From Pseudonocardia sp. T1-2H (GTDB taxonomy: Bacteria > Actinomycetota > Actinomycetes > Mycobacteriales > Pseudonocardiaceae): a stretch of 64,000 nt of DNA. Positions within the stretch are counted from its first letter, which is position 1. Every line of letters starts with the position of its first letter. This document shows positions 1 through 64,000 of this stretch, one piece after another. Location of the stretch: NCBI RefSeq assembly GCF_038039215.1, contig NZ_JBBPCL010000001.1, positions 4,960,001-5,024,000 on the forward strand, read 5' to 3'. The translations under genes and the position numbers were made by a program. The notes below the pieces were generated by a model. It did not search any database. It was not told the origin of the DNA and worked only from the letters and a program-made list of their open reading frames with translations.

Positions 1-854
1 GTGGACTCCAGGTCGTTCTTGGAGCGGATCTCCGCGCCGAAGCCCAGGCCCCGCCGGCCCACCCGGTCGCTGATGATCCGCTCCAGGCCGGCGAACGCGC
101 CCGCCACGATGAACAGCACGTTCGTCGTGTCGATCTGGATGAACTCCTGGTGCGGGTGCTTGCGCCCGCCCTGCGGCGGCACCGAGGCGGTGGTGCCCTC
201 CAGGATCTTCAGCAGCGCCTGCTGGACGCCCTCACCGGACACGTCGCGGGTGATCGACGGGTTCTCCGACTTGCGGGCGATCTTGTCGACCTCGTCGATG
301 TAGATGATCCCGGTCTCGGCCCGCTTGACGTCGTAGTCCGCCGCCTGGATGAGCTTGAGCAGGATGTTCTCGACGTCCTCGCCGACGTAACCGGCCTCGG
401 TGAGCGCCGTGGCGTCCGCGATCGCGAACGGCACGTTCAGCATCTTGGCCAGCGTCTGCGCGAGGTAGGTCTTGCCGCACCCGGTCGGGCCGAGCATCAG
501 GATGTTCGACTTGGCGATCTCGATGCCGTCGCCGTCCGCCCCGCGCCCGTTCTTGTCACCGGCCTGGATGCGCTTGTAGTGGTTGTAGACCGCGACGGAC
601 AGCGTCCGCTTGGTCTGGCTCTGCCCGACGACGTACTGGTCCAGGAAGTCGTGGATCTCGGCGGGCTTCGGGAGCTCGTCGAGCTTCACGTCGCCGGCCT
701 CGGCCAGCTCCTCCTCGATGATCTCGTTGCAGAGATCGATGCACTCGTCGCAGATGTAGACGCCAGGTCCGGCGATGAGCTTCTTGACCTGCTTCTGGCT
801 CTTCCCGCAGAACGAGCACTTCAGCAGGTCACCGCCGTCACCGATGCGTGCCAT
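1..854 (-). CDS. clpX: ATP-dependent Clp protease ATP-binding subunit ClpX (3' end outside window)
   Basis: AAA+ unfoldase that recognises, unfolds and feeds substrates into the ClpP1P2 chamber in the cytoplasm. The first 284 residues are present; the C-terminus runs off the window edge. The start is the ATG giving [18 protein letters not shown]4 zinc finger is seen at C13, C16, C35 and C38, Walker A (GPTGCGKT) near residue 126, Walker B with IDEVDK near 185, and the RGRR-type arginine region ([11 protein letters not shown]) near the visible end. It lies 205 bp downstream of clpP2 on the same strand, separated by a strong hairpin, so it probably also has its own promoter. Identification is secure. 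Confidence 0.97.
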
Positions 855-1004
855 GAGTGCAGACCCCAGTCCCATCCGGCGCGCCCACCGAGGGCGACGC
901 CACTTCGTGACGGTACCTGCCCGACCCGCTTCCCGGGGAGCGGTGAGTCGCTCCGGCGGACCACGTTTCGGCAGGCGGTCGAGAAACTGTTCGCGTCAAG
1001 CCGT

Positions 1005-1038
1005 GTCTCCGGCATCCACCAGGGTAGATGCCGGAGAC
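1005..1038 (-). terminator. hairpin terminator after clpP1-clpP2
   Basis: A perfect 12-bp stem (GTCTCCGGCATC / GATGCCGGAGAC) with a 10-nt loop lies 22 bp past the clpP2 stop. No T-tract follows, as is common for actinobacterial terminators. It separates clpP2 from clpX. Confidence 0.7.
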
Positions 1039-1059
1039 CAGAACGGCAGTACCGAAAAA

Positions 1060-1689
1060 TCAGCCGACAGCGGACAGCTTCCGGCTCTGGATGATCTCGT
1101 CGACGATCCCGTACTCCTTGGCCTCGGTGGCCGTGAGGATCCGGTCCCGCTCGATGTCGTCGTGCACCTGCTGGGACGTGCGGCCCGTGTGGTGCGCGAG
1201 CGTGGTCTCCAGCAGCGACCGCATGCGGGTGATCTCCGCGGCCTGGATCTCCAGGTCCGACACCTGGCCGTAGAAGCCCTCGGTGGCCGGCTGGTGGATC
1301 AGGATGCGCGCGTTCTGCACCGCGAGGCGACGCCCCGGGGTGCCCGCCGCGAGCAGCACCGCCGCCGCCGAGGCCGCCTGCCCGAGGCAGACGGTCTGGA
1401 TGTCCGGGCGGATGAACTGCATCGTGTCGTAGATGGCCATCAGCGAGGTGAACGAGCCACCCGGCGAGTTGATGTACATCGAGATCTCGCGGTCCGGGTC
1501 CGCCGACTCCAGGCACAGCAGCTGCGCCATGACGTCGTTGGCGGACGCGTCGTCGATCTGCACGCCGAGGAAGATGATGCGTTCCTCGAAGAGCTTGTTG
1601 TAGGGGTTGGACTCCTTGACCCCGTAGCTGGTGCGCTCCACGAAGGACGGGAGGACGTACCGGCTCTCGGGCATCTGGAAACCACTCAC
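1060..1689 (-). CDS. clpP2: ATP-dependent Clp protease proteolytic subunit ClpP2
   Basis: Serine peptidase subunit of the cytoplasmic ClpP1P2 complex. The 209-residue protein shows the catalytic triad Ser107 (GQAASAAAV), His132 (ILIHQP) and Asp182 (ERDRIL), with the family spacing. The AASAAAV nucleophile loop and the N-terminal YVLPSFVE segment match the actinobacterial ClpP2 class rather than ClpP1. It starts 2 nt after the clpP1 stop, so the two subunits are translationally coupled, as expected for an obligate heteromer. Confidence 0.97.
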
Positions 1690-1691
1690 GG

Positions 1692-2324
1692 TCAGCTCCC
1701 GTTCCCGTTGGACGGCGAGCCGGCGTCGGGCAGCTGACCGGCGCGGGAGATCACCTGGTCCACGAAGCCGTACTCGAGGGCCTCCTGCGCGGAGAACCAG
1801 CGGTCACGGTCGAAGTCCGCGGTGATCTTCTCGACGGTCTGGCCGGTGTGCCCGGCGATCAGCTCCGCCATCTCCTGCTTGTGCCGCCGGAACAGCTCCG
1901 CCTGGATGCGGATGTCCGACTCGCTACCTCCCACACCGGCCGACGGCTGGTGCATGAGGATCTGGCAGTGCGGCAGCGCGTAGCGCTTGCCGGGGGTCCC
2001 CGCCGAGAGCAGGAACTGCCCCATCGACGCGGCGAGGCCCATCCCGTAGGTGGCCACGTCGCACTCGATGAACTCCATCGTGTCGAAGATGGCCATGCCC
2101 GCGGTGACGGAACCACCCGGGGAGTTGATGTAGAGCGCGATGTCCGCCGTGGGGTCCTCCGCGGAGAGCAGCAGCATCTGCGCGGCGATCCGGTTGGCGA
2201 TCTCGTCGTCGACCTGCTGGCCGAGCACCACGATCCGCTGCGCGAGCAGCCGCTCGTAGACCGAGTCGCCCAACGTCATGCTCGCGGATGCGGAACGCAT
2301 CTCGAGTCGGTCCTGCTGACTCAC
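1692..2324 (-). CDS. clpP1: ATP-dependent Clp protease proteolytic subunit ClpP1
   Basis: First proteolytic subunit of the ClpP1P2 complex, 210 residues. The triad is Ser100 (GLAASMGQF), His125 (ILMHQP) and Asp174 (FDRDRW). The AASMG loop is typical of ClpP1. The N-terminal 15 residues are probably removed as a propeptide, which is a family inference. It is first in the clpP1-clpP2 operon, with a ClgR-like operator about 100 bp upstream. Confidence 0.96.
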
Positions 2325-2420
2325 TTCACCCTGCCTTCTGCTGGCTCGCTCGGGGTAGTTCGGCCGATTCCGGGCCGACCCTACGCGGACGCGGTGACCC
2401 GCGTCCGCGAACGGGGAAGA

Positions 2421-2444
2421 TGTTCGCCCACAGCGCAGCGAACA
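2421..2444 (-). promoter_or_regulatory. ClgR-like operator upstream of clpP1
   Basis: A perfect 7-bp inverted repeat TGTTCGC-N10-GCGAACA. Within it, CGC-C-CAC-A-GCG fits the published actinobacterial ClgR pattern (CGCYNANRGCG / GTTCGC-N5-GCG). ClgR controls clpP1P2 in Streptomyces, Corynebacterium and Mycobacterium, and the site lies about 100 bp before the clpP1 start. No clgR gene is in the window. Motif match by eye only. Confidence 0.6.
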
Positions 2445-2485
2445 CCGGGTCGGGCCAGGTCAGCCCGACGATGGTGGCCGGAGGA

Positions 2486-3964
2486 TCAGGCCTTCGCGGG
2501 CGTGTCGCCGGCGTCGACGACCTCGCCCTCGACGGTGTCGCCGGCCTCGGCGGTGTCGCCGGCCTCGGCGGTGGCGCCGGCTTCGTCCGCCGCGTCCTCG
2601 GCCCCGGGGACCTCGAGGATCTCCGGCTCCGCGGCCCCGTCCTCGTCACCGAGGAGGTCCGAGAGGTCCACGGGCTCGCCGGACTCGTCCGTCACGGTGG
2701 CCGCGCGGACCGCCGTGATGAGCGCCTTGCTGCGGCGCACGTCGGAGTAGATCGCGCCGAGCTGGCCGGCCTCCTGGATGCGCTGGACGAACTGCTCCGG
2801 CTGCATGCCGTACTGCTGGGCCTGGTAGACGATGCGCTCGGTGAGCTCCTGGTCGTTGACCTGGACCTCCTCGGCGTCCGCGAGGGCGTCGAGCACGAGC
2901 CGCGTCTTGACCGACTTCTCGGCCTCGGTGCGGGTCTCGGCGTCGAACTCCTCGCGGGTCTTGCCCTGCGTCTCGAGGAACTCCGCGAACTTCGCGTCGT
3001 CGTGGTCGAACGCGTGGACGGCGTCGTGGGCGCGGGACTCGACCTCGGCCGCGACGACGCTCTCCGGGAGCGGGACCTCGGTGCCGTCGACGATCGCGTC
3101 GAGGATCTTGTCCCGGGCCTGGGTGACCTGCTCCATGCGCCTGACCCGGCCCAGCCGCTCGCGCAGGTCCGCCACGAGCTCGTCCAGGGTGTCGAACTCG
3201 CTCGCGAGCTGCGCGAACTCGTCGTCCGCGTCCGGGAGCTGGCGCTCCTTGACCGCGGTGACCTTGACGGTCACCTCGGCGTCCTTGTCCGCGTACTCGC
3301 CGGCGACGAGCTTGGAGGTGAAGGTCCTCGACTCGTCCGCCGACAGCCCCTCGATGGCCTCGTCGATGCCGTCGATGAGGCCGCCCTGGCCGACCTGGTA
3401 CGAGTACCCGGTGGTCGTGGCCTCCTCGATCTCCTCGCCGTCGACCGAGGCCGACAGGTCGATCTGGACGAAGTCGTCCGTCGCGGCGGGCCGGTCGACC
3501 CCGGTGAGGGTGCCGAAGCGGGCGCGGAGCTGGTCCAGCTGCTCGGTGACGTCGTCCTCGTCGATCGCGACGTCGTCGACGGAGACCGCGAGCCCGTCCA
3601 GGTCCGGGAGGGTGATCTCCGGGCGGACGTCGACCTCGGCGGTGAAGCTGACCTTGTCCCCGTCGGCGAGCTCGGTGACCTCGATCTCCGGGCGGCCGAT
3701 CGGCTTGACCTCGTCGGACGCGGCGACGGCCTCGCTGTACTTGGCCGGGACGGCCTGGTTCAGCACCTCGTCCAGGACGACGCCGCGGCCGAGCCGGGCG
3801 TCGAGGATGCGGGCCGGCGCCTTGCCCGGGCGGAAGCCGGGGATGCGGACCTGCTTGGCCAGGGCCTTGTACGCGCGGTCGAAGTCGGGCTTGAGCTCGT
3901 CGAACGGCACCTCGACTGTGAGCTTGACGCGTGTCGGGCCGATGTGCTCGACGGTGCTCTTCAC
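2486..3964 (-). CDS. tig: trigger factor, ribosome-associated chaperone and prolyl isomerase
   Basis: Binds at the ribosome exit tunnel and helps nascent chains fold. The 492-residue protein has the N-terminal ribosome-binding domain with the GFRPGKAP signature near residue 45, a central FKBP-type PPIase domain (about 155-240), a helical C-terminal chaperone domain, and an acidic Ala/Glu/Asp-rich tail of about 60 residues typical of actinobacteria. The start chosen is the GTG with a GAGGAG ribosome site 7 nt upstream, giving VKSTVEHIG; an ATG 10 codons earlier lacks support. It lies upstream of clpP1-clpP2-clpX on the same strand. Confidence 0.95.
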   Translation of the reverse strand: MKSTVEHIGPTRVKLTVEVPFDELKPDFDRAYKALAKQVRIPGFRPGKAPARILDARLGRGVVLDEVLNQAVPAKYSEAVAASDEVKPIGRPEIEVTELADGDKVSFTAEVDVRPEITLPDLDGLAVSVDDVAIDEDDVTEQLDQLRARFGTLTGVDRPAATDDFVQIDLSASVDGEEIEEATTTGYSYQVGQGGLIDGIDEAIEGLSADESRTFTSKLVAGEYADKDAEVTVKVTAVKERQLPDADDEFAQLASEFDTLDELVADLRERLGRVRRMEQVTQARDKILDAIVDGTEVPLPESVVAAEVESRAHDAVHAFDHDDAKFAEFLETQGKTREEFDAETRTEAEKSVKTRLVLDALADAEEVQVNDQELTERIVYQAQQYGMQPEQFVQRIQEAGQLGAIYSDVRRSKALITAVRAATVTDESGEPVDLSDLLGDEDGAAEPEILEVPGAEDAADEAGATAEAGDTAEAGDTVEGEVVDAGDTPAKA

Positions 3965-4176
3965 GGTGGAACTCCTCGGACTGCTTTCGGGCAATGGTCC
4001 TGCGGCGCGCGATGGGCACCCGGCCGGAACCGGGCGCGAACGAGCCGCTGCGGCCGGTGTGGACCGGCGCTGGCGAAACGTGCTCCGGCGAGTCTAGGCG
4101 AGAGCGGACCCGCGCGTTCGAAGCGGGTTTGCGCACCTGGGGCACAGTGCGGTCCGACCGGTGACGGCGGGTGGGT

Positions 4177-4473
4177 CTACCCGGCGACGTCGGCGACCGT
4201 CACCTCGACGTCCACGTCCCCCAGGACCTCCCGGACGAGGCCGGTGAGCTGCTCGGCGAGCCGCGGCAGCGGGCCGCCGCCCGCGTGGGCCACGACCGCG
4301 ATCTCGACGGGTTCGTCCCCGACCCCCAGCCGGACCCCGAGCACGCGGCGCCCCGGCAGGTGCGAGGCGATGCTGCCGAACGGGCCGCCGTCGAGCCGGG
4401 CCACGCCGGGATGGGCCAGCACGGCGGAGGCGACGGCGGCGGCGCGCTCGGCGGGATCGGCGGAGGTCGGCAT
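4177..4473 (-). CDS. small Asp23/Gls24-like protein
   Basis: A 98-residue protein with alternating beta and helix pattern. Its C-terminal stretch (LTGLVREVLGDVDVEVTVADV) resembles the amphipathic helix plus final strand of Asp23/Gls24 (DUF322) envelope-stress proteins. It is divergent from the sigma factor operon, which encodes two further Asp23-like proteins, so a shared role is likely. The family call rests on pattern resemblance. No catalytic residues are expected for this family. Confidence 0.5.
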   Translation of the reverse strand: MPTSADPAERAAAVASAVLAHPGVARLDGGPFGSIASHLPGRRVLGVRLGVGDEPVEIAVVAHAGGGPLPRLAEQLTGLVREVLGDVDVEVTVADVAG

Positions 4474-4639
4474 CGGCAGAGCCTAGGGGCGAACCCGCTC
4501 GGCTCCCGGCTCCCCGTGTCGACGGGCACCGACGGCGGCCGAGCACTACCGTCGACCCCGCTGGTGACCGCCTACCCGTCGGAGCGGCCCGCGGCCGCCG
4601 CCCACGGATCGCCCCGACGCACGACCCGAGCGGAGAACG

Positions 4640-5287
4640 GTGCACGCCACCCGGCCGACCGACGACGTGGCGCCGCGTCCGGCACCACCGGTCCGCGTCC
4701 CGGAGCCGGGTGCGGTGCCGCCGGAACGGGAACTGGACGAGGTCACGCTGGTCGTCCGCGCCCAGGAGGGCGACGTCCGGGCGTTCGAGGTGCTCGCCCG
4801 TCGCCACCAGGGGGTGCTGTTCCGGGTGGCGGTGCGGATCGTCGGCGACCCCGCCGACGCCGAGGACGCCCTGCAGGAGGCCCTGCTCGACGCGTGGCGG
4901 CGGATCGCGGGGTTCCAGGGGGACTCGGCGTTCTCCACCTGGATGTACCGCATCGTCACCAACCGCTGCCTCGACCTGCTCCGGCGCCGTCGACCCGTCG
5001 TGCCCGTCGACGAGATCGGCGAGGACCGGCTGGTCGCGTCGGGTCTGGCCGCGCCCGGGTCCGACGAGCCCGAACACGCCGCGCAGGTGGACGCCGGGCT
5101 GGCCGCGCTGCGCGTCGCCCTGGCCCGGCTGCCCGACGAGCAGCGCGTCTGCTGGGTGCTGCGCGAGCTGGAGGGCCTGGGCTATACCGAGATCGCCCAG
5201 ATCACCGGGGCGACCGCGACGGCGGTCCGCGGACGCATCCACCGCGCCCGCAAGGAGCTGGCGGAGGTGATGCGGTCATGGCGCTAG
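4640..5287 (+). CDS. ECF (extracytoplasmic function) RNA polymerase sigma factor
   Basis: A 215-residue sigma-70 family protein. Region 2 (about residues 45-115) includes the core-binding segment DPADAEDALQEALLDAWRR and the -10-recognition segment ending MYRIVTNRCLDLLRR. Region 4 (about 155-213) contains LPDEQRVCWVLRELEG and a helix-turn-helix (YTEIAQITGATATAVRGRIH). It has a Pro-rich N-terminal extension of about 35 residues and starts at GTG. It overlaps the next gene by 10 nt. That gene has an HxxxCxxC zinc finger typical of anti-sigma factors, which suggests a sigma/anti-sigma pair responding to redox or envelope stress. Confidence 0.92.
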   Translation: MHATRPTDDVAPRPAPPVRVPEPGAVPPERELDEVTLVVRAQEGDVRAFEVLARRHQGVLFRVAVRIVGDPADAEDALQEALLDAWRRIAGFQGDSAFSTWMYRIVTNRCLDLLRRRRPVVPVDEIGEDRLVASGLAAPGSDEPEHAAQVDAGLAALRVALARLPDEQRVCWVLRELEGLGYTEIAQITGATATAVRGRIHRARKELAEVMRSWR

Positions 5288-5856
5288 ACGCCCCCCCTTC
5301 CGGGGTGGGCCCGGAGGGGCAGATCGAGCCGCTCGCCTGCGGCCGCGACGCCGCGGACGTCTGGGACCACGCGGCCGACGGCGTGCTGGACGAGCACGAG
5401 CGGAGCTGCCCGCACTGCGCCGCCGCGGTCGCGGACGCGCGCGGGCTCGACGGCGTCGTGCACCGGATAGCGGACGAGGCACCGCCGCCTCCGCCGTCGC
5501 TGATGGACACCGTGATGGAGGCCGTCCTCGACACGGTCACCGCCGAGCTGCGCCCGCAGGACCTGCTCGCGCTGGACTCCCCTGCCGGCCCGGCCCTGCT
5601 CTCCCGGCCCGCCGCCGCGCGGGTGCTGCGCCACGTCGTGGACCGGATGGACGGGATGCGGGCCCGGAGCTGCCGGATCGAGCAGGACGGCCTCGCGCTG
5701 AGCGTGGCGATCACGGTGACCGCCCGGTTCGGCGTCGACCTCGCGTCCGTGACGGCGCGCGTGCGGCAGATGGTGGTCGCCGCCGGGGAGCAGGCGCTCG
5801 GCGCGCCGGTGGCCCGGGTCGACATCACGGTGGTGGACCTGTGGGAGGAACGATGA
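5278..5856 (+). CDS. anti-sigma-like zinc finger fused to an Asp23/Gls24 domain
   Basis: A 192-residue protein. Near residue 40 it has HERSCPHC, an exact HxxxCxxC motif as in zinc-binding ZAS anti-sigma factors such as RsrA. After a Pro-rich linker the last 110 residues look like an Asp23/Gls24 domain, ending in the same VTARVRQ...VARVDITVVDL pattern as the next gene. It overlaps the sigma gene by 10 nt and the following gene by 4 nt (ATGA), so all three are translationally coupled. The inferred job is to hold the sigma factor until envelope or thiol stress. No membrane segment is seen. Confidence 0.72.
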   Translation: MALDAPPSGVGPEGQIEPLACGRDAADVWDHAADGVLDEHERSCPHCAAAVADARGLDGVVHRIADEAPPPPPSLMDTVMEAVLDTVTAELRPQDLLALDSPAGPALLSRPAAARVLRHVVDRMDGMRARSCRIEQDGLALSVAITVTARFGVDLASVTARVRQMVVAAGEQALGAPVARVDITVVDLWEER

Positions 5857-6218
5857 GCGTGCTGCACGTCGGTGACCTGGTCGTGGCGCGGGTCGCGGCG
5901 CGGGCCGCGCGGGCCGTGCCCGGCGTCGTCGCGCTCCGGCCGGACCTCACCCAGGCGCTGCTGGGGATCGCGGGGACCGTCTTCGGTCGGGACCGGAGCC
6001 GGCTCTCGGCGGACGGCGCGTCGGCGGTCGTCGAGGGCGGGCACGCGGAGGTGTCGCTGACCGTCGTCGCGCGGCTGGGGCACAACTGCCGGGACCTCGC
6101 CGCCGCGGTGCAGCGCGCGGTGACCGACGAGGTCGCCGCCTACACCGGTCTCGACGTGTCGGTGCGGGTCACGATCGCGGACGTGCTGATCGAGAGGCCC
6201 CGGCCCGGGGGCTCGTGA
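5853..6218 (+). CDS. Asp23/Gls24 family envelope stress response protein
   Basis: A 121-residue protein with the Asp23/Gls24 fold pattern: conserved start (VARVAARAARAVPGVVAL), central strands (AEVSLTVVARLGHNCRDLA) and an amphipathic helix plus strand (AVQRAVTDEVAAYTGLDV). The start is the ATG overlapping the previous stop and preceded by GGAGGA, rather than a GTG 12 nt earlier. It is third in the sigma/anti-sigma operon. Its 3' end overlaps the convergent FhuF-like gene by 50 bp. Confidence 0.8.
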   Translation: MSVLHVGDLVVARVAARAARAVPGVVALRPDLTQALLGIAGTVFGRDRSRLSADGASAVVEGGHAEVSLTVVARLGHNCRDLAAAVQRAVTDEVAAYTGLDVSVRVTIADVLIERPRPGGS

Positions 6219-6918
6219 GTACGCAGTCTCCGCAGGTCCCGCCGCCGGGGACGCGGTAGTAGAGGCAGCAGGAACGCCGCCGGAAGCTCCAGCCGACGTC
6301 CGGAGGCGCGGCGGGGAGCCGGTCCCCGGCGCCGGCCAGGGCGGGATGGTCCAGGATCTCCGCGGCCACCCGCGCCGCCGCCCCGGCGCTGCCCGGACGA
6401 TCGGCCGCCAGCACCCGCTTCGCGCCCGCCACGGACGACGCGACGTTGCCCCACAGGACCTTCGCCGAGACCCCGACCCGGGCCCGGACGGCACCGATCA
6501 GCGGCGCGAGGAGCTCGTCGACGAGCACATCCGGCAGCGGGGTCGAGGCCGGCCCGGGCGACGCCAGCCACAGCGGCCACGGGCCCGTCATCGAGACCCG
6601 CCACTGCAGCGCGTCCGCTGTCACCGCGGGCACGAGCCCGTGCAGCGCCGCCACCGCCAGCGGACCGGACACCAGCCGCGCCGCCAGCCCCTGCAGGGCG
6701 ATCGACGCCGCGACCCGCTCCTCGACGGCGTCGGCCCCGCCCAGCACGGTCCGCACGTGCGCGATCCGCGCCCCCAGCGGCTCCGGGTCCTCGACGAGGT
6801 CCCGGAACGGCCGCCACGTCGGGTCGGCCTCCTCGGCCGGGTTCGTGCCGATCTCGAAGAACGGCCCCACCCGGGCGGCGTCGGCGAGCGCACTGCTCAC
6901 GGTCGGGGTCGGGTCCAT
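6169..6918 (-). CDS. FhuF-like (2Fe-2S)-binding protein
   Basis: A 249-residue protein ending in a cysteine cluster CC-x10-C-x2-C (CCLYYRVPGGGTCGDCVL, about residues 217-234). This is the signature of FhuF-type ferric-siderophore reductases, which carry a 2Fe-2S cluster. The body is mostly hydrophobic helices without a clear transmembrane segment. It is monocistronic and convergent with the Asp23 operon, overlapping it by 50 bp. A role in releasing iron from siderophores is inferred from the family; no siderophore genes are nearby. Confidence 0.72.
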   Translation of the reverse strand: MDPTPTVSSALADAARVGPFFEIGTNPAEEADPTWRPFRDLVEDPEPLGARIAHVRTVLGGADAVEERVAASIALQGLAARLVSGPLAVAALHGLVPAVTADALQWRVSMTGPWPLWLASPGPASTPLPDVLVDELLAPLIGAVRARVGVSAKVLWGNVASSVAGAKRVLAADRPGSAGAAARVAAEILDHPALAGAGDRLPAAPPDVGWSFRRRSCCLYYRVPGGGTCGDCVLTSPRAGASRSARPRS

Positions 6919-7435
6919 GTCGGGGAGTGTCCCCCGTGCGGGATCCCCGCCGCGACGGGCGCTCCGGCACGACCCGCGTCGTTCGGCCGGACGAGTGAGC
7001 TGCGCAGATCACACGTAGGGCCGACAACCGCCCCGGAATTGTCCGCCCGGATGGCTCCGGTACCGCCATTAGGGTGTAGGTCGCGCAGGTCACAGGCGTC
7101 ATGGGGTCTTCGTCTGGCTTTTCGTCACCCCTCCGTGCGACTCTCTGCGGAGAGAGACCGCGCCCAGCGCTGCGTGCGGTCGCACCGTGAAACGGCAGGG
7201 ATCGGGGCCGCAAAATCGCTCCCGGTCTACACACGTGTGTCCGGACACCCATACCGGCCCCGCGACGAGTCCGAACGGTGCACCCGAACGGAGTAGCACC
7301 ACGCGATCCGGCGGAAGCATCGCTGTACCCTGGGCCCCTTCAGGATCCACCGAGCTGGACACAGCTCTGTGAACCGAGGGATCCACGTCGTCCCGATGCG
7401 ACCGTCGGGGTGCACCGAGACGACAGGAGGAGCTG
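6919..7435. other. gltB upstream region, no gene recognised
   Basis: About 520 bp between the divergent FhuF-like gene and gltB. Small frames here lack ribosome sites and family resemblance. The gltB ribosome site (AGGAGGAGCTG) lies at its right end. The region presumably holds the gltBD promoter and nitrogen-control sites, but I could not pick out a convincing GlnR box. Confidence 0.5.
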
Positions 7436-10400
7436 TTGGCTGCGACCAACGACCTGACCGTGCGTGACCAGATCACGCAGGGCGGTCTCTACTCCCCGCA
7501 AGACGAGCACGACGCCTGCGGCGTCGCGATGGTCGCCGACCTCAAGGGCCGACGCGACCACGGCATCGTGCAGAAGGCCCTCACGGCGTTGCTGCGCCTG
7601 GAGCACCGCGGCGCCCGCGGCGCCGAGGAGAACACCGGCGACGGCGCGGGCATCCTGATCCAGGTCCCGGACGAGTTCTACCGCGCCGTGGTGGACTTCG
7701 ACCTGCCCGAGGAGGGCGCGTACGCCACCGGCATCGCGTTCCTGCCGCAGGACGAGGCCGACGCGGAGAAGGCCGTCGCCACGATCAACGAGCTGGCCGC
7801 GGAGGAGAACCTCCGCGTGCTGGGCTGGCGCGGCTCCCCACGGACCCGGAGAAGGCGGACCTGGGCCCGAGCGCGCTGGCCGCCATGCCCGGGTTCAGGC
7901 AGCTGTTCGTCGCCGGCATCGAGACCGGCATCGTGAAGCCGCCGCCCGTCGGCATCGAGCTGGAGCGGCGCACCTTCTGCCTGCGCAAGCGGGTCGAGCA
8001 CGCCACCGGCGTCTACTTCCCGAGCCTGTCCCCGCGGACGATCGTCTACAAGGGGATGCTCGCGGAGCCGCAGGTCGAGGCGTTCTACCCGGACCTGTCG
8101 GACCCCCGCGTCACGAGTGCGATGGCGGTGGTGCACTCGCGGTTCTCGACGAACACGTTCCCGGCGTGGCCGCTGGCCCACCCGTACCGCTACGTCGCGC
8201 ACAACGGGGAGATCAACACCCTGCGCGGCAACCGGAACTGGATGAAGGCGCGCGAGGCGCTGCTGGCGTCCGAGGTCCTGCCGGGCAACCTGGACCGCCT
8301 GGTCCCGATCGTCACGCCGGACGCGTCGGACTCGGCGACCTTCGACGAGGTGCTGGAGCTGCTGCACCTCTCGGGCCGGTCACTGCCGCACGCCGTGCTG
8401 ATGATGATCCCCGAGGCGTGGGAGAACCACGCCGAGATGGACCCGAAGCGCCGCGCGTTCTACGAGTTCCACTCGAACCTGATGGAGCCGTGGGACGGGC
8501 CCGCGCTCGTCGCCTTCACCGACGGCACGCAGATCGGCGCGGTCCTGGACCGCAACGGCCTGCGGCCCGCCCGCTGGTGGCTGACCGAGGACGGTCTGGT
8601 CGTGCTGGCCTCGGAGGTCGGCGTCCTGGACGTCGAGCCGTCGAAGGTCGTGCGCAAGGGCCGGCTCGAGCCGGGCCGGATGTTCCTGGTCGACACCGAG
8701 GCCGGGAAGATCGTCGCGGACGAGGAGATCAAGGGCGAGCTGGCCGCGGCGCAGCCGTACGAGGAGTGGCTGCACGCGGGCCGCATCAAGCTCGAGGAGC
8801 TGCCCGAGCGGCAGCGCGAGATCCCCGCGCACGCCGAGCTGACCCTGCGTCAGCAGTCCTTCGGCTACACCGAGGAGGAGCTCACCCTCCTGCTCAAGCC
8901 GATGGCCGCCGCCGGTGCGGAGCCGATCGGCTCGATGGGCAACGACGCCCCGCTGGCCTTCATCTCGGAGAAGCCGCGGCAGATCTACGACTACTTCATC
9001 CAGCTGTTCGCGCAGATCACGAACCCGCCGCTGGACGCGATCCGCGAGGAGCTCGTCACCTCGCTGCGCTCGCTGCTGGGCCCGGAGCAGAACCTGCTCG
9101 ACGCGGGCGCGGCCACCTGCCGGCGGATCGTGCTGCCCTTCCCGGTGCTCGGCAACGACGACCTGGCGAAGATCGTCCACGTCAACGACGACGGTGACCT
9201 GCCCGGTTTCGCCTCCTACACCGTCAAGGGCGTGTTCCGCGCGGCCGACGGCGGCGAGGGCCTGGTCCGGCGGCTGCAGGAGATCCGCGGCGAGGTCTCC
9301 GAGGCCATCGCGGACGGCGCCCGCCTGATCGTGCTGTCCAGCCGCGGCGTCAACGCCGAGTTCGCGCCGATCCCGTCGCTGCTGCTCACCGGCGCCGTGC
9401 ACCACCACCTGGTGCGCGAGCGGACCCGCACCCAGGTCGGCCTGATCGTCGAGTCCGGGGACGCCCGCGAGGTGCACCACATCGCGCTGCTGCTCGGCTA
9501 CGGAGCGTCGGCGGTCAACCCGTACATGGCCATGGCCACCGTCGAGGACCTCGCCGAGCGCGGAGACCTCGACGTGGACGCGAAGACCGCGGCGAAGAAC
9601 CTGGTCAAGGCGCTCGGCAAGGGCGTGCGGAAGACGATGTCGAAGATGGGCATCTCGACCGTCGCGTCCTACACCGGCGCGCAGATCTTCGAGGCGGTCG
9701 GGCTCGGCAAGGACGTGGTCGAGGCCTGTTTCGCGGGCACCACGTCCCGCCTCGGCGGCGTCGGCTTCGAGGTGCTCGCCGAGGAGGTCCTCAAGCACCA
9801 CCGCCGGGCCTTCCCCGCGGACGGCACCCGGGCGAGCCACCGGGCGCTCACCACGGGCGGCGAGTACCAGTGGCGGCGCGAGGGCGAGCTGCACCTGTTC
9901 AACCCGCAGACCGTCTTCAAGCTCCAGCACTCGACCCGCTCCGGCCGGTACGAGATCTTCAAGGAGTACACGAAGGCCGTCGACGACCAGTCGAAGCGGC
10001 TGATGACGCTGCGTGGGCTGTTCACCTTCAAGGAGGGCGCCCGCGAGCCCGTCCCGATCGACGAGGTCGAGCCGGTCGAGTCGATCGTCAAGCGGTTCGG
10101 CACGGGCGCGATCTCCTACGGCTCGATCAGCCAGGAGATGCACCAGACCCTCGCCATCGCGATGAACCGCCTCGGCGGTCGGTCGAACACCGGTGAGGGC
10201 GGCGAGGACCCGGACCGCTTCACCCCGGACGCGAACGGCGACAGCCGGCGCAGCGCGGTGAAGCAGGTCGCGTCGGGACGCTTCGGCGTGACGAGCGAGT
10301 ACCTGGTCAACGCGGACGACATCCAGATCAAGATCGCGCAGGGCGCCAAGCCCGGCGAGGGTGGCCAGCTGCCCGGCAGCAAGGTCTACCCGTGGATCGC

Positions 10401-12021
10401 GACGACCCGGTACTCGACGCCCGGCGTCGGGCTGATCTCGCCGCCGCCGCACCACGACATCTACTCGATCGAGGACATCAAGCAGCTCATCCACGACCTG
10501 AAGAACGCCAACCCGAAGGCCCGCATCCACGTCAAGCTGGTCAGCCAGCTCGGGGTCGGGACGGTCGCGGCGGGCGTCGCGAAGGCGTACTCCGACGTCG
10601 TGCTCATCTCCGGGCACGACGGCGGGACGGGTGCCTCGCCGCTGTCGTCGATCAAGCACGCGGGTGGCCCGTGGAAGCTCGGCCTGGCCGAGACCCAGCA
10701 GACGCTGCTGGCGAACAACCTGCGGGACCGGATCGTCGTGCAGACCGACGGCCAGCTCAAGACCGGCCGGGACGTCGTCATCGCGGCCCTGCTCGGGGCC
10801 GAGGAGTACGGCTTCGCGACGGCGCCGCTGGTGGTGTCGGGCTGCATCATGATGCGGGTCTGTCACCTGGACACCTGCCCGGTCGGCGTGGCGACGCAGA
10901 ACCCGGTGCTGCGCGAGAAGTTCGACGGGCGGCCCGAGTACGTCGTCAACTTCATGCGGTTCGTCGCCGAGGAGGTGCGCGAGTACCTGGCGCAGCTCGG
11001 CTTCCGGTCCCTCGAGGAGGCCGTCGGGCACGCGGAGCTGCTCGACACCGACGCGGCGGTGCACCACTGGAAGACCGAGGGCCTGGACCTACGGCCGGTG
11101 TTCTACACGCCGGAGCTGCCCGAGGGCGCGTCCCGGCACCAGACCCGCAGTCAGGACCACGGGCTGGACAAGGCGCTGGACAACACGATGATCCAGTTGG
11201 CCGAGGGCGCCCTGCGCTCCGGGGACAAGGTCCGGCTGGACCTCCCGGTGCGCAACGTCAACCGGACCGTCGGGACGATGCTCGGCTACGAGCTGACGAA
11301 GCAGTGGGGCCGCGAGGGCCTGCCGGACGACACGATCGACATCACGCTGACCGGCTCGGCCGGGCAGTCGCTCGGGGCGTTCGTGCCGAAGGGCATCACG
11401 CTGCGGATGATCGGGGACACGAACGACTTCTTCGGCAAGGGCCTCTCCGGCGGCCGGCTGACCCTGCGGCCGGACCCGGAGGCGCCGTTCGCCGCCGAGG
11501 AGAACATCATCGCGGGCAACGTCATCCTCTACGGGGCGACGTCCGGCGAGATGTACATCCGCGGCATCGTCGGCGAGCGCTTCTGCGTCCGGAACTCCGG
11601 GGCGGTCGCGGTCGTCGAGGGCGTGGGCGACCACGGCTGCGAGTACATGACGGGCGGCAAGGTCGTCGTCCTGGGCAAGGTCGGGCGCAACTTCGCGGCC
11701 GGCATGTCCGGCGGGGTCGCGTACGTGCTGGACCTGCACGCGGACGACAACTTCCTGGCCAAGCGGGTCAACCCGGAGATGGTGGATCTGGACCCCCTCG
11801 ACGAGGAGGACCGCGAGTTCCTGCGGGCCGCGGTCGAGAAGCACCACGCCGAGACCGACTCCCCCGTCGCGCACGCGCTGCTGGCGGACTGGGACGCGGC
11901 CTGCGAGCGCTTCGGCAAGGTCATGCCGAAGGACTACAAGCGGGTCCTGCAGGCCCGCGAGCAGGCGGAGAAGGACGGCCGCAACGTGGACGAGGCGATC
12001 ATGGAGGCGGCTCATGGCTGA
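7436..12021 (+). CDS. gltB: glutamate synthase large subunit (reading frame broken by one base)
   Basis: Makes glutamate from glutamine and 2-oxoglutarate with GltD. The start is TTG behind AGGAGGAGC. Cys28 in [10 protein letters not shown] is the expected N-terminal nucleophile after propeptide removal. The class-II amidotransferase, central, FMN/3Fe-4S synthase ([17 protein letters not shown]) and C-terminal GXGXG-type domains all follow. The frame breaks near 7831-7842: the first 135 or so codons are in one frame and the remaining 1,390 in another. Restoring one base gives 1,528 residues, the normal length. It overlaps gltD by 8 nt. The break is probably a sequencing error, because everything downstream is intact. 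Confidence 0.93.
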
Positions 12022-13465
12022 CCCGAAGGGCTTCCTGACCACCCCGCGCGAGAACCCGAAGCGCAGGCCGGTGGACCTGCGCCTGATGGACTGGCGCGAG
12101 GTCTACGAGGACTTCCCGCACGACCACCTGGAGAAGCAGGCCGGGCGCTGCATGAACTGCGGCATCCCGTTCTGTCACCAGGGCTGCCCCCTGGGGAACC
12201 TGATCCCCGAGTGGAACGACCTCGTGTGGCGCAAGGACTGGCGCGAGGCGATCGAGCGGCTGCACGCGACGAACAACTTCCCGGAGTTCACCGGGACGTT
12301 GTGCCCCGCCCCGTGCGAGGCGGCGTGCGTGCTGGCGATCAACAACGACGCCGTCACCATCAAGCAGGTCGAGATCGAGATCATCGACCGCGCCTGGGAG
12401 GAGGGCTGGGTCCCGCCGCAGCCCGCCGAGACGAAGACCGGCAAGAAGGTCGCCGTCGTCGGGTCGGGTCCGTCGGGGCTCGCCGCCGCGCAGCAGCTCA
12501 CCCGCGCCGGGCACGACGTCGTCGTGTTCGAGCGGGCGGACCGCATCGGCGGGCTGCTCCGCTACGGCATCCCCGAGTTCAAGATGGAGAAGTCGCGGCT
12601 GGACCGCCGACTCGCCCAGATGCAGGCCGAGGGCACGCACTTCCGGGCCTCGGTCGACGTCGGGACGGACGTCACCGCGGCGCAGCTCCGCGAGGACTAC
12701 GACGCCGTCGTGCTCGCCGCCGGGGCGACGGCCTGGCGGGACCTGCCGGCCAAGGGCCGGGACCTCGAGGGCATCTACCAGGCGATGGAGTTCCTGCCGT
12801 GGGCCAACCACGTGCAGCAGGGCGACATCGACGCCCCGAAGATCACCGCCGAGGGCAAGCACGTGGTGATCATCGGCGGCGGTGACACCGGGGCGGACTG
12901 CCTCGGCACGTCGCACCGCCAGGGCGCCGCGTCGGTGACCCAGCTGGAGATCATGCCGACGCCGCCGGAGCACCGGACCGAGGGCATGCCCTGGCCGACG
13001 TACCCGATGGTCTACCGGGTCTCCTCGGCGCACGAGGAGGGTGGCGAGCGGCTGTTCTCGGTCAACACCACCGAGTTCGTCGACGACGGCACCGGCAAGG
13101 TCAAGGCGCTGCGCCTGGTCGAGGTGAAGCGCGGGGAGAAGGGCTTCGACCCGGTCCCCGGCACCGAGAAGGAGATCCCGGCGGACCTGGTCCTGCTGGC
13201 GATGGGCTTCGTCGGGCCGGAGAAGGGCAAGCTCCTCACGGACCTGGACGTCGACCTGGACGAGCGGGGCAACGTCGCGCGGGACGACAGCTACATGTCC
13301 AGCGTCGACGGCGTGTTCGTCGCCGGGGACATGGGCCGCGGCCAGTCGCTGATCGTGTGGGCGATCGCGGAGGGCCGCTCGGCCGCCGCGGGCGTGGACG
13401 CGTACCTGACGGGCCGGGACTTCCTCCCGCGCCCGATCAACCCGACGGACCGCCAGATCGCTTGA
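12014..13465 (+). CDS. gltD: glutamate synthase small subunit (NADPH-dependent)
   Basis: A 483-residue flavoprotein that passes electrons from NAD(P)H to GltB. The N-terminal Fe-S region has [17 protein letters not shown] and [12 protein letters not shown] cysteine clusters. The FAD-binding motif [15 protein letters not shown] lies near residue 153, the NAD(P)H-binding GGGDTGADC near 293, and [14 protein letters not shown] near 436. The start overlaps the gltB end by 8 nt, so the pair is coupled. A strong terminator follows. Confidence 0.96.
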
Positions 13466-13474
13466 TCCGCACCC

Positions 13475-13512
13475 GGAGAGGGCCCGGCCGCCGACGCGGC
13501 CGGGCCCTCTCC
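13475..13512 (+). terminator. intrinsic terminator after gltBD
   Basis: A perfect 17-bp inverted repeat (GGAGAGGGCCCGGCCGC and its complement) with a 4-nt loop, 10 bp after the gltD stop. It probably works in both directions, since the next gene is convergent. Confidence 0.85.
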
Positions 13513-13621
13513 GCGTTCCGGCCTCGGCCTCCGGCGCTCGAGTGGCTCGAGCAGCGCAGGCTGACGCTTGAGCCGCTCGGGCGGCGGGGCGGTCCGGCGG
13601 CGGGGCTCGGGCGTCGGGGCC

Positions 13622-14644
13622 TCAGGCGTCGGGGGTGGCGAACGTCGGGCCGTAACGTTCCAGGACCCTCGCCCGGACGGTCTCGTCGTTGCGCGGCACC
13701 GGCTCCAGGAAGATCTCCTCGAGGTCCGCGAACTCCGCCCGCAGCTGCGCGTCGATGTCCACGCAGGTCCGCTCGACGTCCGCGGCCCCGAGGGTGTCCA
13801 CGAAGTCGATCCGGGCGCAGACCAGCACGCTGTCCGTGCCGAGCATCATCGTCAGCAGGTCGACGACGGCCTCCACCTCCGGGCGCGCCGCCAGCCGGTC
13901 CCGCACGGCGAACACGAGCTTGCGGTCCGCCTGCCGGCCGATCAGCAGGCCCTTGTTGGTGCGGCCCAGCACGTACGCGACGCCCGCCAGCATCAGCCCG
14001 ATCAGCAGCGACGCCAGGCCGTCCCAGAACGCGGAGCCGGTGAGCTGGTGCAGCCCGACTCCCCCGAACGCCAGCAGCAGCCCGAGCAGCGCCGCGCTGT
14101 CCTCGAAGAAGACCGTCTTCACCGTCGGGTCGTCCGTGGTGCGCAGCCACGCGCGGAAGCCCACGTTCTCCGCGGCGGCCTCGTTCCGCACCTGCCGGAC
14201 CGCCTGCAGCCAGGACGTTCCCTCCAGTAGGAACGACGCCCCGAGCACGGCGTAGGCCACCCACGCGAGCGTCTGCTCGTTCTCCCCGCCGAGGATCGTC
14301 GAGATGCCCTCGTAGATCGCGAACACCGCCCCGGAGACGAAGATCGACACTGCGGCGATGAGCGACCAGAAGAACCGCTCCTTGCCGTAGCCGAAGGGGT
14401 GCCTGCGGTCCGGACGTTTCACCGAGCGGCGCAGCGCCGTGAGCAGCAGGCCCTCGGTGGCCGTGTCCGCGGCCGAGTGCGCGGCCTCGGCGAACATCGC
14501 GGCGGAGCCGGTGAACAGCGCCGCGACGAGCTTCAGCACGCCGATCGCGAGGTTCGCCCCGCCCGCGATCAGGACGGTCAGGGTGCTCTCGCCGCCCCCG
14601 TTCTCCTTGTCCGGAGCCCTGTCGTCCGCCTCGGTGCCCGCCAC
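13622..14644 (-). CDS. cation diffusion facilitator (CDF) family metal exporter
   Basis: A 340-residue inner-membrane protein, probably a Zn2+/Mn2+/Fe2+:H+ antiporter. Hydrophobic segments lie about at 25-45, 50-65, 95-115, 130-150, 180-200 and 205-225. Metal-site motifs are HSAAD in TM2 and EDSAA in TM5. The CDF signature RRHPFGYGKERFFW lies near 80, and the C-terminal cytoplasmic domain covers about 250-340. The start chosen is the GTG giving VAGTEADD; the open frame extends much further upstream but without CDF character. Substrate is not certain. Confidence 0.88.
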   Translation of the reverse strand: MAGTEADDRAPDKENGGGESTLTVLIAGGANLAIGVLKLVAALFTGSAAMFAEAAHSAADTATEGLLLTALRRSVKRPDRRHPFGYGKERFFWSLIAAVSIFVSGAVFAIYEGISTILGGENEQTLAWVAYAVLGASFLLEGTSWLQAVRQVRNEAAAENVGFRAWLRTTDDPTVKTVFFEDSAALLGLLLAFGGVGLHQLTGSAFWDGLASLLIGLMLAGVAYVLGRTNKGLLIGRQADRKLVFAVRDRLAARPEVEAVVDLLTMMLGTDSVLVCARIDFVDTLGAADVERTCVDIDAQLRAEFADLEEIFLEPVPRNDETVRARVLERYGPTFATPDA

Positions 14645-15026
14645 GCGGCGACTGTAGCCCCGCGGATCCTCACCGACCGCGCGTAGCGTCCGCCGCGTGA
14701 CCGCCACGCCCAGCCGTCGTCGCGCTCGCGGCGGCGAGCTTCCACGCCGTGGCCCGGACCAGCGGGGGTACGGCCGCAGCGACGCGCCGGAGGCCGTCGA
14801 GCCGGGGTGCGGGCACTGGACCCAGCAGGAACGCCCCGCCGAGGTGAGCACGCACTGATCGCGTTCGCCCGTTCGGTGGGGAGCTGAGCACCGAAGAAGT
14901 TGCACCGGCACGGAACTAGCCCCGGGTACTACCGGTCGTCGCGCACGGACCGCCGCTCGGCTGTGGAGGGGTGAGCGGGACGAATCAACCCACAACTCCC
15001 GTGCATCCGACGCGTTGAACTGATCA

Positions 15027-15065
15027 CCGGTGCCGGTGGAACTGGGGAGCCCCCACCGGCACCGG
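15027..15065 (-). terminator. hairpin terminator after nitroreductase-family gene
   Basis: A 13-bp inverted repeat (CCGGTGCCGGTGG / CCACCGGCACCGG) with a 13-nt loop, 28 bp past the stop of the adjacent minus-strand gene. The rest of 14645-15026 shows no recognisable gene; a 53-codon GTG frame at 14697 has no family resemblance. Confidence 0.65.
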
Positions 15066-15092
15066 ACAGCAATCGCGCGGTGCCACCCGGGA

Positions 15093-15545
15093 TCAGGACG
15101 CGATCCGGAACACCGGGAAGCCCGGTGCGACCGCGAGCAGCTCCTCGTCCGAGGACGTCGCGTCGATCCCGTCGAAGAACCGGCCGACCTCCCAGGCCCA
15201 CCTGCGCAGGTACTCCCGCAGCACCGGCGGCTTGTCCGCATCCGGCAGCTCCACCGCGGTGAACGCCTCGGCCCTGCGCCCCCGCCGCAGCTCCCCGCCG
15301 CCCGCGGCCCGCATGTTGCGCACCCACTGGGTGTGCCCGCGCGGCGCGACGAGGTAGCGCTCGCCGTCGACCGTCATCGGGTTCACCGGGACCGTGCGCC
15401 ACTCGCCGCTCGTCCGGCCCCTGACGGCCAGGACGCGGCTGCCCGCCACGCTCAGGCCCGTCCTCGTCAGCCGGGCGACGACCGTGCCGAACAGCTCGTC
15501 GGCGCGCTTCGGGGCGAGGTAACGGGGCTTCGCGTCCATGGCCAT
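15093..15545 (-). CDS. deazaflavin (F420)-dependent nitroreductase family protein
   Basis: A 150-residue protein of the Ddn-like split-barrel family. It has the conserved block GRTSGEWRTVPVNPM, then GERYLVAPRGHTQWVRN, then a C-terminal segment with LREYLRRW. These enzymes use F420H2 or flavin to reduce quinones or nitro compounds. The start is the ATG with GAGGAG three bases upstream. Two identical palindromic operators lie just upstream, so the gene is probably repressed by a TetR-type regulator that is not adjacent. Confidence 0.82.
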   Translation of the reverse strand: MAMDAKPRYLAPKRADELFGTVVARLTRTGLSVAGSRVLAVRGRTSGEWRTVPVNPMTVDGERYLVAPRGHTQWVRNMRAAGGGELRRGRRAEAFTAVELPDADKPPVLREYLRRWAWEVGRFFDGIDATSSDEELLAVAPGFPVFRIAS

Positions 15546-15561
15546 TGCTCCTCCTCAGATC

Positions 15562-15627
15562 GAGAGCAGTGCTCTCTGATGAGAGGAGTGAACACCCCGG
15601 ACGACATCGAGTCAAGAGCAGTGCTCT
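15562..15627. promoter_or_regulatory. paired palindromic operators (AGAGCA-G-TGCTCT)
   Basis: The 13-bp palindrome AGAGCAGTGCTCT occurs twice, at 15563-15575 (extended to 15 bp with flanking G/C) and 15615-15627. The centres are 52 bp apart, about five helical turns. The first copy lies just upstream of the ribosome site of the nitroreductase-family gene; the second lies beside the end of the 88-residue gene. Size, symmetry and spacing fit a TetR-family dimer operator. Confidence 0.7.
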
Positions 15628-15629
15628 CG

Positions 15630-15896
15630 TCACATACGACTGTTCTCCGCGAGTTCGAGCTCGAAGGCGTCGTCGCCGATCCAGACGCGCACGCCCTCGG
15701 CGTCGTCGGTGATGTAGCCGTCCTCCTCCTCACCGAGCTCGCGGGAGGCCCCCAGGGCGAGGGCGGAGAAGGCGATCCGGCCGCCACCGAGGTCGACGGG
15801 CCGGTACTCGCGGGCCAGCCGCGCGGTGCGGCTCTCCGTGGCGAGCCACTCCGCGTTCGCCTCACCGACGTCGACGACCCAGCTGTCATTGCGCAC
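15630..15896 (-). CDS. small acidic hypothetical protein
   Basis: An 88-residue acidic protein starting at GTG (VRNDSWVVDVGEANAEW) and ending NSRM. No signal peptide, membrane segment or known motif is seen; the C-terminal half is rich in Glu and Asp (ELGEEEDGYITDD). The open frame continues upstream, but the codons before the GTG look non-coding. It is on the same strand as the nitroreductase-family gene and separated from it by the paired operators. Function unknown. Confidence 0.5.
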   Translation of the reverse strand: MRNDSWVVDVGEANAEWLATESRTARLAREYRPVDLGGGRIAFSALALGASRELGEEEDGYITDDAEGVRVWIGDDAFELELAENSRM

Positions 15897-15958
15897 GAGC
15901 GCAGTGTCCGTGCCGCAGCGGGCTTCCGGCGTCTCAGATCGAGACGGTGATCCGAACC

Positions 15959-16630
15959 TCAGCGTCCGGAGAGCGCCGGCTCGGCAGCGGCCGCCGTGAC
16001 GGCTGCGAGCTCGCGATCGAGCCCGCGGCGACGGCGGATCGCCCCGCGGATCCGGCGGACCAGCTCGAAGCCACCGCCGGTGAGGATCGCCATCGCGATG
16101 CCGGCTGCCAGGCAGAGCAGGGGGTTCCCGCGGGTCATCGGGCCGAGGACCAGCCCGACCAGCAGCATGTAGAGGCTCCACACGGCCGAGCTCGCGGTCG
16201 TCGCCGGGAGGAAGCGGCGCAGCGGTAGCCGCACCCGGCCCGCGGCGGCGGTGCTCACCAGGCGGCCGCCGGGCACCAGCCGGGCCCCGACGAGCGAGAC
16301 CTCCGGCCGGGAGTGCAGGTTGCGGCGCACCCAGGCGCCGATGCCGCAGTTCTTCTCCGCACCGCGCAGGATCCGGTTCGACGAGCGGCCGAGGGAGTAC
16401 ACGAGGACGTCCCCGAGCACCGATCCGAGCATCGAGGCGACGAAGAGGCCGAGCACCGCGGCGAGGTCGTGCGTGCCGAAGGCGGCCGCGGCGGCGGACA
16501 TCAGCAGGGTCTCGCTCGGGAGAACCGGGAACGGACCGTCGAGCGCGATGAGGACGACGAGGACCGGCAGCAGCCAGATGCTGTGCAGGACGGCGTCGAA
16601 GGCCGCGATCACACCGAACAGCTCGTGCAC
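15959..16630 (-). CDS. DedA/VTT family membrane protein
   Basis: A 223-residue integral membrane protein with about five hydrophobic segments. It carries the DedA-type features: acidic residue and Pro in the first re-entrant region (DGPFPVLPSETLL), the G-x-x-x-G segment SMLGSVLGDVLVY, and the conserved ARLVPGGRLVSTAAAG with its essential Arg. DedA proteins are linked to phospholipid flipping and membrane homeostasis. A positively charged C-terminal tail follows. It appears monocistronic. Confidence 0.85.
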   Translation of the reverse strand: MHELFGVIAAFDAVLHSIWLLPVLVVLIALDGPFPVLPSETLLMSAAAAAFGTHDLAAVLGLFVASMLGSVLGDVLVYSLGRSSNRILRGAEKNCGIGAWVRRNLHSRPEVSLVGARLVPGGRLVSTAAAGRVRLPLRRFLPATTASSAVWSLYMLLVGLVLGPMTRGNPLLCLAAGIAMAILTGGGFELVRRIRGAIRRRRGLDRELAAVTAAAAEPALSGR

Positions 16631-16825
16631 GAGTGCCCTTTCTGCATCGGGTGTGGCTCTGGCGGGCCCGTCGTGCGGCCGCCCTGTCGGGAGACGCCCT
16701 CCAGGGTGACAGACCTTTCCCGGAAGCTCGGTGGGGCTACCCCCCGCGTTTCACCTGTGGTCAGCCACACGCCCGCCGAGTGCGACGAACGGTGGCGTGT
16801 CGGGGACCGCGTGTACGTTCCGCGC

Positions 16826-17353
16826 GTGACCGGATACGCCGTCCTGCTCCGAGGCATCAACGTCGGCGGCAACAAGAAGGTTCCGATGGCGGACCTGCGG
16901 ACGCTGCTCGAGGGTCTCGGCTACGGCGACGTGCGCACCTACCTGCAGAGCGGCAACGCGGTCGTCACCACGGACGAGCCCGCGGCGACCGTGGCGAAAC
17001 GCTGCGAGGCCGCGATCACGGAGGCGTTCGGCATGGACGTGCGGTGCCTGGTGCTCTCCGGCGCGGAACTGCGGGAGCTGGCGGACGCGCACCCGCTGCG
17101 GGACGTCGCGGACAACGGCTCCCGGATGCTCGCTCTCTTCCTTCTCGATCCCCCGCCAGCCGATGCCGCGGATCCCGCCGAGCTGGACCCGCAGCGCATT
17201 CGGGTGGCGGACCGGGTGATCTACCAGTGGTGCCCGGACGGGATCTCGAACGCGCCGGACGTCGCGGCGTTCGTCCGGAAGAGCTGGAAGGTGCCCGTCA
17301 CCGGCCGGAACTGGAACACCGTCGAGAAGTTGTTGGCCCTGCTCGGTGCCTGA
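16826..17353 (+). CDS. DUF1697 family protein, probably leaderless transcript
   Basis: A 175-residue cytosolic protein with the DUF1697 signature: YAVLLRGINVGGNKKVPMADL at the start, YLQSGNAVV near 40, and a C-terminal TGRNWNTVEKLLAL. The biochemical role is unknown. The start is GTG. A good -10 hexamer TACGTT (16814-16819) ends 6 nt before it and no ribosome site is seen, so the message probably begins at the start codon, as for many actinobacterial genes. Confidence 0.85.
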   Translation: MTGYAVLLRGINVGGNKKVPMADLRTLLEGLGYGDVRTYLQSGNAVVTTDEPAATVAKRCEAAITEAFGMDVRCLVLSGAELRELADAHPLRDVADNGSRMLALFLLDPPPADAADPAELDPQRIRVADRVIYQWCPDGISNAPDVAAFVRKSWKVPVTGRNWNTVEKLLALLGA

Positions 17354-17485
17354 CGGCGGTGGCCACTCAGCGGGGCTCACGAAGGAGTGGGTTCCCGGGT
17401 TCGCCGCCGGACCCGCCGCGACGGGCAGATAAGGTCCGCCTGGCAGCCGCTCCGCCGAGGGCAGGGCACGACGGATCGGGGGATC

Positions 17486-18817
17486 ATGACGGACCGGGGC
17501 GTCCCGCAGGGCGGCATCGGGCGGTCGGCGCGGCTGGCGTCGCTGCCGCTGGCCTTCACCGGACGGGCCGTGGCGGGCTGGGGCCGCACATTGGCCGGGG
17601 CGGACTCCGACGAGGTCGCGGCCGCGACGGTCGCGCGCAACGCCGAGCAGCTCTTCGCCGTGCTCGGCACGCTCAAGGGCGGCGCGATGAAGCTCGGCCA
17701 GGCGCTCTCGGTCTACGACGCGATGATCCCCTCGGAGTTCGCCGGGCCCTACCACGACGCGCTCGCGAAGCTCCAGACGTCGAGCCCGCCGATGCCCCGG
17801 CGCGACGTGCACCGGATGCTCGCCGAGCAGCTGGGCCGCGGCTGGCGGGAGCGCTTCACCGACTTCGACGACGAGCCGCGGGCCGCCGCGAGCCTCGGCC
17901 AGGTCCACCGCGCCACCTGGCGCGGCGCGGACGGCGGCGGCCGGGACGTGGCCGTCAAGATCCAGTACCCCGGTGCGGACGTCGCCCTGGACTCGGACCT
18001 GCGCACGCTCGAACGGTTCTCCCGGCTCTTCGCCGCGGTGTTTCCCGCCCTGGACGTCCGGGCGCTGATCCGCGAGCTGCGGGAACGGACGCTCGAGGAG
18101 GTGGACTACCGCATCGAGGCCGACCGCCAGCGCCGGTTCGCCGCGGAGTTCACCGGAGACCGCGACCTCCTGGTGCCGCGCGTCGTCGCGTCGGCCCCGA
18201 AGGTGCTGGTCACGGACTGGCTCGACGGCGTCCCGCTGCGGGACCTGCTGGGGGGCGCGGGCGACGAGGCGGACCGGGACCGCTACGGCCACACGATCGT
18301 CGAGTCCATGTTCGCCTCACCCGCGCGGATCGGGCTGCTGCACGCGGACCCGCACCCCGGCAACTTCCTCGTCCTCCCCGACGGCCGGCTCGGGATGATC
18401 GACTTCGGCGCCGTGGCGGAGCTGCCCGGCGGGATCCCGCCCGTCCTCGCGCGGATCCTCGTCCTCACCGCCCGGGGCGAGTCCGAGGCCCTGACCGCGC
18501 TGCTGCGGGACGAGGGCTTCCTCGCCGCGGACGCCGAGTCCGCGGACGTGCTGCGCTGGGTCGGTGCGCTGGCGGACCCGCTGCGCGAGGAGCGCTTCCA
18601 CTTCACCCGCGAGTGGATGGGGCGCCAGGGATCACGGGTGGCCAACCCCGGCAACCGCGCGTACCGCGAGACCGGGCGGGCGCTGGCCATGCCGGCGGAG
18701 TTCGTGCTGGTCCTGCGGGTGCTGTCCGGCTGGATGAACATCCTCGCCCAGCTGGACTGCACGGTCGCCGCCCGCGGGGTCGCCGAGCGCTGGGTGCCCG
18801 GCTTCGCCTCCGTCTGA
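17486..18817 (+). CDS. ABC1/UbiB family atypical protein kinase
   Basis: A 443-residue member of the ABC1/UbiB/ADCK family, linked to quinone and lipid metabolism. The family KxGQ motif (GGAMKLGQALS, about residue 70), the Ala-rich loop (AAASLGQVHRA, about 137), the catalytic Lys (DVAVKIQYPG, about 155), the catalytic loop (LLHADPHPGNF, about 288) and the metal-binding DFG (MIDFGAVAEL, about 309) are all present, so it should bind nucleotide. The start is the ATG after CGGGGG. It is convergent with the next gene, with only 3 nt between the stops. Confidence 0.88.
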   Translation: MTDRGVPQGGIGRSARLASLPLAFTGRAVAGWGRTLAGADSDEVAAATVARNAEQLFAVLGTLKGGAMKLGQALSVYDAMIPSEFAGPYHDALAKLQTSSPPMPRRDVHRMLAEQLGRGWRERFTDFDDEPRAAASLGQVHRATWRGADGGGRDVAVKIQYPGADVALDSDLRTLERFSRLFAAVFPALDVRALIRELRERTLEEVDYRIEADRQRRFAAEFTGDRDLLVPRVVASAPKVLVTDWLDGVPLRDLLGGAGDEADRDRYGHTIVESMFASPARIGLLHADPHPGNFLVLPDGRLGMIDFGAVAELPGGIPPVLARILVLTARGESEALTALLRDEGFLAADAESADVLRWVGALADPLREERFHFTREWMGRQGSRVANPGNRAYRETGRALAMPAEFVLVLRVLSGWMNILAQLDCTVAARGVAERWVPGFASV

Positions 18818-18820
18818 CCG

Positions 18821-19981
18821 TCATCCACGCCGCAGGACCCGGGGCAGGAGCACGGCGATCGCGACCGTCCCTACCGCGATCCACGGCGAACCTCCCAGAG
18901 CCCAGGCCGCGAACACCGCCAGCGCCACGATCTCCGCCCCGAGCGCGGCCACGGACGTGGCGGTGGCGCGGGCCCGCCCGCTGACCCGCTCCTGCAACCG
19001 CGAGTCGACGACGACGAGCACGCACTGCTGCAGCCCGTGGAAGACCCCGAGCGCGACGAGCCCCGCCGCTCCCCCGGCGCCGGCGAACCCCAGCGCCAGA
19101 CCCGCGACGCCGAACACGCCCGCGAGCGCGAGGGGGCCCAGGCGGCTCGCCCGCCCGCCGAGGCCCGCGCCGCCCGCCCCCGCGAGCGCGACGACGAGCA
19201 GCAGCAGCGGGACCGCGGCGATGGCGGCGCCGCCGGGTCCCTGGCCGACGATCAGCGGGAAGTACTCCTCGAGCGCGTCCATGCCGTTGACCAGCGCGAC
19301 CGCGAGCAGGGCACCGCGCAGGAGGGGCAGGCCGGCGGCCTCGGCGACGCCGACGCGGAGGGTGGCGAGGTAACCGGGCCCGACCGCCTCCGGCGCGGCC
19401 GTCGACGGCCGCTCCCTGTCCGGCTCTCCGTCCGGCTCGGCGTCCTCGTCGGGCGGCGGGCCCGCTCGCGGCGGCTCCGGGAACGTCTGCGCGAGGGCCG
19501 CGGCCGCGAGGCAGGTACCGACGCTCACCCAGCCCGCCGCGGCGTACGCCCCGGCGGCGAACAGCAGGGTCGCGGCGGCCGCCGAGGGCAGCTGCGTGAG
19601 GTGCGCGGCCGCGGTGATCCGGCCCCGGACCGTCGGGTAGAGCTCTGGGACCCCGGCCTCGCTCAGGCCCTCGAAGACCAGCGCCTCGACGGTGCCGGAG
19701 AACAGCGACGTCCCGATCCCCCAGAGCACGAAGCCGGCGGCGAAGCCCGCGAACCCGGGCAGGGCCAGCCAGACCGCGTAGCCGCCGGCCTGGAGCACGC
19801 CGCCCAGCCCGAGCACGTGCCGCCGGGGGAACCGGTCCGAGAGCGCACCGGAGGGCACCTCGGTGAGCAGGCCGGTGACCGACCAGACCGCGAACAACGC
19901 GGAGATCTCGGTGTCCGACATGCCCGAGTCCGCGAAGAACAGGGCGTACAGCGGGTAGAGCGGGACGACGTCGGCCAGCAT
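18821..19981 (-). CDS. major facilitator superfamily (MFS) transporter
   Basis: A 386-residue membrane protein with about 11-12 hydrophobic segments. The MFS signature between TM2 and TM3 is present as GALSDRFPRRHVLG. A charged cytoplasmic loop (about residues 165-200, many Glu/Asp/Pro) separates the two halves. The start MLADVVPLYPLYALFF gives a first helix; no alternative start lies upstream before the stop. It resembles drug or sugar efflux carriers, but the substrate cannot be told. It is divergent from the acyl-CoA synthetase, 147 bp apart. Confidence 0.82.
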   Translation of the reverse strand: MLADVVPLYPLYALFFADSGMSDTEISALFAVWSVTGLLTEVPSGALSDRFPRRHVLGLGGVLQAGGYAVWLALPGFAGFAAGFVLWGIGTSLFSGTVEALVFEGLSEAGVPELYPTVRGRITAAAHLTQLPSAAAATLLFAAGAYAAAGWVSVGTCLAAAALAQTFPEPPRAGPPPDEDAEPDGEPDRERPSTAAPEAVGPGYLATLRVGVAEAAGLPLLRGALLAVALVNGMDALEEYFPLIVGQGPGGAAIAAVPLLLLVVALAGAGGAGLGGRASRLGPLALAGVFGVAGLALGFAGAGGAAGLVALGVFHGLQQCVLVVVDSRLQERVSGRARATATSVAALGAEIVALAVFAAWALGGSPWIAVGTVAIAVLLPRVLRRG

Positions 19982-20128
19982 CGCCCACCCGACGACGCGC
20001 CGGGAGAGCCTGCGAGCAGGGGGCGGTAGCGGGCGTCAAGGGAACGGCACGGACGGAGGGTAGCGGCGGCCGCCGACGGCCGTCGCGGGAATTAGTGTCG
20101 GGGTGACCACCGGTGCAAGGGAGCACAG

Positions 20129-21652
20129 ATGACCACGGCCGAGCCGAGCCCGGAGACCCGTACCGCCCTCGCCGTCCGCCTCCGCGAGCTCGTCGCCGAG
20201 AACCCGGACGCCCCCGCCGTCACCGACGACGACGCGACGATCACCCGCGCGGAGCTCGACGCGCGCACCAACCAGCTCGCCCGCCGGTTCGCGAGGCTCG
20301 GCGTCACGAAGGGCTCGCTCGTCTCGATCGCGCTGCCGAACCGGATCCGGCACACCGAGTCGTCGGTCGCGGCGTGGAAGCTGGGCGCGATCCCGCAGCC
20401 GCTCTCCCACCGGCTCCCGGCCGCCGAGCTGGCGGCGCTGCTGGAGGTCGGGGACCCGTCCCTGGTCGTGGGCCTGGAGCCGGCCGACGGCCGGGCGTGG
20501 CTGACCGGCGCCGAGGACGTCTCGGACGAAGACGACTCGCCGCTCCCGGACGTCGTCGGGCCGTCCTGGAAGGCGCCCACCTCGGGCGGCAGCACCGGCC
20601 GCCCGAAGCTCATCGTGGCCGGTCAGGAGGCCAGCGTGGAGTCCGTGCTCGGCACGAAGGCGGAGTCCCTGCGCTTCGACCGCGACGGCGTCATGCTCGC
20701 GACCGCCCCGATGTACCACAACGGGCCGAACATGTTCTCGCTGATGGCGCTGCTGCAGGGGCACCACGTCGTCGTCATGCGGCGGTTCGACGCCGAGCGG
20801 GCCGTCCGGCTCGTCGCGGAGCACCGCGTCACGTGGCTCTACGTCGTGCCCACGATGATGGGCCGGATGCTGCGGTTGCCCGAGGAGGTCCGGGCGGCGT
20901 CGGACTTCTCGTCGCTGCGGACCGTGCTGCACGTCGGCGCGCCGTGCCCGCCGCACGTGAAGCGCGGCTGGATCGAGTGGGCGGGCGCGGCGACGCTGAT
21001 CGAGCTGTACGCGGGCACGGAGTCCCAGGCCAGCTGCGTGATCGACGGCGCGGAGTGGCTCGAGCACCCGGGTTCGGTCGGCAGGGTGGCGTCGGGCGAG
21101 ATGCGGGTCTGCGACGACGAGGGGCGCGAGCTGCCCGCCGGCGAGGTCGGCGAGGTGTGGATGCGCCGGGCCGCGGACACCCCGCCGACCTACTACTACC
21201 TCGGTGCGCAGGCGAACGAGCGCGACGGCTGGGAGTCCCTGGGCGACATGGGCCACTTCGACGCGGACGGCTACCTCTACCTGGCGGACCGGCGCTCCGA
21301 CATGATCCTCGTCGGCGGCGCCAACGTGTACCCGGCGGAGGTCGAGTCCGCGCTGGCCGAGCACCCGGCCGTCGTGTCGTCGGCGGTGATCGGGCTGCCG
21401 GACGAGGACCTCGGCAACGTCGTGCACGCGATCGTCCAGACTTCGTCCGAGGTGGGCGCCGACGAGCTGCGGGAGTACCTCCGCGGGCGGCTCGCGCCGT
21501 ACAAGGTCCCGCGGACCGTCGAGTTCAGCCCCGAACCGCTGCGGGACGACGCGGGCAAGGTCCGGCGGAGCGCACTGCGGGCGGAGCGGCTCACCCGATC
21601 CGGAAACCCGTGCCGGTCTCATCCCGCCACCGTGACACCCTTCCATCCGTGA
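20129..21652 (+). CDS. AMP-dependent acyl-CoA synthetase/ligase
   Basis: A 507-residue ANL-superfamily enzyme that activates a carboxylic acid as acyl-AMP and transfers it to CoA. The phosphate-binding loop appears as TSGGSTGRPK (about 151-160). The adenine motif YAGTES lies near 293. The C-terminal hinge is DRRSDMILVGGANVYPAEVE (about 387), and the catalytic lysine is in DDAGKVRRS near 476. The start is the ATG after a weak AGGGAG site. The following GNAT gene overlaps its stop by 3 nt, so the two are coupled. Substrate unknown; a short or aromatic acid is plausible. Confidence 0.87.
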   Translation: MTTAEPSPETRTALAVRLRELVAENPDAPAVTDDDATITRAELDARTNQLARRFARLGVTKGSLVSIALPNRIRHTESSVAAWKLGAIPQPLSHRLPAAELAALLEVGDPSLVVGLEPADGRAWLTGAEDVSDEDDSPLPDVVGPSWKAPTSGGSTGRPKLIVAGQEASVESVLGTKAESLRFDRDGVMLATAPMYHNGPNMFSLMALLQGHHVVVMRRFDAERAVRLVAEHRVTWLYVVPTMMGRMLRLPEEVRAASDFSSLRTVLHVGAPCPPHVKRGWIEWAGAATLIELYAGTESQASCVIDGAEWLEHPGSVGRVASGEMRVCDDEGRELPAGEVGEVWMRRAADTPPTYYYLGAQANERDGWESLGDMGHFDADGYLYLADRRSDMILVGGANVYPAEVESALAEHPAVVSSAVIGLPDEDLGNVVHAIVQTSSEVGADELREYLRGRLAPYKVPRTVEFSPEPLRDDAGKVRRSALRAERLTRSGNPCRSHPATVTPFHP

Positions 21653-22071
21653 TCACGCTGCACGACGGTTACGAGATCGACGACGATCCCGCCCGCATCG
21701 ACCGCGACGCCGTGTGGGAGTTCCTCTCCACCCAGGCCTACTGGGGGCGCTGGCGCGCCCGCGCGCAGCTCGAGACCCAGATCGACGTCGCCTGGCGGGT
21801 GCTCGCCCTCTACGGACCCGGGACGGGCAGGACCGTCGGCTTCGCCCGCGCCGTGTCGGACGGCGTCTCCTTCGCCTACCTCGCGGACGTCTACGTGCAT
21901 CCGGACGTCCGCGGGCACGGGCTCGGTGTCGCGCTCGTCCGCGCGATGCTCGACACCGGCGCGCACATGCGCTGGACCCTGCACACCCGGGACGCGCACG
22001 AGTTGTACCGGCGCTTCGGGTTCAGCGCCCCCGACGAGACCGCCCTGGAAAGGCCGGCGCCACCACGATGA
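21649..22071 (+). CDS. GNAT family N-acetyltransferase
   Basis: A 140-residue acetyltransferase. The acetyl-CoA-binding motif A is DVYVHPDVRGHGLGVALVRAML (R/Q-x-x-G-x-G/A form), and the C-terminal part ends in ELYRRFGF, as in YjaB/PhnO-type members. The start is a GTG whose last two bases form part of the upstream TGA, giving translational coupling to the acyl-CoA synthetase. Substrate unknown. Confidence 0.85.
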   Translation: MITLHDGYEIDDDPARIDRDAVWEFLSTQAYWGRWRARAQLETQIDVAWRVLALYGPGTGRTVGFARAVSDGVSFAYLADVYVHPDVRGHGLGVALVRAMLDTGAHMRWTLHTRDAHELYRRFGFSAPDETALERPAPPR

Positions 22072-22116
22072 CCAGCGGCGACGGGTTCGGCGGCGACCAC
22101 CGGTCATGAGGGCGCC

Positions 22117-23718
22117 CTAGGGCTCGAACACCGCGTCCGGCTCCACGGTCACCTCGAGCACCAGCGGCGTCTCCCGCCCCACCAACCCGGGCACGACGTC
22201 GTCGAGCGCCTCCTCCAGCGCGTCCCAGGTGTCGACGCGGCGCGCCGGGCAGCCGAGCGCCTCCGCCAGTCCGCCCACGCTGACCTCGGTGAACGCGGGC
22301 CACGGCGCCTTCCCGTCGCCCTGCTTCTCAGCCAGCCGGTCCATGATCGCGTAGCGGCCGTTGGCGAGGACGACGAACAGCACGCCCACCCGGTAGTGCG
22401 CCGCGCTCCACAGCGCCTGGATGCCGTAGAGCGACGACCCGTCCCCGACGACCGCGACCACCGGCGTGCCCGGCCGCGCCATCCGCACGCCGATCGCGGC
22501 GGGCAGGGCGAAGCCGAGACCGCCCATCGCCGCGCTCAGGAACCCGAGCGGGCGCCGGGCCGGGAGCAGGCGGTGCAGATCCGGCCGGCTCGACGGAGTC
22601 TCCTCGACCACCACGGTCTCCGCCGGGACCCGCGCGGCCAGCGCGGCGAGCACGTGCGCCGCCCGCAGCGGCTCCCCCGCCGTCGGTGGTTCCGGCGCCG
22701 AGGCGCGGACCGGGGAGAACGCGCCCCCGGCCGGCTCCGGCAGGCGCTCGGCCAGGGCCGCGCAGACCGCCGCCGGACCGGCGACGACGGCCAGGTCGAC
22801 AGGGCTGTGCCGGGCGTCCTCCGGGTCGTCGGTGATCATCGCGAGCCTCGTCCCGGCGGCGACCAGGGGCCCGGGTTCGTAGGGGTACTGCCGGAACACC
22901 GGCGCGCCGACGGCCAGCACGACGTCGTGCGCGGCCAGTGCGTCCCGCAACCGGGCCCGGCCCGCGGGCAGGTGCCCGGCGAACTGCGGATGGTCCTGCG
23001 GGAAGCCCGCGCGCGCCGCGAACGGCTCCTGCCAGACCGGGCAGCCCAGCTTCTCCGCGAGTGTGACCAGCGCGGACCACGTCCCGGCACCGTCCGCGTC
23101 CGCCCCGACGACGAGCGCCGGGGACCGCGCGTCGCCGACGAGCGCGGCCAGCTCGTCGACGACCGACGGGTCGACGGCCGTCCCGTGGCGCAGCACGGCG
23201 GGCGCGGCGACCTCGCCGTCCCCGGCCTCGGCGGACCAGTCGTCCGACGGCACGACGACCAGGGCCGGACCCCGGCCGTCGCGCGCCTCGTGCCAGGCCC
23301 GCGCGACCGCGCTCGGGACGTCCTGGGGCCGGGCCGGGGTCGTCGTCCAGACCGGGTAGCTGCCGGCGAGGCCCTCGAGGTCGCCGGCCAGGAACGGCCG
23401 GAACGCGAGGTGCCGGCGGTCCTGCTGGCCGACGAGGACGACCAGCGGCACCCGGTTGACCCGCGCCGTCGCCAGGGCACCGACGGCGTTGCCGAGCCCG
23501 GCCGTCGTGTGCAGGTTGACCAGGGCGGGGCGGTCGTTCGCGGTGGCCCAGCCCGTGGCGATCCCCACCACCGAGCCCTCGTGCAGGGCCAGGACGAAGT
23601 CGATGTCGTCGGGCAGGTCGGTCAGGAACGCGACCTCGGTGGAACCCGGATTCGCGAAGATCGTCGTCAGGCCGTAGCGGCGCAGGACGTCGAAGGTGGC
23701 GTCCCGGACAGTTCTCAT
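22117..23718 (-). CDS. thiamine diphosphate-dependent benzoylformate decarboxylase-like enzyme
   Basis: A 533-residue ThDP enzyme that resembles benzoylformate decarboxylase (MdlC) along its length. Ser26 (FANPGSTE), Glu47 (LHEGSVVG) and His70 (VNLHTTAG) sit at the same positions as the active-site residues of the Pseudomonas putida enzyme. The ThDP/Mg motif GDGSSLYG...VLAN is present near 428. The segment holding the second catalytic histidine (FRYHQYDPG in P. putida, His281) reads FRQYPYEPG here, with Tyr in its place, so substrate or rate may differ. It overlaps the upstream aromatic-acid carrier gene by 4 nt, which supports a 2-oxo-arylacid substrate. Confidence 0.82.
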   Translation of the reverse strand: MRTVRDATFDVLRRYGLTTIFANPGSTEVAFLTDLPDDIDFVLALHEGSVVGIATGWATANDRPALVNLHTTAGLGNAVGALATARVNRVPLVVLVGQQDRRHLAFRPFLAGDLEGLAGSYPVWTTTPARPQDVPSAVARAWHEARDGRGPALVVVPSDDWSAEAGDGEVAAPAVLRHGTAVDPSVVDELAALVGDARSPALVVGADADGAGTWSALVTLAEKLGCPVWQEPFAARAGFPQDHPQFAGHLPAGRARLRDALAAHDVVLAVGAPVFRQYPYEPGPLVAAGTRLAMITDDPEDARHSPVDLAVVAGPAAVCAALAERLPEPAGGAFSPVRASAPEPPTAGEPLRAAHVLAALAARVPAETVVVEETPSSRPDLHRLLPARRPLGFLSAAMGGLGFALPAAIGVRMARPGTPVVAVVGDGSSLYGIQALWSAAHYRVGVLFVVLANGRYAIMDRLAEKQGDGKAPWPAFTEVSVGGLAEALGCPARRVDTWDALEEALDDVVPGLVGRETPLVLEVTVEPDAVFEP

Positions 23719-24971
23719 GCGTCGGCCTTCCGGGTGGGCGCGCCGATCCGGCCCACCGCCGCCACGGCGACCGCGCCGAGCGCCGCGACCAGCGCGAACA
23801 CGTAGAAGCCCCAGGGGTAGGCGATCCCGGCGGAGAGGAGCGCGCCGCCGATCAGCGGCCCGGTGATCGCGCCGAGCCGGCCGATGCCGCTCGCCGCGCC
23901 GAGAGCCGTGGCGCGTACCGCGGCCGGGTAGTGGCGGCTGATCGCCGCGTAGACGAGCACCTGTGAGCTGAACACGAACACGCCGGCCAGCAGCACGCTG
24001 ACGTACACGCCGACGCCCGGAAGCCGGATGCTGAGCAGCGCGAGGAAGACCGCCGCCGCCGCGAACCAGCCGATGACCGCCTTCCGCAGGCCGATCCGGT
24101 CCGCCACGCGGCCGGCGACGAGCAGCCCGACGATCGCGCCGACGTTGAGCACGAGCAGCAGGGCGAGTGCGGCACCGAGCTCGTAGCCCGCCGACCGCAT
24201 GATCTCCGGCAGCCAGGTGTTCAGGCCGTAGACCAGGAGCAGGCCCATGAACGAGCTGACCCAGAAGGCGAGCGTCGCCCGGAGGTAGCCGCCACGGAAC
24301 AGGGCGGCGACGGGGTTACGGGTGCCGGTGACCTCGGCGGTCTCGGCAACGGCGTCGCCGGTCAGGGACTCGGGCAGCCGCGCCGCGATCAGCGGGACCA
24401 GGACCAGTGCCGGGAGCGCGCCGATGACGAACATCGCCCGCCAGCCGAACGAGGGGATCACCAGGATCCCGAGCAGCGCGGTCGCGACCGCCCCGACGTG
24501 GTAGCCCGTCATCAGCGTCGTGGTCGCGCTGCCGCCCTTCCCCACCCGGGCGAACTCGTTGACCATCGCCAGCGCCACCGGCAGCACACCGCCGAGGCCG
24601 AGCCCCGCGAGGAACCGCAGGACCCCGAACATGACCGGACCGGTGGCGAAGGCACAGAGCAGGGTGAACACCGAGAACGACGTGACGGTGATCAGCATCA
24701 TCCGGCGGCGGCCGAAGCGGTCCGTCAGCGGACCGATGCCGAGCGCGCCGACCATCACGCCGAGCAGCCCGACGACCGAGATCAGCGACGCGGTCCCGGG
24801 ATTCAGTCCCCAGGCCGGGTCACGCAGCAGGGACGGCAGCACCACCCCGAGGACGACGAGGTCGAACCCTTCGAGCGCCACGGCGGTCCAGCACAGCGGC
24901 GCGACCCAGCGCGGCGACCCCCGTCCTCCCGGACCGGCCTTCTTGCCGGACATCGACACTGATTCGGTCAC
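23715..24971 (-). CDS. aromatic acid:H+ symporter (AAHS) family MFS transporter
   Basis: A membrane carrier of about 418 residues with 12 predicted segments. It has the AAHS-type first helix motif (ALEGFDLVVLGVVLPSLL, with the DGxD-like acidic residue), the loop 2-3 motif GIGPLTDRFGRRRMM, and the repeat GRVADRIGLRKAV. Relatives such as PcaK, BenK and MhpT import benzoate, hydroxybenzoates or phenylpropanoids. The GTG at 24971 has a GGGGGA site 6 nt upstream; a GTG two codons earlier would touch that site. It is first in a two-gene operon with the benzoylformate decarboxylase-like enzyme. Confidence 0.85.
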   Translation of the reverse strand: MTESVSMSGKKAGPGGRGSPRWVAPLCWTAVALEGFDLVVLGVVLPSLLRDPAWGLNPGTASLISVVGLLGVMVGALGIGPLTDRFGRRRMMLITVTSFSVFTLLCAFATGPVMFGVLRFLAGLGLGGVLPVALAMVNEFARVGKGGSATTTLMTGYHVGAVATALLGILVIPSFGWRAMFVIGALPALVLVPLIAARLPESLTGDAVAETAEVTGTRNPVAALFRGGYLRATLAFWVSSFMGLLLVYGLNTWLPEIMRSAGYELGAALALLLVLNVGAIVGLLVAGRVADRIGLRKAVIGWFAAAAVFLALLSIRLPGVGVYVSVLLAGVFVFSSQVLVYAAISRHYPAAVRATALGAASGIGRLGAITGPLIGGALLSAGIAYPWGFYVFALVAALGAVAVAAVGRIGAPTRKADA

Positions 24972-25060
24972 GGTCACTCCCCCGGTGAGCAGGTGCGGGA
25001 AGTATGGGTGCCGATGTCCAGCCTGTCAGGGCGCGCTTCCGTTGGACGGAAGCCGGGGGG

Positions 25061-25309
25061 TCAGATGCGAATACGCGGCGGTCGCGCGGCCTGCGACCGG
25101 GGGGTTCCGCGGCGCGCATCGGCTCCGCAGGAGACGCAGACGTTCGACGAGTACTCCGTCATCGACGGGCCGCCGCGCTTCGCCACGAGGGTGAGGCGAT
25201 CCGCGTGCTCGAGGCAGAACTCGCCGCCACATCCGACGCACCGGCCGAGGGCCGCGCCCGGACATCCGGTCGCCTCGCCGGGCATCGGGACCGCGCAGTT
25301 CGTGGCCAT
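25061..25309 (-). CDS. small cysteine-rich putative zinc-binding protein
   Basis: An 82-residue protein with paired metal-ligand patterns: CVGCGGEFCLEH (C-x2-C-x4-C-x2-H) and, about 27 residues later, CVSCGAD (C-x2-C). This suggests one or two zinc knuckles of the AN1/B-box type. The C-terminus is basic. The start is the ATG with GGAGG nine bases upstream; an earlier ATG gives a less likely N-terminus. It lies between the aromatic carrier and the two-component operon. Function unknown. Confidence 0.6.
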   Translation of the reverse strand: MATNCAVPMPGEATGCPGAALGRCVGCGGEFCLEHADRLTLVAKRGGPSMTEYSSNVCVSCGADARRGTPRSQAARPPRIRI

Positions 25310-25424
25310 CGAAGGGGCCCTCCGTCTCGGTGCCGACGAAACCGGACTCCTCGGCAGGAGGCTCACATTATCGATGGAAGCGACAATCCGGAAGAACTCT
25401 CGGCCACTCTCAGGAGGCGGCTGC

Positions 25425-26042
25425 TCACCGGAGGTGTTCGCGCGCCCAGATCGCCGCCTGGACCCGGTCGGTGACCTTGATGCGCTGGAACACGTTCGTC
25501 AGGTGGGCCTTGACCGTGCGCTCGCTGATGCCGAGCCGGCGGGCCACCTGCTTGTTGGCGAGCCCCTCCGTGACGAGCGTCAGGACCTCGCGTTCGCGCT
25601 GGGACAGGTCGGTGACCACCGAGCGCGCGCGCTGCCGGTCGAGCAGTACCCGGCCCGCCCTCGGGTCCAGCGGGGCCTCCCCGGCGTCGACCGCGCGGAC
25701 GGCGTCGATCAGCGCGTCCGGCTCCACGTGCTTGAGGAGGTAGCCCCGCGCGCCCGCGTCGAGCGCCTCGAGGATGCGGGCCTCGTCACCGAACGACGTG
25801 AGGATGACGACCCGGACCTCGGGATGTCCGGTCACGATCCGCCGGGTCGCCTCGATGCCGTGCATGACAGGCATGTGGAGGTCCATGAGCACCACGTCCG
25901 GCAGGTGCTCCCCGACCAGGGCGACGGCCTCCTCGCCGTCCGCGGCCACCGCGACGACCTCGATGTCCGGCGCGGTCTCCAGCAGTTGGTGCAGGCCGTG
26001 CCGCACCACGGCGTGGTCGTCGGCCACGATCACTCTGATCAT
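25425..26042 (-). CDS. NarL/FixJ-type response regulator (partner of the adjacent kinase)
   Basis: A 205-residue regulator. The receiver domain (1-120) has acidic residues in VADDH, the phosphorylated Asp in VLMDLHMPV (about 54), Thr in ILTSF (about 82) and Lys in YLLKHV (about 104). The C-terminal LuxR-type helix-turn-helix covers about 140-205 (LSQREREVLTLVTEGLANKQ, then ISERTVKAHLTNVFQRI). It overlaps the kinase gene by 4 nt, so they are a cognate pair. It closely resembles the regulator at 40433. Confidence 0.95.
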   Translation of the reverse strand: MIRVIVADDHAVVRHGLHQLLETAPDIEVVAVAADGEEAVALVGEHLPDVVLMDLHMPVMHGIEATRRIVTGHPEVRVVILTSFGDEARILEALDAGARGYLLKHVEPDALIDAVRAVDAGEAPLDPRAGRVLLDRQRARSVVTDLSQREREVLTLVTEGLANKQVARRLGISERTVKAHLTNVFQRIKVTDRVQAAIWAREHLR

Positions 26043-27414
26043 CCGAGCGGTACCTCCAACCGCAGCACCGTGCCGCGTCCGGGCACGGACTCGAGCTCGA
26101 GGACGGCGCCGAGCGCCTTCGCCATGTCCCCCAGGGACCTCAGCCCGAGGTGGCCGGGCCTGCCGGGCACCGGGCCCGGGAGGCCACGACCGTCGTCCGC
26201 GACGGTCATCACCAGCGCGTCACCCGCGCGGCCCACGGTGACCACGACCCGGCCCGCGTCCGCGTGGACGACGACGTTGCGGACACCCTCCCGGGCGACG
26301 CGGTACAGCAGTTCCATCTGCTCCCGGGCCAGGACCTCGACGGGTACCTCCACCCGCAGTTCGGCCTCGATCCCACGGGGGCTCAGGCGGGCCAGCAGGT
26401 CCGACAGCGCTGCTTCGAGGCCCTCCGCGTACAGGTTCGGGGGTAGATCTCCACCAGCAGCGAGCGGAGGGACCGCACCGCGTGCCGGATCCGCCACGCC
26501 GCGCCGTCCACCTCGGCGACGTTCACCGCACCTCCCGCGCGCACCACGGCGCCCAGCGCGAACGCCACCCCGGCGAGGTCCTGCACGACGCCGTCGTGCA
26601 GGTCCCCCGCGATGCGGCGGCGATCGGTGTCGGTCGCCTCGATCACCCGTCGCAGCAGGGTCTCACGCTGACGCTGGGCCCGCCGGAGCCGACGGGCGAG
26701 GGCGACGGCGATCGGCAGCTGGAGCAGCGCGAGCAGGACGAGCGCGCCGAAGAGGGAGGGGGCGAACCTCGTCCAGGTGCGCCTGCTCTCCTCGGTGATC
26801 CCCTCGTAGCGGTGGTAGGCCTCGAACAGCACCGGCACGCCCGACGGGGTCGTCAGCCGCTCGTAGACCTCCAGCAACGCGACGTCGTGGTCCTCGAACC
26901 GGTTCTCCGGACGGGTCAGGTCGCTGAGCCCCGCGTGCCTCTCGCCGGTCGCGAGCACCCGGCGCTCGTCGGCGCTGAACGCGAACTGCTGCCCGCGCAG
27001 GCGCGGCTCGTCGGAGTACAGGATCCTGCCGCCCTCGTCCCAGATCTTCACCCGGACGAGGGAGCTGAGCACCCGGGGGCGTACGACCTCGTCGAGGGCG
27101 GCCACGGCGCGGGGATCGCCCCTCAGGACGGCGTCGTCGAGGGCGGGCCGGACGGCCAGGTCGCCGACGAGGGCGGTGGCGCGAACCGCGGCGTCGATCG
27201 CCACCTCGGTGCTCATCGTGCGGCCGGCGTGGGCGGCGACGAGGGCGACGGCCAGGAGGGTGACGAGGCCGGTCAACGCGTAGCGCACGGCGAGGCCCGC
27301 GCTCGAGGGCTGCCGCTCGTCGTCGTGGACGTTGCGGCTGCGCCGGGTGCGCGACCTGCCGGCGGGCGCGTCGACACGGCCCGACCTCGTGCGCGACACG
27401 CTGCGGACGCTCAT
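26039..27414 (-). CDS. NarX/DesK-type sensor histidine kinase (one-base frame break)
   Basis: A membrane sensor kinase of 458 residues once one base is restored. TM1 is about 43-65, a periplasmic sensor of about 160 residues follows (with KIWDEGGRILYSDEP), and TM2 is about 225-245. The dimerisation/phosphoacceptor HisKA_3 helix is RRRIAGDLHDGVVQDLAG and the HATPase_c domain has VRNVVVHAD (N box), VADDGRGLPG and GHLGLRSL. The frame breaks in a five-base G run at 26439-26443: IYP is followed by RTC in one frame, while the other frame supplies PPNLYAEGLEAALSDL exactly as in the paralogue at 38746. Probably a sequencing deletion. Confidence 0.9.
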
Positions 27415-27436
27415 CGGCGCGGCACGGACCCCGCGC

Positions 27437-28162
27437 TCACCGCGGCCGCTCGGGGGACGACGGGTGACGGCCCGACGCAGCGATCATGGCCGCGGCGTCG
27501 TCGCCCTCGGCCTGTGCGCGCAGCGCGTTCCGGACCGCGATCGCGAGCTCGGCGGTCTCTAACGTCCCGACCGCGCTCACCGACCGGTTGAGACTGCGGT
27601 AGAACTCCTCGGTGCGGTCCGCCGAGCGGGGATCGACGCCGCTGACGACGCAGCCGGGCAGATCGCTGTCCTCCATGACGTACCCGAGGGACACGTCGCG
27701 TCCCACCTGCAACGGGGTGAGCAGCTCCGCCGTGGCGGAGAAGACCTCGGCCGCCTGCCCCAGCCGCGTGTCGCCCTCGAGGATCACGAGGGCCCCGGCA
27801 CGCAGGTACGGGGCGAGCGCGGCCGCGGCCATCTCCGCGTCCGTCTCCGGCGCGGCGGCGGACAGCGGGCAGATCGCGACACCGAGACCGGCGCACGCGG
27901 CGGTGTCGCCGGTGATCAGGCACCGGCCGCGGCGCATCGCCCGCCGCAGCACCCCGGCCGCCCAGTCGTTCGCGGACAGGCCGCGGACGACCTCCCGGAT
28001 CCATCCGGCGTCCTCGGCGAGGGCGGTGACGTGGTAGTTCGCCTCCAGCGCATCGACGATCAGGCGGACGCCACGCTGCCCCAGGTCCATGACCACGAGA
28101 CGGGGCGAGTCGGCGCCCGTCCGTCTGTCGGGGACGGGAGAGGGGTGGGGCTCAGCGCACAT
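27437..28162 (-). CDS. truncated, degenerate UDP-glucose/GDP-mannose dehydrogenase-like protein
   Basis: A 241-residue protein whose layout follows nucleotide-sugar 6-dehydrogenases: a Rossmann-like first half (LVVMDLGQRGVRLIVDAL, where GxGxxG is expected), an ICPLSAA...LRAGALVILEGDTRLGQ segment, and a central part with GVDPRSADRTEEFYRSLN and TLETAELAIAVRNA. The glycine motif is degraded, and the C-terminal half carrying the catalytic Cys (GGxCxPKD) and UDP-binding domain is absent. It is therefore probably non-catalytic. The start is the ATG after GGAG. It is first in the kinase/regulator operon, 22 bp before the kinase, so a sensory accessory role is possible. Confidence 0.55.
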   Translation of the reverse strand: MCAEPHPSPVPDRRTGADSPRLVVMDLGQRGVRLIVDALEANYHVTALAEDAGWIREVVRGLSANDWAAGVLRRAMRRGRCLITGDTAACAGLGVAICPLSAAAPETDAEMAAAALAPYLRAGALVILEGDTRLGQAAEVFSATAELLTPLQVGRDVSLGYVMEDSDLPGCVVSGVDPRSADRTEEFYRSLNRSVSAVGTLETAELAIAVRNALRAQAEGDDAAAMIAASGRHPSSPERPR

Positions 28163-28231
28163 CGGAACTCCAGGACTGGGGAGACGGCGCCCCACATCGG
28201 GGGCGTATTTCCAGACTGACCCGTCACCGCG

Positions 28232-28297
28232 TCACACACCATCGGACCTTGGTCGTAGGACCAGCCGGCCACCGCCCGGGCCTCGCGGGGTGGTCAT
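28232..28297 (-). CDS. possible 21-residue leader peptide
   Basis: A short frame, MTTPRGPGGGRLVLRPRSDG plus Val, behind a strong GAGGAG ribosome site 5 nt before its ATG. The distance from the upstream conserved module to this ATG (112 nt) equals the module-to-gene distance at several other sites, whereas the next real gene starts 135 bp further on. It may be a leader peptide or simply mark the transcript start. No homology can be claimed. Confidence 0.35.
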   Translation of the reverse strand: MTTPRGPGGGRLVLRPRSDGV

Positions 28298-28367
28298 GGT
28301 GGCTCCTCGAGAAGAAGGCGGCAATGAGCGTGCTCATCGAGAATCCGCCCGATCCACCCCGCCACGG

Positions 28368-28409
28368 GAGCCGTGCCGAAGGGGGCCGCCACCCCCCAAA
28401 CGGAGGGGT
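28368..28409 (-). promoter_or_regulatory. conserved palindromic promoter module A (kinase/regulator operon)
   Basis: Minus-strand ACCCCTCCGTTTGGGGGG, then a second C-tract (CCCCC), then CACGGCTC; 42 nt in all. It precedes the operon running from 28162 to 25425. It also abuts the end of the lone receiver gene, so it could double as that gene's terminator. Confidence 0.6.
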
Positions 28410-28822
28410 CAGCGCTCGCGGCCCAGCGCGGCGGCCGCCGCGGGCGACCATGCGGTTCCGCCCGAGGCCACCCGTCGGATGGCGTCCACCACCTCGTCGG
28501 GCGGGGCCGACTTCGAGAGGTAGCCGACGGCGCCCGCGGCGTGCGCCCCGCGGACGGTGTCGCCCGACACCGAGGACGTCAGGAAGAGGACCCGGGAACC
28601 GGGAACCGCGGCGAGGAGCCGGACGGTCGCGGCGACGCCGTCGACACCGGGCATGGCCGCATCCATCACGATCACGTGCGGTTCCCGGCGTTTCGCGGCC
28701 TCGACGCACTCGGCGCCGTCGGCGCACTGGCCCACCACGGTGAATCCGCCGACCGAGTCGAGCAGCGCGCTGAGGCCGGAGCGGACGGCGGCACTGTCGT
28801 CGACCAGCAGCACCCGGATCAC
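28409..28822 (-). CDS. single-domain response regulator (receiver only)
   Basis: A 137-residue protein made of a receiver domain only. Residues Asp8 and Asp9 (LLVDDS), the phosphorylation site Asp54 (IVMDAAMPG), Thr82 (FLTSS) and Lys104 (YLSKSA) are conserved. No DNA-binding domain follows; the last residues are Ala-rich. It is divergent from the regulator at 29060 and lies among three NarL-type systems, so it may act as a phosphate sink or connector between kinases. That role is inference. Confidence 0.85.
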   Translation of the reverse strand: MIRVLLVDDSAAVRSGLSALLDSVGGFTVVGQCADGAECVEAAKRREPHVIVMDAAMPGVDGVAATVRLLAAVPGSRVLFLTSSVSGDTVRGAHAAGAVGYLSKSAPPDEVVDAIRRVASGGTAWSPAAAAALGRER

Positions 28823-29000
28823 CGCGGAGCGGCCGGCGGCGGGTCCAGGGCGCCTCCCACCTCCGCAACGGTGTCCATGTGATCACCCCTCCCAGAGTCG
28901 ACCGGGCACACAATCCTCTTCCAGGGGCCGAGCCGGACATCAGGTCGGACTGCCGGGGCCGATCCGGCTAAAAGCGGTGCCGGCAAACGGGGTGAAGGTA

Positions 29001-29034
29001 ACACCTCCGTTTCCGGACCGACCCTCATCTTGAC
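29001..29034 (+). promoter_or_regulatory. diverged copy of the palindromic promoter module (B)
   Basis: Contains CACCTCCGTTTCCGG and CGACCCTCATC. The CCTCCGTTT core is the same as in modules A and F, but the G arm is weaker and the spacing is not kept. It lies 59 bp upstream of the regulator gene. A similar half (ACCCCGTTTGCCGG) reads on the opposite strand at about 28980-28995, toward the lone receiver gene. Confidence 0.35.
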
Positions 29035-29059
29035 GCGTCAACGACGGAAGGGGGGGCAC

Positions 29060-29742
29060 ATGGACGACGCGAGCGTGGGAATGACCCGCGTGGAGACGGC
29101 GCCCGCCGAGTTGCGGGTGCTCGTCGTCGACGACCACACGACTTTTGCCGAGCTGTTGTCCTTCGCCCTCTCGACCGAGCAGGGCCTGAGCTGTGTCGGC
29201 ACGGCCTCCAGTGCCGCGGAGGGGATCGTGCTGGTCCAGGAGCTGCGCCCGGACATCGTGATCATGGACATCGAGATGCCGCGCCAGGACGGGCTCGCCG
29301 CCTGCCGCAGTATCCGCGAGGTCGCCCCGGACACCGTGATCGTCGTCGTGACCGCGCACCGTGAGCCGGACTGGGTGGTGCGGGCGACCCAGGCGGGTGC
29401 CTCGGCGTTCATCCCGAAGAACGGTTCGCTCACCGAGATGCTGGACGTCCTGCGCCGGGCGCGCAGCGGGAGCATGCTCATCGCCCCGTCGGCGTTCGCC
29501 CTGACCGGCGCGGCGACCCGGCAGAACCCGGCGATGCCGAGCCTGACCCAGCGCGAGCGGGACGTCCTCGCCTGCCTGGGCCGCGGCATGGCGCCGAAGG
29601 CGATCGCGCGGGTGCTGGGCATCAGCGTGCACACCTGCCGCGGTTACGTGAAGTCGCTGCTGTCCAAGCTCGACGTCGAGCTCTCCAGCTGGAGGCGGTC
29701 GTCAAGGCGCAGGAGCTCGGCATGCTCGACGAGCCGCGATGA
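29060..29742 (+). CDS. NarL-type response regulator (one-base frame break near the end)
   Basis: A 227-residue regulator once one base is restored. The receiver has VVDDH, the phospho-Asp in VIMDIEMPR, Thr in VVTAH and Lys in FIPKNG. The LuxR-type helix-turn-helix is LTQRERDVLACLGRGMAPKA then ISVHTCRGYVKSLLSKL. The start is the ATG after a GGAAGGGGGG site. The frame breaks at 29685 (CTCC where CTCCC is expected). Restored, it ends LEAVVKAQELGMLDEPR with a TGA that overlaps the next kinase ATG by 4 nt. That tight junction supports a sequencing deletion. Confidence 0.9.
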
Positions 29743-31046
29743 GGGCCGGGTCCCCGGTCTCCCCGGTCCGGCGGCAGGTCACGACGTTCATCACGGTCGG
29801 CGTGGTCGTCCTCGCGGTGATCGCGTTCGGCGCCGTGCTGGCGAGCCGGATCGTCGCGCGGGCCGAGGCGCTCCGGGACGCCGAGCGCGTCACCGACCGA
29901 CTGGCCCACCTCGTCGTCGGACCGCTGCTGGTGGGCACGTTGGCCGAGGACCCCGGTGCCCGTGACCAGCTCGACCTGGCGATCTACAACCGGCTCGGCG
30001 ACGGCTCGATCAGCGAGGTCAACGTGTGGCGGCGGGACGGCACGATCGTCTACGCCGACCAGGCCCGCATCATCGGGACGCAGAAGGCACCGCCCGCCGA
30101 GGTCGTCGCGGCGATCGATCGGGGCACCGTGAGCTCCGAGCTCCAGGACTCCGACGAGGCGGGCGTGCTGCCGGGTGACGAGCGGTTCGTCGAGGTGTAC
30201 GTGCCGCTGGCCCTGGCCGACGGCAGCCGGTACGCGTTCGAGGCCTACTTCAGCTCCGCGCGCGTCGACAGCCAGGCCGCGTCACTGGTGGGGACGCTCG
30301 TCGCGCTCGCCGTCGTCCCGCTGGTCGTCCTGCAGCTGGTACAGCTGCCCATCGCGCTCTCCCTCGCCCGGCGCGTCCGCCGCCAGGAGGCGGAGCGGGT
30401 GCGGCTGCTGCAGCGGGCGCTGTCGTCGTCGGACAAGGAGCGCGCGAAGATCGCGGCCGACCTGCACGACGGGGTCGTGCAGGACCTCGCCGGGGCGGGG
30501 TACGCGCTCGCCGCACTGCGGACGTCGGTCGCTCCCGAGCGACGCGGCGTCGCCGACACGGTCGCGGGCGCGGTGCGTTCGGCGGTCGACGAGCTGCGCC
30601 ACCTGATGGTCGACATCTACCCGCCCGACCTCTCGGGGCCCGGCCTCGCCGTCGCCGTCGAGGGCCTCGTCCGGCCTCTGCGGGAACGGAACGTCGACGT
30701 CCTCGTCGACGTCGCGCCGCTGCCCGCGATGGATCCGGAGACGGCGGCGAGCATCTACCGGGTGGCACGCGAGTCCCTGATGAACGTCTCCAAGCACTCG
30801 GGGGCGTCCCGCGTGCAGGTGGTCCTCGAGGTCCTGGGGCCGGAGCAGGAGGCCATCCGGCTGCGGGTGTGCGACGACGGCGTCGGCATCCCCGCCGCGG
30901 AGGCGGACCGGCAGCAGGACGGTCACTTCGGTATCCGGATGCTCTCCGACCGACTCATGGACCTCGGCGGCCGCTTCTCCGTGATGCCCGGGCCCGCCGG
31001 CGGCACCGTCGCCGAGGCGGTGCTCCCGCTGACGGTCGTCGGCTGA
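29739..31046 (+). CDS. NarX/DesK-type sensor histidine kinase
   Basis: A 435-residue membrane kinase: TM1 about 18-38, an extracytoplasmic sensor of about 140 residues (NVWRRDGTIVYAD, a single-Cache-like pattern), TM2 about 187-208, HisKA_3 with the phospho-His in IAADLHDGVVQDLAGAG (about 246), and an HATPase_c domain with ARESLMNVSKHSG, CDDGVGIP and GHFGIRMLSDRL. The start ATG overlaps the (restored) stop of its partner regulator. It is less similar to the kinases at 26039 and 38746 than those two are to each other. Confidence 0.93.
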   Translation: MRAGSPVSPVRRQVTTFITVGVVVLAVIAFGAVLASRIVARAEALRDAERVTDRLAHLVVGPLLVGTLAEDPGARDQLDLAIYNRLGDGSISEVNVWRRDGTIVYADQARIIGTQKAPPAEVVAAIDRGTVSSELQDSDEAGVLPGDERFVEVYVPLALADGSRYAFEAYFSSARVDSQAASLVGTLVALAVVPLVVLQLVQLPIALSLARRVRRQEAERVRLLQRALSSSDKERAKIAADLHDGVVQDLAGAGYALAALRTSVAPERRGVADTVAGAVRSAVDELRHLMVDIYPPDLSGPGLAVAVEGLVRPLRERNVDVLVDVAPLPAMDPETAASIYRVARESLMNVSKHSGASRVQVVLEVLGPEQEAIRLRVCDDGVGIPAAEADRQQDGHFGIRMLSDRLMDLGGRFSVMPGPAGGTVAEAVLPLTVVG

Positions 31047-31087
31047 CCCCCAGATCTGGGGGTCCGACCCACCCCCACCCTCGGCTG
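31046..31087 (+). promoter_or_regulatory. conserved palindromic promoter module C (transglycosylase gene)
   Basis: A perfect 18-bp palindrome ACCCCCAGATCTGGGGGT starts at the last base of the kinase stop codon, followed by ACCCCCACCC and TCGGCTGCC. It spans 42 nt from the first A to GGCTG and lies 104 bp before the next start codon. A terminator role for the palindrome alone is possible, but the same layout recurs where no upstream gene needs one. Confidence 0.65.
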
Positions 31088-31149
31088 CCACCCGGCCGCG
31101 CTTCCGACCAAGATCGCCCGCGACGACACGGCGCGACGGTGGGAGACGA

Positions 31150-32487
31150 ATGCTCGAGCGGGCAGGCGTGCTACGCCGCCGGATGGGGATCGCACTCGTC
31201 GTCTGGATGGTCCTCGGCCCGGCGACCTCCTCGCATCCGTCGGTCGGGAGCGTCGTGGCGCCGGCCGCGTCCGCCCTGCCCGCCTCCCTCCCCGCCGGCA
31301 CAGGTGTGACCGGCGAAGGAACGGCCGGGAGTGGACCCGTCGACAGTGGACCCGTCGAGAGGGGACCCGTCGAGGGTGGACCCGTCGGCAGTGGAGCGAC
31401 GCGAAGGACGGTGACCGCGGTCGGGATCGCGCCGATGGTCCAGGACGCGTACCTCGCCGCGGAGCGGACGCTCGCCGGTGCGGTTCCGGGCTGCAAGCTC
31501 ACGTGGTCGCTGCTGGCCGGCATCGGCCGGATCGAGTCCGGCCATGCCGGCGGCGGCGAGGTCGACGGGGCCGGGAGGACGCTCGTCCCGATCCTCGGGC
31601 CGCAGCTCTCCGGGTCGAACGGGTTCGCGACGGTGTCGGACACCGACGGCGGATCGCTCGACACCGACCCTGCGTGGGACCGCGCGGTCGGCCCGATGCA
31701 GTTCCTGCCCGGCACCTGGCGCACATACGCGGCGGACGGCAACGGTGACGGGACCGCCGACCCGAACAACGTGTTCGACGCCGCCCTCACCGCGGGACGC
31801 TTCCTCTGCTCGGGTGGCAGGGACCTGTCCACAACAGACGGCGTGACAGCGGCCCTGCTGCGCTACAACGCCTCCATGGAGTACGTCCGAGACGTCCTCG
31901 CGGCCGCCGCCGCCTACGCGGACGGCCTCGTACTGCCACCGGCGCCGGTTCCCGCGGTGTCGGTGAGTGCCGCCAAGGTCCTCGCCGCCGAGGCCCCTCC
32001 GGTGCCCGCCGTGCCCCTTCCCGTCGCAGCGCCGGTGTCCGTGGCCGCCCCTTCCACGCCCGTGACCGGAGCCGCTGTGCCCGCGCCGGTCCCGGCAGCG
32101 CCCGTTCCCGCGGCGCCCGTCCCCGCGGCGCCCGTCCCCGCAGCGCCCGTCCCCGCGGCGCCCGTCCCCGCGACGCCCGTCCCCGCAGCGCCCGTCCTCG
32201 TAGAGACCCTGCCGCCGTCCGTCCCCGCAGAGGCGCCGCCGGCAGTCACCACCCCGCCGGCCCCGACGTCCGCACCCCCGACGTCCGCACCCGCCACGTC
32301 GTCCACGCCCCTGGCCGCGTCGACGTCCGCGCCGCCCGTCCGGCGCACCACGACGGTCCCTTCGGCCCCTGCGGCCGCCGTGTCGCCGAGCTCGCCCGCG
32401 CCCGATTGCTCAACTGCGGCAACGACATCCGCCGTGGCGACGCCCGCCTCGACGGAGCCCTCGCCTCCTCCTGTCACGCAGTGTTGA
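31150..32487 (+). CDS. secreted lytic murein transglycosylase with Pro-Ala repeat tail
   Basis: A 445-residue exported protein. An N-terminal hydrophobic segment (GIALVVWMVLGPATSS) acts as signal or anchor. A short Gly-Pro-Val repeat follows (about 60-75), then an MltB/SLT_2-type transglycosylase domain (about 95-255) with the catalytic Glu in GIGRIESGHAGG, the GPMQFLPGTW motif and RYNASMEYV. The C-terminal 190 residues are low-complexity Pro/Ala/Val/Ser/Thr, including seven APVPA units. It should cleave peptidoglycan in the envelope. The ORF runs right after the RR/HK pair and has promoter module C upstream. Confidence 0.88.
   Translation: MLERAGVLRRRMGIALVVWMVLGPATSSHPSVGSVVAPAASALPASLPAGTGVTGEGTAGSGPVDSGPVERGPVEGGPVGSGATRRTVTAVGIAPMVQDAYLAAERTLAGAVPGCKLTWSLLAGIGRIESGHAGGGEVDGAGRTLVPILGPQLSGSNGFATVSDTDGGSLDTDPAWDRAVGPMQFLPGTWRTYAADGNGDGTADPNNVFDAALTAGRFLCSGGRDLSTTDGVTAALLRYNASMEYVRDVLAAAAAYADGLVLPPAPVPAVSVSAAKVLAAEAPPVPAVPLPVAAPVSVAAPSTPVTGAAVPAPVPAAPVPAAPVPAAPVPAAPVPAAPVPATPVPAAPVLVETLPPSVPAEAPPAVTTPPAPTSAPPTSAPATSSTPLAASTSAPPVRRTTTVPSAPAAAVSPSSPAPDCSTAATTSAVATPASTEPSPPPVTQC
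31330..31389 (+). repeat. four 15-bp tandem repeats coding for Gly-Pro-Val
   Basis: Four imperfect 15-bp units built on AGTGGACCCGTCGAC, in frame in the N-terminal linker of the transglycosylase gene (SGPVD, SGPVE, RGPVE, GGPVG). Confidence 0.75.
32098..32202 (+). repeat. seven 15-bp tandem repeats coding for Ala-Pro-Val-Pro-Ala
   Basis: Seven near-identical 15-bp units (GCGCCCGTCCCCGCG type) in frame in the Pro-rich tail of the transglycosylase. The unit number may vary between strains by slippage. Confidence 0.85.
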
Positions 32488-32495
32488 TCGCACGG

Positions 32496-32537
32496 ACCCC
32501 CCAGAGTCGGGGGGCACGGTTCCCCCAACCACGGCTG
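32496..32537 (+). promoter_or_regulatory. conserved palindromic promoter module D (multicopper oxidase operon)
   Basis: ACCCCCC-AGAGTC-GGGGGG, then CCCCCAACC, then ACGGCTGCC; 42 nt from the first A to GGCTG. It lies 110 bp before the multicopper oxidase start. Confidence 0.65.
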
Positions 32538-32605
32538 CCCGGTACGGCCTCCTCGCCGCAAACTCGACCAGGCCGACAGTCCGAACCAAGTCGAGGAGTA
32601 CGACG

Positions 32606-34182
32606 ATGTCCACCCGGGCCGTCTCCCGTCGCGACCTGCTGAAGGTCTCCGCGCTCGGCGCCGCAGCACTGGCTCTCCCGTTCGAACGCGTGGTGCGTGC
32701 GAAGGGAATCTCCCGCATCGCCGAGAGCAAGCTGCCGAAGCCGTTCACCGTCCCCTTCGTCGTCCCCCCGGTCGCCAAGCCCGTCCGCAGCGACGGCACG
32801 ACGGACTACTACCAGATGACGATGCGCCAGGTGAAGGCCGAGATCCTGCCGGGCGTCGGAACCGACCTCTTCGGCTACGACGGCCAGGTCCCCGGCCCCA
32901 CGATCATGGCGAGCCAGGGCCGGCAGGTCGTCGTCCGGCACATCAACGGGTTGCCCGCCAAGCACCCGCGATGGTCGTACACGCCGTGGACGTCGGTGCA
33001 CCTGCACGGGTCCGCCTCGCTCCCGCAGTACGACGGCTACGCCAGCGACATCACCAACCCGGGCCAGTACAAGGACTACGTCTACCCGAACATGCAGCCC
33101 GCACGGACGCTCTGGTACCACGACCACGGCGCCGCCCACACCGCGGAGAACGCCTACATGGGCCTCGCCGCGATGTACCAGCTCACCGACGCGCAGGAGC
33201 AGGGCCTGCCGATCCCCACCGGCCGCTACGACGTCCCGCTGATCCTGTCGGACAAGATGTTCGCCGCGGACGGCCAGCTGATGTACGAGGACAACAGCCA
33301 CTCGGGGCTCTGGGGCGACGTGATCACGGTGAACGGCAAGCCGTGGCCGCGCATGCCCGTGGAGCGGCGCAAGTACCGGTTCCGGATCCTCAACGCGTCC
33401 CTCTCGCGCGGGTACCGGTACAAGCTCTCCACCGGGGAGCCGATGACGGTGATCGCGACGGACGGCGGGCTGATGAGCGCCCCGCAGCAGGTCGCCGAGA
33501 TCCGGCACGGCATGGCCGAGCGCTACGACATCGTGGTCGACTTCGCGAAGTACAAGATCGGGCAGCGGGTCGTCCTGCAGAACCTCGGCGTGAAGAACTC
33601 CACCGACTACGACACGACGAAGCAGATCATGGCGTTCGACGTGGCGGCGGAGCCGACCGACGGCACCAAGAACGAGGTCCCGTCCGTGCTGAACCCGAAC
33701 CCGTCCGCGATGGGGCTGACCGAGTCGATGTCCACGGCGACCCGCAAGCTGGAGGTCATCCGCGGCAACGGCCAGTGGTCCGTCAACGGCGTCACGTGGG
33801 AGCAGATCGTCGCCTCCGGCTACCGCAAGGTCCTCGCCAACCCGGCGAAGGACGCCGTCGAGGTCTGGGAGGTCACGAACAAGTCGGGTGGGTGGTTCCA
33901 CCCGGTGCACATCCACCTCGTGGACTTCAAGATCCTCTCCCGCAACGGCAAGCCGCCGCGACCCGAGGACTGCGGCCCAAGGACGTCGTCTACGTCGGCG
34001 AGAACGAGAGCGTCCGGCTGCTGATGAAGTTCGAGCACCAGACCGGCCGGTACATGGTCCACTGCCACAACCTGCCGCACGAGGACCACGACATGATGAC
34101 GCAGTTCGAGGTCGGCACCGCCGGGCCGGACCCGATCACGGCCGCGCCCGCCCTCCCGTGGACTGAGGGGCTGAAGCTGTGA
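32606..34182 (+). CDS. Tat-exported multicopper oxidase (one-base frame break)
   Basis: A three-domain, CotA/bilirubin-oxidase-like multicopper oxidase of 525 residues once one base is restored. It has a Tat signal (SRRDLLKVSALGAAALAL). Copper ligands are seen in HLHGSASLP, WYHDHGAAH, HPVHIHLVDF and HCHNLPHEDHDMM, so the type 1 and trinuclear centres are complete. The frame breaks near 33970, between ...PPRPED and ...LRPKDVVYVG; the last 70 residues, including HCH, lie in the shifted frame. It should oxidise phenols, metals or similar outside the membrane. The next gene overlaps its stop. Confidence 0.9.
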
Positions 34183-34685
34183 CCGACCGGACGGGGACCC
34201 GGGACGTCGAGGAGGACGCCACGGCCGGCCTCCGGTCCCCGGGACCGACCGTCACCGCGGGCCTCGTCGCGGCCGGCGCGGTGACCCTCGCAGGGGTGCT
34301 GCACCTGCTCGCCGCCCTGGAACACGTGCAGCACCAGATGACGTTCGCGGTGTTCTTCATCGTGGTCGGCCTGGTGCAGACGGGCGCCGGCGCGGGGCTG
34401 CGCCGGGGGTCGACGCCCCTGCGGGTCGGCCTCGGCCTGGCCGCCCTGGTCGGGCTCGTCGTGCTCTACGTGTACAGCCGCACGATCGGACTGCAGATCG
34501 GGCCGCACGCCGACCGGCCCGAGGACCCCGACTTCCTGGGCATCACGGTCGTGGTGTGCGAGCTGGCCGCCATCGGGGCGATGATCACCCTCCTGCCCGA
34601 CCGGCGGCGTCCGGTGGCGGGCAACGCGGTGCTGGTCGTCGGGATCGGTGTCTGGGTGCTGTGGGCGACCGGCGTAGTCGGCTGA
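34179..34685 (+). CDS. four-helix membrane protein next to the multicopper oxidase
   Basis: A 168-residue membrane protein with hydrophobic segments at about 25-48, 53-72, 80-97 and 120-165 and His residues near the helix ends (HLLAALEHVQHQ). The GTG start overlaps the oxidase stop. A similar small 4-TM protein follows the second multicopper oxidase (47912), so the pairing recurs. It could be an electron-transfer or copper-handling partner; that is inference. Confidence 0.65.
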   Translation: MTDRTGTRDVEEDATAGLRSPGPTVTAGLVAAGAVTLAGVLHLLAALEHVQHQMTFAVFFIVVGLVQTGAGAGLRRGSTPLRVGLGLAALVGLVVLYVYSRTIGLQIGPHADRPEDPDFLGITVVVCELAAIGAMITLLPDRRRPVAGNAVLVVGIGVWVLWATGVVG

Positions 34686-35202
34686 CCCGGCCGCGGTTCC
34701 GGACGGTCGTGACGGCCCTCGCCGTCACGGCCGTCGTCGCGGTCGGGCTCGGCTCCGCCACCGGCGTCGTGCCGTTCGAGCTGGTCCGCATACCCAGCGA
34801 CAGCATGGCGCCGACCCTGGAACCCGGGGACCATGTCGTGCTGGACCACCGCGGCCGAGCCGTGTCCCGGGGGACCTCGTGGTCGTGCCCGACCCGCAGG
34901 ACGGGATGCTGATCGTCAAGCGGGTCGTCGCCGTCGGCGGGGACATGGTGGGGATCTCGGACGGCGTGCTCGAGGTCGACGGCCGTGCCGTGGACGAGCC
35001 CTACGCGGACCGGAGCCTGGAGAACGGGGTGTACTACGGCCCCTACCCTGTGCCGGACGGCCGACTGTTCCTGCTCGGGGACCATCGCGCGGTCTCGGTC
35101 GACTCCCGTGAGTTCGGCCCGGTGCCCGCGACCGACGTCGTCGGCACCGTGGACGTCCGGGTCTGGCCGCGGCCGGGCTCGCTGGACGAGCCCGCAGGCT
35201 GA
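34661..35202 (+). CDS. lepB: signal peptidase I (one-base frame break)
   Basis: Membrane peptidase that removes signal peptides at the outer face. It has about 180 residues once one base is restored. There is one N-terminal membrane anchor (VTALAVTAVVAVGLGSA), the catalytic Ser in RIPSDSMAPTLEPGD, the catalytic Lys in MLIVKRVVAVGGD, and the closing box LGDHRAVSVDSREFGPV. The frame breaks in a five-base G run at 34869-34873. The start is uncertain: the GTG at 34661 overlaps the upstream gene, and another GTG lies at 34709. It probably serves the many exported proteins nearby. Confidence 0.85.
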
Positions 35203-35308
35203 GAGGTCGTTTCGGAATGGCTCCGGCATGTCTGCTGTAGACGGACGGTGATCTCCGCCGGGCTGCCGCTGTTCCCGGTGACTCGACGCTGGAGATCCGA
35301 CGCCTCCC

Positions 35309-35923
35309 TCACCGGAGGTCGAGGTACTGGGTGATCAGGACGGTGAGCTCGTCGATGACGGTGGCGCGGTCCAGCTGCGGGCGTTCCAGGACGTAACTGA
35401 TCGTGACGTGCTCGACGGCGCGGACCAGGACCCACGCGATCGCGTCCGCCGGGCGCGCGGGGTCGTGGTCGGGTCGGGCCAGCAGCGCGGCGGTCATCAT
35501 GTCGTCCATGCGGCGGGCGAACACGGCCCGCACGCTGTCCGGGGAGCGCGGCACCTGCTCGACGAGCACTCGCAGCAGGTCGGCGTTCTCCTCGAACGCG
35601 TCGAGCATCGCGGTCACGACCATCCGCTTGCCCTCCTCCGTGGGCGCACCCAGCGAGCGCAGGAACGCGTGTGACAGGCGAGCAACAAGCTCGTCGGCGT
35701 AGCGGTCGATGACCTCACCCAGGATGGCGGTCTTGTCCGGGAAGTACTGGTAGAGCGAGCCCGGGCTGATCCCGGCCGCCGCCGCGATGTGGTTCGTGGT
35801 CGCCGCCTCGTAGCCCCGCGCCACCAACACCTCCCGCCCCGCCGCGATGATGCGCTCCACCATCTGCTTCGAGCGGAGCTGCCGCGGCTCGCGGCGCAGC
35901 GCGCTACGGGTCCTGGGTGGCAC
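35309..35923 (-). CDS. TetR family transcriptional regulator
   Basis: A 204-residue repressor. The N-terminal helix-turn-helix (about 20-65) contains ATTNHIAAAAGISPGSLYQYFPDK, the standard TetR recognition region. The C-terminal part (TetR_C type) binds an unknown ligand. The start is the GTG behind AGGGGG; an upstream TTG would run into the operator. It is divergent from the MpaB-like oxygenase gene, which it probably regulates. Confidence 0.88.
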   Translation of the reverse strand: MPPRTRSALRREPRQLRSKQMVERIIAAGREVLVARGYEAATTNHIAAAAGISPGSLYQYFPDKTAILGEVIDRYADELVARLSHAFLRSLGAPTEEGKRMVVTAMLDAFEENADLLRVLVEQVPRSPDSVRAVFARRMDDMMTAALLARPDHDPARPADAIAWVLVRAVEHVTISYVLERPQLDRATVIDELTVLITQYLDLR

Positions 35924-35940
35924 GGCGAACCCCCTACGCG

Positions 35941-35962
35941 AATTGAACGCGAGCAATTGTTC
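35941..35962. promoter_or_regulatory. candidate TetR operator in the divergent promoter
   Basis: Two nested inverted repeats, AATTG-N8-CAATT and GAAC-N10-GTTC, lie between the divergent tetR and MpaB-like genes. Sequence symmetry and position fit an autoregulatory operator. Confidence 0.45.
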
Positions 35963-35978
35963 GTGTCAGCATCGGATC

Positions 35979-37220
35979 ATGGTCGCACAGCTCGCCGACG
36001 CCCACCCGAAGACCCCGGTCGCCCCGCACCGCTTCGCCAGCGCGCGGGAGCGAAACGGGCGGCTGGGCCGGTCGCTGCGGTTGATCGGCCGGGTGCGCAC
36101 GGTGGACGAGCGGCTGGTCGATCAGATCGGTCGGCGGATGTTCGCCCGCGACGAGCTCGGAGCGCAGCTGGTCGCGGCGATGCGCCGGGAATCGGGCGAC
36201 AGCGAGCGGGTCAGCATGGCGCAGTTCCAGCGCGTGCTCGCCGACGGGATCGAGGCCGTGCCCGACGCGCCGGCGGCGCTGCGCGAGTTCTTCGCGGTCG
36301 TCGACCGGGTGCCGGACTGGGTGGACGTCGAGCTGCTGGAGCACGGGGCACGGGCGTTCCGGCGGTTCGGGCACAGCCGCGAGGACGTGCTGCTGCAGCT
36401 GTCGCTGATCGGTGGCTACCGGTTCGTCGGACCGGCTGACCTGCTCGTGCTGACCGGCGGGCTGACCGGGTCGACCGCCATGCGCCGGCTCGGGGAGACC
36501 CAGAAGTGGGTCGACGAGCTCTGCGCCCCGGGCGGGATGGCGCGCACCGGCGAGGGCTTCAAGCTCACCGTGCACGTGCGCCTGATGCACGCGCTGATCA
36601 ACCAGCAGTTCGAGGTCAACGGCCGCTGGGACGTCGACCGGTACGGGTTGCCGATCAATCAGAGCGACCTGGCCGGCACGCTCGCGCTGTTCAACAGCAC
36701 GGTGCTGCTCGGGGTGCGCATGCTCGGCCGGGTGGTGACCCGGGCCGAGTCCCGCGCGGTCATGCACCTGTGGAAGTACGTGGGCTGGCTGATGGGCGTC
36801 GATGAGGACTGGCTGTTCGACACCGAGCGCGAGCAGAACGTGTTCAACTACCACCTGCTGCTCGCCCAGGGCGGCCCCACCCCTGCCGGCGCCGACCTGA
36901 CCACCGCGCTGGTCGACGGGAAGCTCACCCTGGACTACGGCCGGTTGAGCCGGCTACGGGGCCGCTACCACCGGCTGCGCACGCTGAGCATGCTGCGCTA
37001 CTTCCTGGGCTCCGAGAGCCTGCGCGACCTGGGTCAGCCGATCACCCCACTCTGGGCGGTGCCACCGGTCATGGTGCGCAACCTCGTCGAGTCCGTGCTG
37101 ATCGCCCGAACCCGGGCCGGGCGCCGATACCTGGAGCGCGCGTCGGACCGCCACGGGCGGCGCCAGTCCCGGCTCCGATTCGCCGGCGCACCGGCCCGGA
37201 TCGGGCCACTGCCGCACTGA
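35979..37220 (+). CDS. MpaB/DUF2236 (Lcp-like) family oxygenase
   Basis: A 413-residue, mainly helical protein of the DUF2236 family, which includes rubber oxygenase Lcp and MpaB; members bind haem b and cleave or oxidise unsaturated lipids. A conserved region with FKLTVHVRLMHALI (candidate haem-ligand His, about 200-210), YGLPINQSDLAGTL and LWKYVGWLMGVDEDW fits the family. No signal peptide is seen. It is divergently arranged with a TetR regulator, as is common for this family. Substrate unknown. Confidence 0.82.
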   Translation: MVAQLADAHPKTPVAPHRFASARERNGRLGRSLRLIGRVRTVDERLVDQIGRRMFARDELGAQLVAAMRRESGDSERVSMAQFQRVLADGIEAVPDAPAALREFFAVVDRVPDWVDVELLEHGARAFRRFGHSREDVLLQLSLIGGYRFVGPADLLVLTGGLTGSTAMRRLGETQKWVDELCAPGGMARTGEGFKLTVHVRLMHALINQQFEVNGRWDVDRYGLPINQSDLAGTLALFNSTVLLGVRMLGRVVTRAESRAVMHLWKYVGWLMGVDEDWLFDTEREQNVFNYHLLLAQGGPTPAGADLTTALVDGKLTLDYGRLSRLRGRYHRLRTLSMLRYFLGSESLRDLGQPITPLWAVPPVMVRNLVESVLIARTRAGRRYLERASDRHGRRQSRLRFAGAPARIGPLPH

Positions 37221-37239
37221 CCCCGAGCGGTGCTGCCGG

Positions 37240-38454
37240 TCAGCCCGTGGCGTTGAGGGGGTAGTAGCGCACCCAGTCGACGTGCATCGCCGAGGGCGTG
37301 ACGCTGCCCCCCTTGGGGAACCAGTCGAGCTGGATCGTCAGGTGCATCGGGCCGGGCGGCAGCGTCGAGGTGTCGGTGGTGCGGAACCACTCCTGCCCGT
37401 CGACGAAGGCGGCGATGTGGTCGGGGGTCCACTCGACCGCCCAGTTGTGCCACTGCGTGGCGTCGATGTTCACCTGGCCGTGGAGCTGGGAGTTGTCGGC
37501 CCCGTAGTGGAGGAACATGTCCGTCTTCTGCCGGGCGGGGTCCGACATCTCCATGAAGTCGACCTCGCCGCCCTCGGGCCAGTTCTCCGCGTCGGGCCAG
37601 AGGAGCAGGAGGGCGTTGTAGGACGGGTCGCTCGCCGGGGCCATGACCCGGCCCTCCCAGCGGCCGTACTGCGCGCCCTTGCCCCAGGCCATCCCCCCGG
37701 TGGTGCCGGCGGAGTCGCCGCTGATGGTGAGGACCCCGTCCTTGATCGACGCCGCAGCCGGGCTGCGGGTGCCGTTGCCGGCGTGCCCGGGACCGTCGTA
37801 GAGGCCCCACTGGCCCAGGTCCCCGGTGAACTCGTCGCTGCGCGACGGCGTGCCCCACCCGAACTTCGCCGCCGCGGTGACGCCGGGGTCCGAGGTGGCC
37901 GTCACGGTTCCCGACGACGACGTGATGCCGGACGCGCCCGACCTGCCGGACGTCGTGGTGCCGTCGCCGCTCGTCCCCTGTCCCGCCGCGAGGCCGTCCG
38001 CGTAGCCCGCGGCGTACCCGGCCTGGTAGTCGGCGGAGGTGCTCGGGCCCGCGGTCGCCGGTTCGGACGTGGGGGCCACCGTCGCCGTGGTCTCGGGGGC
38101 GGTGGTCCCCGTGCCCTGAGCGGCGGGCGTCTCCGTGAGCGCCGCGGCCGGCGCGGGCTCCGAGGTGGGGGCGGTCGCCGAGGCCGTGGTGATCGTGGCG
38201 GACGAGGCCCCGCTCGCGATGTCCGCGGTGAGCGCGGGGTCGACGCTCACCGGCGCGGTGTCCGTGACGGTGCTCGCCGCCGGGTCCTCGGGGAGCAACG
38301 GCGCCGCGGCCGGGACCGTGCACGTGGAGGCGGGATCCGCCGCGGAGCAGGTGCCGGCCGGGACGAACGTCGCGGGCAACGTGGGCGCGACCGCGCCGGA
38401 GGCGACACAGACCGCTGCTGCCAGCCCTTTGACCACCGCGAACCTGACGACCAT
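37240..38454 (-). CDS. secreted GH16 family glycoside hydrolase
   Basis: A 404-residue exported enzyme. It has a signal peptide (about 1-30), a Thr/Ala/Ser/Pro-rich linker to about 190, and a GH16 beta-jelly-roll domain (about 195-404). The catalytic signature is EVDFMEM (nucleophile and acid/base Glu), preceded by WPDAENWPEGG. Family enzymes hydrolyse beta-1,3(-1,4)-glucans or related polymers. The N-terminal linker contains YQAGYAAGYADGLAAG, a short repeat. It is divergent from the kinase at 38746 and carries promoter module E. Confidence 0.9.
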   Translation of the reverse strand: MVVRFAVVKGLAAAVCVASGAVAPTLPATFVPAGTCSAADPASTCTVPAAAPLLPEDPAASTVTDTAPVSVDPALTADIASGASSATITTASATAPTSEPAPAAALTETPAAQGTGTTAPETTATVAPTSEPATAGPSTSADYQAGYAAGYADGLAAGQGTSGDGTTTSGRSGASGITSSSGTVTATSDPGVTAAAKFGWGTPSRSDEFTGDLGQWGLYDGPGHAGNGTRSPAAASIKDGVLTISGDSAGTTGGMAWGKGAQYGRWEGRVMAPASDPSYNALLLLWPDAENWPEGGEVDFMEMSDPARQKTDMFLHYGADNSQLHGQVNIDATQWHNWAVEWTPDHIAAFVDGQEWFRTTDTSTLPPGPMHLTIQLDWFPKGGSVTPSAMHVDWVRYYPLNATG

Positions 38455-38527
38455 CGCCTACTCCCCTCGCGCATCCGGCCGATCGGACACATCGACCCTC
38501 ACGCTGCTGCCTGGGCCGCTCCCGCGG

Positions 38528-38569
38528 CAGACCGAGGAGGGGGGTGGGAGCCCCCCGCACCTGGGGGGT
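38528..38569 (-). promoter_or_regulatory. conserved palindromic promoter module E (GH16 gene)
   Basis: Minus-strand ACCCCCC-AGGTGC-GGGGGG, then ACCCCCCTCC, then TCGGTCTG; 42 nt. It lies 115 bp before the GH16 start. Confidence 0.65.
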
Positions 38570-38591
38570 GCGTCCCGGACAGTGCCTGGCG

Positions 38592-38633
38592 ACCCCTCCG
38601 TTTGGGGGCCGATGGGCCGCTCGATTGAGGCTG
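38592..38633 (+). promoter_or_regulatory. conserved palindromic promoter module F (kinase at 38746)
   Basis: ACCCC-TCCGTTT-GGGGG, a weaker second tract, then GGCTG at exactly 42 nt. It points at the kinase gene and sits 22 bp from module E, which points the other way. Confidence 0.55.
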
Positions 38634-38745
38634 TTCGGCCTAGCCGATCGGACCGATCATGTGCGCTCGTGAGCTCCCACGTGGGTCCCGAACCGGGTCG
38701 CCGGTCCGTTCCGACCCCGGGACCGACGGCCGTCCCGGACACCGC

Positions 38746-40245
38746 ATGACCGACGTCGCGGGGCGCGTTCCGCCCGGTCCGCCCGGTCTCCGGATCATCG
38801 ACACGGGCACCCACCGGTCCCGGTCGGCCGGACGTCACAGCAGGGTCGAGGCCGACGCCGGCCCGCTCCCGGATCGGCCGGCCGCCTCGACCCGCCCGCC
38901 CCTACCCGACCCGTCCCGACCCGCCCCGCCCCGATCCGGCTCGGACGTCCGCGGCGCCGAACCGGCCGTGCGGACGTCCCGCATCGCCGTCCAGTACGTC
39001 GTCACGGCACTGATCTCCGTGCTGGTGGTGGCGCTGTGCAGCGTGTGGGCGAGCCGGGTCGTCGCCGCCGACTACGCCGTCGACGGCGCGATCGCCGGGA
39101 CCCAGCTCGCCGCCGACGAGGCGGTGGCCCCGGTCCTGACCGACGCCGTGCTCACCGGGGACCCGGCAGCGCTCGAGGGGCTCGACAGGGCGGTCCGGGA
39201 GAAGGTCCTGAACGTCTCGATGGTGCGGGTGAAGATCTGGGACGAGACCGGACGGATCCTCTACTCCGACGAGCCCGCGCTGATCGGAGAGCGGTTCGGG
39301 CTCGGTGCGAACGAGATCGAGGCGTTGCACGGCGGGGCCCCGGACGCCGAGATGTCGGATCTCTCGGCCCCGGAGAACCGGCTCGAGGACCGCAGCGTGC
39401 CCCTCCTCGAGGTCTACCTGCCGCTGCGCACCCCCGGCGGGGTGCCGGTGCTGTTCGAGGCCTACTCCCACTACGCCGGGGTCACCGAGGCGACCCAGCA
39501 GGTCTGGACCCGGTTCATCCCGCTCGGCGTGGGTGCTCTCGTCCTGCTGGAGCTCCTGCAGATTCCGATCTCGGCGGTACTGGCCCGCAGGTTGCGCCGG
39601 GCCCAGGTCCAGCGGGAGGAGATGCTGCGCCGGACACTGACCGCCCTCGAGGACGAGCGCCTGCGCATCGCCGCCGACCTGCACGACGGCGTGGTCCAGG
39701 ACCTCGCCGGCGTCGCCTTCGCACTCGGGGCGGCCGCCCGCGTCGGCGGCCCCGCCCGGGTCGCACCCGCACAGCTCGCCGAGTCCGCCGACACCGTCCG
39801 CCGGTCGGTCCGCGCACTGCGGTCGCTCCTGGTCGACATCTACCCGCCGAACCTCTACGCCGAGGGCCTGCCGGCCGCGCTGTCGGACCTGGCGGCGAGG
39901 CTCGTCCCGCCGGGCACGACGTCGGTCCTCGACGTCCGGGACCCGCTGCCCCCGCTCCGCCGGGAGCAGGTCGAGCTGGTCTTCCGGGTGGCCCAGGAGG
40001 GTCTGCGCAACGTCGTGCGGCATGCCGCGGCGAGTGTCGTGGAGATCGCTCTCGGCCAGGACGGCGGCGTTCTCGTCCTGTGCGTCACCGACGACGGGAA
40101 GGGGTCCGCGCCCGACCGGCTCGTCGCGTCCGGGCACCTCGGGCTGAAGGCGTTGAGCGGGCTGGCCGCGCAGCACGGCGCCGTGCTCGTCCTGGACTCC
40201 GCCCCGGGCCGGGGAACGGCCCTGCGGCTGGAGGTGCCCCTGTGA
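38746..40245 (+). CDS. NarX/DesK-type sensor histidine kinase
   Basis: A 499-residue membrane kinase. A Pro/Arg-rich cytoplasmic N-terminus of about 75 residues precedes TM1 (about 82-104), an extracytoplasmic sensor (MVRVKIWDETGRILYSDEPA, LFEAYSHYAGVTEATQQ), TM2 (about 260-282), HisKA_3 (LRIAADLHDGVVQDLAGVAF) and HATPase_c (QEGLRNVVRHAA, VTDDGKG, GHLGLKAL). It is a clear paralogue of the kinase at 26039; the sensor domains share long stretches, so the two may see the same signal. The start is the ATG giving MTDVAGRV; a frame 29 codons longer exists. Its regulator follows. Confidence 0.92.
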   Translation: MTDVAGRVPPGPPGLRIIDTGTHRSRSAGRHSRVEADAGPLPDRPAASTRPPLPDPSRPAPPRSGSDVRGAEPAVRTSRIAVQYVVTALISVLVVALCSVWASRVVAADYAVDGAIAGTQLAADEAVAPVLTDAVLTGDPAALEGLDRAVREKVLNVSMVRVKIWDETGRILYSDEPALIGERFGLGANEIEALHGGAPDAEMSDLSAPENRLEDRSVPLLEVYLPLRTPGGVPVLFEAYSHYAGVTEATQQVWTRFIPLGVGALVLLELLQIPISAVLARRLRRAQVQREEMLRRTLTALEDERLRIAADLHDGVVQDLAGVAFALGAAARVGGPARVAPAQLAESADTVRRSVRALRSLLVDIYPPNLYAEGLPAALSDLAARLVPPGTTSVLDVRDPLPPLRREQVELVFRVAQEGLRNVVRHAAASVVEIALGQDGGVLVLCVTDDGKGSAPDRLVASGHLGLKALSGLAAQHGAVLVLDSAPGRGTALRLEVPL

Positions 40246-40286
40246 CCGGGGAACGGGGGCCCGGTGCCCCGTGCATCGACGGCCCG

Positions 40287-40327
40287 TCCCCCGCATTGAG
40301 GGTCCGCGGTCCCCCAGCGATGGGCTG
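40287..40327 (+). promoter_or_regulatory. conserved palindromic promoter module G (regulator at 40433)
   Basis: TCCCCC-GCATTG-AGGG, then TCCCCCAGC, then GGGCTG; 41 nt. It lies 146 bp before the regulator start, between kinase and regulator genes, so the regulator can be expressed separately. Confidence 0.55.
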
Positions 40328-40432
40328 GACGGATCATGCCCGAGACCGCGATCTTGTACACCAGCGGGCCACCCGGCCCCGCCCCTGTCGGCCCCCGGCC
40401 TGCAGGACCACCCGACGACGGGGGCCACCGCG

Positions 40433-41031
40433 ATGATCAGGCTCATGGTGGTCGACGACCACGCCATCGTCCGCCGAGGACTCGTCCGGGTCGTCGAGAC
40501 CGCCCCGGACATCGAGCTGGTCGGGACGGCGGCCAACGGCATCGAGGCGCTGCATCTCCTCACCAGGAGCCGGCCGGACGTCGTGCTCATGGACATCGGC
40601 ATGCCCGTCCTCGACGGCGTCGGCGCGACCCGGCTGATCGTCGACCACGACCCGCAGGTCCGGGTCGTCGTCCTGACGGGTTCTGCCGACGACCGGGTCT
40701 CCGAGGCACTGGAGGCCGGCGCCTGTGCGGTGGTGCTCAAGGACGCCGAGGTGGAGGTGCTGCTGGAGGCGATCCGGCGGGCGGCGGGCGACCGCGGCTT
40801 CGCGCATCCCCAGCCGCCCGCCGCCCCGCGTGACGGCTTGAGCCCCGGGAGAGGGAGGTCCTCCGCCTGCTGGCCGTGGGCCGTTCCAACCGCGAGATCG
40901 CCCGTGCGCTCGGCATCACCGAGCGCACGGTCAAGGCCCATCTGCACCGCGTCTTCCGTGTCCTGGGGGCGACGGACAGGGTCCAGGCCGCGCTCCGGGG
41001 CCGCGAGCACCTCGCCCGGGCGGGGTCGTAG
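40433..41031 (+). CDS. NarL-type response regulator (one-base frame break)
   Basis: A 199-residue regulator once one base is restored. The receiver domain has VVDDHAIVRRG, the phospho-Asp in VLMDIGMPV, Thr in VLTGS and Lys in VVLKDA. The LuxR-type domain (REREVLRLLAVGRSNREIA, then TERTVKAHLHRVFRVLGA) lies in the shifted frame after a four-base C run at 40843-40846 where five are needed. The stop at 41029-41031 gives a normal length. It is the likely partner of the kinase just upstream and a paralogue of the regulator at 25425. Confidence 0.9.
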
Positions 41032-41126
41032 GACCAATGGCCAATGGCCGACGGCCACACCGCCGGGTGAGGGTCGTCCGAGCAGGCCCGGACCTGCCGG
41101 CCCACCGTCACGCTCAGGAGCTGCAG

Positions 41127-41222
41127 ATGCCTCGCACGTCCTCGACCGAGCGTCCGACGGTGTTCGTCCGGCCAGGCCTGGCGGTCGTCGTGTCCACCGG
41201 GTGTCGGGGCACCGCCCGATGA
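41127..41222 (+). CDS. possible 31-residue small protein
   Basis: A short frame with an AGGAG ribosome site 6 nt before its ATG (MPRTSSTERPTVFVRPGLAV...). Its stop overlaps the next ATG by 4 nt (ATGA). Coupling and the ribosome site are the only evidence. Function unknown. Confidence 0.4.
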   Translation: MPRTSSTERPTVFVRPGLAVVVSTGCRGTAR

Positions 41223-41404
41223 CCACCCTGCTGATCGTGCTCGCCGCCTGGGTCGTGGCGAGCGTCCCCCTCGGGATCGCGTGCGGAGCCGTCCTCGCCC
41301 GCGGCCCCCGCTCCTTCCGCGGGCCCGACAGGCGCCGGGTCCGCCCCTCCCCCCACCACCAGGAGACTCGATGCCCCAGGACAACACCCCTCTCCCTCCC
41401 GTGA
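41219..41404 (+). CDS. possible 61-residue small membrane protein
   Basis: Starts at an ATG overlapping the previous stop. One N-terminal transmembrane segment (LLIVLAAWVVASVPLGIACG) is followed by a basic Pro/Arg tail that overlaps the start of the Rieske gene in another frame. The hydrophobic helix right after the start suggests a real small membrane protein. Function unknown. Confidence 0.45.
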   Translation: MTTLLIVLAAWVVASVPLGIACGAVLARGPRSFRGPDRRRVRPSPHHQETRCPRTTPLSLP

Positions 41405-41897
41405 CGGACGCCCGGCGCCCCGTGCCCCGGCGCGCGGTCGTCGCCGGGACGGGTGCCGTCGCGCTCGGCGCCGGACTCCTCGCCGCCGGGTGCGCGAGCT
41501 CGGCCGCCCCGGCTCGGCGGCCACGACGACCTCGGCCGCGGCTCCCCCGACGGCGGGAGCCCCGACCGCGGCCGCCCCCACCACGGCCTCCGGCAGCACG
41601 GCCTCCGGCAGCGCGGGTGCACTCGGCTCCACGGCCGACATCCCGGTCGGCGCCGGCAAGATCTTCGCCGACCGGAAGGTCGTGGTCACCCAGCCGACCG
41701 CCGGAACGTTCGTCGGGCTGTCGGCGGTGTGCACGCACAAGGGCTGCGTCGTGAACAAGGTGGCCGACGGCACGATCGACTGCCCGTGCCACGGCAGCAA
41801 GTTCCACCTCGACGGCACCGTCGCGAACGGGCCCGCCCAGGCCCCGCTCCCGACGATGCCGGTGACGGTGGAGGGCACCAGCATCAACCTGGCCTGA
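41371..41897 (+). CDS. exported Rieske (2Fe-2S) lipoprotein (one-base frame break)
   Basis: A 175-residue protein once one base is restored. The N-terminus has a Tat/lipoprotein signal (RRAVVAGTGAVALG, then lipobox LAAGC). A Thr/Ala/Ser-rich spacer follows, then a small Rieske domain with CTHKGC and CPCHGSKF (two Cys, two His binding 2Fe-2S). The frame breaks at a four-base C run, 41507-41510, just after the lipobox. The start is the ATG behind AGGAG. Outside the membrane it could pass electrons to the neighbouring oxidases or peroxidase; that is inference. Confidence 0.88.
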
Positions 41898-42033
41898 GCA
41901 TCCTTCGTCGTACCCGCGGACGACGTCCGGCGGCCGGATCCGCGGTGGTCACCCGGCTGGTACTAGGACCTTCGTCCACTGGGCCGGTCGGGCCGCAGCT
42001 GTCAGGCTCGAACTCTCGGCCGGCCCGTTCCCC

Positions 42034-42117
42034 GGGCCCGCCCGCCCTCGAGGCGGGCCCGCTCCGCCGGCCGTCGAGAGCCCGGTGTGCGGTCGTCCCC
42101 CTCCGCCGCACACCGGG
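42034..42117 (+). terminator. tandem hairpins after the Rieske gene
   Basis: Two GC-rich hairpins: GGGCCCGCC / GGCGGGCCC (42034-42060) and CCCGGTGTGCGG / CCGCACACCGGG (42081-42117). They fill the first half of the 370-bp gap before the peroxidase gene; the second half holds promoter module H. Confidence 0.6.
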
Positions 42118-42155
42118 GCCCTCGCCGAGCCGGTGCCTCTGGGTGATCGGCCGAT

Positions 42156-42197
42156 ACCCCCTGCTTTGAGGGCCGGCCGACCCCCTCCGTCGGGCTG
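42156..42197 (+). promoter_or_regulatory. conserved palindromic promoter module H (peroxidase gene)
   Basis: ACCCCC-TGCTTT-GAGGG, then ACCCCCTCCG, then TCGGGCTG; 42 nt. It lies 112 bp before the peroxidase start. Confidence 0.65.
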
Positions 42198-42267
42198 CCC
42201 CCGGCGCCGCCCCCGTTGCGACAGTCGTCCTGGCGTCGGGACCGTTCGCACCACAGCAGGGCAGGCA

Positions 42268-43956
42268 ATGACAGAGGACTGGAAATGCGGCGGAAGAGCC
42301 GACCCCACGAGGGGGAACGACTCCCGACCCGTCCGCCGTGGAGTGTCGCGCCGGCGGATGCTTGCCGGCTCTGCGCTGCTGGCCGCGGCAACGGTCGTCA
42401 CCGGCGGCGCGTCGGAGGCCCTGGCGGCGACCGGTCCCGTGCAGGTACCGACGCCCCCACCGACGCCGCGACCGCCCGTGGGACCGGCGGACGGCAGCCC
42501 GCTGCCGGGTGTGGCGCGTAGCAGGCACGCCGTCGGTGACCCCCGGGGCAGCGACGTCGTGGCCAGGTTCGGCCGGGCGCGCGAGGCCCGCTTCGGCACC
42601 ATGTTCAAGCAGCTCACCGGGTTCGCGCCGGACGACGACCTGCTGGTCGGGCTGTCGGAGAGGATGGTGGAGGCCCGCGGCGCCGAGGACGACATCCGGC
42701 CCGACGGGCTGGACAACCCGGACATGCCGGCCGGGTTCATCTACCTGGGCCAGTTCATCGACCACGACATGACCCGGGACCCCACGCCGCTGGCCGACCA
42801 GCGCGCCGACCCCCGTGGGCTGACCAACTTCGACAGCCCGCGGTTCGACCTCGGCTCCGTCTACGGCGACGGACCCGCCGCGAACCCCGAACTCTACGAC
42901 CCGCAGCGGCCCGGTTACCTGCTGCTGCGCCAGAACGCCAACGGCCTCGAGGACCTGCCCCGCGGCGCGAACGGCTCGGCGTTCGTCGGGGACCCGCGCA
43001 ACGACGAGAACCTGATCGTCGCCCAGATGCAGATGGCGTTCATCAAGCTGCACAACCACTTCATGGACACCGAGAAGAACTTCACCCGCGCCCGGCAGCA
43101 GACCCGCTGGCACTACCAGTGGGTCATCGTGAACGACTTCCTGCCGCACGTCGTCGGTCGGCAGCTTCTCGACGAGATGATCTTCGCCCTGGGCCGGCGG
43201 ACCCGGGCCCGGACGCTGTTCTACCGGCCGGGGAACCCGCTGCGGCCGATGATGCCGATCGAGTACTCCGTGGCCGCCTACCGCTGGGGACACAGCGGCA
43301 TCCGCGCCGAGTACGAGATGCACGACACGCCGCTGTCGCCCAATCCCGCGGTGCTGCCGATCTTCAGCACCGAGACCGGCCCGAACCCCCGCGACCTGCG
43401 AGGCTCCCGCCCGCTCTTCACCGACGCCACGGTCGACTGGAACTACTTCTTCGACATCCCCGGCGTCCGGCCGCCCGACGACCGCAACATGGCACGGCTC
43501 ATCGACACCCAGGTCGCGCGGCCGCTGCATGACCTGCCCGACTCCGTGGTGGCCCACACCCCGGGCGCGATCATCGCGCTGGCCCAGCGCAACCTGCTGC
43601 GGGGCAAGCGGCTCGGGCTCCCGTCCGGCCAGGACGTCGCCGCCGCGATGCGCACCCGGGTTCCGACGATGCCCGCCCCGCTCACGAACGACCAGCTCGG
43701 GTTGGCCGACCCGCGGTGGGGAGGCAAGGCGCCACTGTGGTTCTACTGCCTCCGGGAGGCGAAGCTCGGTGGCGGGCGCCGTCTCGGCCCGGTGGGCGGG
43801 CGGATCGTCGCCGAGGTCATCCTCGGGCTGATGCAGATCGACCTCGGGTCGTACTGGAACACCCCCGCCGGCTTCACCCCGGTCGGCGGCCCGTCGTTCC
43901 GGATGGGCGACCTCATCCGGCTGGCCGGGGCGCCCGTGGTGGTGCCCGCCTCCTGA
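42268..43956 (+). CDS. Tat-exported animal-type haem peroxidase
   Basis: A 562-residue secreted enzyme of the animal haem peroxidase (myeloperoxidase-like) superfamily. It has a Tat signal (SRRRMLAGSALLAAATVV). The distal-His region is YLGQFIDHDMTRDPTPLA, and the proximal-His region AAYRWGHSGIRAEY matches the family FRxGH motif. Such enzymes oxidise halides or phenols with H2O2; bacterial members can form protein-haem ester links. The start is the ATG giving MTEDWKCGG. It lies between a Rieske protein and a cell-wall hydrolase, convergent with the latter. Confidence 0.88.
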   Translation: MTEDWKCGGRADPTRGNDSRPVRRGVSRRRMLAGSALLAAATVVTGGASEALAATGPVQVPTPPPTPRPPVGPADGSPLPGVARSRHAVGDPRGSDVVARFGRAREARFGTMFKQLTGFAPDDDLLVGLSERMVEARGAEDDIRPDGLDNPDMPAGFIYLGQFIDHDMTRDPTPLADQRADPRGLTNFDSPRFDLGSVYGDGPAANPELYDPQRPGYLLLRQNANGLEDLPRGANGSAFVGDPRNDENLIVAQMQMAFIKLHNHFMDTEKNFTRARQQTRWHYQWVIVNDFLPHVVGRQLLDEMIFALGRRTRARTLFYRPGNPLRPMMPIEYSVAAYRWGHSGIRAEYEMHDTPLSPNPAVLPIFSTETGPNPRDLRGSRPLFTDATVDWNYFFDIPGVRPPDDRNMARLIDTQVARPLHDLPDSVVAHTPGAIIALAQRNLLRGKRLGLPSGQDVAAAMRTRVPTMPAPLTNDQLGLADPRWGGKAPLWFYCLREAKLGGGRRLGPVGGRIVAEVILGLMQIDLGSYWNTPAGFTPVGGPSFRMGDLIRLAGAPVVVPAS

Positions 43957-43962
43957 GGCGTT

Positions 43963-44005
43963 CGGCATCCGACACGGAATGCCGACGGCCTCCGTCCCGA
44001 GGCCG
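43963..44005. terminator. two hairpins between convergent peroxidase and NlpC/P60 genes
   Basis: CGGCATCCG-ACA-CGGAATGCCG (one-base bulge) followed by the perfect stem CGGCCTC-CGTCCC-GAGGCCG. They serve as terminators for the two converging genes. Confidence 0.7.
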
Positions 44006-44015
44006 CCCGGCCCGG

Positions 44016-45304
44016 TTACGGGCTGGGTGGGAGGGCCGTGGTCGTGGTCGTGACCACGGCGGTCACGGTCGCCGAGGTTCCCGCCACCACGCTCGACACC
44101 ACCGGCGGCGGCACCACCGGGGGCACGACCACCGGCGGTGGCGGCGGAGGCGCCGACGACGTGGTCGACGACACCGGCGGAGGAGCGGTGGTCGTCGTCG
44201 ACGGCGTCACCGGCACGACGACGGGCGGTGTGGCCGCCGGTGTCCCCGGGCTCGGGACGACCGGCGAGGTGACCGGCAGCGTCGTGGCAGCCGGGGCCGG
44301 CACCGTCGCGGGCACCGTGGCGGCCGGAGCCGCAGCCGGCGGGGCGACGACCGCGGGCGCCACCACCGGCGCCGGTGCGGGAGCCACCGGGAGTGCGGTC
44401 GCCGGCACGGCCGGCACGGCCGCCGGCGGAAGCGCCGCCGGGGGCGCCACGAACTCGTCGGTCACGGGTGCGGTCGGCCCCGGTACCGCGGGGACGACGA
44501 CCGTGTCGATCGGGCCGGTGATCAGCGAGCCCGGTCCGGCCGCCGGCCGGGTGGCGCCGAGATAGTCGTCGCCCTCCCACCGGACGGACGCGACCTGCAC
44601 GAGCGCGCCGGTGTGCGGGGCGTTCACCATCCGCCCTCCGCCCAGGTAGAGCCCGACGTGGTGCACGCGTCGCGGCGTGCCGTAGAAGACCAGGTCACCG
44701 GGCTTGAGCGCGGCGTCGGCGGGCACGTGGGGCCCGGCGTAGAACTGCGTGTGCGCGGTGCGCGGCAGGTCGATCCCCGCCGAGTCGTAGGACGCCTTGG
44801 TCAGCCCGGAGCAGTCGAAGCCTCCCTCCCCGCTCGCCGGTCCGTCGCCGCCCCACACGTAGGGGATGCCGATCTGCTTCATCGCGAAGGTGATCGCGGT
44901 CCGGGCCCGCACGTCGGGATCGGCGGTCGTGACCGACACGTCGGCGCCCGGGCCGCCGTTCTCGGCCGCGAGGGCCACGGCCAGCGGCGGCGCCTCCGGG
45001 CCCGGCACGGGCCCGGCCGCCACATCGGCCAGGGCTCCCGGCGGGGCACCGCCGGGAGCCGTCGCCCCGCCCGGCGACGCGAGCAGGCCGATCAGGGCCG
45101 CGACGGCCACCGCCCCGGCGAGCAGCGCGTAGCGCGAGCCTCGGGCGGCGGGAGCAGCGGCCCCACCTCATCCGCACCGCAGCGTCGCCGGTCGCAGGTG
45201 CCCCACCAGTCGTTGTGCAGGGACCCGTCGTACTCGTCGTACTCGTCATCGGACCGGTCGAGTCCGACCTCGGCCTCGCTCCGGTAGTCAAGGCCGTCGG
45301 CCAT
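44016..45304 (-). CDS. NlpC/P60 family cell-wall peptidase (one-base frame break)
   Basis: A 429-residue protein once one base is restored. An acidic cytoplasmic N-terminus (SDDEYDEYDGSLHNDWW) leads to a membrane segment (LLAGAVAVAALIGLL), then the NlpC/P60 domain with catalytic Cys in GGFDCSGLTKASY and His in RRVHHVGLYLGGG, then a Pro/Thr/Val/Ala-rich tail of about 190 residues. It should cleave peptidoglycan stem peptides at the cell surface. The start is the ATG behind GGAGGG. The frame breaks at a four-base run, 45161-45164; downstream of it the frame is intact. Confidence 0.88.
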
Positions 45305-45382
45305 TCGATCCCTCCGAAACCTGTTGCCTGCATGGTTCGGGGGACGCGGAGCTGCGGGAACCCGCAAACGGTGGCGGGCCGG

Positions 45383-45418
45383 ACACCCAAATTTCGGGGT
45401 CGTCCCCGCCGCCGGCTG
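45383..45418 (+). promoter_or_regulatory. shorter variant of the palindromic promoter module (I1)
   Basis: ACACCC-AAATTTC-GGGGT, then CCCCGCC, then CCGGCTGAC; only 36 nt to GGCTG. It lies in the 343-bp divergent region between the NlpC/P60 gene and the second multicopper oxidase, 115 bp before module I2. Confidence 0.45.
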
Positions 45419-45497
45419 ACGCGCCGTCCCACGCTCGACCGGACATAACGTCCCGAAATGACATATCGGCGAATCATGCTTTTCCGCCGATCTCCGC

Positions 45498-45538
45498 ACC
45501 CCTATTTGCGGGTATCTCGCCCACCCCAAGAACGGCTG
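45498..45538 (+). promoter_or_regulatory. conserved palindromic promoter module I2 (second multicopper oxidase)
   Basis: ACCCCT-ATTTGC-GGGT, then CCCACCCC, then ACGGCTGAC; 41 nt. It lies 150 bp before the oxidase start. Confidence 0.55.
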
Positions 45539-45647
45539 ACGCAAATCGAGCGCGAGACGCATTCTTGCTCTCGACCGGCACGCGAACAGAAGGCTCGTAG
45601 GAGCTGAGCCCGCCGGCGCGGAGTCGTCCACGGAAGAGGTCGAGAAC

Positions 45648-47873
45648 ATGCCCGACGGGTCCGAACGGAATGGCGTCGATACCGGAATCGAAGACTCGAC
45701 GAATGTGCCCGTGCACAGGAAACTGATGTCCCGGCGGGCCATCCTGCGGATCGGCGCGGCCGGAACGGCGGCCGTCGGCCTCCAGGCCGCCCGGTCACTG
45801 CTCGTCCCCTCGCTGTCGCAGGCCGGCCTGCTCTCCCCCGACGGCGTCGTCGGGGTGGCGTCGATCGCGTGGGCCGACGCCATCTACACCGAGGCCTTCC
45901 CGACGAGCCCGCTGATCCTCTCGCCCTTCACCGACAAGCTGCCGATCCCGAAGGCGCTGGCCCCTGTGCCGCAGTCGGTGTACAGCGGCTGGGCCAAGCC
46001 CCCCGGCCCGGGGAACGGGCAGCAGAGCTCGCTGGGCAACGAGCGGCACCAGAAGTGGCCGGACTCCGTCGGCTATCCGGACCCGATCGTCTACAAGATC
46101 GACGTGCTGGTGCGGGGCCACGCGTTCACGACCTCGAAGGTGCTGCCGATCGACGCGAACGGCAAGCCGACGGTCTCCTTCGACGTCGCCGGCAAGACCT
46201 ACGCCGCGGGCACCCAGCGGACGCTCCCGCTGAGCACCATCTACGGCTTCAACGGCAGCTTTCCCGGGCCGCGGATCAACGCCGAGTACGGCAAGCCTGT
46301 GCTCGTCCGTTTCGAGAACCACCTCGACGAGAACCCGCTGGGCCTGGACCGCCAGGATTTCGGTGCTCCGGACTGGTCCTTTCTGACCCACCTGCACAAT
46401 GGGCACACCGCGCCGGAGAGCGACGGCAACCCGCATTACACGATGAAGTACGGACCGAAGTCACACGGTTACCTGCCGCAGATGTTCGTCGACAACCTTT
46501 ACCTGAACTGGCCGGCCGGTGGTGACGACCGGGAGAAGCAGAGTTTCTTCTGGTTCCACGACCACCGGATGGACCAGACCGGCTCGAACGTCTACAAGGG
46601 CATGGTCGGCCTCTACCCCATCTACGACCCCAAGGGCGGTCTGGACATGGGTGACGAGCGCCAGGGCTTCCGGCTCCCCGGCGTCCGCACGAACAACCCG
46701 GACGGCTCCTTCGACGTCGACTACGACATCCCACTGGCCATCTTCGACGCCCGGCTGGACGACGGCGTCACGCTCCACAACGACATCCACGACAAGGAGT
46801 TCCCGGACGCCAAGAACCCGAAGGTGCATCCGGAGTGGTGGGGGAAGACGTTCTTCAAGCACTTCCCGAACCACGGCTTCGTCGGCGACATCTTCACGGT
46901 CAACGGCACGGCCTACCCGACGCTGGAGGTGAAGCGCCGCAAGTACCGCTTCCGCTTCCTCGACGCGTCGGTCTCCCGGATCTACGAGTTCAAGCTGATG
47001 AGCTCGACGCAGGGCCCGAAGTCCGCGGCGTCCCTCGGCTACTCCGACACCGAGCTCGAGGGGCAGTACCGCATCCCCGACGGGCAGCAGTGCATGAAGT
47101 TCACCCAGATCGCCTCGGACGGCGGGCTGCTGCCGTTCCCGATCACCCGGGACTCGTTCGAGCTGTGGCCGGCTAAACGGCGGGAGTTCGTCGTCGACTT
47201 CACCCGGTACCAGGACGGCTCGCCGACGACCAAGGGCGACGTGATCTACCTGACCAACGTCATGAAGATGCCCGACGGGCGGATGTGGTCCACCTCGTCG
47301 CGCGCCTCGGCCGACCCCGACTACAAGGTCCCGGTCATGAAGGTCGTGATCGGTGACAACGCCCCCGACGACAGCCAGATCCCCACGCAGATGCGCCCCC
47401 TGCCGCCGCTGCCGAGCAACTGGCAGAACATGCTCGACGACCGGCTGATCTTCGAGGTGAAGCGCGGCAGCGCCGGCGGCGAGACGGAATGGCTCATCAA
47501 CGGCAAGCAGTTCGAACCCGCGACGGTGTCCACCAGCCTGAAGAACAAGGCGGGCAACGCGCCGCCGGCCCAGCAGAAGATGAACAGCTTCAACCTGTGG
47601 GAGATCCGCAACGGCGGCGGCGGCTGGGTGCACCCGTTCCACCTCCACATGGAGGAGCACCGCACGGTCATGCGCAACAACAAGGACGTGACGGGCGGGG
47701 ACCCGTCGCATCCCGACGACGTCTCGCGGGAAGACCTCGTGGCGCTCGACCCGAGCGAGTCGGTGATCATCTACCGCGGCTTCCGCGACTTCGTCGGCCC
47801 GTACGTCGCGCACTGCCACAACCTGGCCCACGAGGACCACTCCATGATGTTCGGCTGGGAGATCACGCCGTAG
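45648..47873 (+). CDS. Tat-exported multicopper oxidase, CotA/MoxA-like
   Basis: A 741-residue secreted oxidase, larger than the first one. A Tat signal (SRRAILRIGAAGTAAVGL) lies about 28-50. All four copper regions are present: THLHNGHTAPESDG, FWFHDHRMDQTGSNVYKGM, HPFHLHMEEH and HCHNLAHEDHSMM (type 1 axial Met). The HNGHTAPESDG pattern is typical of CotA/MoxA-type laccases and Mn(II) oxidases, so metal or phenol oxidation outside the cell is likely; the exact substrate cannot be told. It is followed 38 bp later by a 4-TM protein. Confidence 0.92.
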   Translation: MPDGSERNGVDTGIEDSTNVPVHRKLMSRRAILRIGAAGTAAVGLQAARSLLVPSLSQAGLLSPDGVVGVASIAWADAIYTEAFPTSPLILSPFTDKLPIPKALAPVPQSVYSGWAKPPGPGNGQQSSLGNERHQKWPDSVGYPDPIVYKIDVLVRGHAFTTSKVLPIDANGKPTVSFDVAGKTYAAGTQRTLPLSTIYGFNGSFPGPRINAEYGKPVLVRFENHLDENPLGLDRQDFGAPDWSFLTHLHNGHTAPESDGNPHYTMKYGPKSHGYLPQMFVDNLYLNWPAGGDDREKQSFFWFHDHRMDQTGSNVYKGMVGLYPIYDPKGGLDMGDERQGFRLPGVRTNNPDGSFDVDYDIPLAIFDARLDDGVTLHNDIHDKEFPDAKNPKVHPEWWGKTFFKHFPNHGFVGDIFTVNGTAYPTLEVKRRKYRFRFLDASVSRIYEFKLMSSTQGPKSAASLGYSDTELEGQYRIPDGQQCMKFTQIASDGGLLPFPITRDSFELWPAKRREFVVDFTRYQDGSPTTKGDVIYLTNVMKMPDGRMWSTSSRASADPDYKVPVMKVVIGDNAPDDSQIPTQMRPLPPLPSNWQNMLDDRLIFEVKRGSAGGETEWLINGKQFEPATVSTSLKNKAGNAPPAQQKMNSFNLWEIRNGGGGWVHPFHLHMEEHRTVMRNNKDVTGGDPSHPDDVSREDLVALDPSESVIIYRGFRDFVGPYVAHCHNLAHEDHSMMFGWEITP

Positions 47874-47911
47874 CGCCCTTCTGCCCACCCCACGAGACGA
47901 GCGAGATCACC

Positions 47912-48508
47912 ATGTCGAACACCTTCAGGGGGGACCTCCTCCTCGCGCTCCGGCGCCGGTTGCCGGTCCCCTGGCCGACCGTGGTGTCCGCGGCGGTGCT
48001 GATGGCCTACGCCGACGGGTTCTGGTCCACGTCGCTGCAGGGCGCCGTCGGCGCGATCGAGCGGACCCAGGCGCCGTTCGCCGGCTGGTTGCTGCACTCC
48101 ACACTCATGCTGCCGATGTTCCTGGTCGCCGTACTGTGGGCGTTCACCTTCGCCCGCCGACGGCTCGGGCCGGCGCCGGAGCCGCTCAAGCAGGTGCTGG
48201 TCGTCGGGATCCTCGTGGTGGCGGCCGGGACCCTGGTCGGCATCGCCCAGGTGATCGCCAGCGCGGCGTACGACTACACCCTGCAGTCCGCCCTGCTGCA
48301 GAACACCGGCTCGACCCACACACACTCGGCCACCCCCGCCACGGGCGGCCTCTGCGGAGCGACCTGCCAGGCCCAGAACCTGACCCTCCAGGTGCACGTC
48401 CGCGGCGCGGCCTACGCGAGCATCGTCCTGCTGGTCACGAACCTCGTGCTCGTCGTATGGGTCGCGGCGATGCGGGGTGGGCGGCTGGACACCCGGCGGG
48501 CGGGGTGA
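47912..48508 (+). CDS. four-helix membrane protein next to the second multicopper oxidase
   Basis: A 198-residue membrane protein with hydrophobic segments about 20-42, 55-78, 92-118 and 165-188. A small loop (THTHSATPATGGLCGATCQAQ) between TM3 and TM4 has two His and two Cys that could bind metal or form a disulfide. It sits where the 168-residue membrane protein sits after the first oxidase, so it is probably a functional partner. No recognised family. Confidence 0.7.
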   Translation: MSNTFRGDLLLALRRRLPVPWPTVVSAAVLMAYADGFWSTSLQGAVGAIERTQAPFAGWLLHSTLMLPMFLVAVLWAFTFARRRLGPAPEPLKQVLVVGILVVAAGTLVGIAQVIASAAYDYTLQSALLQNTGSTHTHSATPATGGLCGATCQAQNLTLQVHVRGAAYASIVLLVTNLVLVVWVAAMRGGRLDTRRAG

Positions 48509-48550
48509 ATGCCCGTCAGCTCGCGGAGCGCGGTTCCCGGGCGCCCGACG

Positions 48551-51013
48551 TCAGATGACGCCGTGGTGCTGCAGGTACCGGAACGCCGCGATCCCGGGCA
48601 GCACCGGAAGCCAGTAGGTCAGCAGCCGGCAGGCGAGGACCGACGCCACGGCCACCGTCGGCGCGATGCCCAGCGCAGTCAGCCCGCCGATCATCAAGGC
48701 CTCGACGGGGCCGAGGCCCCCGGGGACGGGGGCGATGTGGCCCAGGGTCTGACCGACCATGAACACGGCGAGGACGCCGAACAGCGGGACGGGAGCGTGG
48801 AAAGCGGCCAGACTGGCCGCCAGGCCCAGTCCGGACAGCAGCAGATGTGCCGTCGCCCCGCCGAACAGCTGGGCCGCCCGCACCGGCTGACGCAGCGTCG
48901 CCAGGAGCTCGCGGGTCACCTCCAGCGCCGGTCGGACGACCTTGCGGCGCCCGAAGGGCGAGGCGAGGACCGCCGCTGCGGCGGCCACGACGACGGCGGT
49001 CGCCGCCACCACGGGCCATCCGAGCGGGATCCGCAGGCCGCCCAGCGAGTTCGAGACGCCGATCCCGAGCACGCCGACGACACACCACACCCCGCCGACG
49101 ACCCCGGTGGCGGTCATGTTCAGCACCGTCGCGCCGACCGCGCTGGAGCGGCGGATGCCGAGGCGCTCCATGAAGGCGATGTTGACGCCGAAGAAGCCGA
49201 TGCCGCCCGGGGTGGTGCGCCCGGTGAACGCCGCGGCGAGCTGCACGGCCGTCGTCCGCCAGAACGGCAGTGGCGTCGGGCTCGACCCCAGCATCGACAC
49301 CGCGGACGCCACGATGGCCAGGAACCCGGTGAGGGTCGCCACCGCGAGCCACCCCCGGTCGGCGGTCCGGAGCGAGGCGGCCACCTCGCGCATGCTCGAC
49401 AGCTGCGGCAGCACCGTGTAGACGGCGGCGCCGAGCAGCAGCAGACCCACGACGGTCGCCGGACGCACCGGGGAGCGCAGGGGCGGGATCGGCCGGTCGA
49501 TCCGTTCCGCAAGGGTCTCCCGCAGGTCGATGAGCAGGTAGCGCTCGTCGCTGAGCTGCGTGCGGATACGGCGCGGCAGGGCGAGCGGATACAGGTAGGC
49601 CAGCGCCGGCTCGAGCCGGTCCGGCGACAGGACACGGCAGGCGCTGTCGATCGTGCGGGTCACGCCGACGACCGAGGTGAGGGAGACCAGCGCGTCGGCG
49701 AGGTCCTGGGCGGTGCGCGCCGTCGAGGCGCCGATCTTGCCGAAGGTGAGGTTGAGCAGCCAGGGGTCGCCGGCGGTGTCGACGAGGACGTTCTTGGCGC
49801 GCAGGTCGTGGTGGGCGACGCGGGCCTCGCACAGCGTGGCCACCTGCTCCCAGATGTCGTCGAGCAGCCGGTCGTCGATCCCGTCGGGCGGCAGCTCCGT
49901 GAGCCGCCGTCCGTCGACCTGCCGGCGCACCAGCAGCGGTGGCCCGTGCCGCGTGGCACAGGTCAGCACGAGCGGCGGGGTGCGCACGCCGGCTTCCTGC
50001 GCGAACAGGGTGACGAGCGCTTCGTGGTCGGTCTCGTGGTAGATGCTCGACAGCGACGGCTCGTCCTCGACCTCGAGTGACGCCAGCAGCCTGCGCAACC
50101 GGTACAGGGGCCCGGCGCGACGATGCAGCCGTCGCACCACCTGCACGCGCAACCGGTGCCCGTCGGTGGTGGTGACCAGGAACTCCAGGGGTCCGAGCAT
50201 GCGGCCGCGGATCGGGATGATCTCCAGCGGCGCGAGCCCGGCCTGTTCCAGGGCCCGCCTCACCGCGGGCTCGGACGTCTGGCGGCCCGGGGCACCGAAC
50301 GCCAGGTGGAAAACGGCGCCGACGCCCGCACCGAGGAACGCCCCGGCGAACACGTCGAGGGGCAGGTTCGTGCCCAGGTACACGTCCGCGGCGGCGACCA
50401 GAACCACCACACCCCAGGCGATCCTGCGATACCGCGACCGGAGATAGGGCCCGGCCACCGCCACCATCGCCGCCGCGACCGCGGCGTGCAGGGAGGGGAA
50501 CGCGAACCCCGCAGCACCGGGCAGCCGGACGCCCGCCGCGGTGAGCAACTCGGCGGGCAGTGGCCGCGGACCGACGAGCCCGCCCACGGCCCGGACGAGG
50601 AACCAGGCGAGCACGCCGGCCGCCGCCACCTGCAGCCCGAGCCTGATCCGTCTCAGGTACAGCGCCACCACGGTGGCCACCACGATGCCGGGCCAGCCGC
50701 CGGCCATGGCGAGCACCTTCCACACCACCGTCGACGCCGCCGGGATCTGCCCGATCTGCTCGAAGATCGCCACCTCGACGGGGTTGGCGCCGGGCCTGCG
50801 CGCCACCAGTGAGCACAGCACCACGACGGCGGTGGCGACGCCCAGGACGACCAGATCACGCGGGTGCCGGCCGATCGGGGTGACGGGCGGGGGCGGCCCG
50901 GTGCTGGTCGCCATCGATCCCCGCTCGGAGGTTGCGTCGCCCGACGACGCGGTTCCGCGCTCGTCGTCCATGCCGCCGTGCGCTCGGCGCCACCCGTGAT
51001 CCGATGTGACCAT
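48551..51013 (-). CDS. PAP2-like / kinase-like / UPF0104 flippase-like fusion protein
   Basis: An 820-residue multi-pass membrane protein with three parts. Residues about 50-240 are a PAP2-phosphatase-like helical domain (GPRPLP, FPSLHAAV, YLGTNLPLD); the two last motifs depart from PSGH and GxHxxxD, so phosphatase activity is doubtful. Residues about 265-470 are kinase-like, with AHHDLRAKNVLVD, but the DFG position reads TFG (LLNLTFGKIG). Residues about 500-815 are a UPF0104/MprF-N-type flippase-like domain ending GHIAPVPGGLGPVEALMIGGL. A role in lipid or glycolipid handling at the membrane is inferred. The start ATG has GGGGGA 6 nt upstream. Confidence 0.8.
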   Translation of the reverse strand: MVTSDHGWRRAHGGMDDERGTASSGDATSERGSMATSTGPPPPVTPIGRHPRDLVVLGVATAVVVLCSLVARRPGANPVEVAIFEQIGQIPAASTVVWKVLAMAGGWPGIVVATVVALYLRRIRLGLQVAAAGVLAWFLVRAVGGLVGPRPLPAELLTAAGVRLPGAAGFAFPSLHAAVAAAMVAVAGPYLRSRYRRIAWGVVVLVAAADVYLGTNLPLDVFAGAFLGAGVGAVFHLAFGAPGRQTSEPAVRRALEQAGLAPLEIIPIRGRMLGPLEFLVTTTDGHRLRVQVVRRLHRRAGPLYRLRRLLASLEVEDEPSLSSIYHETDHEALVTLFAQEAGVRTPPLVLTCATRHGPPLLVRRQVDGRRLTELPPDGIDDRLLDDIWEQVATLCEARVAHHDLRAKNVLVDTAGDPWLLNLTFGKIGASTARTAQDLADALVSLTSVVGVTRTIDSACRVLSPDRLEPALAYLYPLALPRRIRTQLSDERYLLIDLRETLAERIDRPIPPLRSPVRPATVVGLLLLGAAVYTVLPQLSSMREVAASLRTADRGWLAVATLTGFLAIVASAVSMLGSSPTPLPFWRTTAVQLAAAFTGRTTPGGIGFFGVNIAFMERLGIRRSSAVGATVLNMTATGVVGGVWCVVGVLGIGVSNSLGGLRIPLGWPVVAATAVVVAAAAAVLASPFGRRKVVRPALEVTRELLATLRQPVRAAQLFGGATAHLLLSGLGLAASLAAFHAPVPLFGVLAVFMVGQTLGHIAPVPGGLGPVEALMIGGLTALGIAPTVAVASVLACRLLTYWLPVLPGIAAFRYLQHHGVI

Positions 51014-51199
51014 GTGCGTTCCCCCGACGGACGAACGGATCCGAGTGACTGTTCACCCCGCTCCCCGGCACTGCAACAGGAACCGGCCTCAGGGCGTCGG
51101 GGACACGACCCCGGCGGGTGGTTTGCCGGCCCGCCGACCCGGGGACGCCTCGCACGCCCGCCCCGGTTCACTGCCGGGGCGACGGATCCTGGAGGGCCC

Positions 51200-51265
51200 A
51201 TGCCGACCACCCGTCCCGAGTCCGCCGACGCCGAGCGCGAGGCCGCCGAGTTCGGCGGGGAGTGA
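51200..51265 (+). CDS. possible 21-residue small ORF
   Basis: MPTTRPESADAEREAAEFGG plus Glu, with GGAGGG three bases before the ATG. It lies 44 bp upstream of the exonuclease-family lipoprotein gene. Acidic, with no membrane segment. It may be a leader peptide; evidence is the ribosome site only. Confidence 0.3.
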   Translation: MPTTRPESADAEREAAEFGGE

Positions 51266-51309
51266 GCGGACGCGCGAGACAGGCCGGACGCGCCACACGA
51301 GGAGTTCGG

Positions 51310-52152
51310 ATGCGCGTGGGCAGGGCGGCCGTCGCGGTCATCGCCGCGTTGCTGTTCCTCGGATCCGCCGGCGGGTGCACCACCTCGCCGCCCGTGCCGG
51401 GGCTGATCCGGATGATGACCTGGAACGTGAACACGATCCACTTCGCCCCGCAGGACTGGGCGCCGGTCGTCGCGGCCCGGGCCCCGGACGTCGTCGCGCT
51501 GCAGGAGATCTGCTCGGGTGACGCAGAAGAGCTACGGGCGATCCTCGAGCGCGACCACGGCATCGGGTACCGGCTCGTCCCCGGCCCCGTCCCCACCTCG
51601 GTCGACGGCGGCAGGGTCTTCGCGAGCGTGGACTGCGATCGACGGAAGATCGGGACCGGCGCGTACGGCCAGGCCCTCCTCACGAGCCTGGAGGTCGTGC
51701 CCGGCTCGACGGCCGTGGTCTCGCTCCCCGTGGTCGGCGGCCTCGACGACGACGAACCGCGCGCCTACCTGGCGACGACCCTCCGGACTCAGGACGGCCG
51801 GGACATCCGGGTCGTCACCACACACCTCTCGACCCGAGGTGCGGTGCGCGGGGATCAGATCGCGGTCGTCGCGGAGGCCGCGCGCGCGTCTGCGACGGCG
51901 GTCGTCCTCGGTGATCTCAACACGAGCCCGGCCGAGACATCGCTGCTCGCGCCGCTGCTCAGGGACTTCGAGGACGTCGACCGCGCAGGGAACCGGTCCA
52001 CCAGCCGCAACCAGGTCGACGGGCGCGAGTCCGAGCCGCAGGGCGAGAGGATCGACTACCTGTTCACCCGCGGCCTGGCCACCGTCGGCGAGCCCGAGAC
52101 CTACCCGGTGACCTCATCGGATCACCGGCCGCTGGTCGCCGACCTCCGATAG
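51310..52152 (+). CDS. endonuclease/exonuclease/phosphatase family lipoprotein
   Basis: A 280-residue exported protein. The signal ends in a lipobox (LFLGSAGGC). The EEP fold motifs are present: MTWNVNTIHF, ALQEIC (metal-binding Glu), VTTHLSTRG, VLGDLNTSP and SSDHRPLVADL (catalytic Asp-His), so a metal-dependent phosphodiesterase active site is complete. Substrate could be nucleic acid, inositol phosphate or a phospholipid headgroup. The start is the ATG behind GAGGAG. Confidence 0.85.
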   Translation: MRVGRAAVAVIAALLFLGSAGGCTTSPPVPGLIRMMTWNVNTIHFAPQDWAPVVAARAPDVVALQEICSGDAEELRAILERDHGIGYRLVPGPVPTSVDGGRVFASVDCDRRKIGTGAYGQALLTSLEVVPGSTAVVSLPVVGGLDDDEPRAYLATTLRTQDGRDIRVVTTHLSTRGAVRGDQIAVVAEAARASATAVVLGDLNTSPAETSLLAPLLRDFEDVDRAGNRSTSRNQVDGRESEPQGERIDYLFTRGLATVGEPETYPVTSSDHRPLVADLR

Positions 52153-52209
52153 GGCACGCCGTCACCCGGCCTTTTCGCGTCATCACCGGTGGCTGGGAGG
52201 GTGGAGGCC

Positions 52210-52416
52210 ATGACGCGATACGAGTACCGGGTGTCGGAGATTCGGGAGAGCATGATCGGCGGGAAGCTCTCGGCGGACAAGCTGGAGAAGCTCCTCAACG
52301 AGGAGGCCCGTCAGGGCTGGCAGCTCAAGGCGATCACCAGCACCGAGGTGAAGGGCCGGGTCGGGCCGGGCGGCGTGGAGGGCCTGCTGGTCACCTTCGA
52401 GCGTCCGGTGGGGTGA
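52210..52416 (+). CDS. DUF4177-like small protein
   Basis: A 68-residue cytosolic protein with the DUF4177 pattern: YEYRV near the start, LEKLLNEEARQGWQLKAIT in the middle and a closing LLVTFERP strand. Role unknown. An upstream GTG seven codons earlier is possible; the ATG fits the family better. A strong bidirectional hairpin follows. Confidence 0.8.
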   Translation: MTRYEYRVSEIRESMIGGKLSADKLEKLLNEEARQGWQLKAITSTEVKGRVGPGGVEGLLVTFERPVG

Positions 52417-52441
52417 CCGGGCCGCAGCCGTTCCCTCATGA

Positions 52442-52477
52442 CCGAGGGCCCCGTCGCGTCTGCGACGGGGCCCTCGG
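52442..52477. terminator. bidirectional terminator
   Basis: A perfect 16-bp stem (CCGAGGGCCCCGTCGC and its complement) with a 4-nt loop, between the DUF4177-like gene and the convergent FN3 protein gene. Confidence 0.85.
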
Positions 52478-52495
52478 GATCAGGCTGCAGTGGGG

Positions 52496-54589
52496 TTACG
52501 GCACTGGCACCGCCGCGCTCTCGCTACCCGTGCTGAGCTTGGCGACGACCTGCGTCGCGGGCCGGGCGTTGAGCTTGGCGCCGCTGCGGGCGTCGAAGCT
52601 GGAGCCCGCCGGGGGTGCGGCCGACGTCAGCGCCGCATTCGAGATCAGCGGCTTCGTGGTGTCGGCCACCAGCTTGCCGGTGGCGGCGTCCGTCTTGGCC
52701 GCATAGATCGTGACCGTCCCGGTGGTCGCCGAGGTGCTGCCGATGACCCGCAGCTCGGCACCGGCCTTCCAGGTCACCTTGCTGATGGCCACCGTGTCCG
52801 CCACCGCCGTCACCGTGGCCGAGACCTGGGCGGACTCGGGGCTGACGGCGCCCGCGGCGTTCTTGGCGGTCACGGCGAACTTGTAGTCGCCGGCGGCCAG
52901 GCCGGTGATCACCTGCGCGGTGCCGGTGTTGGCCGGCGGCTGCGTCGCGAGCTTGGTGGTGCCGTCCGCCTGGTAGGCGACGACCTGGTAGCCCGTGGCG
53001 TTCGGGACCGCGGTCCAGGCCAGGGTCACCTGGCCCTGACCGGCCGTGGCCTTGAGGCCGGTCGGCCCCGTGGTCGTCCCCGCGGCGGCGTCCGGCGTGT
53101 ACCACCCGTCCTGCGCCGCCTTCGCGCTGTTGCCCGCGGTGTCGAAGGCGGCGAAGCTCAGGTTGGTCGCCTTCGTGATCGCGACCGGCCCCGTGTACAG
53201 CTTGGCCGTGCTGGAGGGGCCGTCACCGAAGGTCGCCAGCGAGCCGTCGTCGGTGTAGAAGATCTGGCCGTTGTCGCTGGTCGCCGTCACCGAGGTGGCC
53301 GCGGCGGGTGCGGCCTCGGTACCGCCGGCCGGGGTGACGGTGAGGGTCGGGATGACCGTGTCCTTGGGTGCGCCCGTGGCGGTGCCCTCGACGGCGCCGA
53401 TCGTGTACGGGGCGCTCAGGGCCGTTCCGGCGAGGGAGCGGACCTCGACGTCGTAGGTCACGGCCGGGTCCAGGGCGAGGGTGGTGCTGGTGGCGGCCGC
53501 ACCGGTGCGGACGACGACCCCCGGCTTCTCGCCCGCGGCACTCGCCGTGGTGGCGATCGCCTCGACGCTGTAGCCGGAGACGGCGGTGGCGCCCGGCTGC
53601 GCGGTGGCGGCCGACCAGGTGACCTTCGCCGACGTCTTGTCCGCCGACCGGATCACCGCGGCGGTCCCCGCGGCCGGGGCCGCGGCGTTGCCGGGGCCGG
53701 CGGGGCAGCCCCCGAAGCCCGGGCCGCCGACCTCGCCCGCCTCGGCGATGCTGACGCCCTGCCGGTTGCCTGCGGGGTCGACCGTCTGCCACTGCAGCAG
53801 GCGTTGGCCCCCGCCGTCCCTGGCGACCGTGGCGACCGCCGGGTCCTCGAACACGTAGGTCGCCGTGAACGTCTTGCCGTCGGCGCCGACCGCGAGCTTG
53901 GACTTGTAGGTGCCCTGGGTCCCCGTCTTGGGCGCGGTGACGAAGTCACCCGGGACGGCCCGGATGTCGCGCTTGCCCAGGCTGGTCCGGAACCCGTCGG
54001 GGTTGACGATCCGCTGCTCCATGTTGGCGGGGTCGGGTGCGTTGTTGGCGGGGTCGATCACGCCCTCCACGGTGAGGGTGTCGTTTTCCACCGTGGTCGT
54101 GGTGATGGTGTTCGTCGTCGGCGTGGGAACGGCGCCCGCGAAACCCGCGCTCTGCACGGTGCTGTCGCCGAACGCCGTCCCGCCGAACTTGATGGTGGCG
54201 ACGTCGCCGGGCTGGATGTCCGGGGTGACGTTCACACCGGTGCCTGCGCCCCAGCAGACGCCGCCGGGGTGGTTGATCTCGAACGCCACGTCGCCGCCGG
54301 AGACGATGCCCTGGGCCGAACCGACGATCTGACCGGCGCGGGTCAGCTCGATGGTGCCGACCTCACCGGCGTGGCTCTGGTAGCCCTCGATCGTGATGAA
54401 GTCACGGTTGGGGAAGACGAGCAGGTTGTCGGGCGCCGTGGGAATGGCCGCGAAGGCCGTTCCCGCGGTGAGGACGCCGGCCGTCGTGGCGACGAGCGCG
54501 ACCGCGGTCAGTCCGGCGAGCGCGCGTCGGCGGCGCCCACGGGGGTGGGGGCCCGGAGCGGTCGCGCCGGGTGGCGGGTGGTGGATCAT
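52496..54589 (-). CDS. large secreted surface protein with FN3 and CHB/HEX-type domains
   Basis: A 697-residue exported protein. The signal peptide (about 20-48: LAGLTAVALVATTAGVLTAGTAFA) is followed by a novel-looking N-terminal region with two Cys (HPGGVCWGAG...GFGGCPAG), then an FN3-like domain (about 310-400), a chitobiase C-terminal-like region (DNGQIFYTDDGSLATF, about 440-510), a second FN3 domain (about 520-600: PTGLKATAGQGQVTLAWTAV) and a C-terminal beta domain. No sortase motif or membrane anchor is seen. Likely an extracellular binding or matrix protein. Module J lies upstream. Confidence 0.8.
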   Translation of the reverse strand: MIHHPPPGATAPGPHPRGRRRRALAGLTAVALVATTAGVLTAGTAFAAIPTAPDNLLVFPNRDFITIEGYQSHAGEVGTIELTRAGQIVGSAQGIVSGGDVAFEINHPGGVCWGAGTGVNVTPDIQPGDVATIKFGGTAFGDSTVQSAGFAGAVPTPTTNTITTTTVENDTLTVEGVIDPANNAPDPANMEQRIVNPDGFRTSLGKRDIRAVPGDFVTAPKTGTQGTYKSKLAVGADGKTFTATYVFEDPAVATVARDGGGQRLLQWQTVDPAGNRQGVSIAEAGEVGGPGFGGCPAGPGNAAAPAAGTAAVIRSADKTSAKVTWSAATAQPGATAVSGYSVEAIATTASAAGEKPGVVVRTGAAATSTTLALDPAVTYDVEVRSLAGTALSAPYTIGAVEGTATGAPKDTVIPTLTVTPAGGTEAAPAAATSVTATSDNGQIFYTDDGSLATFGDGPSSTAKLYTGPVAITKATNLSFAAFDTAGNSAKAAQDGWYTPDAAAGTTTGPTGLKATAGQGQVTLAWTAVPNATGYQVVAYQADGTTKLATQPPANTGTAQVITGLAAGDYKFAVTAKNAAGAVSPESAQVSATVTAVADTVAISKVTWKAGAELRVIGSTSATTGTVTIYAAKTDAATGKLVADTTKPLISNAALTSAAPPAGSSFDARSGAKLNARPATQVVAKLSTGSESAAVPVP

Positions 54590-54681
54590 CGGTGCTCCTC
54601 GGCTCCGGGTTCGACCTCGTCACGCCCCTGACAAGGAGCGCAGTCGATGGGATGAGAGTCCGCCGGAAACGCTTTGTTCAG

Positions 54682-54722
54682 CAGCCGCGAGCGGGGGGTG
54701 CAAGCACCCCGCAAATGAGGGA
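54682..54722 (-). promoter_or_regulatory. conserved palindromic promoter module J (FN3 protein gene)
   Basis: Minus-strand TCCCTC-ATTTGC-GGGG, then CACCCCCC, then CGCGGCTGC; 41 nt. It lies 133 bp before the FN3 protein start. Confidence 0.55.
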
Positions 54723-54789
54723 CAGGCAGCTCGAGACCATTTCTTTAATTCTCCTTTACCCCGTGCCGCCGATGGAGGACCCGCCGCCG

Positions 54790-54960
54790 GGTGACGGGCA
54801 GACCTACGAGTGGGCGGTCCGGTTCCCGGACAAGGTCCTGCGCGCGGCCCCGATCGCCGGCACCGCGCAGAACACGCCACACGACTACCTGTTCGGGAAG
54901 GCGCTGATGGAGGCGTCACGTCCGACCCGGGCTTCGCCGAGGGCGAGTACGAGTCGAACG
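54790..54960 (+). pseudogene. homoserine O-acetyltransferase-like (MetX) fragment
   Basis: About 55 codons read GQTYEWAVRFPDKVLRAAPI, then GTAQNTPHDYLFGKALMEA and, after a one-base shift near 54913, TSDPGFAEGEYES. This is the internal segment that follows the nucleophile elbow in MetX-type alpha/beta hydrolases. Neither the GGSMG elbow nor the C-terminal Asp/His part is present, so it is a gene fragment, not just a frame error. The rest of 54590-55053 holds module J and no other gene. Confidence 0.65.
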
Positions 54961-55053
54961 CAGCCCGGCCTATTCGACCGCTGACCCAGAAGGACCAACT
55001 GCTTGGCATTGTATTGGCCGGACGCTACGGATGAGCCTTCTCGGTATGATCGG

Positions 55054-57651
55054 TCAAGGCAGAATCTCGACGTACCCGTCGGTTCCGTGCACGCGAATCC
55101 GCTGCCCATCGGGGATCAGCCGGGTGGCGTCCACCACACCGACGACGGCCGGCAAGCCGTACTCCCGTGCGATCACGGCGCCATGGGTCATCAGGCCTCC
55201 CACCTCCGTGACCAGGCCCGTGATCGCCACGAACAGCGGCGTCCAACTGGGGTCCGTGTAGGCCGTGACCAGGATGTCGCCCGCATCGAGATCGGCCTGC
55301 GCCATATCCAGGATGACGCGGGCCCGCCCTTCGATGACCCCGGCGGAGACCGGTAGACCGACCAGGGCGCCGGTCGGCACGTCGTCGCGTCGGTACGCCC
55401 CGGTGACGACCTCGCCGTCCGATGTGAGCACCCGGGGCGGCGTGAGTGCTCGATACGACCTGAACGCGTCCTTGCGCCGGCGGATGAGCTCGTCATCCAC
55501 GTGGTTCGTACGCGCGACGTCGTGGAGCTCGGGGAACCTCAGGTAGAAGATGTCTTCCTTCTCACGGAGCACGTGGGCCTGCACGAGGCGCTCGGCCTCT
55601 TTCAGCAGGGCCTGCTTGTAGACGAAGTAGCGGCTGACCATGCCGTACTTCGGGTACTCCCGGTACCCGATGAAGGTCCGCACCCGGTCGATCATCTGCT
55701 TGGCCTCTTCGGACTTCCGCTCCCCGTCCGGCAGGGCCCGCAAGCGCTCCAGCACGTCCTGTTCCTTCGCCCATGCCTCCTGCCGCCCCTGCTCGAAGCG
55801 CCGCGCGCCGGCGCCCGGCTCGAAGTTCTTGATGTTGCCGAGGAGCACGGACACGAGCGTGGAGGGGCGCTCGCTCCACCTCGGCCGCGTGATGTCGATC
55901 TCGCCGACGCAGCGCATGCCGTACTTGTCGAGCCACGCCTCGATGGCGTCTCGCGCTTCCCGCCCGCCCGAGAGTTCGGCCAGTTCGTCGAGGAAACCCT
56001 CGTCCTCGACGTGGTGCAGAAACGCCACCACGTCCGGATGCGGGCGGATCACGTCCGCGACGTCCAAGAGCGCCAGCCCCATCTCCGAGGTGACGTTGTG
56101 GGGAACGGACTGCGTGAGCGTGTCAGCCGCGTTCTTCTCGCCCAGCCACGCCTGCAGCTGATCGTTGAGCCACCACGCGGCCTCCATCGCCGACATGAAC
56201 ACCTGATGGCTCCGCGGATCGAACAGGATCCGCTTCAGCTCCTGGATGTCCTCCTGGATGAAGTCGAGCAGCGCCTCTCCCGACTTCGTCCGGATGTCGC
56301 GTTCCGAGGCGGCGATCGATGCCTGGCTGCGCCCGATCAGCTCGGTGACGATGGCCGGATCGGTCTCGATCGGAGCCGGCGCGCCGCCGAACAGTGGCCC
56401 GGGGGGACCCTCGTCAGGGAGCGGCCGGATGAAGCCGTCGCGCTCGAGGATGGTCTGCAGCGCGTCCCCGGTCAGCGGATCGGATCTCCCCAGGGCCTCC
56501 AGGACGCCGGCGCGGCTCGCCGGCGAGGCCAGCCTCTGGGTGACGTCGACGAACAGGCGGCCGCCGGCCTCGGCCATGGGCGCGGGGGTCGTCATCTGCC
56601 AGAAGGACAGCCCGAGGGGCTTCATGGGGTCGGTCATCATCTGCTGATGACCGACGGAGACGTAGACGTGGTTCTCCCGGTCGCCGGACTCGGGGATGGG
56701 GAACAGCGTGGTGATCGGCCGGCTCTGAACGATCTGGAAGCCGTCGTCGACCAGGCACCATTCGATGTCCTGGGGGCGGCCGAAGTGCGCTTCGATCCGC
56801 CGGCCGAGCTGCGCGAGCCGCACGACCTGCGCATCCGTCAGCGCAGGCTGGTCCTGCAGCTCCGGGTCGATCGCCTGTTCCTGCGTCCCGCCCGCCGGCG
56901 AGGCGCGGATGGCGAGCTGCTTGGTGCCGACCGTCTTGGCGACGACCTCGCCGTCGCGCACCTTGTAGACGTCCCCGTTCACCAGGCCGGAGACCAGGGC
57001 CTCACCGAGGCCGAAGCCGGCCTCTACGGAGGCGACCCTCCGGTCGGACGTGACGGGGTCGGCCGTGAACAGGATGCCGGCCGCCTGCGGGAAGACCATC
57101 TGCTGCACGACCACGGCCATGTGGACCGTACGGTGGTCGATGCCCCTCCGCTGGCGGTAGGTCACGGCCCGCTCGGTGAAGAGCGAGGCCCAGCACCGGC
57201 TGACGTGCTGGAGGATCGCGGCCGGGCCCACGACGTTCAGGTAGGTGTCCTGCTGGCCGGCGAAGGAGGCTGTCGGCAGGTCCTCTGCCGTCGCGCTGGA
57301 TCGGACGGCGTAGGCAGCCTGCTCGCCGAGCTGGGCGAGAGCGCGGGTGATCGCCGCCGCGAGATCGCCAGGGATGGCGATCTCTTCGAGGGTCTGGCGG
57401 ATCTCCGCGCTGAGCGTGCGGATCGCCTCCCGGTCGTCCGGGTTCAGGCGCGACAGCTGATCGAGCCGATCATCGATCGACGGCGCTTCCGCCATGATCC
57501 GTCGGAAGGCGTCCGTCGTCACGCAGAAGCCTGCCGGCACGCGGATGCCGTCGATCCGCGATAGTCCACCCAGGTGCGCGCCCTTGCCGCCGACGACCGC
57601 GACCTGCATCTCGTCGACCTCTTGAAGACCCAACACGGACCGCTCGATCAT
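55054..57651 (-). CDS. rph: rifampin phosphotransferase (rifamycin-inactivating)
   Basis: An 865-residue cytosolic enzyme that phosphorylates rifamycins using ATP. It has an N-terminal PPDK/PEP-synthase-like ATP-binding domain (about 1-315: VVGGKGAHLGGLS, YAVRSSATAEDLPTASFAGQ), a long rifamycin-binding domain (about 320-750), and a C-terminal swivelling His domain with the catalytic His823 in GGLMTHGAVIAREYG. Length and motifs match Rph closely and differ from PEP synthase. The start is the ATG giving MIERSVLGLQEV, with GAGG 7 nt upstream; a longer frame to 57882 is non-coding in character. An RAE element lies 295 bp upstream. Confidence 0.93.
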   Translation of the reverse strand: MIERSVLGLQEVDEMQVAVVGGKGAHLGGLSRIDGIRVPAGFCVTTDAFRRIMAEAPSIDDRLDQLSRLNPDDREAIRTLSAEIRQTLEEIAIPGDLAAAITRALAQLGEQAAYAVRSSATAEDLPTASFAGQQDTYLNVVGPAAILQHVSRCWASLFTERAVTYRQRRGIDHRTVHMAVVVQQMVFPQAAGILFTADPVTSDRRVASVEAGFGLGEALVSGLVNGDVYKVRDGEVVAKTVGTKQLAIRASPAGGTQEQAIDPELQDQPALTDAQVVRLAQLGRRIEAHFGRPQDIEWCLVDDGFQIVQSRPITTLFPIPESGDRENHVYVSVGHQQMMTDPMKPLGLSFWQMTTPAPMAEAGGRLFVDVTQRLASPASRAGVLEALGRSDPLTGDALQTILERDGFIRPLPDEGPPGPLFGGAPAPIETDPAIVTELIGRSQASIAASERDIRTKSGEALLDFIQEDIQELKRILFDPRSHQVFMSAMEAAWWLNDQLQAWLGEKNAADTLTQSVPHNVTSEMGLALLDVADVIRPHPDVVAFLHHVEDEGFLDELAELSGGREARDAIEAWLDKYGMRCVGEIDITRPRWSERPSTLVSVLLGNIKNFEPGAGARRFEQGRQEAWAKEQDVLERLRALPDGERKSEEAKQMIDRVRTFIGYREYPKYGMVSRYFVYKQALLKEAERLVQAHVLREKEDIFYLRFPELHDVARTNHVDDELIRRRKDAFRSYRALTPPRVLTSDGEVVTGAYRRDDVPTGALVGLPVSAGVIEGRARVILDMAQADLDAGDILVTAYTDPSWTPLFVAITGLVTEVGGLMTHGAVIAREYGLPAVVGVVDATRLIPDGQRIRVHGTDGYVEILP

Positions 57652-57945
57652 CGCGATACCTCGGAGGCAGCCGTGCTCCGTTGCCCTGCACTGGCCGGTC
57701 GAATCACCGCCGTCTCGTGCAGTGTCGAACCTCTTGTTCGGCACGTCCTCATCGCTCGCTGCCTTCCCCCGACCTGTCGGGCGGCGTGCACACGCGCACC
57801 TCCCGCGCCCAGCGCCCGCACCGCACCGCCAGTCCCACCAGCGGTTCGTCACCGCGTCCCCCGTCCGCCGACAACAACACACGCACGTCGTGGCCCCATG
57901 GCTTCGTCCGTTCTTGGTCAGGCCGCCGATTCTGCGGCCCGACCC
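57652..57945 (-). other. rph 5' leader region
   Basis: A 294-bp stretch between the RAE and the rph start. The rph frame stays open through most of it (to 57882), but the resulting Cys/Arg-rich sequence has no Rph character, so I read it as an untranslated leader. No clear attenuator is seen. Confidence 0.45.
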
Positions 57946-57964
57946 GGGTCTTGCCGCAAGCCCC
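57946..57964 (-). promoter_or_regulatory. rifamycin-associated element (RAE)
   Basis: The 19-bp inverted repeat GGGTCTTGCCGCAAGCCCC differs by one base from the complement of the published RAE (GGGGCTTGCGGCAAGGCCC) found before rifamycin-inactivating genes in actinobacteria. It lies upstream of rph, where it is known to mark rifamycin-inducible promoters. Consensus quoted from memory. Confidence 0.8.
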
Positions 57965-58119
57965 CCGGTGCGCTATAGGTTGAAAGTGGCAGGAGTGAGA
58001 TCTCCTTGCCTCAGAGCGACCGGCAAATGAGGCCGTCGGCGTGTCGTTCGTCGAGTCCTATCTCTACCTTGCTGCCGCACTGACCGTAATCCGGCGACTG
58101 AAACAGCGGGACGCGAAAG

Positions 58120-58305
58120 CTGAAGGGTCCGAAGTCGACCGCCGGCAAGCGGACCGTTGCTCTACCTGCGGCGCTCCTACCGGAAATCCGAGAGCACCTC
58201 GACCGCTACGCGGAGGCCGGACCGCATGACCGAATGTTCATCGGCCCGCAGAAGGCGTCGCCGCGCCGAAGCTCGTTCAACCCGATCTGGAGGAAGGCCC
58301 TCAAG
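58120..58305 (+). pseudogene. tyrosine recombinase (integrase) fragment 1
   Basis: Sixty-two codons read LKGPKSTAGKRTVALPAALL, PEIREHLDRYAEAGPHDRMF and IGPQKASPRRSSFNPIWRKA. This is the core between the first catalytic Arg and the HxxR motif of phage-type integrases. Both catalytic ends are missing, and the coding match stops about 30 bp before a tRNA-Gly fragment. It is a remnant of an integrated element. Confidence 0.72.
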
Positions 58306-58333
58306 GGCTCGCACGCACCTGGGCCGGAGCCTG

Positions 58334-58382
58334 TGGAGCGGGCGACGGGAATCGAACCCGCGCAGCTACTGTGGAAGGCAGC
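58334..58382 (-). other. 3' fragment of tRNA-Gly(UCC), probable att scar
   Basis: On the minus strand the sequence reads from the anticodon arm (CTTCCAC, anticodon UCC) through a normal T arm (GCGGG-TTCGATT-CCCGT) to the acceptor 3' strand CGCCCGC-TCCA. No matching 5' acceptor strand GCGGGCG occurs upstream, so only the 3' half exists. Such fragments are left by integrases that use tRNA 3' ends as attachment sites. Confidence 0.65.
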
Positions 58383-58537
58383 GGGTCGGGATGCTCCAGC
58401 GCTTCTACCAGTACCAACAGTCTCTGCGGGTCCTCCTCTGATGCCTTCTGAGCACCCCCGTGAACTCATGTTCACGCCACATGTGGTTCCACGTGTGAGT
58501 CGGTTAATGCGCACCGAAGCCGACTGTCCGGTCCCGC

Positions 58538-58777
58538 ATGCTGGCCGCCCCGATCTCCCCCGAGCGCCTCGAGGAGCACTTCCGCGCCGGCCGCGTGTTG
58601 CTTGACGGCGAGCCGGTGGAGAGCCTCGACGTGCTGGCGCCGCTCTACCTGGCCGAGGTGCTCGCCATGGACGTCGCCGAGCTGATCACCATGCTGGCGT
58701 CCCATGAAGGCCGCGATCCGCTCGAACGGCTCGACGCGTGGGACCACGACGAGCTCCGCCGTCGATCTGACCGATAG
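58538..58777 (+). CDS. small hypothetical protein
   Basis: A 79-residue acidic, Leu-rich helical protein (SPERLEEHFRAGRVLLDGEPVESLDVLAPLYLAEVLAMDVAEL would form helices broken by Pro; only parts are quoted for orientation). No recognised domain or signal. The ATG has no strong ribosome site. It lies between the tRNA fragment and the VapBC pair. Coding is likely from composition, but function is unknown. Confidence 0.5.
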   Translation: MLAAPISPERLEEHFRAGRVLLDGEPVESLDVLAPLYLAEVLAMDVAELITMLASHEGRDPLERLDAWDHDELRRRSDR

Positions 58778-58981
58778 CGTCGGATTCCGGACCTCAGGCC
58801 CGGGTATCTGCCTGCGGAATGGGCCCCGGGCGCTGTATCGGTGCGCAGCCGGAGTCGGCCCGCCGCGACGTGGCCGCTCGTAAAGGGGCGAGGCATGGTG
58901 AGCCGGCATTGCGCGCCGTCGTGCGGCACGCAAGGGTCCGGCGCGGGCGTGTCGGCCCGCTCACCGAGCTGGTCGAACGGA

Positions 58982-59395
58982 TCATTCAGGAACCGGGACG
59001 GGAACGACCGTCAGCCCATCGATTCCCGCGAAGTCATCCGGGTTGCTGGTGTGCACGGGTAAGCCGCGGGCGAGCGCCACCGCGGCGATCATCGCGTCGT
59101 ACGCGCGCGCCTGGGGCTTGCGCCCGCTGCGCCGCAGCGTGGCGGCCACCCTGCCGAACGCCCGCGCCGCCGCGGCGTCGAAGGGCAACGGGTCGAAGTC
59201 TGCCTCGGCCTGCTGCAGGACCGCCTGTCGGGCGGCACGCTCCCGTTCCGAAGTGGCCACCAGCGGGCCTACCGACAACTCCGCGAGCGTGATGGTCGAG
59301 ATCAGTGGCACGTCGGGCAACGCCGTCGCAGCGGTCAGCCGCGGGAGGTTGATCACCGTGCTGGTGTCCAGGAGCCCCGCCACCGCAGCGGTCAC
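58982..59395 (-). CDS. vapC: VapC-like PIN-domain ribonuclease toxin
   Basis: A 137-residue PIN-domain protein. The acidic active-site residues are seen in LLDTSTVIN (first Asp), TLAELSVG (Glu), AYDAMIAAVAL (Asp) and TSNPDDF (Asp), the complete PIN set. VapC toxins cut tRNA or rRNA. The GTG start overlaps the antitoxin stop by 4 nt (GTGA), the usual antitoxin-toxin coupling. Confidence 0.88.
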   Translation of the reverse strand: MTAAVAGLLDTSTVINLPRLTAATALPDVPLISTITLAELSVGPLVATSERERAARQAVLQQAEADFDPLPFDAAAARAFGRVAATLRRSGRKPQARAYDAMIAAVALARGLPVHTSNPDDFAGIDGLTVVPVPVPE

Positions 59396-59628
59396 AGCGA
59401 CGGGTCCAGCACCGCGTCCACGTCGGCACGGAAGGCCTGCGTGTCGACCGCCGGAACCGAGCGCCAGCGCGCCAGCAGCGTGCTTGCCGTGAGCCGAGGA
59501 CGTGGCAGTGGCCGCAGCTCCCCGACCGGCACCCCGGAACGGGTCACGGTCAATGTCTCGCCATGCTCGACCCGGTCCATCACTTCCCCGCCATGGTTGC
59601 GGAGATCGCGGATCGTGACCTCGTCCAT
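59392..59628 (-). CDS. vapB: Phd/YefM-type antitoxin of the VapBC pair
   Basis: A 78-residue antitoxin. The N-terminal Phd/YefM DNA-binding fold (VTIRDLRNHGGEVMDRVEHGETLTVTRSG, shown in part) is followed by a toxin-binding tail. It is upstream of and overlaps the toxin gene. A perfect TCACGCGTGA palindrome 13 bp upstream of its ATG is the likely autoregulatory operator. Confidence 0.87.
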   Translation of the reverse strand: MDEVTIRDLRNHGGEVMDRVEHGETLTVTRSGVPVGELRPLPRPRLTASTLLARWRSVPAVDTQAFRADVDAVLDPSL

Positions 59629-59640
59629 GGCATGACTGTA

Positions 59641-59650
59641 TCACGCGTGA
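59641..59650. promoter_or_regulatory. candidate VapBC autoregulatory operator
   Basis: Perfect 10-bp palindrome TCACGCGTGA starting 13 bp upstream of the antitoxin ATG. Position and symmetry fit; not tested. Confidence 0.45.
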
Positions 59651-59764
59651 GACGCAACTAGTCGTCGACGCTCGCAACTGCCCTCGCGCCCGACCGTCGA
59701 GCACGGGCTGGCAGTGTCGTGGAGTTAACTCCGCGCGGGCGTGGGCAGGACCGCTCGAAATTGG

Positions 59765-59875
59765 TCAAGGAGCGGCACGGTCAGGAACGTCGATGGCTGT
59801 GGTGAGCACGGCGGCGATCTGGCGACCGAGTTCGTCCGGCATGGCGGAGCCCGCCGGCCGGTACCACTTGTAGCA
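59765..59875 (-). pseudogene. C-terminal fragment of a TetR-family regulator
   Basis: The minus strand reads YKWYRPAGSAMPDELGRQIA then AVLTTAIDVP before a TGA, matching the C-terminal helix of TetR proteins that control fatty-acid or steroid genes (WYRPGG...EIxxQIAxLLL). No DNA-binding domain is found upstream. The rest of 59651-59998 shows no intact gene. Confidence 0.5.
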
Positions 59876-59998
59876 GCGCCCCCGAGGGTGCAGTGTGCTG
59901 CTCCCGGGAGCAGGGATCGGCTGAAGTCCGAGATGGCCCGGGCCTCCTCGGCGAGCGCGATCCAGGCGCGGGAGCGCGAGATCCTCAAAGGCGCTCCT

Positions 59999-60889
59999 CT
60001 AACCAGAGTCGGGCTTGGTGAATGCCCGTCGGCTGCACACGAGCAACTCGCGTACCGCGGGGCCGCTCGTGCTCTTCCAGATCAGGGCGAGCAGGGCGGG
60101 TGTTTCGACGTCGTCGATGGTGCGGGCAGTGAGCCGATCGCGGTAGTGCGCGGCCATCGAGTCGCTGAGGATGGCGACGGCGAGTCCGCGGGTGGCGAGG
60201 TCGGCGATGGCATCCGCGGCGCTGGCCTGCAGCGCGATCACAGGTTGGAGGTTCTGTGCAGCGCAGGCCTGATCGAATACCGTGCGCAGGCCGGTGCCGG
60301 GTGGCATGCACACGATCGGGTAGGCGACCAGGTCGCGCAGGGTGACCCGTCGCCGTTTCGCCAAGGGGTGCCCAGCCGGGACCGCCGCGACGAGCCGCTC
60401 GCTGATGATCGTCAGCGCGTCCAGCCCGTCCGGGGTGGCGAGCGCGGTCCCGACGAGAGCCAGGTCGACGGCGCCTTCGCGCACCCGCTCAACGAGCCGG
60501 TCGGAGTTGTCCTCCAGCAGCGAGATCTCCACACCTGGATGCGCCCGGTGGAACGCGGCGAGGGCGTCGAATAGCGGCGTGACGATGCACCCGATGACCA
60601 TCCCGACGGTGAGCCTGCCCCGGATCAGGTCGGCCACCTCGCCCACCGCCTGGCTGACCGCCCCGGCGGCGGCGAGCGTGGCGCGGGCATGTTCGAGCGC
60701 GGCCTTTCCCGCGACAGTGAGGGTAGCGGTGCGGGCCGACCGGTCGAACAGTTCGGCGCCGAGCTCACGTTCCAGCTGGCGGATCTGGGCGCTGACACCG
60801 GACTGGCTGATGTGCACCCGCTCGGCCGCCCGAGTGAAGTTCTGCTCCTCGGCCACCGCGACGAAGTATTCCAGCTGCCTCAGTTCCAT
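59999..60889 (-). CDS. LysR family transcriptional regulator
   Basis: A 296-residue regulator with an N-terminal winged helix (LRQLEYFVAVAEEQNFTRAAERVHISQSGVS region, 1-60; shown in part) and a LysR substrate-binding domain (about 90-290). It is divergent from the NTF2-like gene, 99 bp apart, the classic LysR-target arrangement. Ligand unknown. Confidence 0.92.
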   Translation of the reverse strand: MELRQLEYFVAVAEEQNFTRAAERVHISQSGVSAQIRQLERELGAELFDRSARTATLTVAGKAALEHARATLAAAGAVSQAVGEVADLIRGRLTVGMVIGCIVTPLFDALAAFHRAHPGVEISLLEDNSDRLVERVREGAVDLALVGTALATPDGLDALTIISERLVAAVPAGHPLAKRRRVTLRDLVAYPIVCMPPGTGLRTVFDQACAAQNLQPVIALQASAADAIADLATRGLAVAILSDSMAAHYRDRLTARTIDDVETPALLALIWKSTSGPAVRELLVCSRRAFTKPDSG

Positions 60890-60891
60890 GA

Positions 60892-60914
60892 CTACAAATT
60901 CTAGCTCCTAGTAG
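60892..60914. promoter_or_regulatory. candidate LysR-box
   Basis: Inverted repeat CTAC-N15-GTAG just upstream of the lysR start, in the divergent promoter region. It is AT-rich relative to its surroundings and includes T-N11-A spacing. Confidence 0.4.
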
Positions 60915-60988
60915 ATCCATCTGTTGGACTTCTGATCGGCGGGCGACCACGCTGGGAAACGCTGTAGCCCACCGCCCAGGAGGAATCC

Positions 60989-61354
60989 ATGCCGGAGTAC
61001 GAGAAGGCCATGCAGCCCGATGACATCACCCGCTTGTTCGTCGAACGATCCAACGCCGGTGACGCGGCCGGGGTCGCCGCACTCTACGAACAAGACGCGG
61101 TGATGGCCTACCCACCCGGCGCCACGACGGTAGGCCGGGAGGCGATCCGCGCACTGTGGGAAAAGGTCCTGGCCAACGGTCCCCACTTCGAGCCGGAGCA
61201 ACCGCTGCCGACGTTGATCAGCGGCGAGATCGCCCTCACCTCGACCCCGCCGAAGGACGGGAGCGGCGCCCGCGCGCAGGTCGTCCGGCGTCAGCCCGAC
61301 GGAAGCTGGCCACGCCTGCTCGACCAGCCGGAGTTCGTTACCCCAACCCGCTGA
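60989..61354 (+). CDS. SnoaL/NTF2-like (DUF4440-type) protein
   Basis: A 121-residue protein of the cystatin/NTF2-like fold: a helix with DDITRLFVERSNAGDAAGVAALYEQDAV (shown in part), then GREAIRALWEKVL and a C-terminal sheet ending DGSWPRLLDQ. Members are small isomerases, cyclases or ligand-binding proteins. No catalytic role can be assigned. It is divergent from, and probably controlled by, the LysR regulator. 61355-61567 downstream shows no gene. Confidence 0.78.
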   Translation: MPEYEKAMQPDDITRLFVERSNAGDAAGVAALYEQDAVMAYPPGATTVGREAIRALWEKVLANGPHFEPEQPLPTLISGEIALTSTPPKDGSGARAQVVRRQPDGSWPRLLDQPEFVTPTR

Positions 61355-61567
61355 ACCACCCGCCACTACGTTGACCCACCTACCGACGCGGCAATGACAC
61401 CGAGACACCGACAACCGATATGAGAAGCATGATCAGGCTTGCCCTCGGACAGTGGTTACGTCGTTCCGCACCATGGCACTTGGGCATGGCCTGGACACGG
61501 GTCGGGCTCCGGCATTTCCTCTGCTGTGGTGTCACACCCGCGAAACATCGGGAGTTCCGCACGGGCG

Positions 61568-61855
61568 GCGGGCGCCGTGCTGCGGCGTTCCGAGCTCGCG
61601 AACCTCCTGGTCGAGGATGTCAGCGCGCACGACCGCGGGCTGGTCCTCAGCCTGCCACGGTCGAAGACGAACCAGCGCGGCGAGGAGCACCAGCTCGTCG
61701 TGCTCCCCCGCGCCGGGCGCCGGGCACACTGCCCGGTCACCGCCGGCATCGCCAGCGGGCCGGTGTTCCGCAAGATCAGCCGGGGTAACCGGGTCCTGGG
61801 CCGCGCCCTGCACCCCGAGCCGATCAACGACCTGGTCCAGGCCGCGATCGGCCGG
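61568..61855 (+). pseudogene. tyrosine recombinase (integrase) fragment 2
   Basis: About 96 codons read AGAVLRRSELANLLVEDVSA, LVLSLPRSKTNQRGEEHQLV and CPVTAGIASGPVFRKISRGN. They include the first catalytic Arg (LRRSEL) and the KT motif of tyrosine integrases. The HxxR and Tyr region is missing and the N-terminal domain is lost. It differs from fragment 1, so at least two elements left scars here. Confidence 0.7.
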
Positions 61856-61898
61856 TCGACATGCGCCACGGCCGGGAGGCGCAGGTCACCCCCGCCCG

Positions 61899-61925
61899 TG
61901 TCACAGGGAGTCGCGCTACCCCGTC
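61899..61925 (+). promoter_or_regulatory. ECF41-type promoter
   Basis: TGTCACA, exactly 16 nt, then CGTC. This is the published promoter pattern of ECF41 sigma factors. It lies 40 bp before the carboxymuconolactone-decarboxylase-family gene, whose downstream neighbour is an ECF41 sigma factor. Confidence 0.88.
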
Positions 61926-61964
61926 TCAGGAGGTGTAGCCACTCACGACCACGAGGAGCACACC

Positions 61965-62438
61965 ATGGACGCGCGCCTGAACTTCTTCGCCGACCCGACC
62001 GCCGGCAAGGTCCTCAAGCACTTCCTGTCGACGGGCCGGATCGTCAAGGACTCGCCGCTGCCGGCCGCCACGCAGGAGCTGGTGGCGCTTCGCGTCAGCC
62101 AGATCAACGGCTGTGCCGTCTGCATCGATATGCACACCAAGGAGGCCGCCGCTGCCGGTGAGGCCCCGGTGCGGCTCAACCTGGTCGCGGCGTGGCGGGA
62201 GGCCACGGTCTTCACCGAGGCCGAGCGCGCCGCGCTGGAGCTGGCGGAGGAGGGGACCCGGGTCGCGGATGCGGGCACCGGGGTCACCGACGAGGTGTGG
62301 GCCTACGCCGGCAAGCACTACGACGAGGAGCAGCTCACCGCGCTGGTGATCGTGGTCTCCTTCATGAACGCGGTGAACCGGCTGAACATCATCTCCCGGC
62401 AGCCGGCCGGCGACTACGAGCCCGGGCAGTTCCACTGA
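61965..62438 (+). CDS. carboxymuconolactone decarboxylase/AhpD family protein (ECF41 partner)
   Basis: A 157-residue AhpD-like helical protein. It has the redox motif CAVCIDMH (C-x2-C-x3-H) near residue 48 and AVNRLN near the end. Such proteins act as peroxidase partners or decarboxylases. The start is the ATG behind GAGGAG. It lies 28 bp before the ECF41 sigma gene, the typical ECF41 arrangement, and behind an ECF41 promoter, so both are probably autoregulated. Confidence 0.92.
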   Translation: MDARLNFFADPTAGKVLKHFLSTGRIVKDSPLPAATQELVALRVSQINGCAVCIDMHTKEAAAAGEAPVRLNLVAAWREATVFTEAERAALELAEEGTRVADAGTGVTDEVWAYAGKHYDEEQLTALVIVVSFMNAVNRLNIISRQPAGDYEPGQFH

Positions 62439-62466
62439 TCGGCATCGGCCTCGAGGAGGATGCGGT

Positions 62467-63390
62467 ATGGGCAAGGCCGAGGAGTTCGAGGAGCTGCGGC
62501 CGTTGCTGTTCTCGATCGCCTACCGGGTCCTGGGCAGCGTGGGTGAGGCCGAGGACGCGGTACAGGAGACCTGGCTGCGCTTCGACGGCTCGGCGACGCG
62601 GCCCACGTCGACCAAGGCCTTCCTCTCGGCGACGGTCACGCGGATCTCGATCGACGTGCTCCGTTCCGCGCGGGTGCGGCGGGAGGCGTACGTGGGCTCG
62701 TGGTTGCCTGAGCCGCTGCTGAGCGATCCCTACCAGGATCCGGCGCGGTCGGCGGAGCTGGCCGATTCGGTGTCGATGGCGGCGCTGCTGCTGCTGGAGC
62801 GGCTCAGCCCGCTGGAGCGGGCGGTGTTCGTGCTGCGGGAGGTGTTCGCCTTCGGGTTCGACGAGGTCGCGGCGGCGGTGGGGCGTTCCGAGTCGGCGTG
62901 CCGGCAGCTGCTGGTGCGGGCGAGGCGGCACATGGAGGCCGGGCGGCCGCGCTTCGAAGCGGACCGGCAGGAGCGGCAGGGGCTGGCGGACCGGTTCTTC
63001 GACGCGCTGAAGGACGGCGATGTCGGCGGGCTGCAGGACCTGCTCGCCGCCGATGTGCAGCTGGTCGGCGACGGCGGCGGCAGGGCCCCGCAGCTGGCCC
63101 GGGCCGTCGCGGGGGCGGAGAACGTCGCCCGGGTGCTGGGCACGGTCTTCCCCTGGCTGATCCGGATCGACGTGTCGTTCGAGCCACAGGAGGTCAACGG
63201 CCAGCCCGGCGCGATCTTCCGCGACCGGGACGGCAAGGTGCTCTACGCCCTGGCTCTCGACGTGCTCGACGGGAAGATCCAGACCATCCGCGGGGTGATC
63301 AACCCCGACAAGCTCGGCCACATCGGGCCGGTCGCCGACGCCTGGGCCGTCGATCGCGAGGTCAAGCGGACCCGCCGGCAGCCCCACTGA
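62467..63390 (+). CDS. ECF41 family sigma factor (SigJ-like)
   Basis: A 307-residue sigma factor. Region 2 (about 5-75: FSIAYRVLGSVGEAEDAVQE) and region 4 (about 110-165: LSPLERAVFVLREVFAFGFD) are followed by a C-terminal SnoaL-like domain. The ECF41 hallmarks are present: WLPEP in the linker (about 80), DGGG (about 200) and NPDKL near the end, which are known to tune activity without a separate anti-sigma factor. It is in an operon with the AhpD-family protein. Confidence 0.95.
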   Translation: MGKAEEFEELRPLLFSIAYRVLGSVGEAEDAVQETWLRFDGSATRPTSTKAFLSATVTRISIDVLRSARVRREAYVGSWLPEPLLSDPYQDPARSAELADSVSMAALLLLERLSPLERAVFVLREVFAFGFDEVAAAVGRSESACRQLLVRARRHMEAGRPRFEADRQERQGLADRFFDALKDGDVGGLQDLLAADVQLVGDGGGRAPQLARAVAGAENVARVLGTVFPWLIRIDVSFEPQEVNGQPGAIFRDRDGKVLYALALDVLDGKIQTIRGVINPDKLGHIGPVADAWAVDREVKRTRRQPH

Positions 63391-63482
63391 CCTGCCAGCC
63401 TCACCGCGATGACGTCGCTCCGCGGACACCCGGGTGGGCGTCCCGGGCCCCCGGGACCACGCCCGCGAGGGCGGCGTCAGCT

Positions 63483-63599
63483 TTGCGCGCCTATCCACAG
63501 CTGCGGATCGCCGAAGGCCGTAACCCGCAGCCCAGCGCAGGGCTGATCGACTCCCAGACGGTGAAGGGTGCCGACACTGTCGGGCGCGAGTCCCGCGGT
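63483..63599 (+). pseudogene. IS5-family transposase fragment
   Basis: Thirty-nine codons read LRAYPQLRIAEGRNPQPSAG then LIDSQTVKGADTVGRESRG, the region around the first DDE Asp (IDSQSVK) in IS5-type transposases. The rest is gone; the fragment ends at the stop of the convergent cyclase-family gene. 63391-63482 shows no gene. Confidence 0.7.
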
Positions 63600-64000
63600 C
63601 AGAATGTGGCGATCGGGTTGACCGGGCTGCCGGACGTACCGGCGAAGCGGACCGGCGCGACTGCGAGATGGAAGTCCCACTGGCCGAGCTCGGCAGCCGT
63701 CGTCGCGCACACCTCCAGGTCGCAGTTGTCGAGCAGCCACAGACCCATCGCAACGAGGCTCACGGCGTGAACCGGCATCAACACGTCTTCGTACCCCGAC
63801 GGCTGAACGTCCTGGGGGGTGTCAGCGCCGATCAGCGCGACCTCCCGTTCATGCAGCCACGGCAGGCAGGACGCGTGCCAGCCGGCCTGCGTGAAACCGC
63901 TGGCCTCACCGGCCTCGTGCCGGACGCGGCCATAGCCCGTCCGCAGGAGTACCGCATCGCCGGATCGCACCCGCACACCCTGGCGACGCTCGGCCTCCTC
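63599..64000 (-). CDS. cyclase family protein (kynurenine formamidase-like), 5' end outside window
   Basis: The last 133 or so residues of a metal-dependent hydrolase of the cyclase/Kyn-formamidase family (PF04199). Visible features are GDAVLLRTGYGR, GFTQAGWHASCLPWLHEREV, ALIGADTPQDVQP, and the typical C-terminus GTSGSPVNPIATF. The catalytic HxGTHxDxP motif would lie upstream, outside the window. Substrate unknown. Confidence 0.82.
   Translation of the reverse strand, partial: EEAERRQGVRVRSGDAVLLRTGYGRVRHEAGEASGFTQAGWHASCLPWLHEREVALIGADTPQDVQPSGYEDVLMPVHAVSLVAMGLWLLDNCDLEVCATTAAELGQWDFHLAVAPVRFAGTSGSPVNPIATF

Follow-up and report, generated by a model that had tools for sequence, protein, structure and literature searches.

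The window, a 64,000-nt stretch of the Pseudonocardia sp. T1-2H genome, holds three two-component systems with NarL-type regulators. In one of them, a response regulator (29060..29720, plus strand; helix HTCRGYVK), which is proposed to control the module described below, is followed by its partner histidine kinase (29739..31046, plus strand). The regulator frame is broken in this assembly near 29677-29684 relative to the close relative G047; frame 29030-29965 matched PF00072, plus PF00196 over 46 residues up to the break, which places it in the NarL/FixJ family. The G047 copy aligned over its full length with NarL, VraR and DevR structures (for DevR, the solved homologue is 3c3w). The kinase contains HisKA_3 and HATPase domains, as NarX/DesK-type sensor kinases do, and residues ~37-172 are predicted to form an extracytoplasmic domain, flanked in the structural model by two membrane helices. 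A fold search with this model matched DesK and VraS chains to the kinase region and was informative for that part only; judged by eye from helix and strand order, the modelled sensor domain resembles a PDC/Cache fold. The second system (kinase 26383, regulator 25425) occupies 25425..27414 on the minus strand, and the third (kinase 38659, regulator 40433) 38659..41060 on the plus strand, with the frame of regulator 40433 broken near 40843 relative to G047.

Copies of a promoter module stand before two of these systems, both proposed targets, and before genes for exported proteins. The module at 28338..28411 (boxes, -35 and -10; minus strand) precedes operon 28195-25425 (an unknown protein, kinase 26383 and regulator 25425), at least 171 nt from the start codon used. 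On the plus strand, 31044..31117 precedes a transglycosylase-like exported protein (31150..32487, plus), and 32494..32567 a TAT-exported multicopper oxidase (32606..34024, plus), whose promoter is conserved upstream of its orthologues in Pseudonocardia relatives and in Geodermatophilus. Two modules lie back to back, one (38498..38571, minus) before a GH16 exported protein (37240..38454, minus) and the other (38590..38663, plus) before kinase 38659-40245, with a further copy (40284..40357, plus) before response regulator 40433. The module at 42154..42227 (plus) precedes a haem peroxidase gene ending at 43956, whose reading frame spans 42085..43956 (plus) and whose actual start is probably past 42228. 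A second multicopper oxidase (45648..47873, plus) follows the module at 45495..45568 (plus) and, further upstream, a 36-nt variant copy (45383..45419, plus) that lacks a -10 at 25/26 nt and is perhaps an auxiliary upstream site. The remaining module (54652..54725, minus) precedes an exported surface protein with a CHB_HEX/Fn3-associated domain (52496..54589, minus). The operon of regulator 29060 has no module of its own in the window. The first base of the site at 31046 is the final base of the kinase stop codon.

An earlier note had reported ten such sites, and this observation is confirmed: all are present at the positions and in the orientations it gave, and its lengths of 42 nt (six), 41 nt (three) and 36 nt (one) match the aligned sites. 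The formula it gave for all of them, ACCCC(C/T)-N6-GGGG, fits literally in only 3/10 sites, two sites have deviating ends (GGTCTG at 38528, GGCTC at 28368), and the weak copy it placed at 29001 gave no model match up to E=10. We evaluated an ungapped 44-nt matrix by leave-one-out on both window strands: seven of the ten held-out sites were outscored by training sites only, two had one further position above them, and the 36-nt copy at 45383 failed. When the window-trained model R1 was run on the 7-Mb genome (150 of 14,665 first-look candidates scored), the top ten were its own training sites, the window's ten, at 30.4 to 21.6 bits; the next match, C1:6247009, scored 13.3 bits and lies 1.2 Mb from the window. 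The module is thus absent outside 28-55 kb within the window, as had been claimed, but not in the genome. Model R2, trained on C1:6247009 and 17 sites of relatives that had originally been found via R1, recovered 10/10 window sites (E≤0.26) and ranked them above every non-training match in the genome; both R2 and R3 were trained on R1-found sites, and R3 was scored partly on its own training loci. The matrix scan proposed earlier thus ranks the window sites first and finds modules in relatives, and scatter before housekeeping genes across the genome, which the note had named as refuting, was looked for and not found. Two matches, one at 39466 (within a gene) and one at C1:3565172, were discounted as chance. 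The single palindrome ACCCC-N7-GGGG (one mismatch) occurs 57 times in the window against 56.6 expected by chance and is therefore uninformative on its own.

Alignment revealed a repeat longer than earlier noted: CCCC-N7-GGG, N10, CCCC-N7-GG, CTG, 18-19 nt, and then a -10 of the form (C/G)AnnnT. The column table of the alignment gives two tandem boxes with 24 bp between them. Among 44 chosen sites, 42 have the -10 at an offset of 25/26 nt from the C of CTG, compared with no more than 4/44 at each of the other offsets between 5 and 59 nt; the -10 played no part in site finding. The 44-site set left out nine G047 matches and L056, which nearly duplicate the window and L054, respectively; L064-L066, which lack a -10; L106, L107, L111-L113 and L148, all of them weak or partial; and Geodermatophilus/Streptomyces near copies (L119-L121, L123, L125, L136, L139 and the second sites of L122 and L126). 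Two of the 44, window site 45383 and L117 8460, lack the -10 and were dropped from the final alignment, in which the L059 site was re-anchored by 6 nt, past an earlier GGCTG. The -10 is present in 42/42 of the aligned sites (5000 shuffles: mean 1.85, maximum 8), and in nine of the ten window sites, 45383 being the exception. The fixed promoter element suspected earlier is thereby recognizable as a -35 (CTG) with a -10 at a constant distance from it. Furthermore, the upstream boxes are conserved to the same degree as the core promoter. Taking the A of the -10 as -11 puts the boxes at ~ -66.5 and ~ -42.5, and a downstream box near -41.5/-42.5 that overlaps the -35 is the geometry of a class II promoter. 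The module reads as an entire promoter, with two predicted tandem operator boxes, the second fused to the -35.

The distribution of the module was compared with that of the regulators. Within the genus, orthologues of regulator 29060 (≥54% identity, >200 bits) occur in 7/62 genomes, the same seven that have convincing modules, and across the order the regulator (E≤1e-45) was found in 18/21 genomes with a strong module (E≤1e-4) versus 5/376 others, neither count being independent of ancestry. In Geodermatophilus, Streptomyces and Actinotalea the module adjoins a 29060/29739-type gene pair. R1 finds it in 15/16 29739-type loci outside Pseudonocardia versus 0/5 other-kinase-type loci, and in 13 of those 15 it begins 10-119 nt past the kinase match. 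Among 80 kinase loci, those whose regulator has a T-x-RGY helix carry the module in 18 of 21 cases, versus none of the 59 others, with one partial match set aside; L148, of the other kinase type, shows a partial match (model positions 4-41, E 0.002). RGYVK of the recognition helix is kept in 21/21 regulators compared. Divergent orthologues of the multicopper oxidase, peroxidase, GH16 protein, kinase 38659 and FN3 protein have the module on other contigs. Some genomes depart from this pattern: G308, G219 and G173 have a module at E≤1e-4, yet their closest regulator reaches at most 39% identity. A short kinase-like stretch lies 39 nt ahead of the module in G219; this genome suggests a kinase system once present and since lost. 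G176 and G190 have a regulator relative (43-44%) with helix RGHVK and no module match at E≤0.01. Within the genus, G014, G019 and G022 gave one weak R1 match apiece, without a -10, and G001 a partial R2 match at E 0.016. The best fit among the three resident NarL-type regulators, as the predicted regulator of the module, is 29060 with kinase 29739. The evidence favours the earlier proposal of tandem sites for one or more resident regulators together with a fixed promoter element, and it is 29060 that tracks the module across genomes; the other two, 25425 and 40433, look instead like targets, because modules precede their operons and relatives elsewhere have none.

Alternatively, the second type of system (25425, 40433) might use the module as its operator, activating itself and other genes, with 29060 a mere neighbour. 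Modules before both operons of this type in the window are what autoregulation would give, a module also precedes the kinase 38659 orthologue in G049 (L059) and G003 (L063), and regulators at least 60% identical to 25425 occur in six of the seven module genomes of the genus. However, G040 has modules but its regulators reach at most 47% identity to 25425, whereas G013 (63%) and G019 (60%) have a 25425-type regulator without a convincing module, their systems (L108, L109) showing none alongside up to E=1. The full module is moreover confined to loci of the 29739 type (18/21, against 0/59 of the other kinase type), and we regard this explanation as unlikely.

Two further readings were weighed. 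GGCTG and the -10 might form an alternative sigma factor promoter, with the C/G boxes secondary; the usual -10 form is TAnnnT, unlike that of the modules, where the A follows C or G in 40/41 sites and never T, and a sigma-70 consensus scan of 28000-46000 returned 0 promoters. Nevertheless, CTG corresponds to the final two bases of a TTG -35 and the 18-19 nt spacing is ordinary, the conserved gene unit contains no sigma gene, and conservation of the upstream boxes equals that of the core, all of which makes such a promoter very unlikely. Even less probable, to the point of being nearly dismissed, is a reading of the palindromes as binding sites for a metal repressor of the CsoR kind, as an RNA element or as a dispersed repeat, in place of activator sites. 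C/G palindromes together with copper enzymes (two multicopper oxidases; CopC-CopD in Streptomyces) do resemble CsoR operators, but many targets are not copper proteins, and a pair of boxes held at constant spacing ahead of the -35, leaving the core promoter free, is an activator layout. An RNA element is opposed by 0 Rfam families at gathering score in 25000-56000, and a dispersed repeat by every site preceding a gene, with no scatter.

We consider it probable that the sites are copies of a complete promoter module of ~75 bp under the positive control of a single two-component system, 29060/29739. Membrane kinase 29739 would phosphorylate and so activate regulator 29060, two dimers of which would occupy the two tandem CCCC-N7-GGS boxes 24 bp apart. 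The upstream box near -66.5 would be the better palindrome, and the right half (GGC) of the downstream box near -42.5 would merge into the -35 (CTG). RNA polymerase would then be recruited to a core with a poor -35 and a (C/G)AnnnT -10, activation (not repression) being of class II. Predicted targets are the two multicopper oxidases, the haem peroxidase, the transglycosylase, the GH16 protein, two exported surface proteins (the second 1.2 Mb away) and the two further two-component systems; with these systems among the targets, the design would therefore be a cascade. In this soil bacterium the module thus resembles a prefabricated switch by which one sensor would control secreted enzymes and two more signalling systems, and the switch recurs next to the same sensor genes in distantly related bacteria. 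The proposed envelope/redox purpose is based on gene annotation.

A literature search returned no description of the module or the regulon, and the DevR and copper topics yielded analogies only. The DevR box differs in sequence from the module boxes, and RamA is not a receiver-domain response regulator. In the available part of the source, promoters of the DevR/DosR regulon of Mycobacterium tuberculosis have at least two closely packed sites, bound cooperatively, with the proximal one overlapping the -35 (PMC3029386). To that extent this NarL-family system, with multiple sites per promoter and the proximal one over the -35, resembles ours; the module differs in its CCCC/GGG half sites 7 nt apart and boxes 24 bp apart, and the kinase and target genes are not those of the module system. 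For the LuxR-type actinobacterial regulator RamA of Corynebacterium glutamicum, the text available gives A/T/C-GGGG-N and A/T/C-CCCC-N as common sites, so that the resemblance is confined to CCCC/GGGG half sites, and it gives no fixed two-box spacing, which is a feature of the module (PMC4847777). CopRS of the same species, as far as the accessible text describes it, is likewise an actinobacterial two-component system with a secreted multicopper oxidase gene as its target, which it activates, but its signal is copper and its motif another, CopR binding the direct repeat TGAAGATTT-N2-TGAAGATTT at a single intergenic region (PMC3140484). This repeat is absent from the aligned modules.

Somewhat more speculatively, the module may define a hitherto undescribed actinobacterial regulon (Pseudonocardia, Geodermatophilaceae, some Streptomyces, Actinotalea), a possibility we put forward tentatively, in which one extracytoplasmic sensor would switch on secreted copper oxidases and peroxidases along with wall hydrolases and surface proteins, by way of a rigid promoter cassette placed before different exported-protein genes in different lineages, with a cascade over two more two-component systems in Pseudonocardia. 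The regulator, kinase, operator and core promoter can be tested together as a set, each genome offering about a dozen predicted targets and many relatives being available for comparison. Its fixed geometry offers a clean case for two-box reading by NarL-type activators, and the tie between the RGYVK helix and the C/G box could aid target prediction for other orphan regulators. If true, the regulon would assign a function to a common group of multicopper oxidases and peroxidases that soil actinobacteria secrete, and would represent a dedicated oxidative remodelling programme for the outer cell layer.

We extracted and aligned the ten window sites named in the earlier note, and scanned a sequence-only model built from them (R1) over the window and the full genome (6,998,239 bases; window at C1:4960001-5024000, C1 being a contig of the source genome). 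The ten sites took the top ten ranks among the limited set of first-look candidates that each of our genome searches scored, followed by C1:6247009 (13.3 bits), which a pattern search of the genome picked up independently; the same pattern reversed, as a control, gave one match per strand, and the forward pattern also matched C1:3565172, probably by chance. A second model (R2), trained on 17 sites from relatives plus the outlier C1:6247009, recovered 10/10 window sites (E 5e-6 to 0.25), which outscored all non-training matches in the genome; this test is not fully independent, since the 17 sites were themselves found with R1. Nine of the ten were upheld by a leave-one-out matrix test. These results, from the genome scan proposed earlier, confirm the ten sites. 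The sole further copy found in the source genome, C1:6247009 (7003-7076 of extracted locus L068), precedes a gene for a 660-residue exported protein, homologues of which also have an upstream module in genomes G049 (77% identical), G003, G009, and G047 (48-49%).

In the scan of related genomes, also proposed earlier, R1 matched at E<=0.1 in 10/62 Pseudonocardia genomes, convincingly in seven, whereas G014, G019, and G022 each gave a single weak match, partial or without a -10. The convincing genomes (sites at E<=0.1) were the source genome (10), Pseudonocardia sp. RYN_114 (MAG; G047; 9), P. acidicola K10HN5 (G003; 4), P. bannensis DSM 45300 (G009; 4), Pseudonocardia sp. RYN_179 (MAG; G049; 3), G050 (1), and G040 (1, with further sites in other searches). 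With R2 over 14 genomes, the best E was <=1.3e-4 in all seven module genomes, and ranged from 0.016 (G001, a partial palindrome) down to no match in the remaining seven. Sites were syntenic in G047 and spread over several contigs in G003, G009, and G049. Of 48 sites examined, 38 lay outside the window, 20 of them upstream of a window-protein homologue as assigned by a simple frame score: multicopper oxidase 32606 (six), multicopper oxidase 45648 (one), peroxidase (two), GH16 (three), NlpC/P60 (two), kinase 38659 (two), FN3 protein (two), and receiver/regulator genes (two).

Compared with its close relative G047, the window carries frame breaks in regulator 29060 (29677-29684), regulator 40433 (40843), multicopper oxidase 32606 (33970; C-terminal end lost), and probably kinase 26383 (26039-27414); so many breaks point to assembly errors more than to decay. 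Also in the cluster, a TetR regulator gene and one for a rubber-oxygenase-like (MPAB/Lcp) protein are divergently oriented at 35309-37220, without a module. A short signal peptidase I-like protein (34879-35202; 107 aa), matching only the C-terminal part of its family, is kept near a multicopper oxidase in several genera. A single protein at 48551-51013 combines PAP2 and lysylphosphatidylglycerol synthase membrane domains, and an ECF-type sigma factor with a SnoaL-like tail (62467-63390) lies beyond the regulon region.

Promoter anatomy was tabulated by column over 44 selected sites, some in the window and others in relatives, counted relative to the C of CTG. The upstream box has CCCC at -37 to -34 (77-95%) and GGG at -26 to -24 (86-98%), and the downstream box has CCCC at -13 to -10 (77-95%) and GG at -2/-1 (98/91%, percentages favoured by the anchoring); these conserved columns therefore define two CCCC-N7-GGS boxes at a 24-bp spacing. 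An A....T pair follows at offset 25 in 25 sites and 26 in 17 (n = 44, one site counted twice), compared with 0 to 4 of 44 at any other offset from 5 to 59; once one site was re-anchored, 42/44 had the pair at 25/26. Alignment A6 contains it in 42/42 sites versus a shuffle mean of 1.85 and maximum of 8 (5000 shuffles), and this -10 stretch lies outside the span of both R1 and R2. The base 5' of the A was C in 20, G in 20, and A in 1 of 41 sites. If this A is taken as -11, CTG would occupy -36 to -34, with box centres near -66.5 and -42.5. The module ends 60-112 nt upstream of a possible start codon in eight of nine window promoters, and 171 nt upstream for module 28368 (start codons by eye).

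We then considered which regulator would act at the module. The window two-component systems are of two types, kinase 29739 with regulator 29060, and kinases 26383 and 38659 with regulators 25425 and 40433. Within the genus, kinase 29739 orthologues (at least 42% identity) were confined to the seven module genomes, G013 and G019 having matches at 37-39%; regulator 29060 matches above 200 bits (at least 54%) fell in the same seven, the next best (G027, G038, G001, G006) reaching at most 112 bits. Relatives of regulator 25425 at 60% or more were present in all but one of the seven and also in G013 and G019. We took the best 80 of 302 loci from a named-genome scan with kinase 29739 and three orthologues. 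Applied to 21 of these, all non-Pseudonocardia, the window-only R1 found the module in 15/16 loci with a 29060-type regulator (Geodermatophilus, Blastococcus, Streptomyces, Actinotalea, and MAGs; the one miss, L130, is a 3.6-kb contig) and 0/5 of the other type, and in 13 of those 15 it started 10-119 nt past the kinase match. A model including the -10 (R3) found it, among the best 80 of 302, in 18/21 loci with a T-x-RGY regulator (misses L118, L128, L130) and in 0/59 remaining loci, leaving aside a partial match in L148 (E 0.002, 38 nt). The T-x-RGY string in three of the 59 (L145, L155, L156) is taken to be a chance frame, because the listed helix there is TVKTHL. RGYVK was kept in the recognition helix of 21/21 regulators compared, and is absent from the other type.

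Across 397 genomes of the order, R3 matched in 34 at E<=0.01 and in 21 at E<=1e-4, and regulator 29060 (G047 copy as query, E<=1e-45) was present in 23. The regulator occurred in 18/21 strong-module genomes versus 5/376 others (Fisher p 7e-24, ancestry ignored; the two draws of 397 were assumed identical, their listed handles agreeing). Three genomes (G308, G219, G173) have the module and no close regulator; in G219 (L241 7780-8644), the module follows a lone receiver gene and a 73-residue stretch resembling the kinase 29739 end, with no RGYVK regulator near it, as if the regulator-kinase pair had been lost. G176 and G190 encode relatives whose helix reads RGHVK, and gave no module match at E<=0.01.

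The best reading is that two dimers of regulator 29060 would bind the module for class II activation. This would resemble DevR promoters, which PMC3029386 describes as having tightly spaced sites, of which the proximal one overlaps -35, and cooperative binding; CCCC/GGGG half sites like those of the module boxes are known for the LuxR-type RamA (PMC4847777). A cascade, in which the 29060 system would control the other two two-component systems, is suggested by the modules upstream of both. The R1 scan of the window found no module before 29060 itself. In Geodermatophilus and L129, the gene immediately 5' of the regulator has a module in front of it too, an arrangement that would permit autoregulation in these cases; Geodermatophilus loci such as L119 (8481-9029) have a receiver gene, single-domain and preceded by a module of its own, directly before the regulator-kinase pair.

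The kinase 29739 model has an extracytoplasmic alpha/beta domain (pLDDT mostly about 90 for residues 50-130 and 150-170), a well-scored prediction that makes a ligand from outside likely. In three Streptomyces, a CopC-CopD gene comes first downstream of the module (L131 by Pfam; the L136 and L139 proteins share 69% and 87% identity with the L131 one). These genes, along with the multicopper oxidases, give a hint of copper enzyme supply; the remaining targets do not demand copper. In agreement with the earlier note, which knew of no regulon with such a layout, a literature search found no published description of the module or regulon, most subscription papers lying outside its reach. The proposed mechanism is a new instance of a known principle, and what makes the finding strong is how complete the set is and how widely it occurs.
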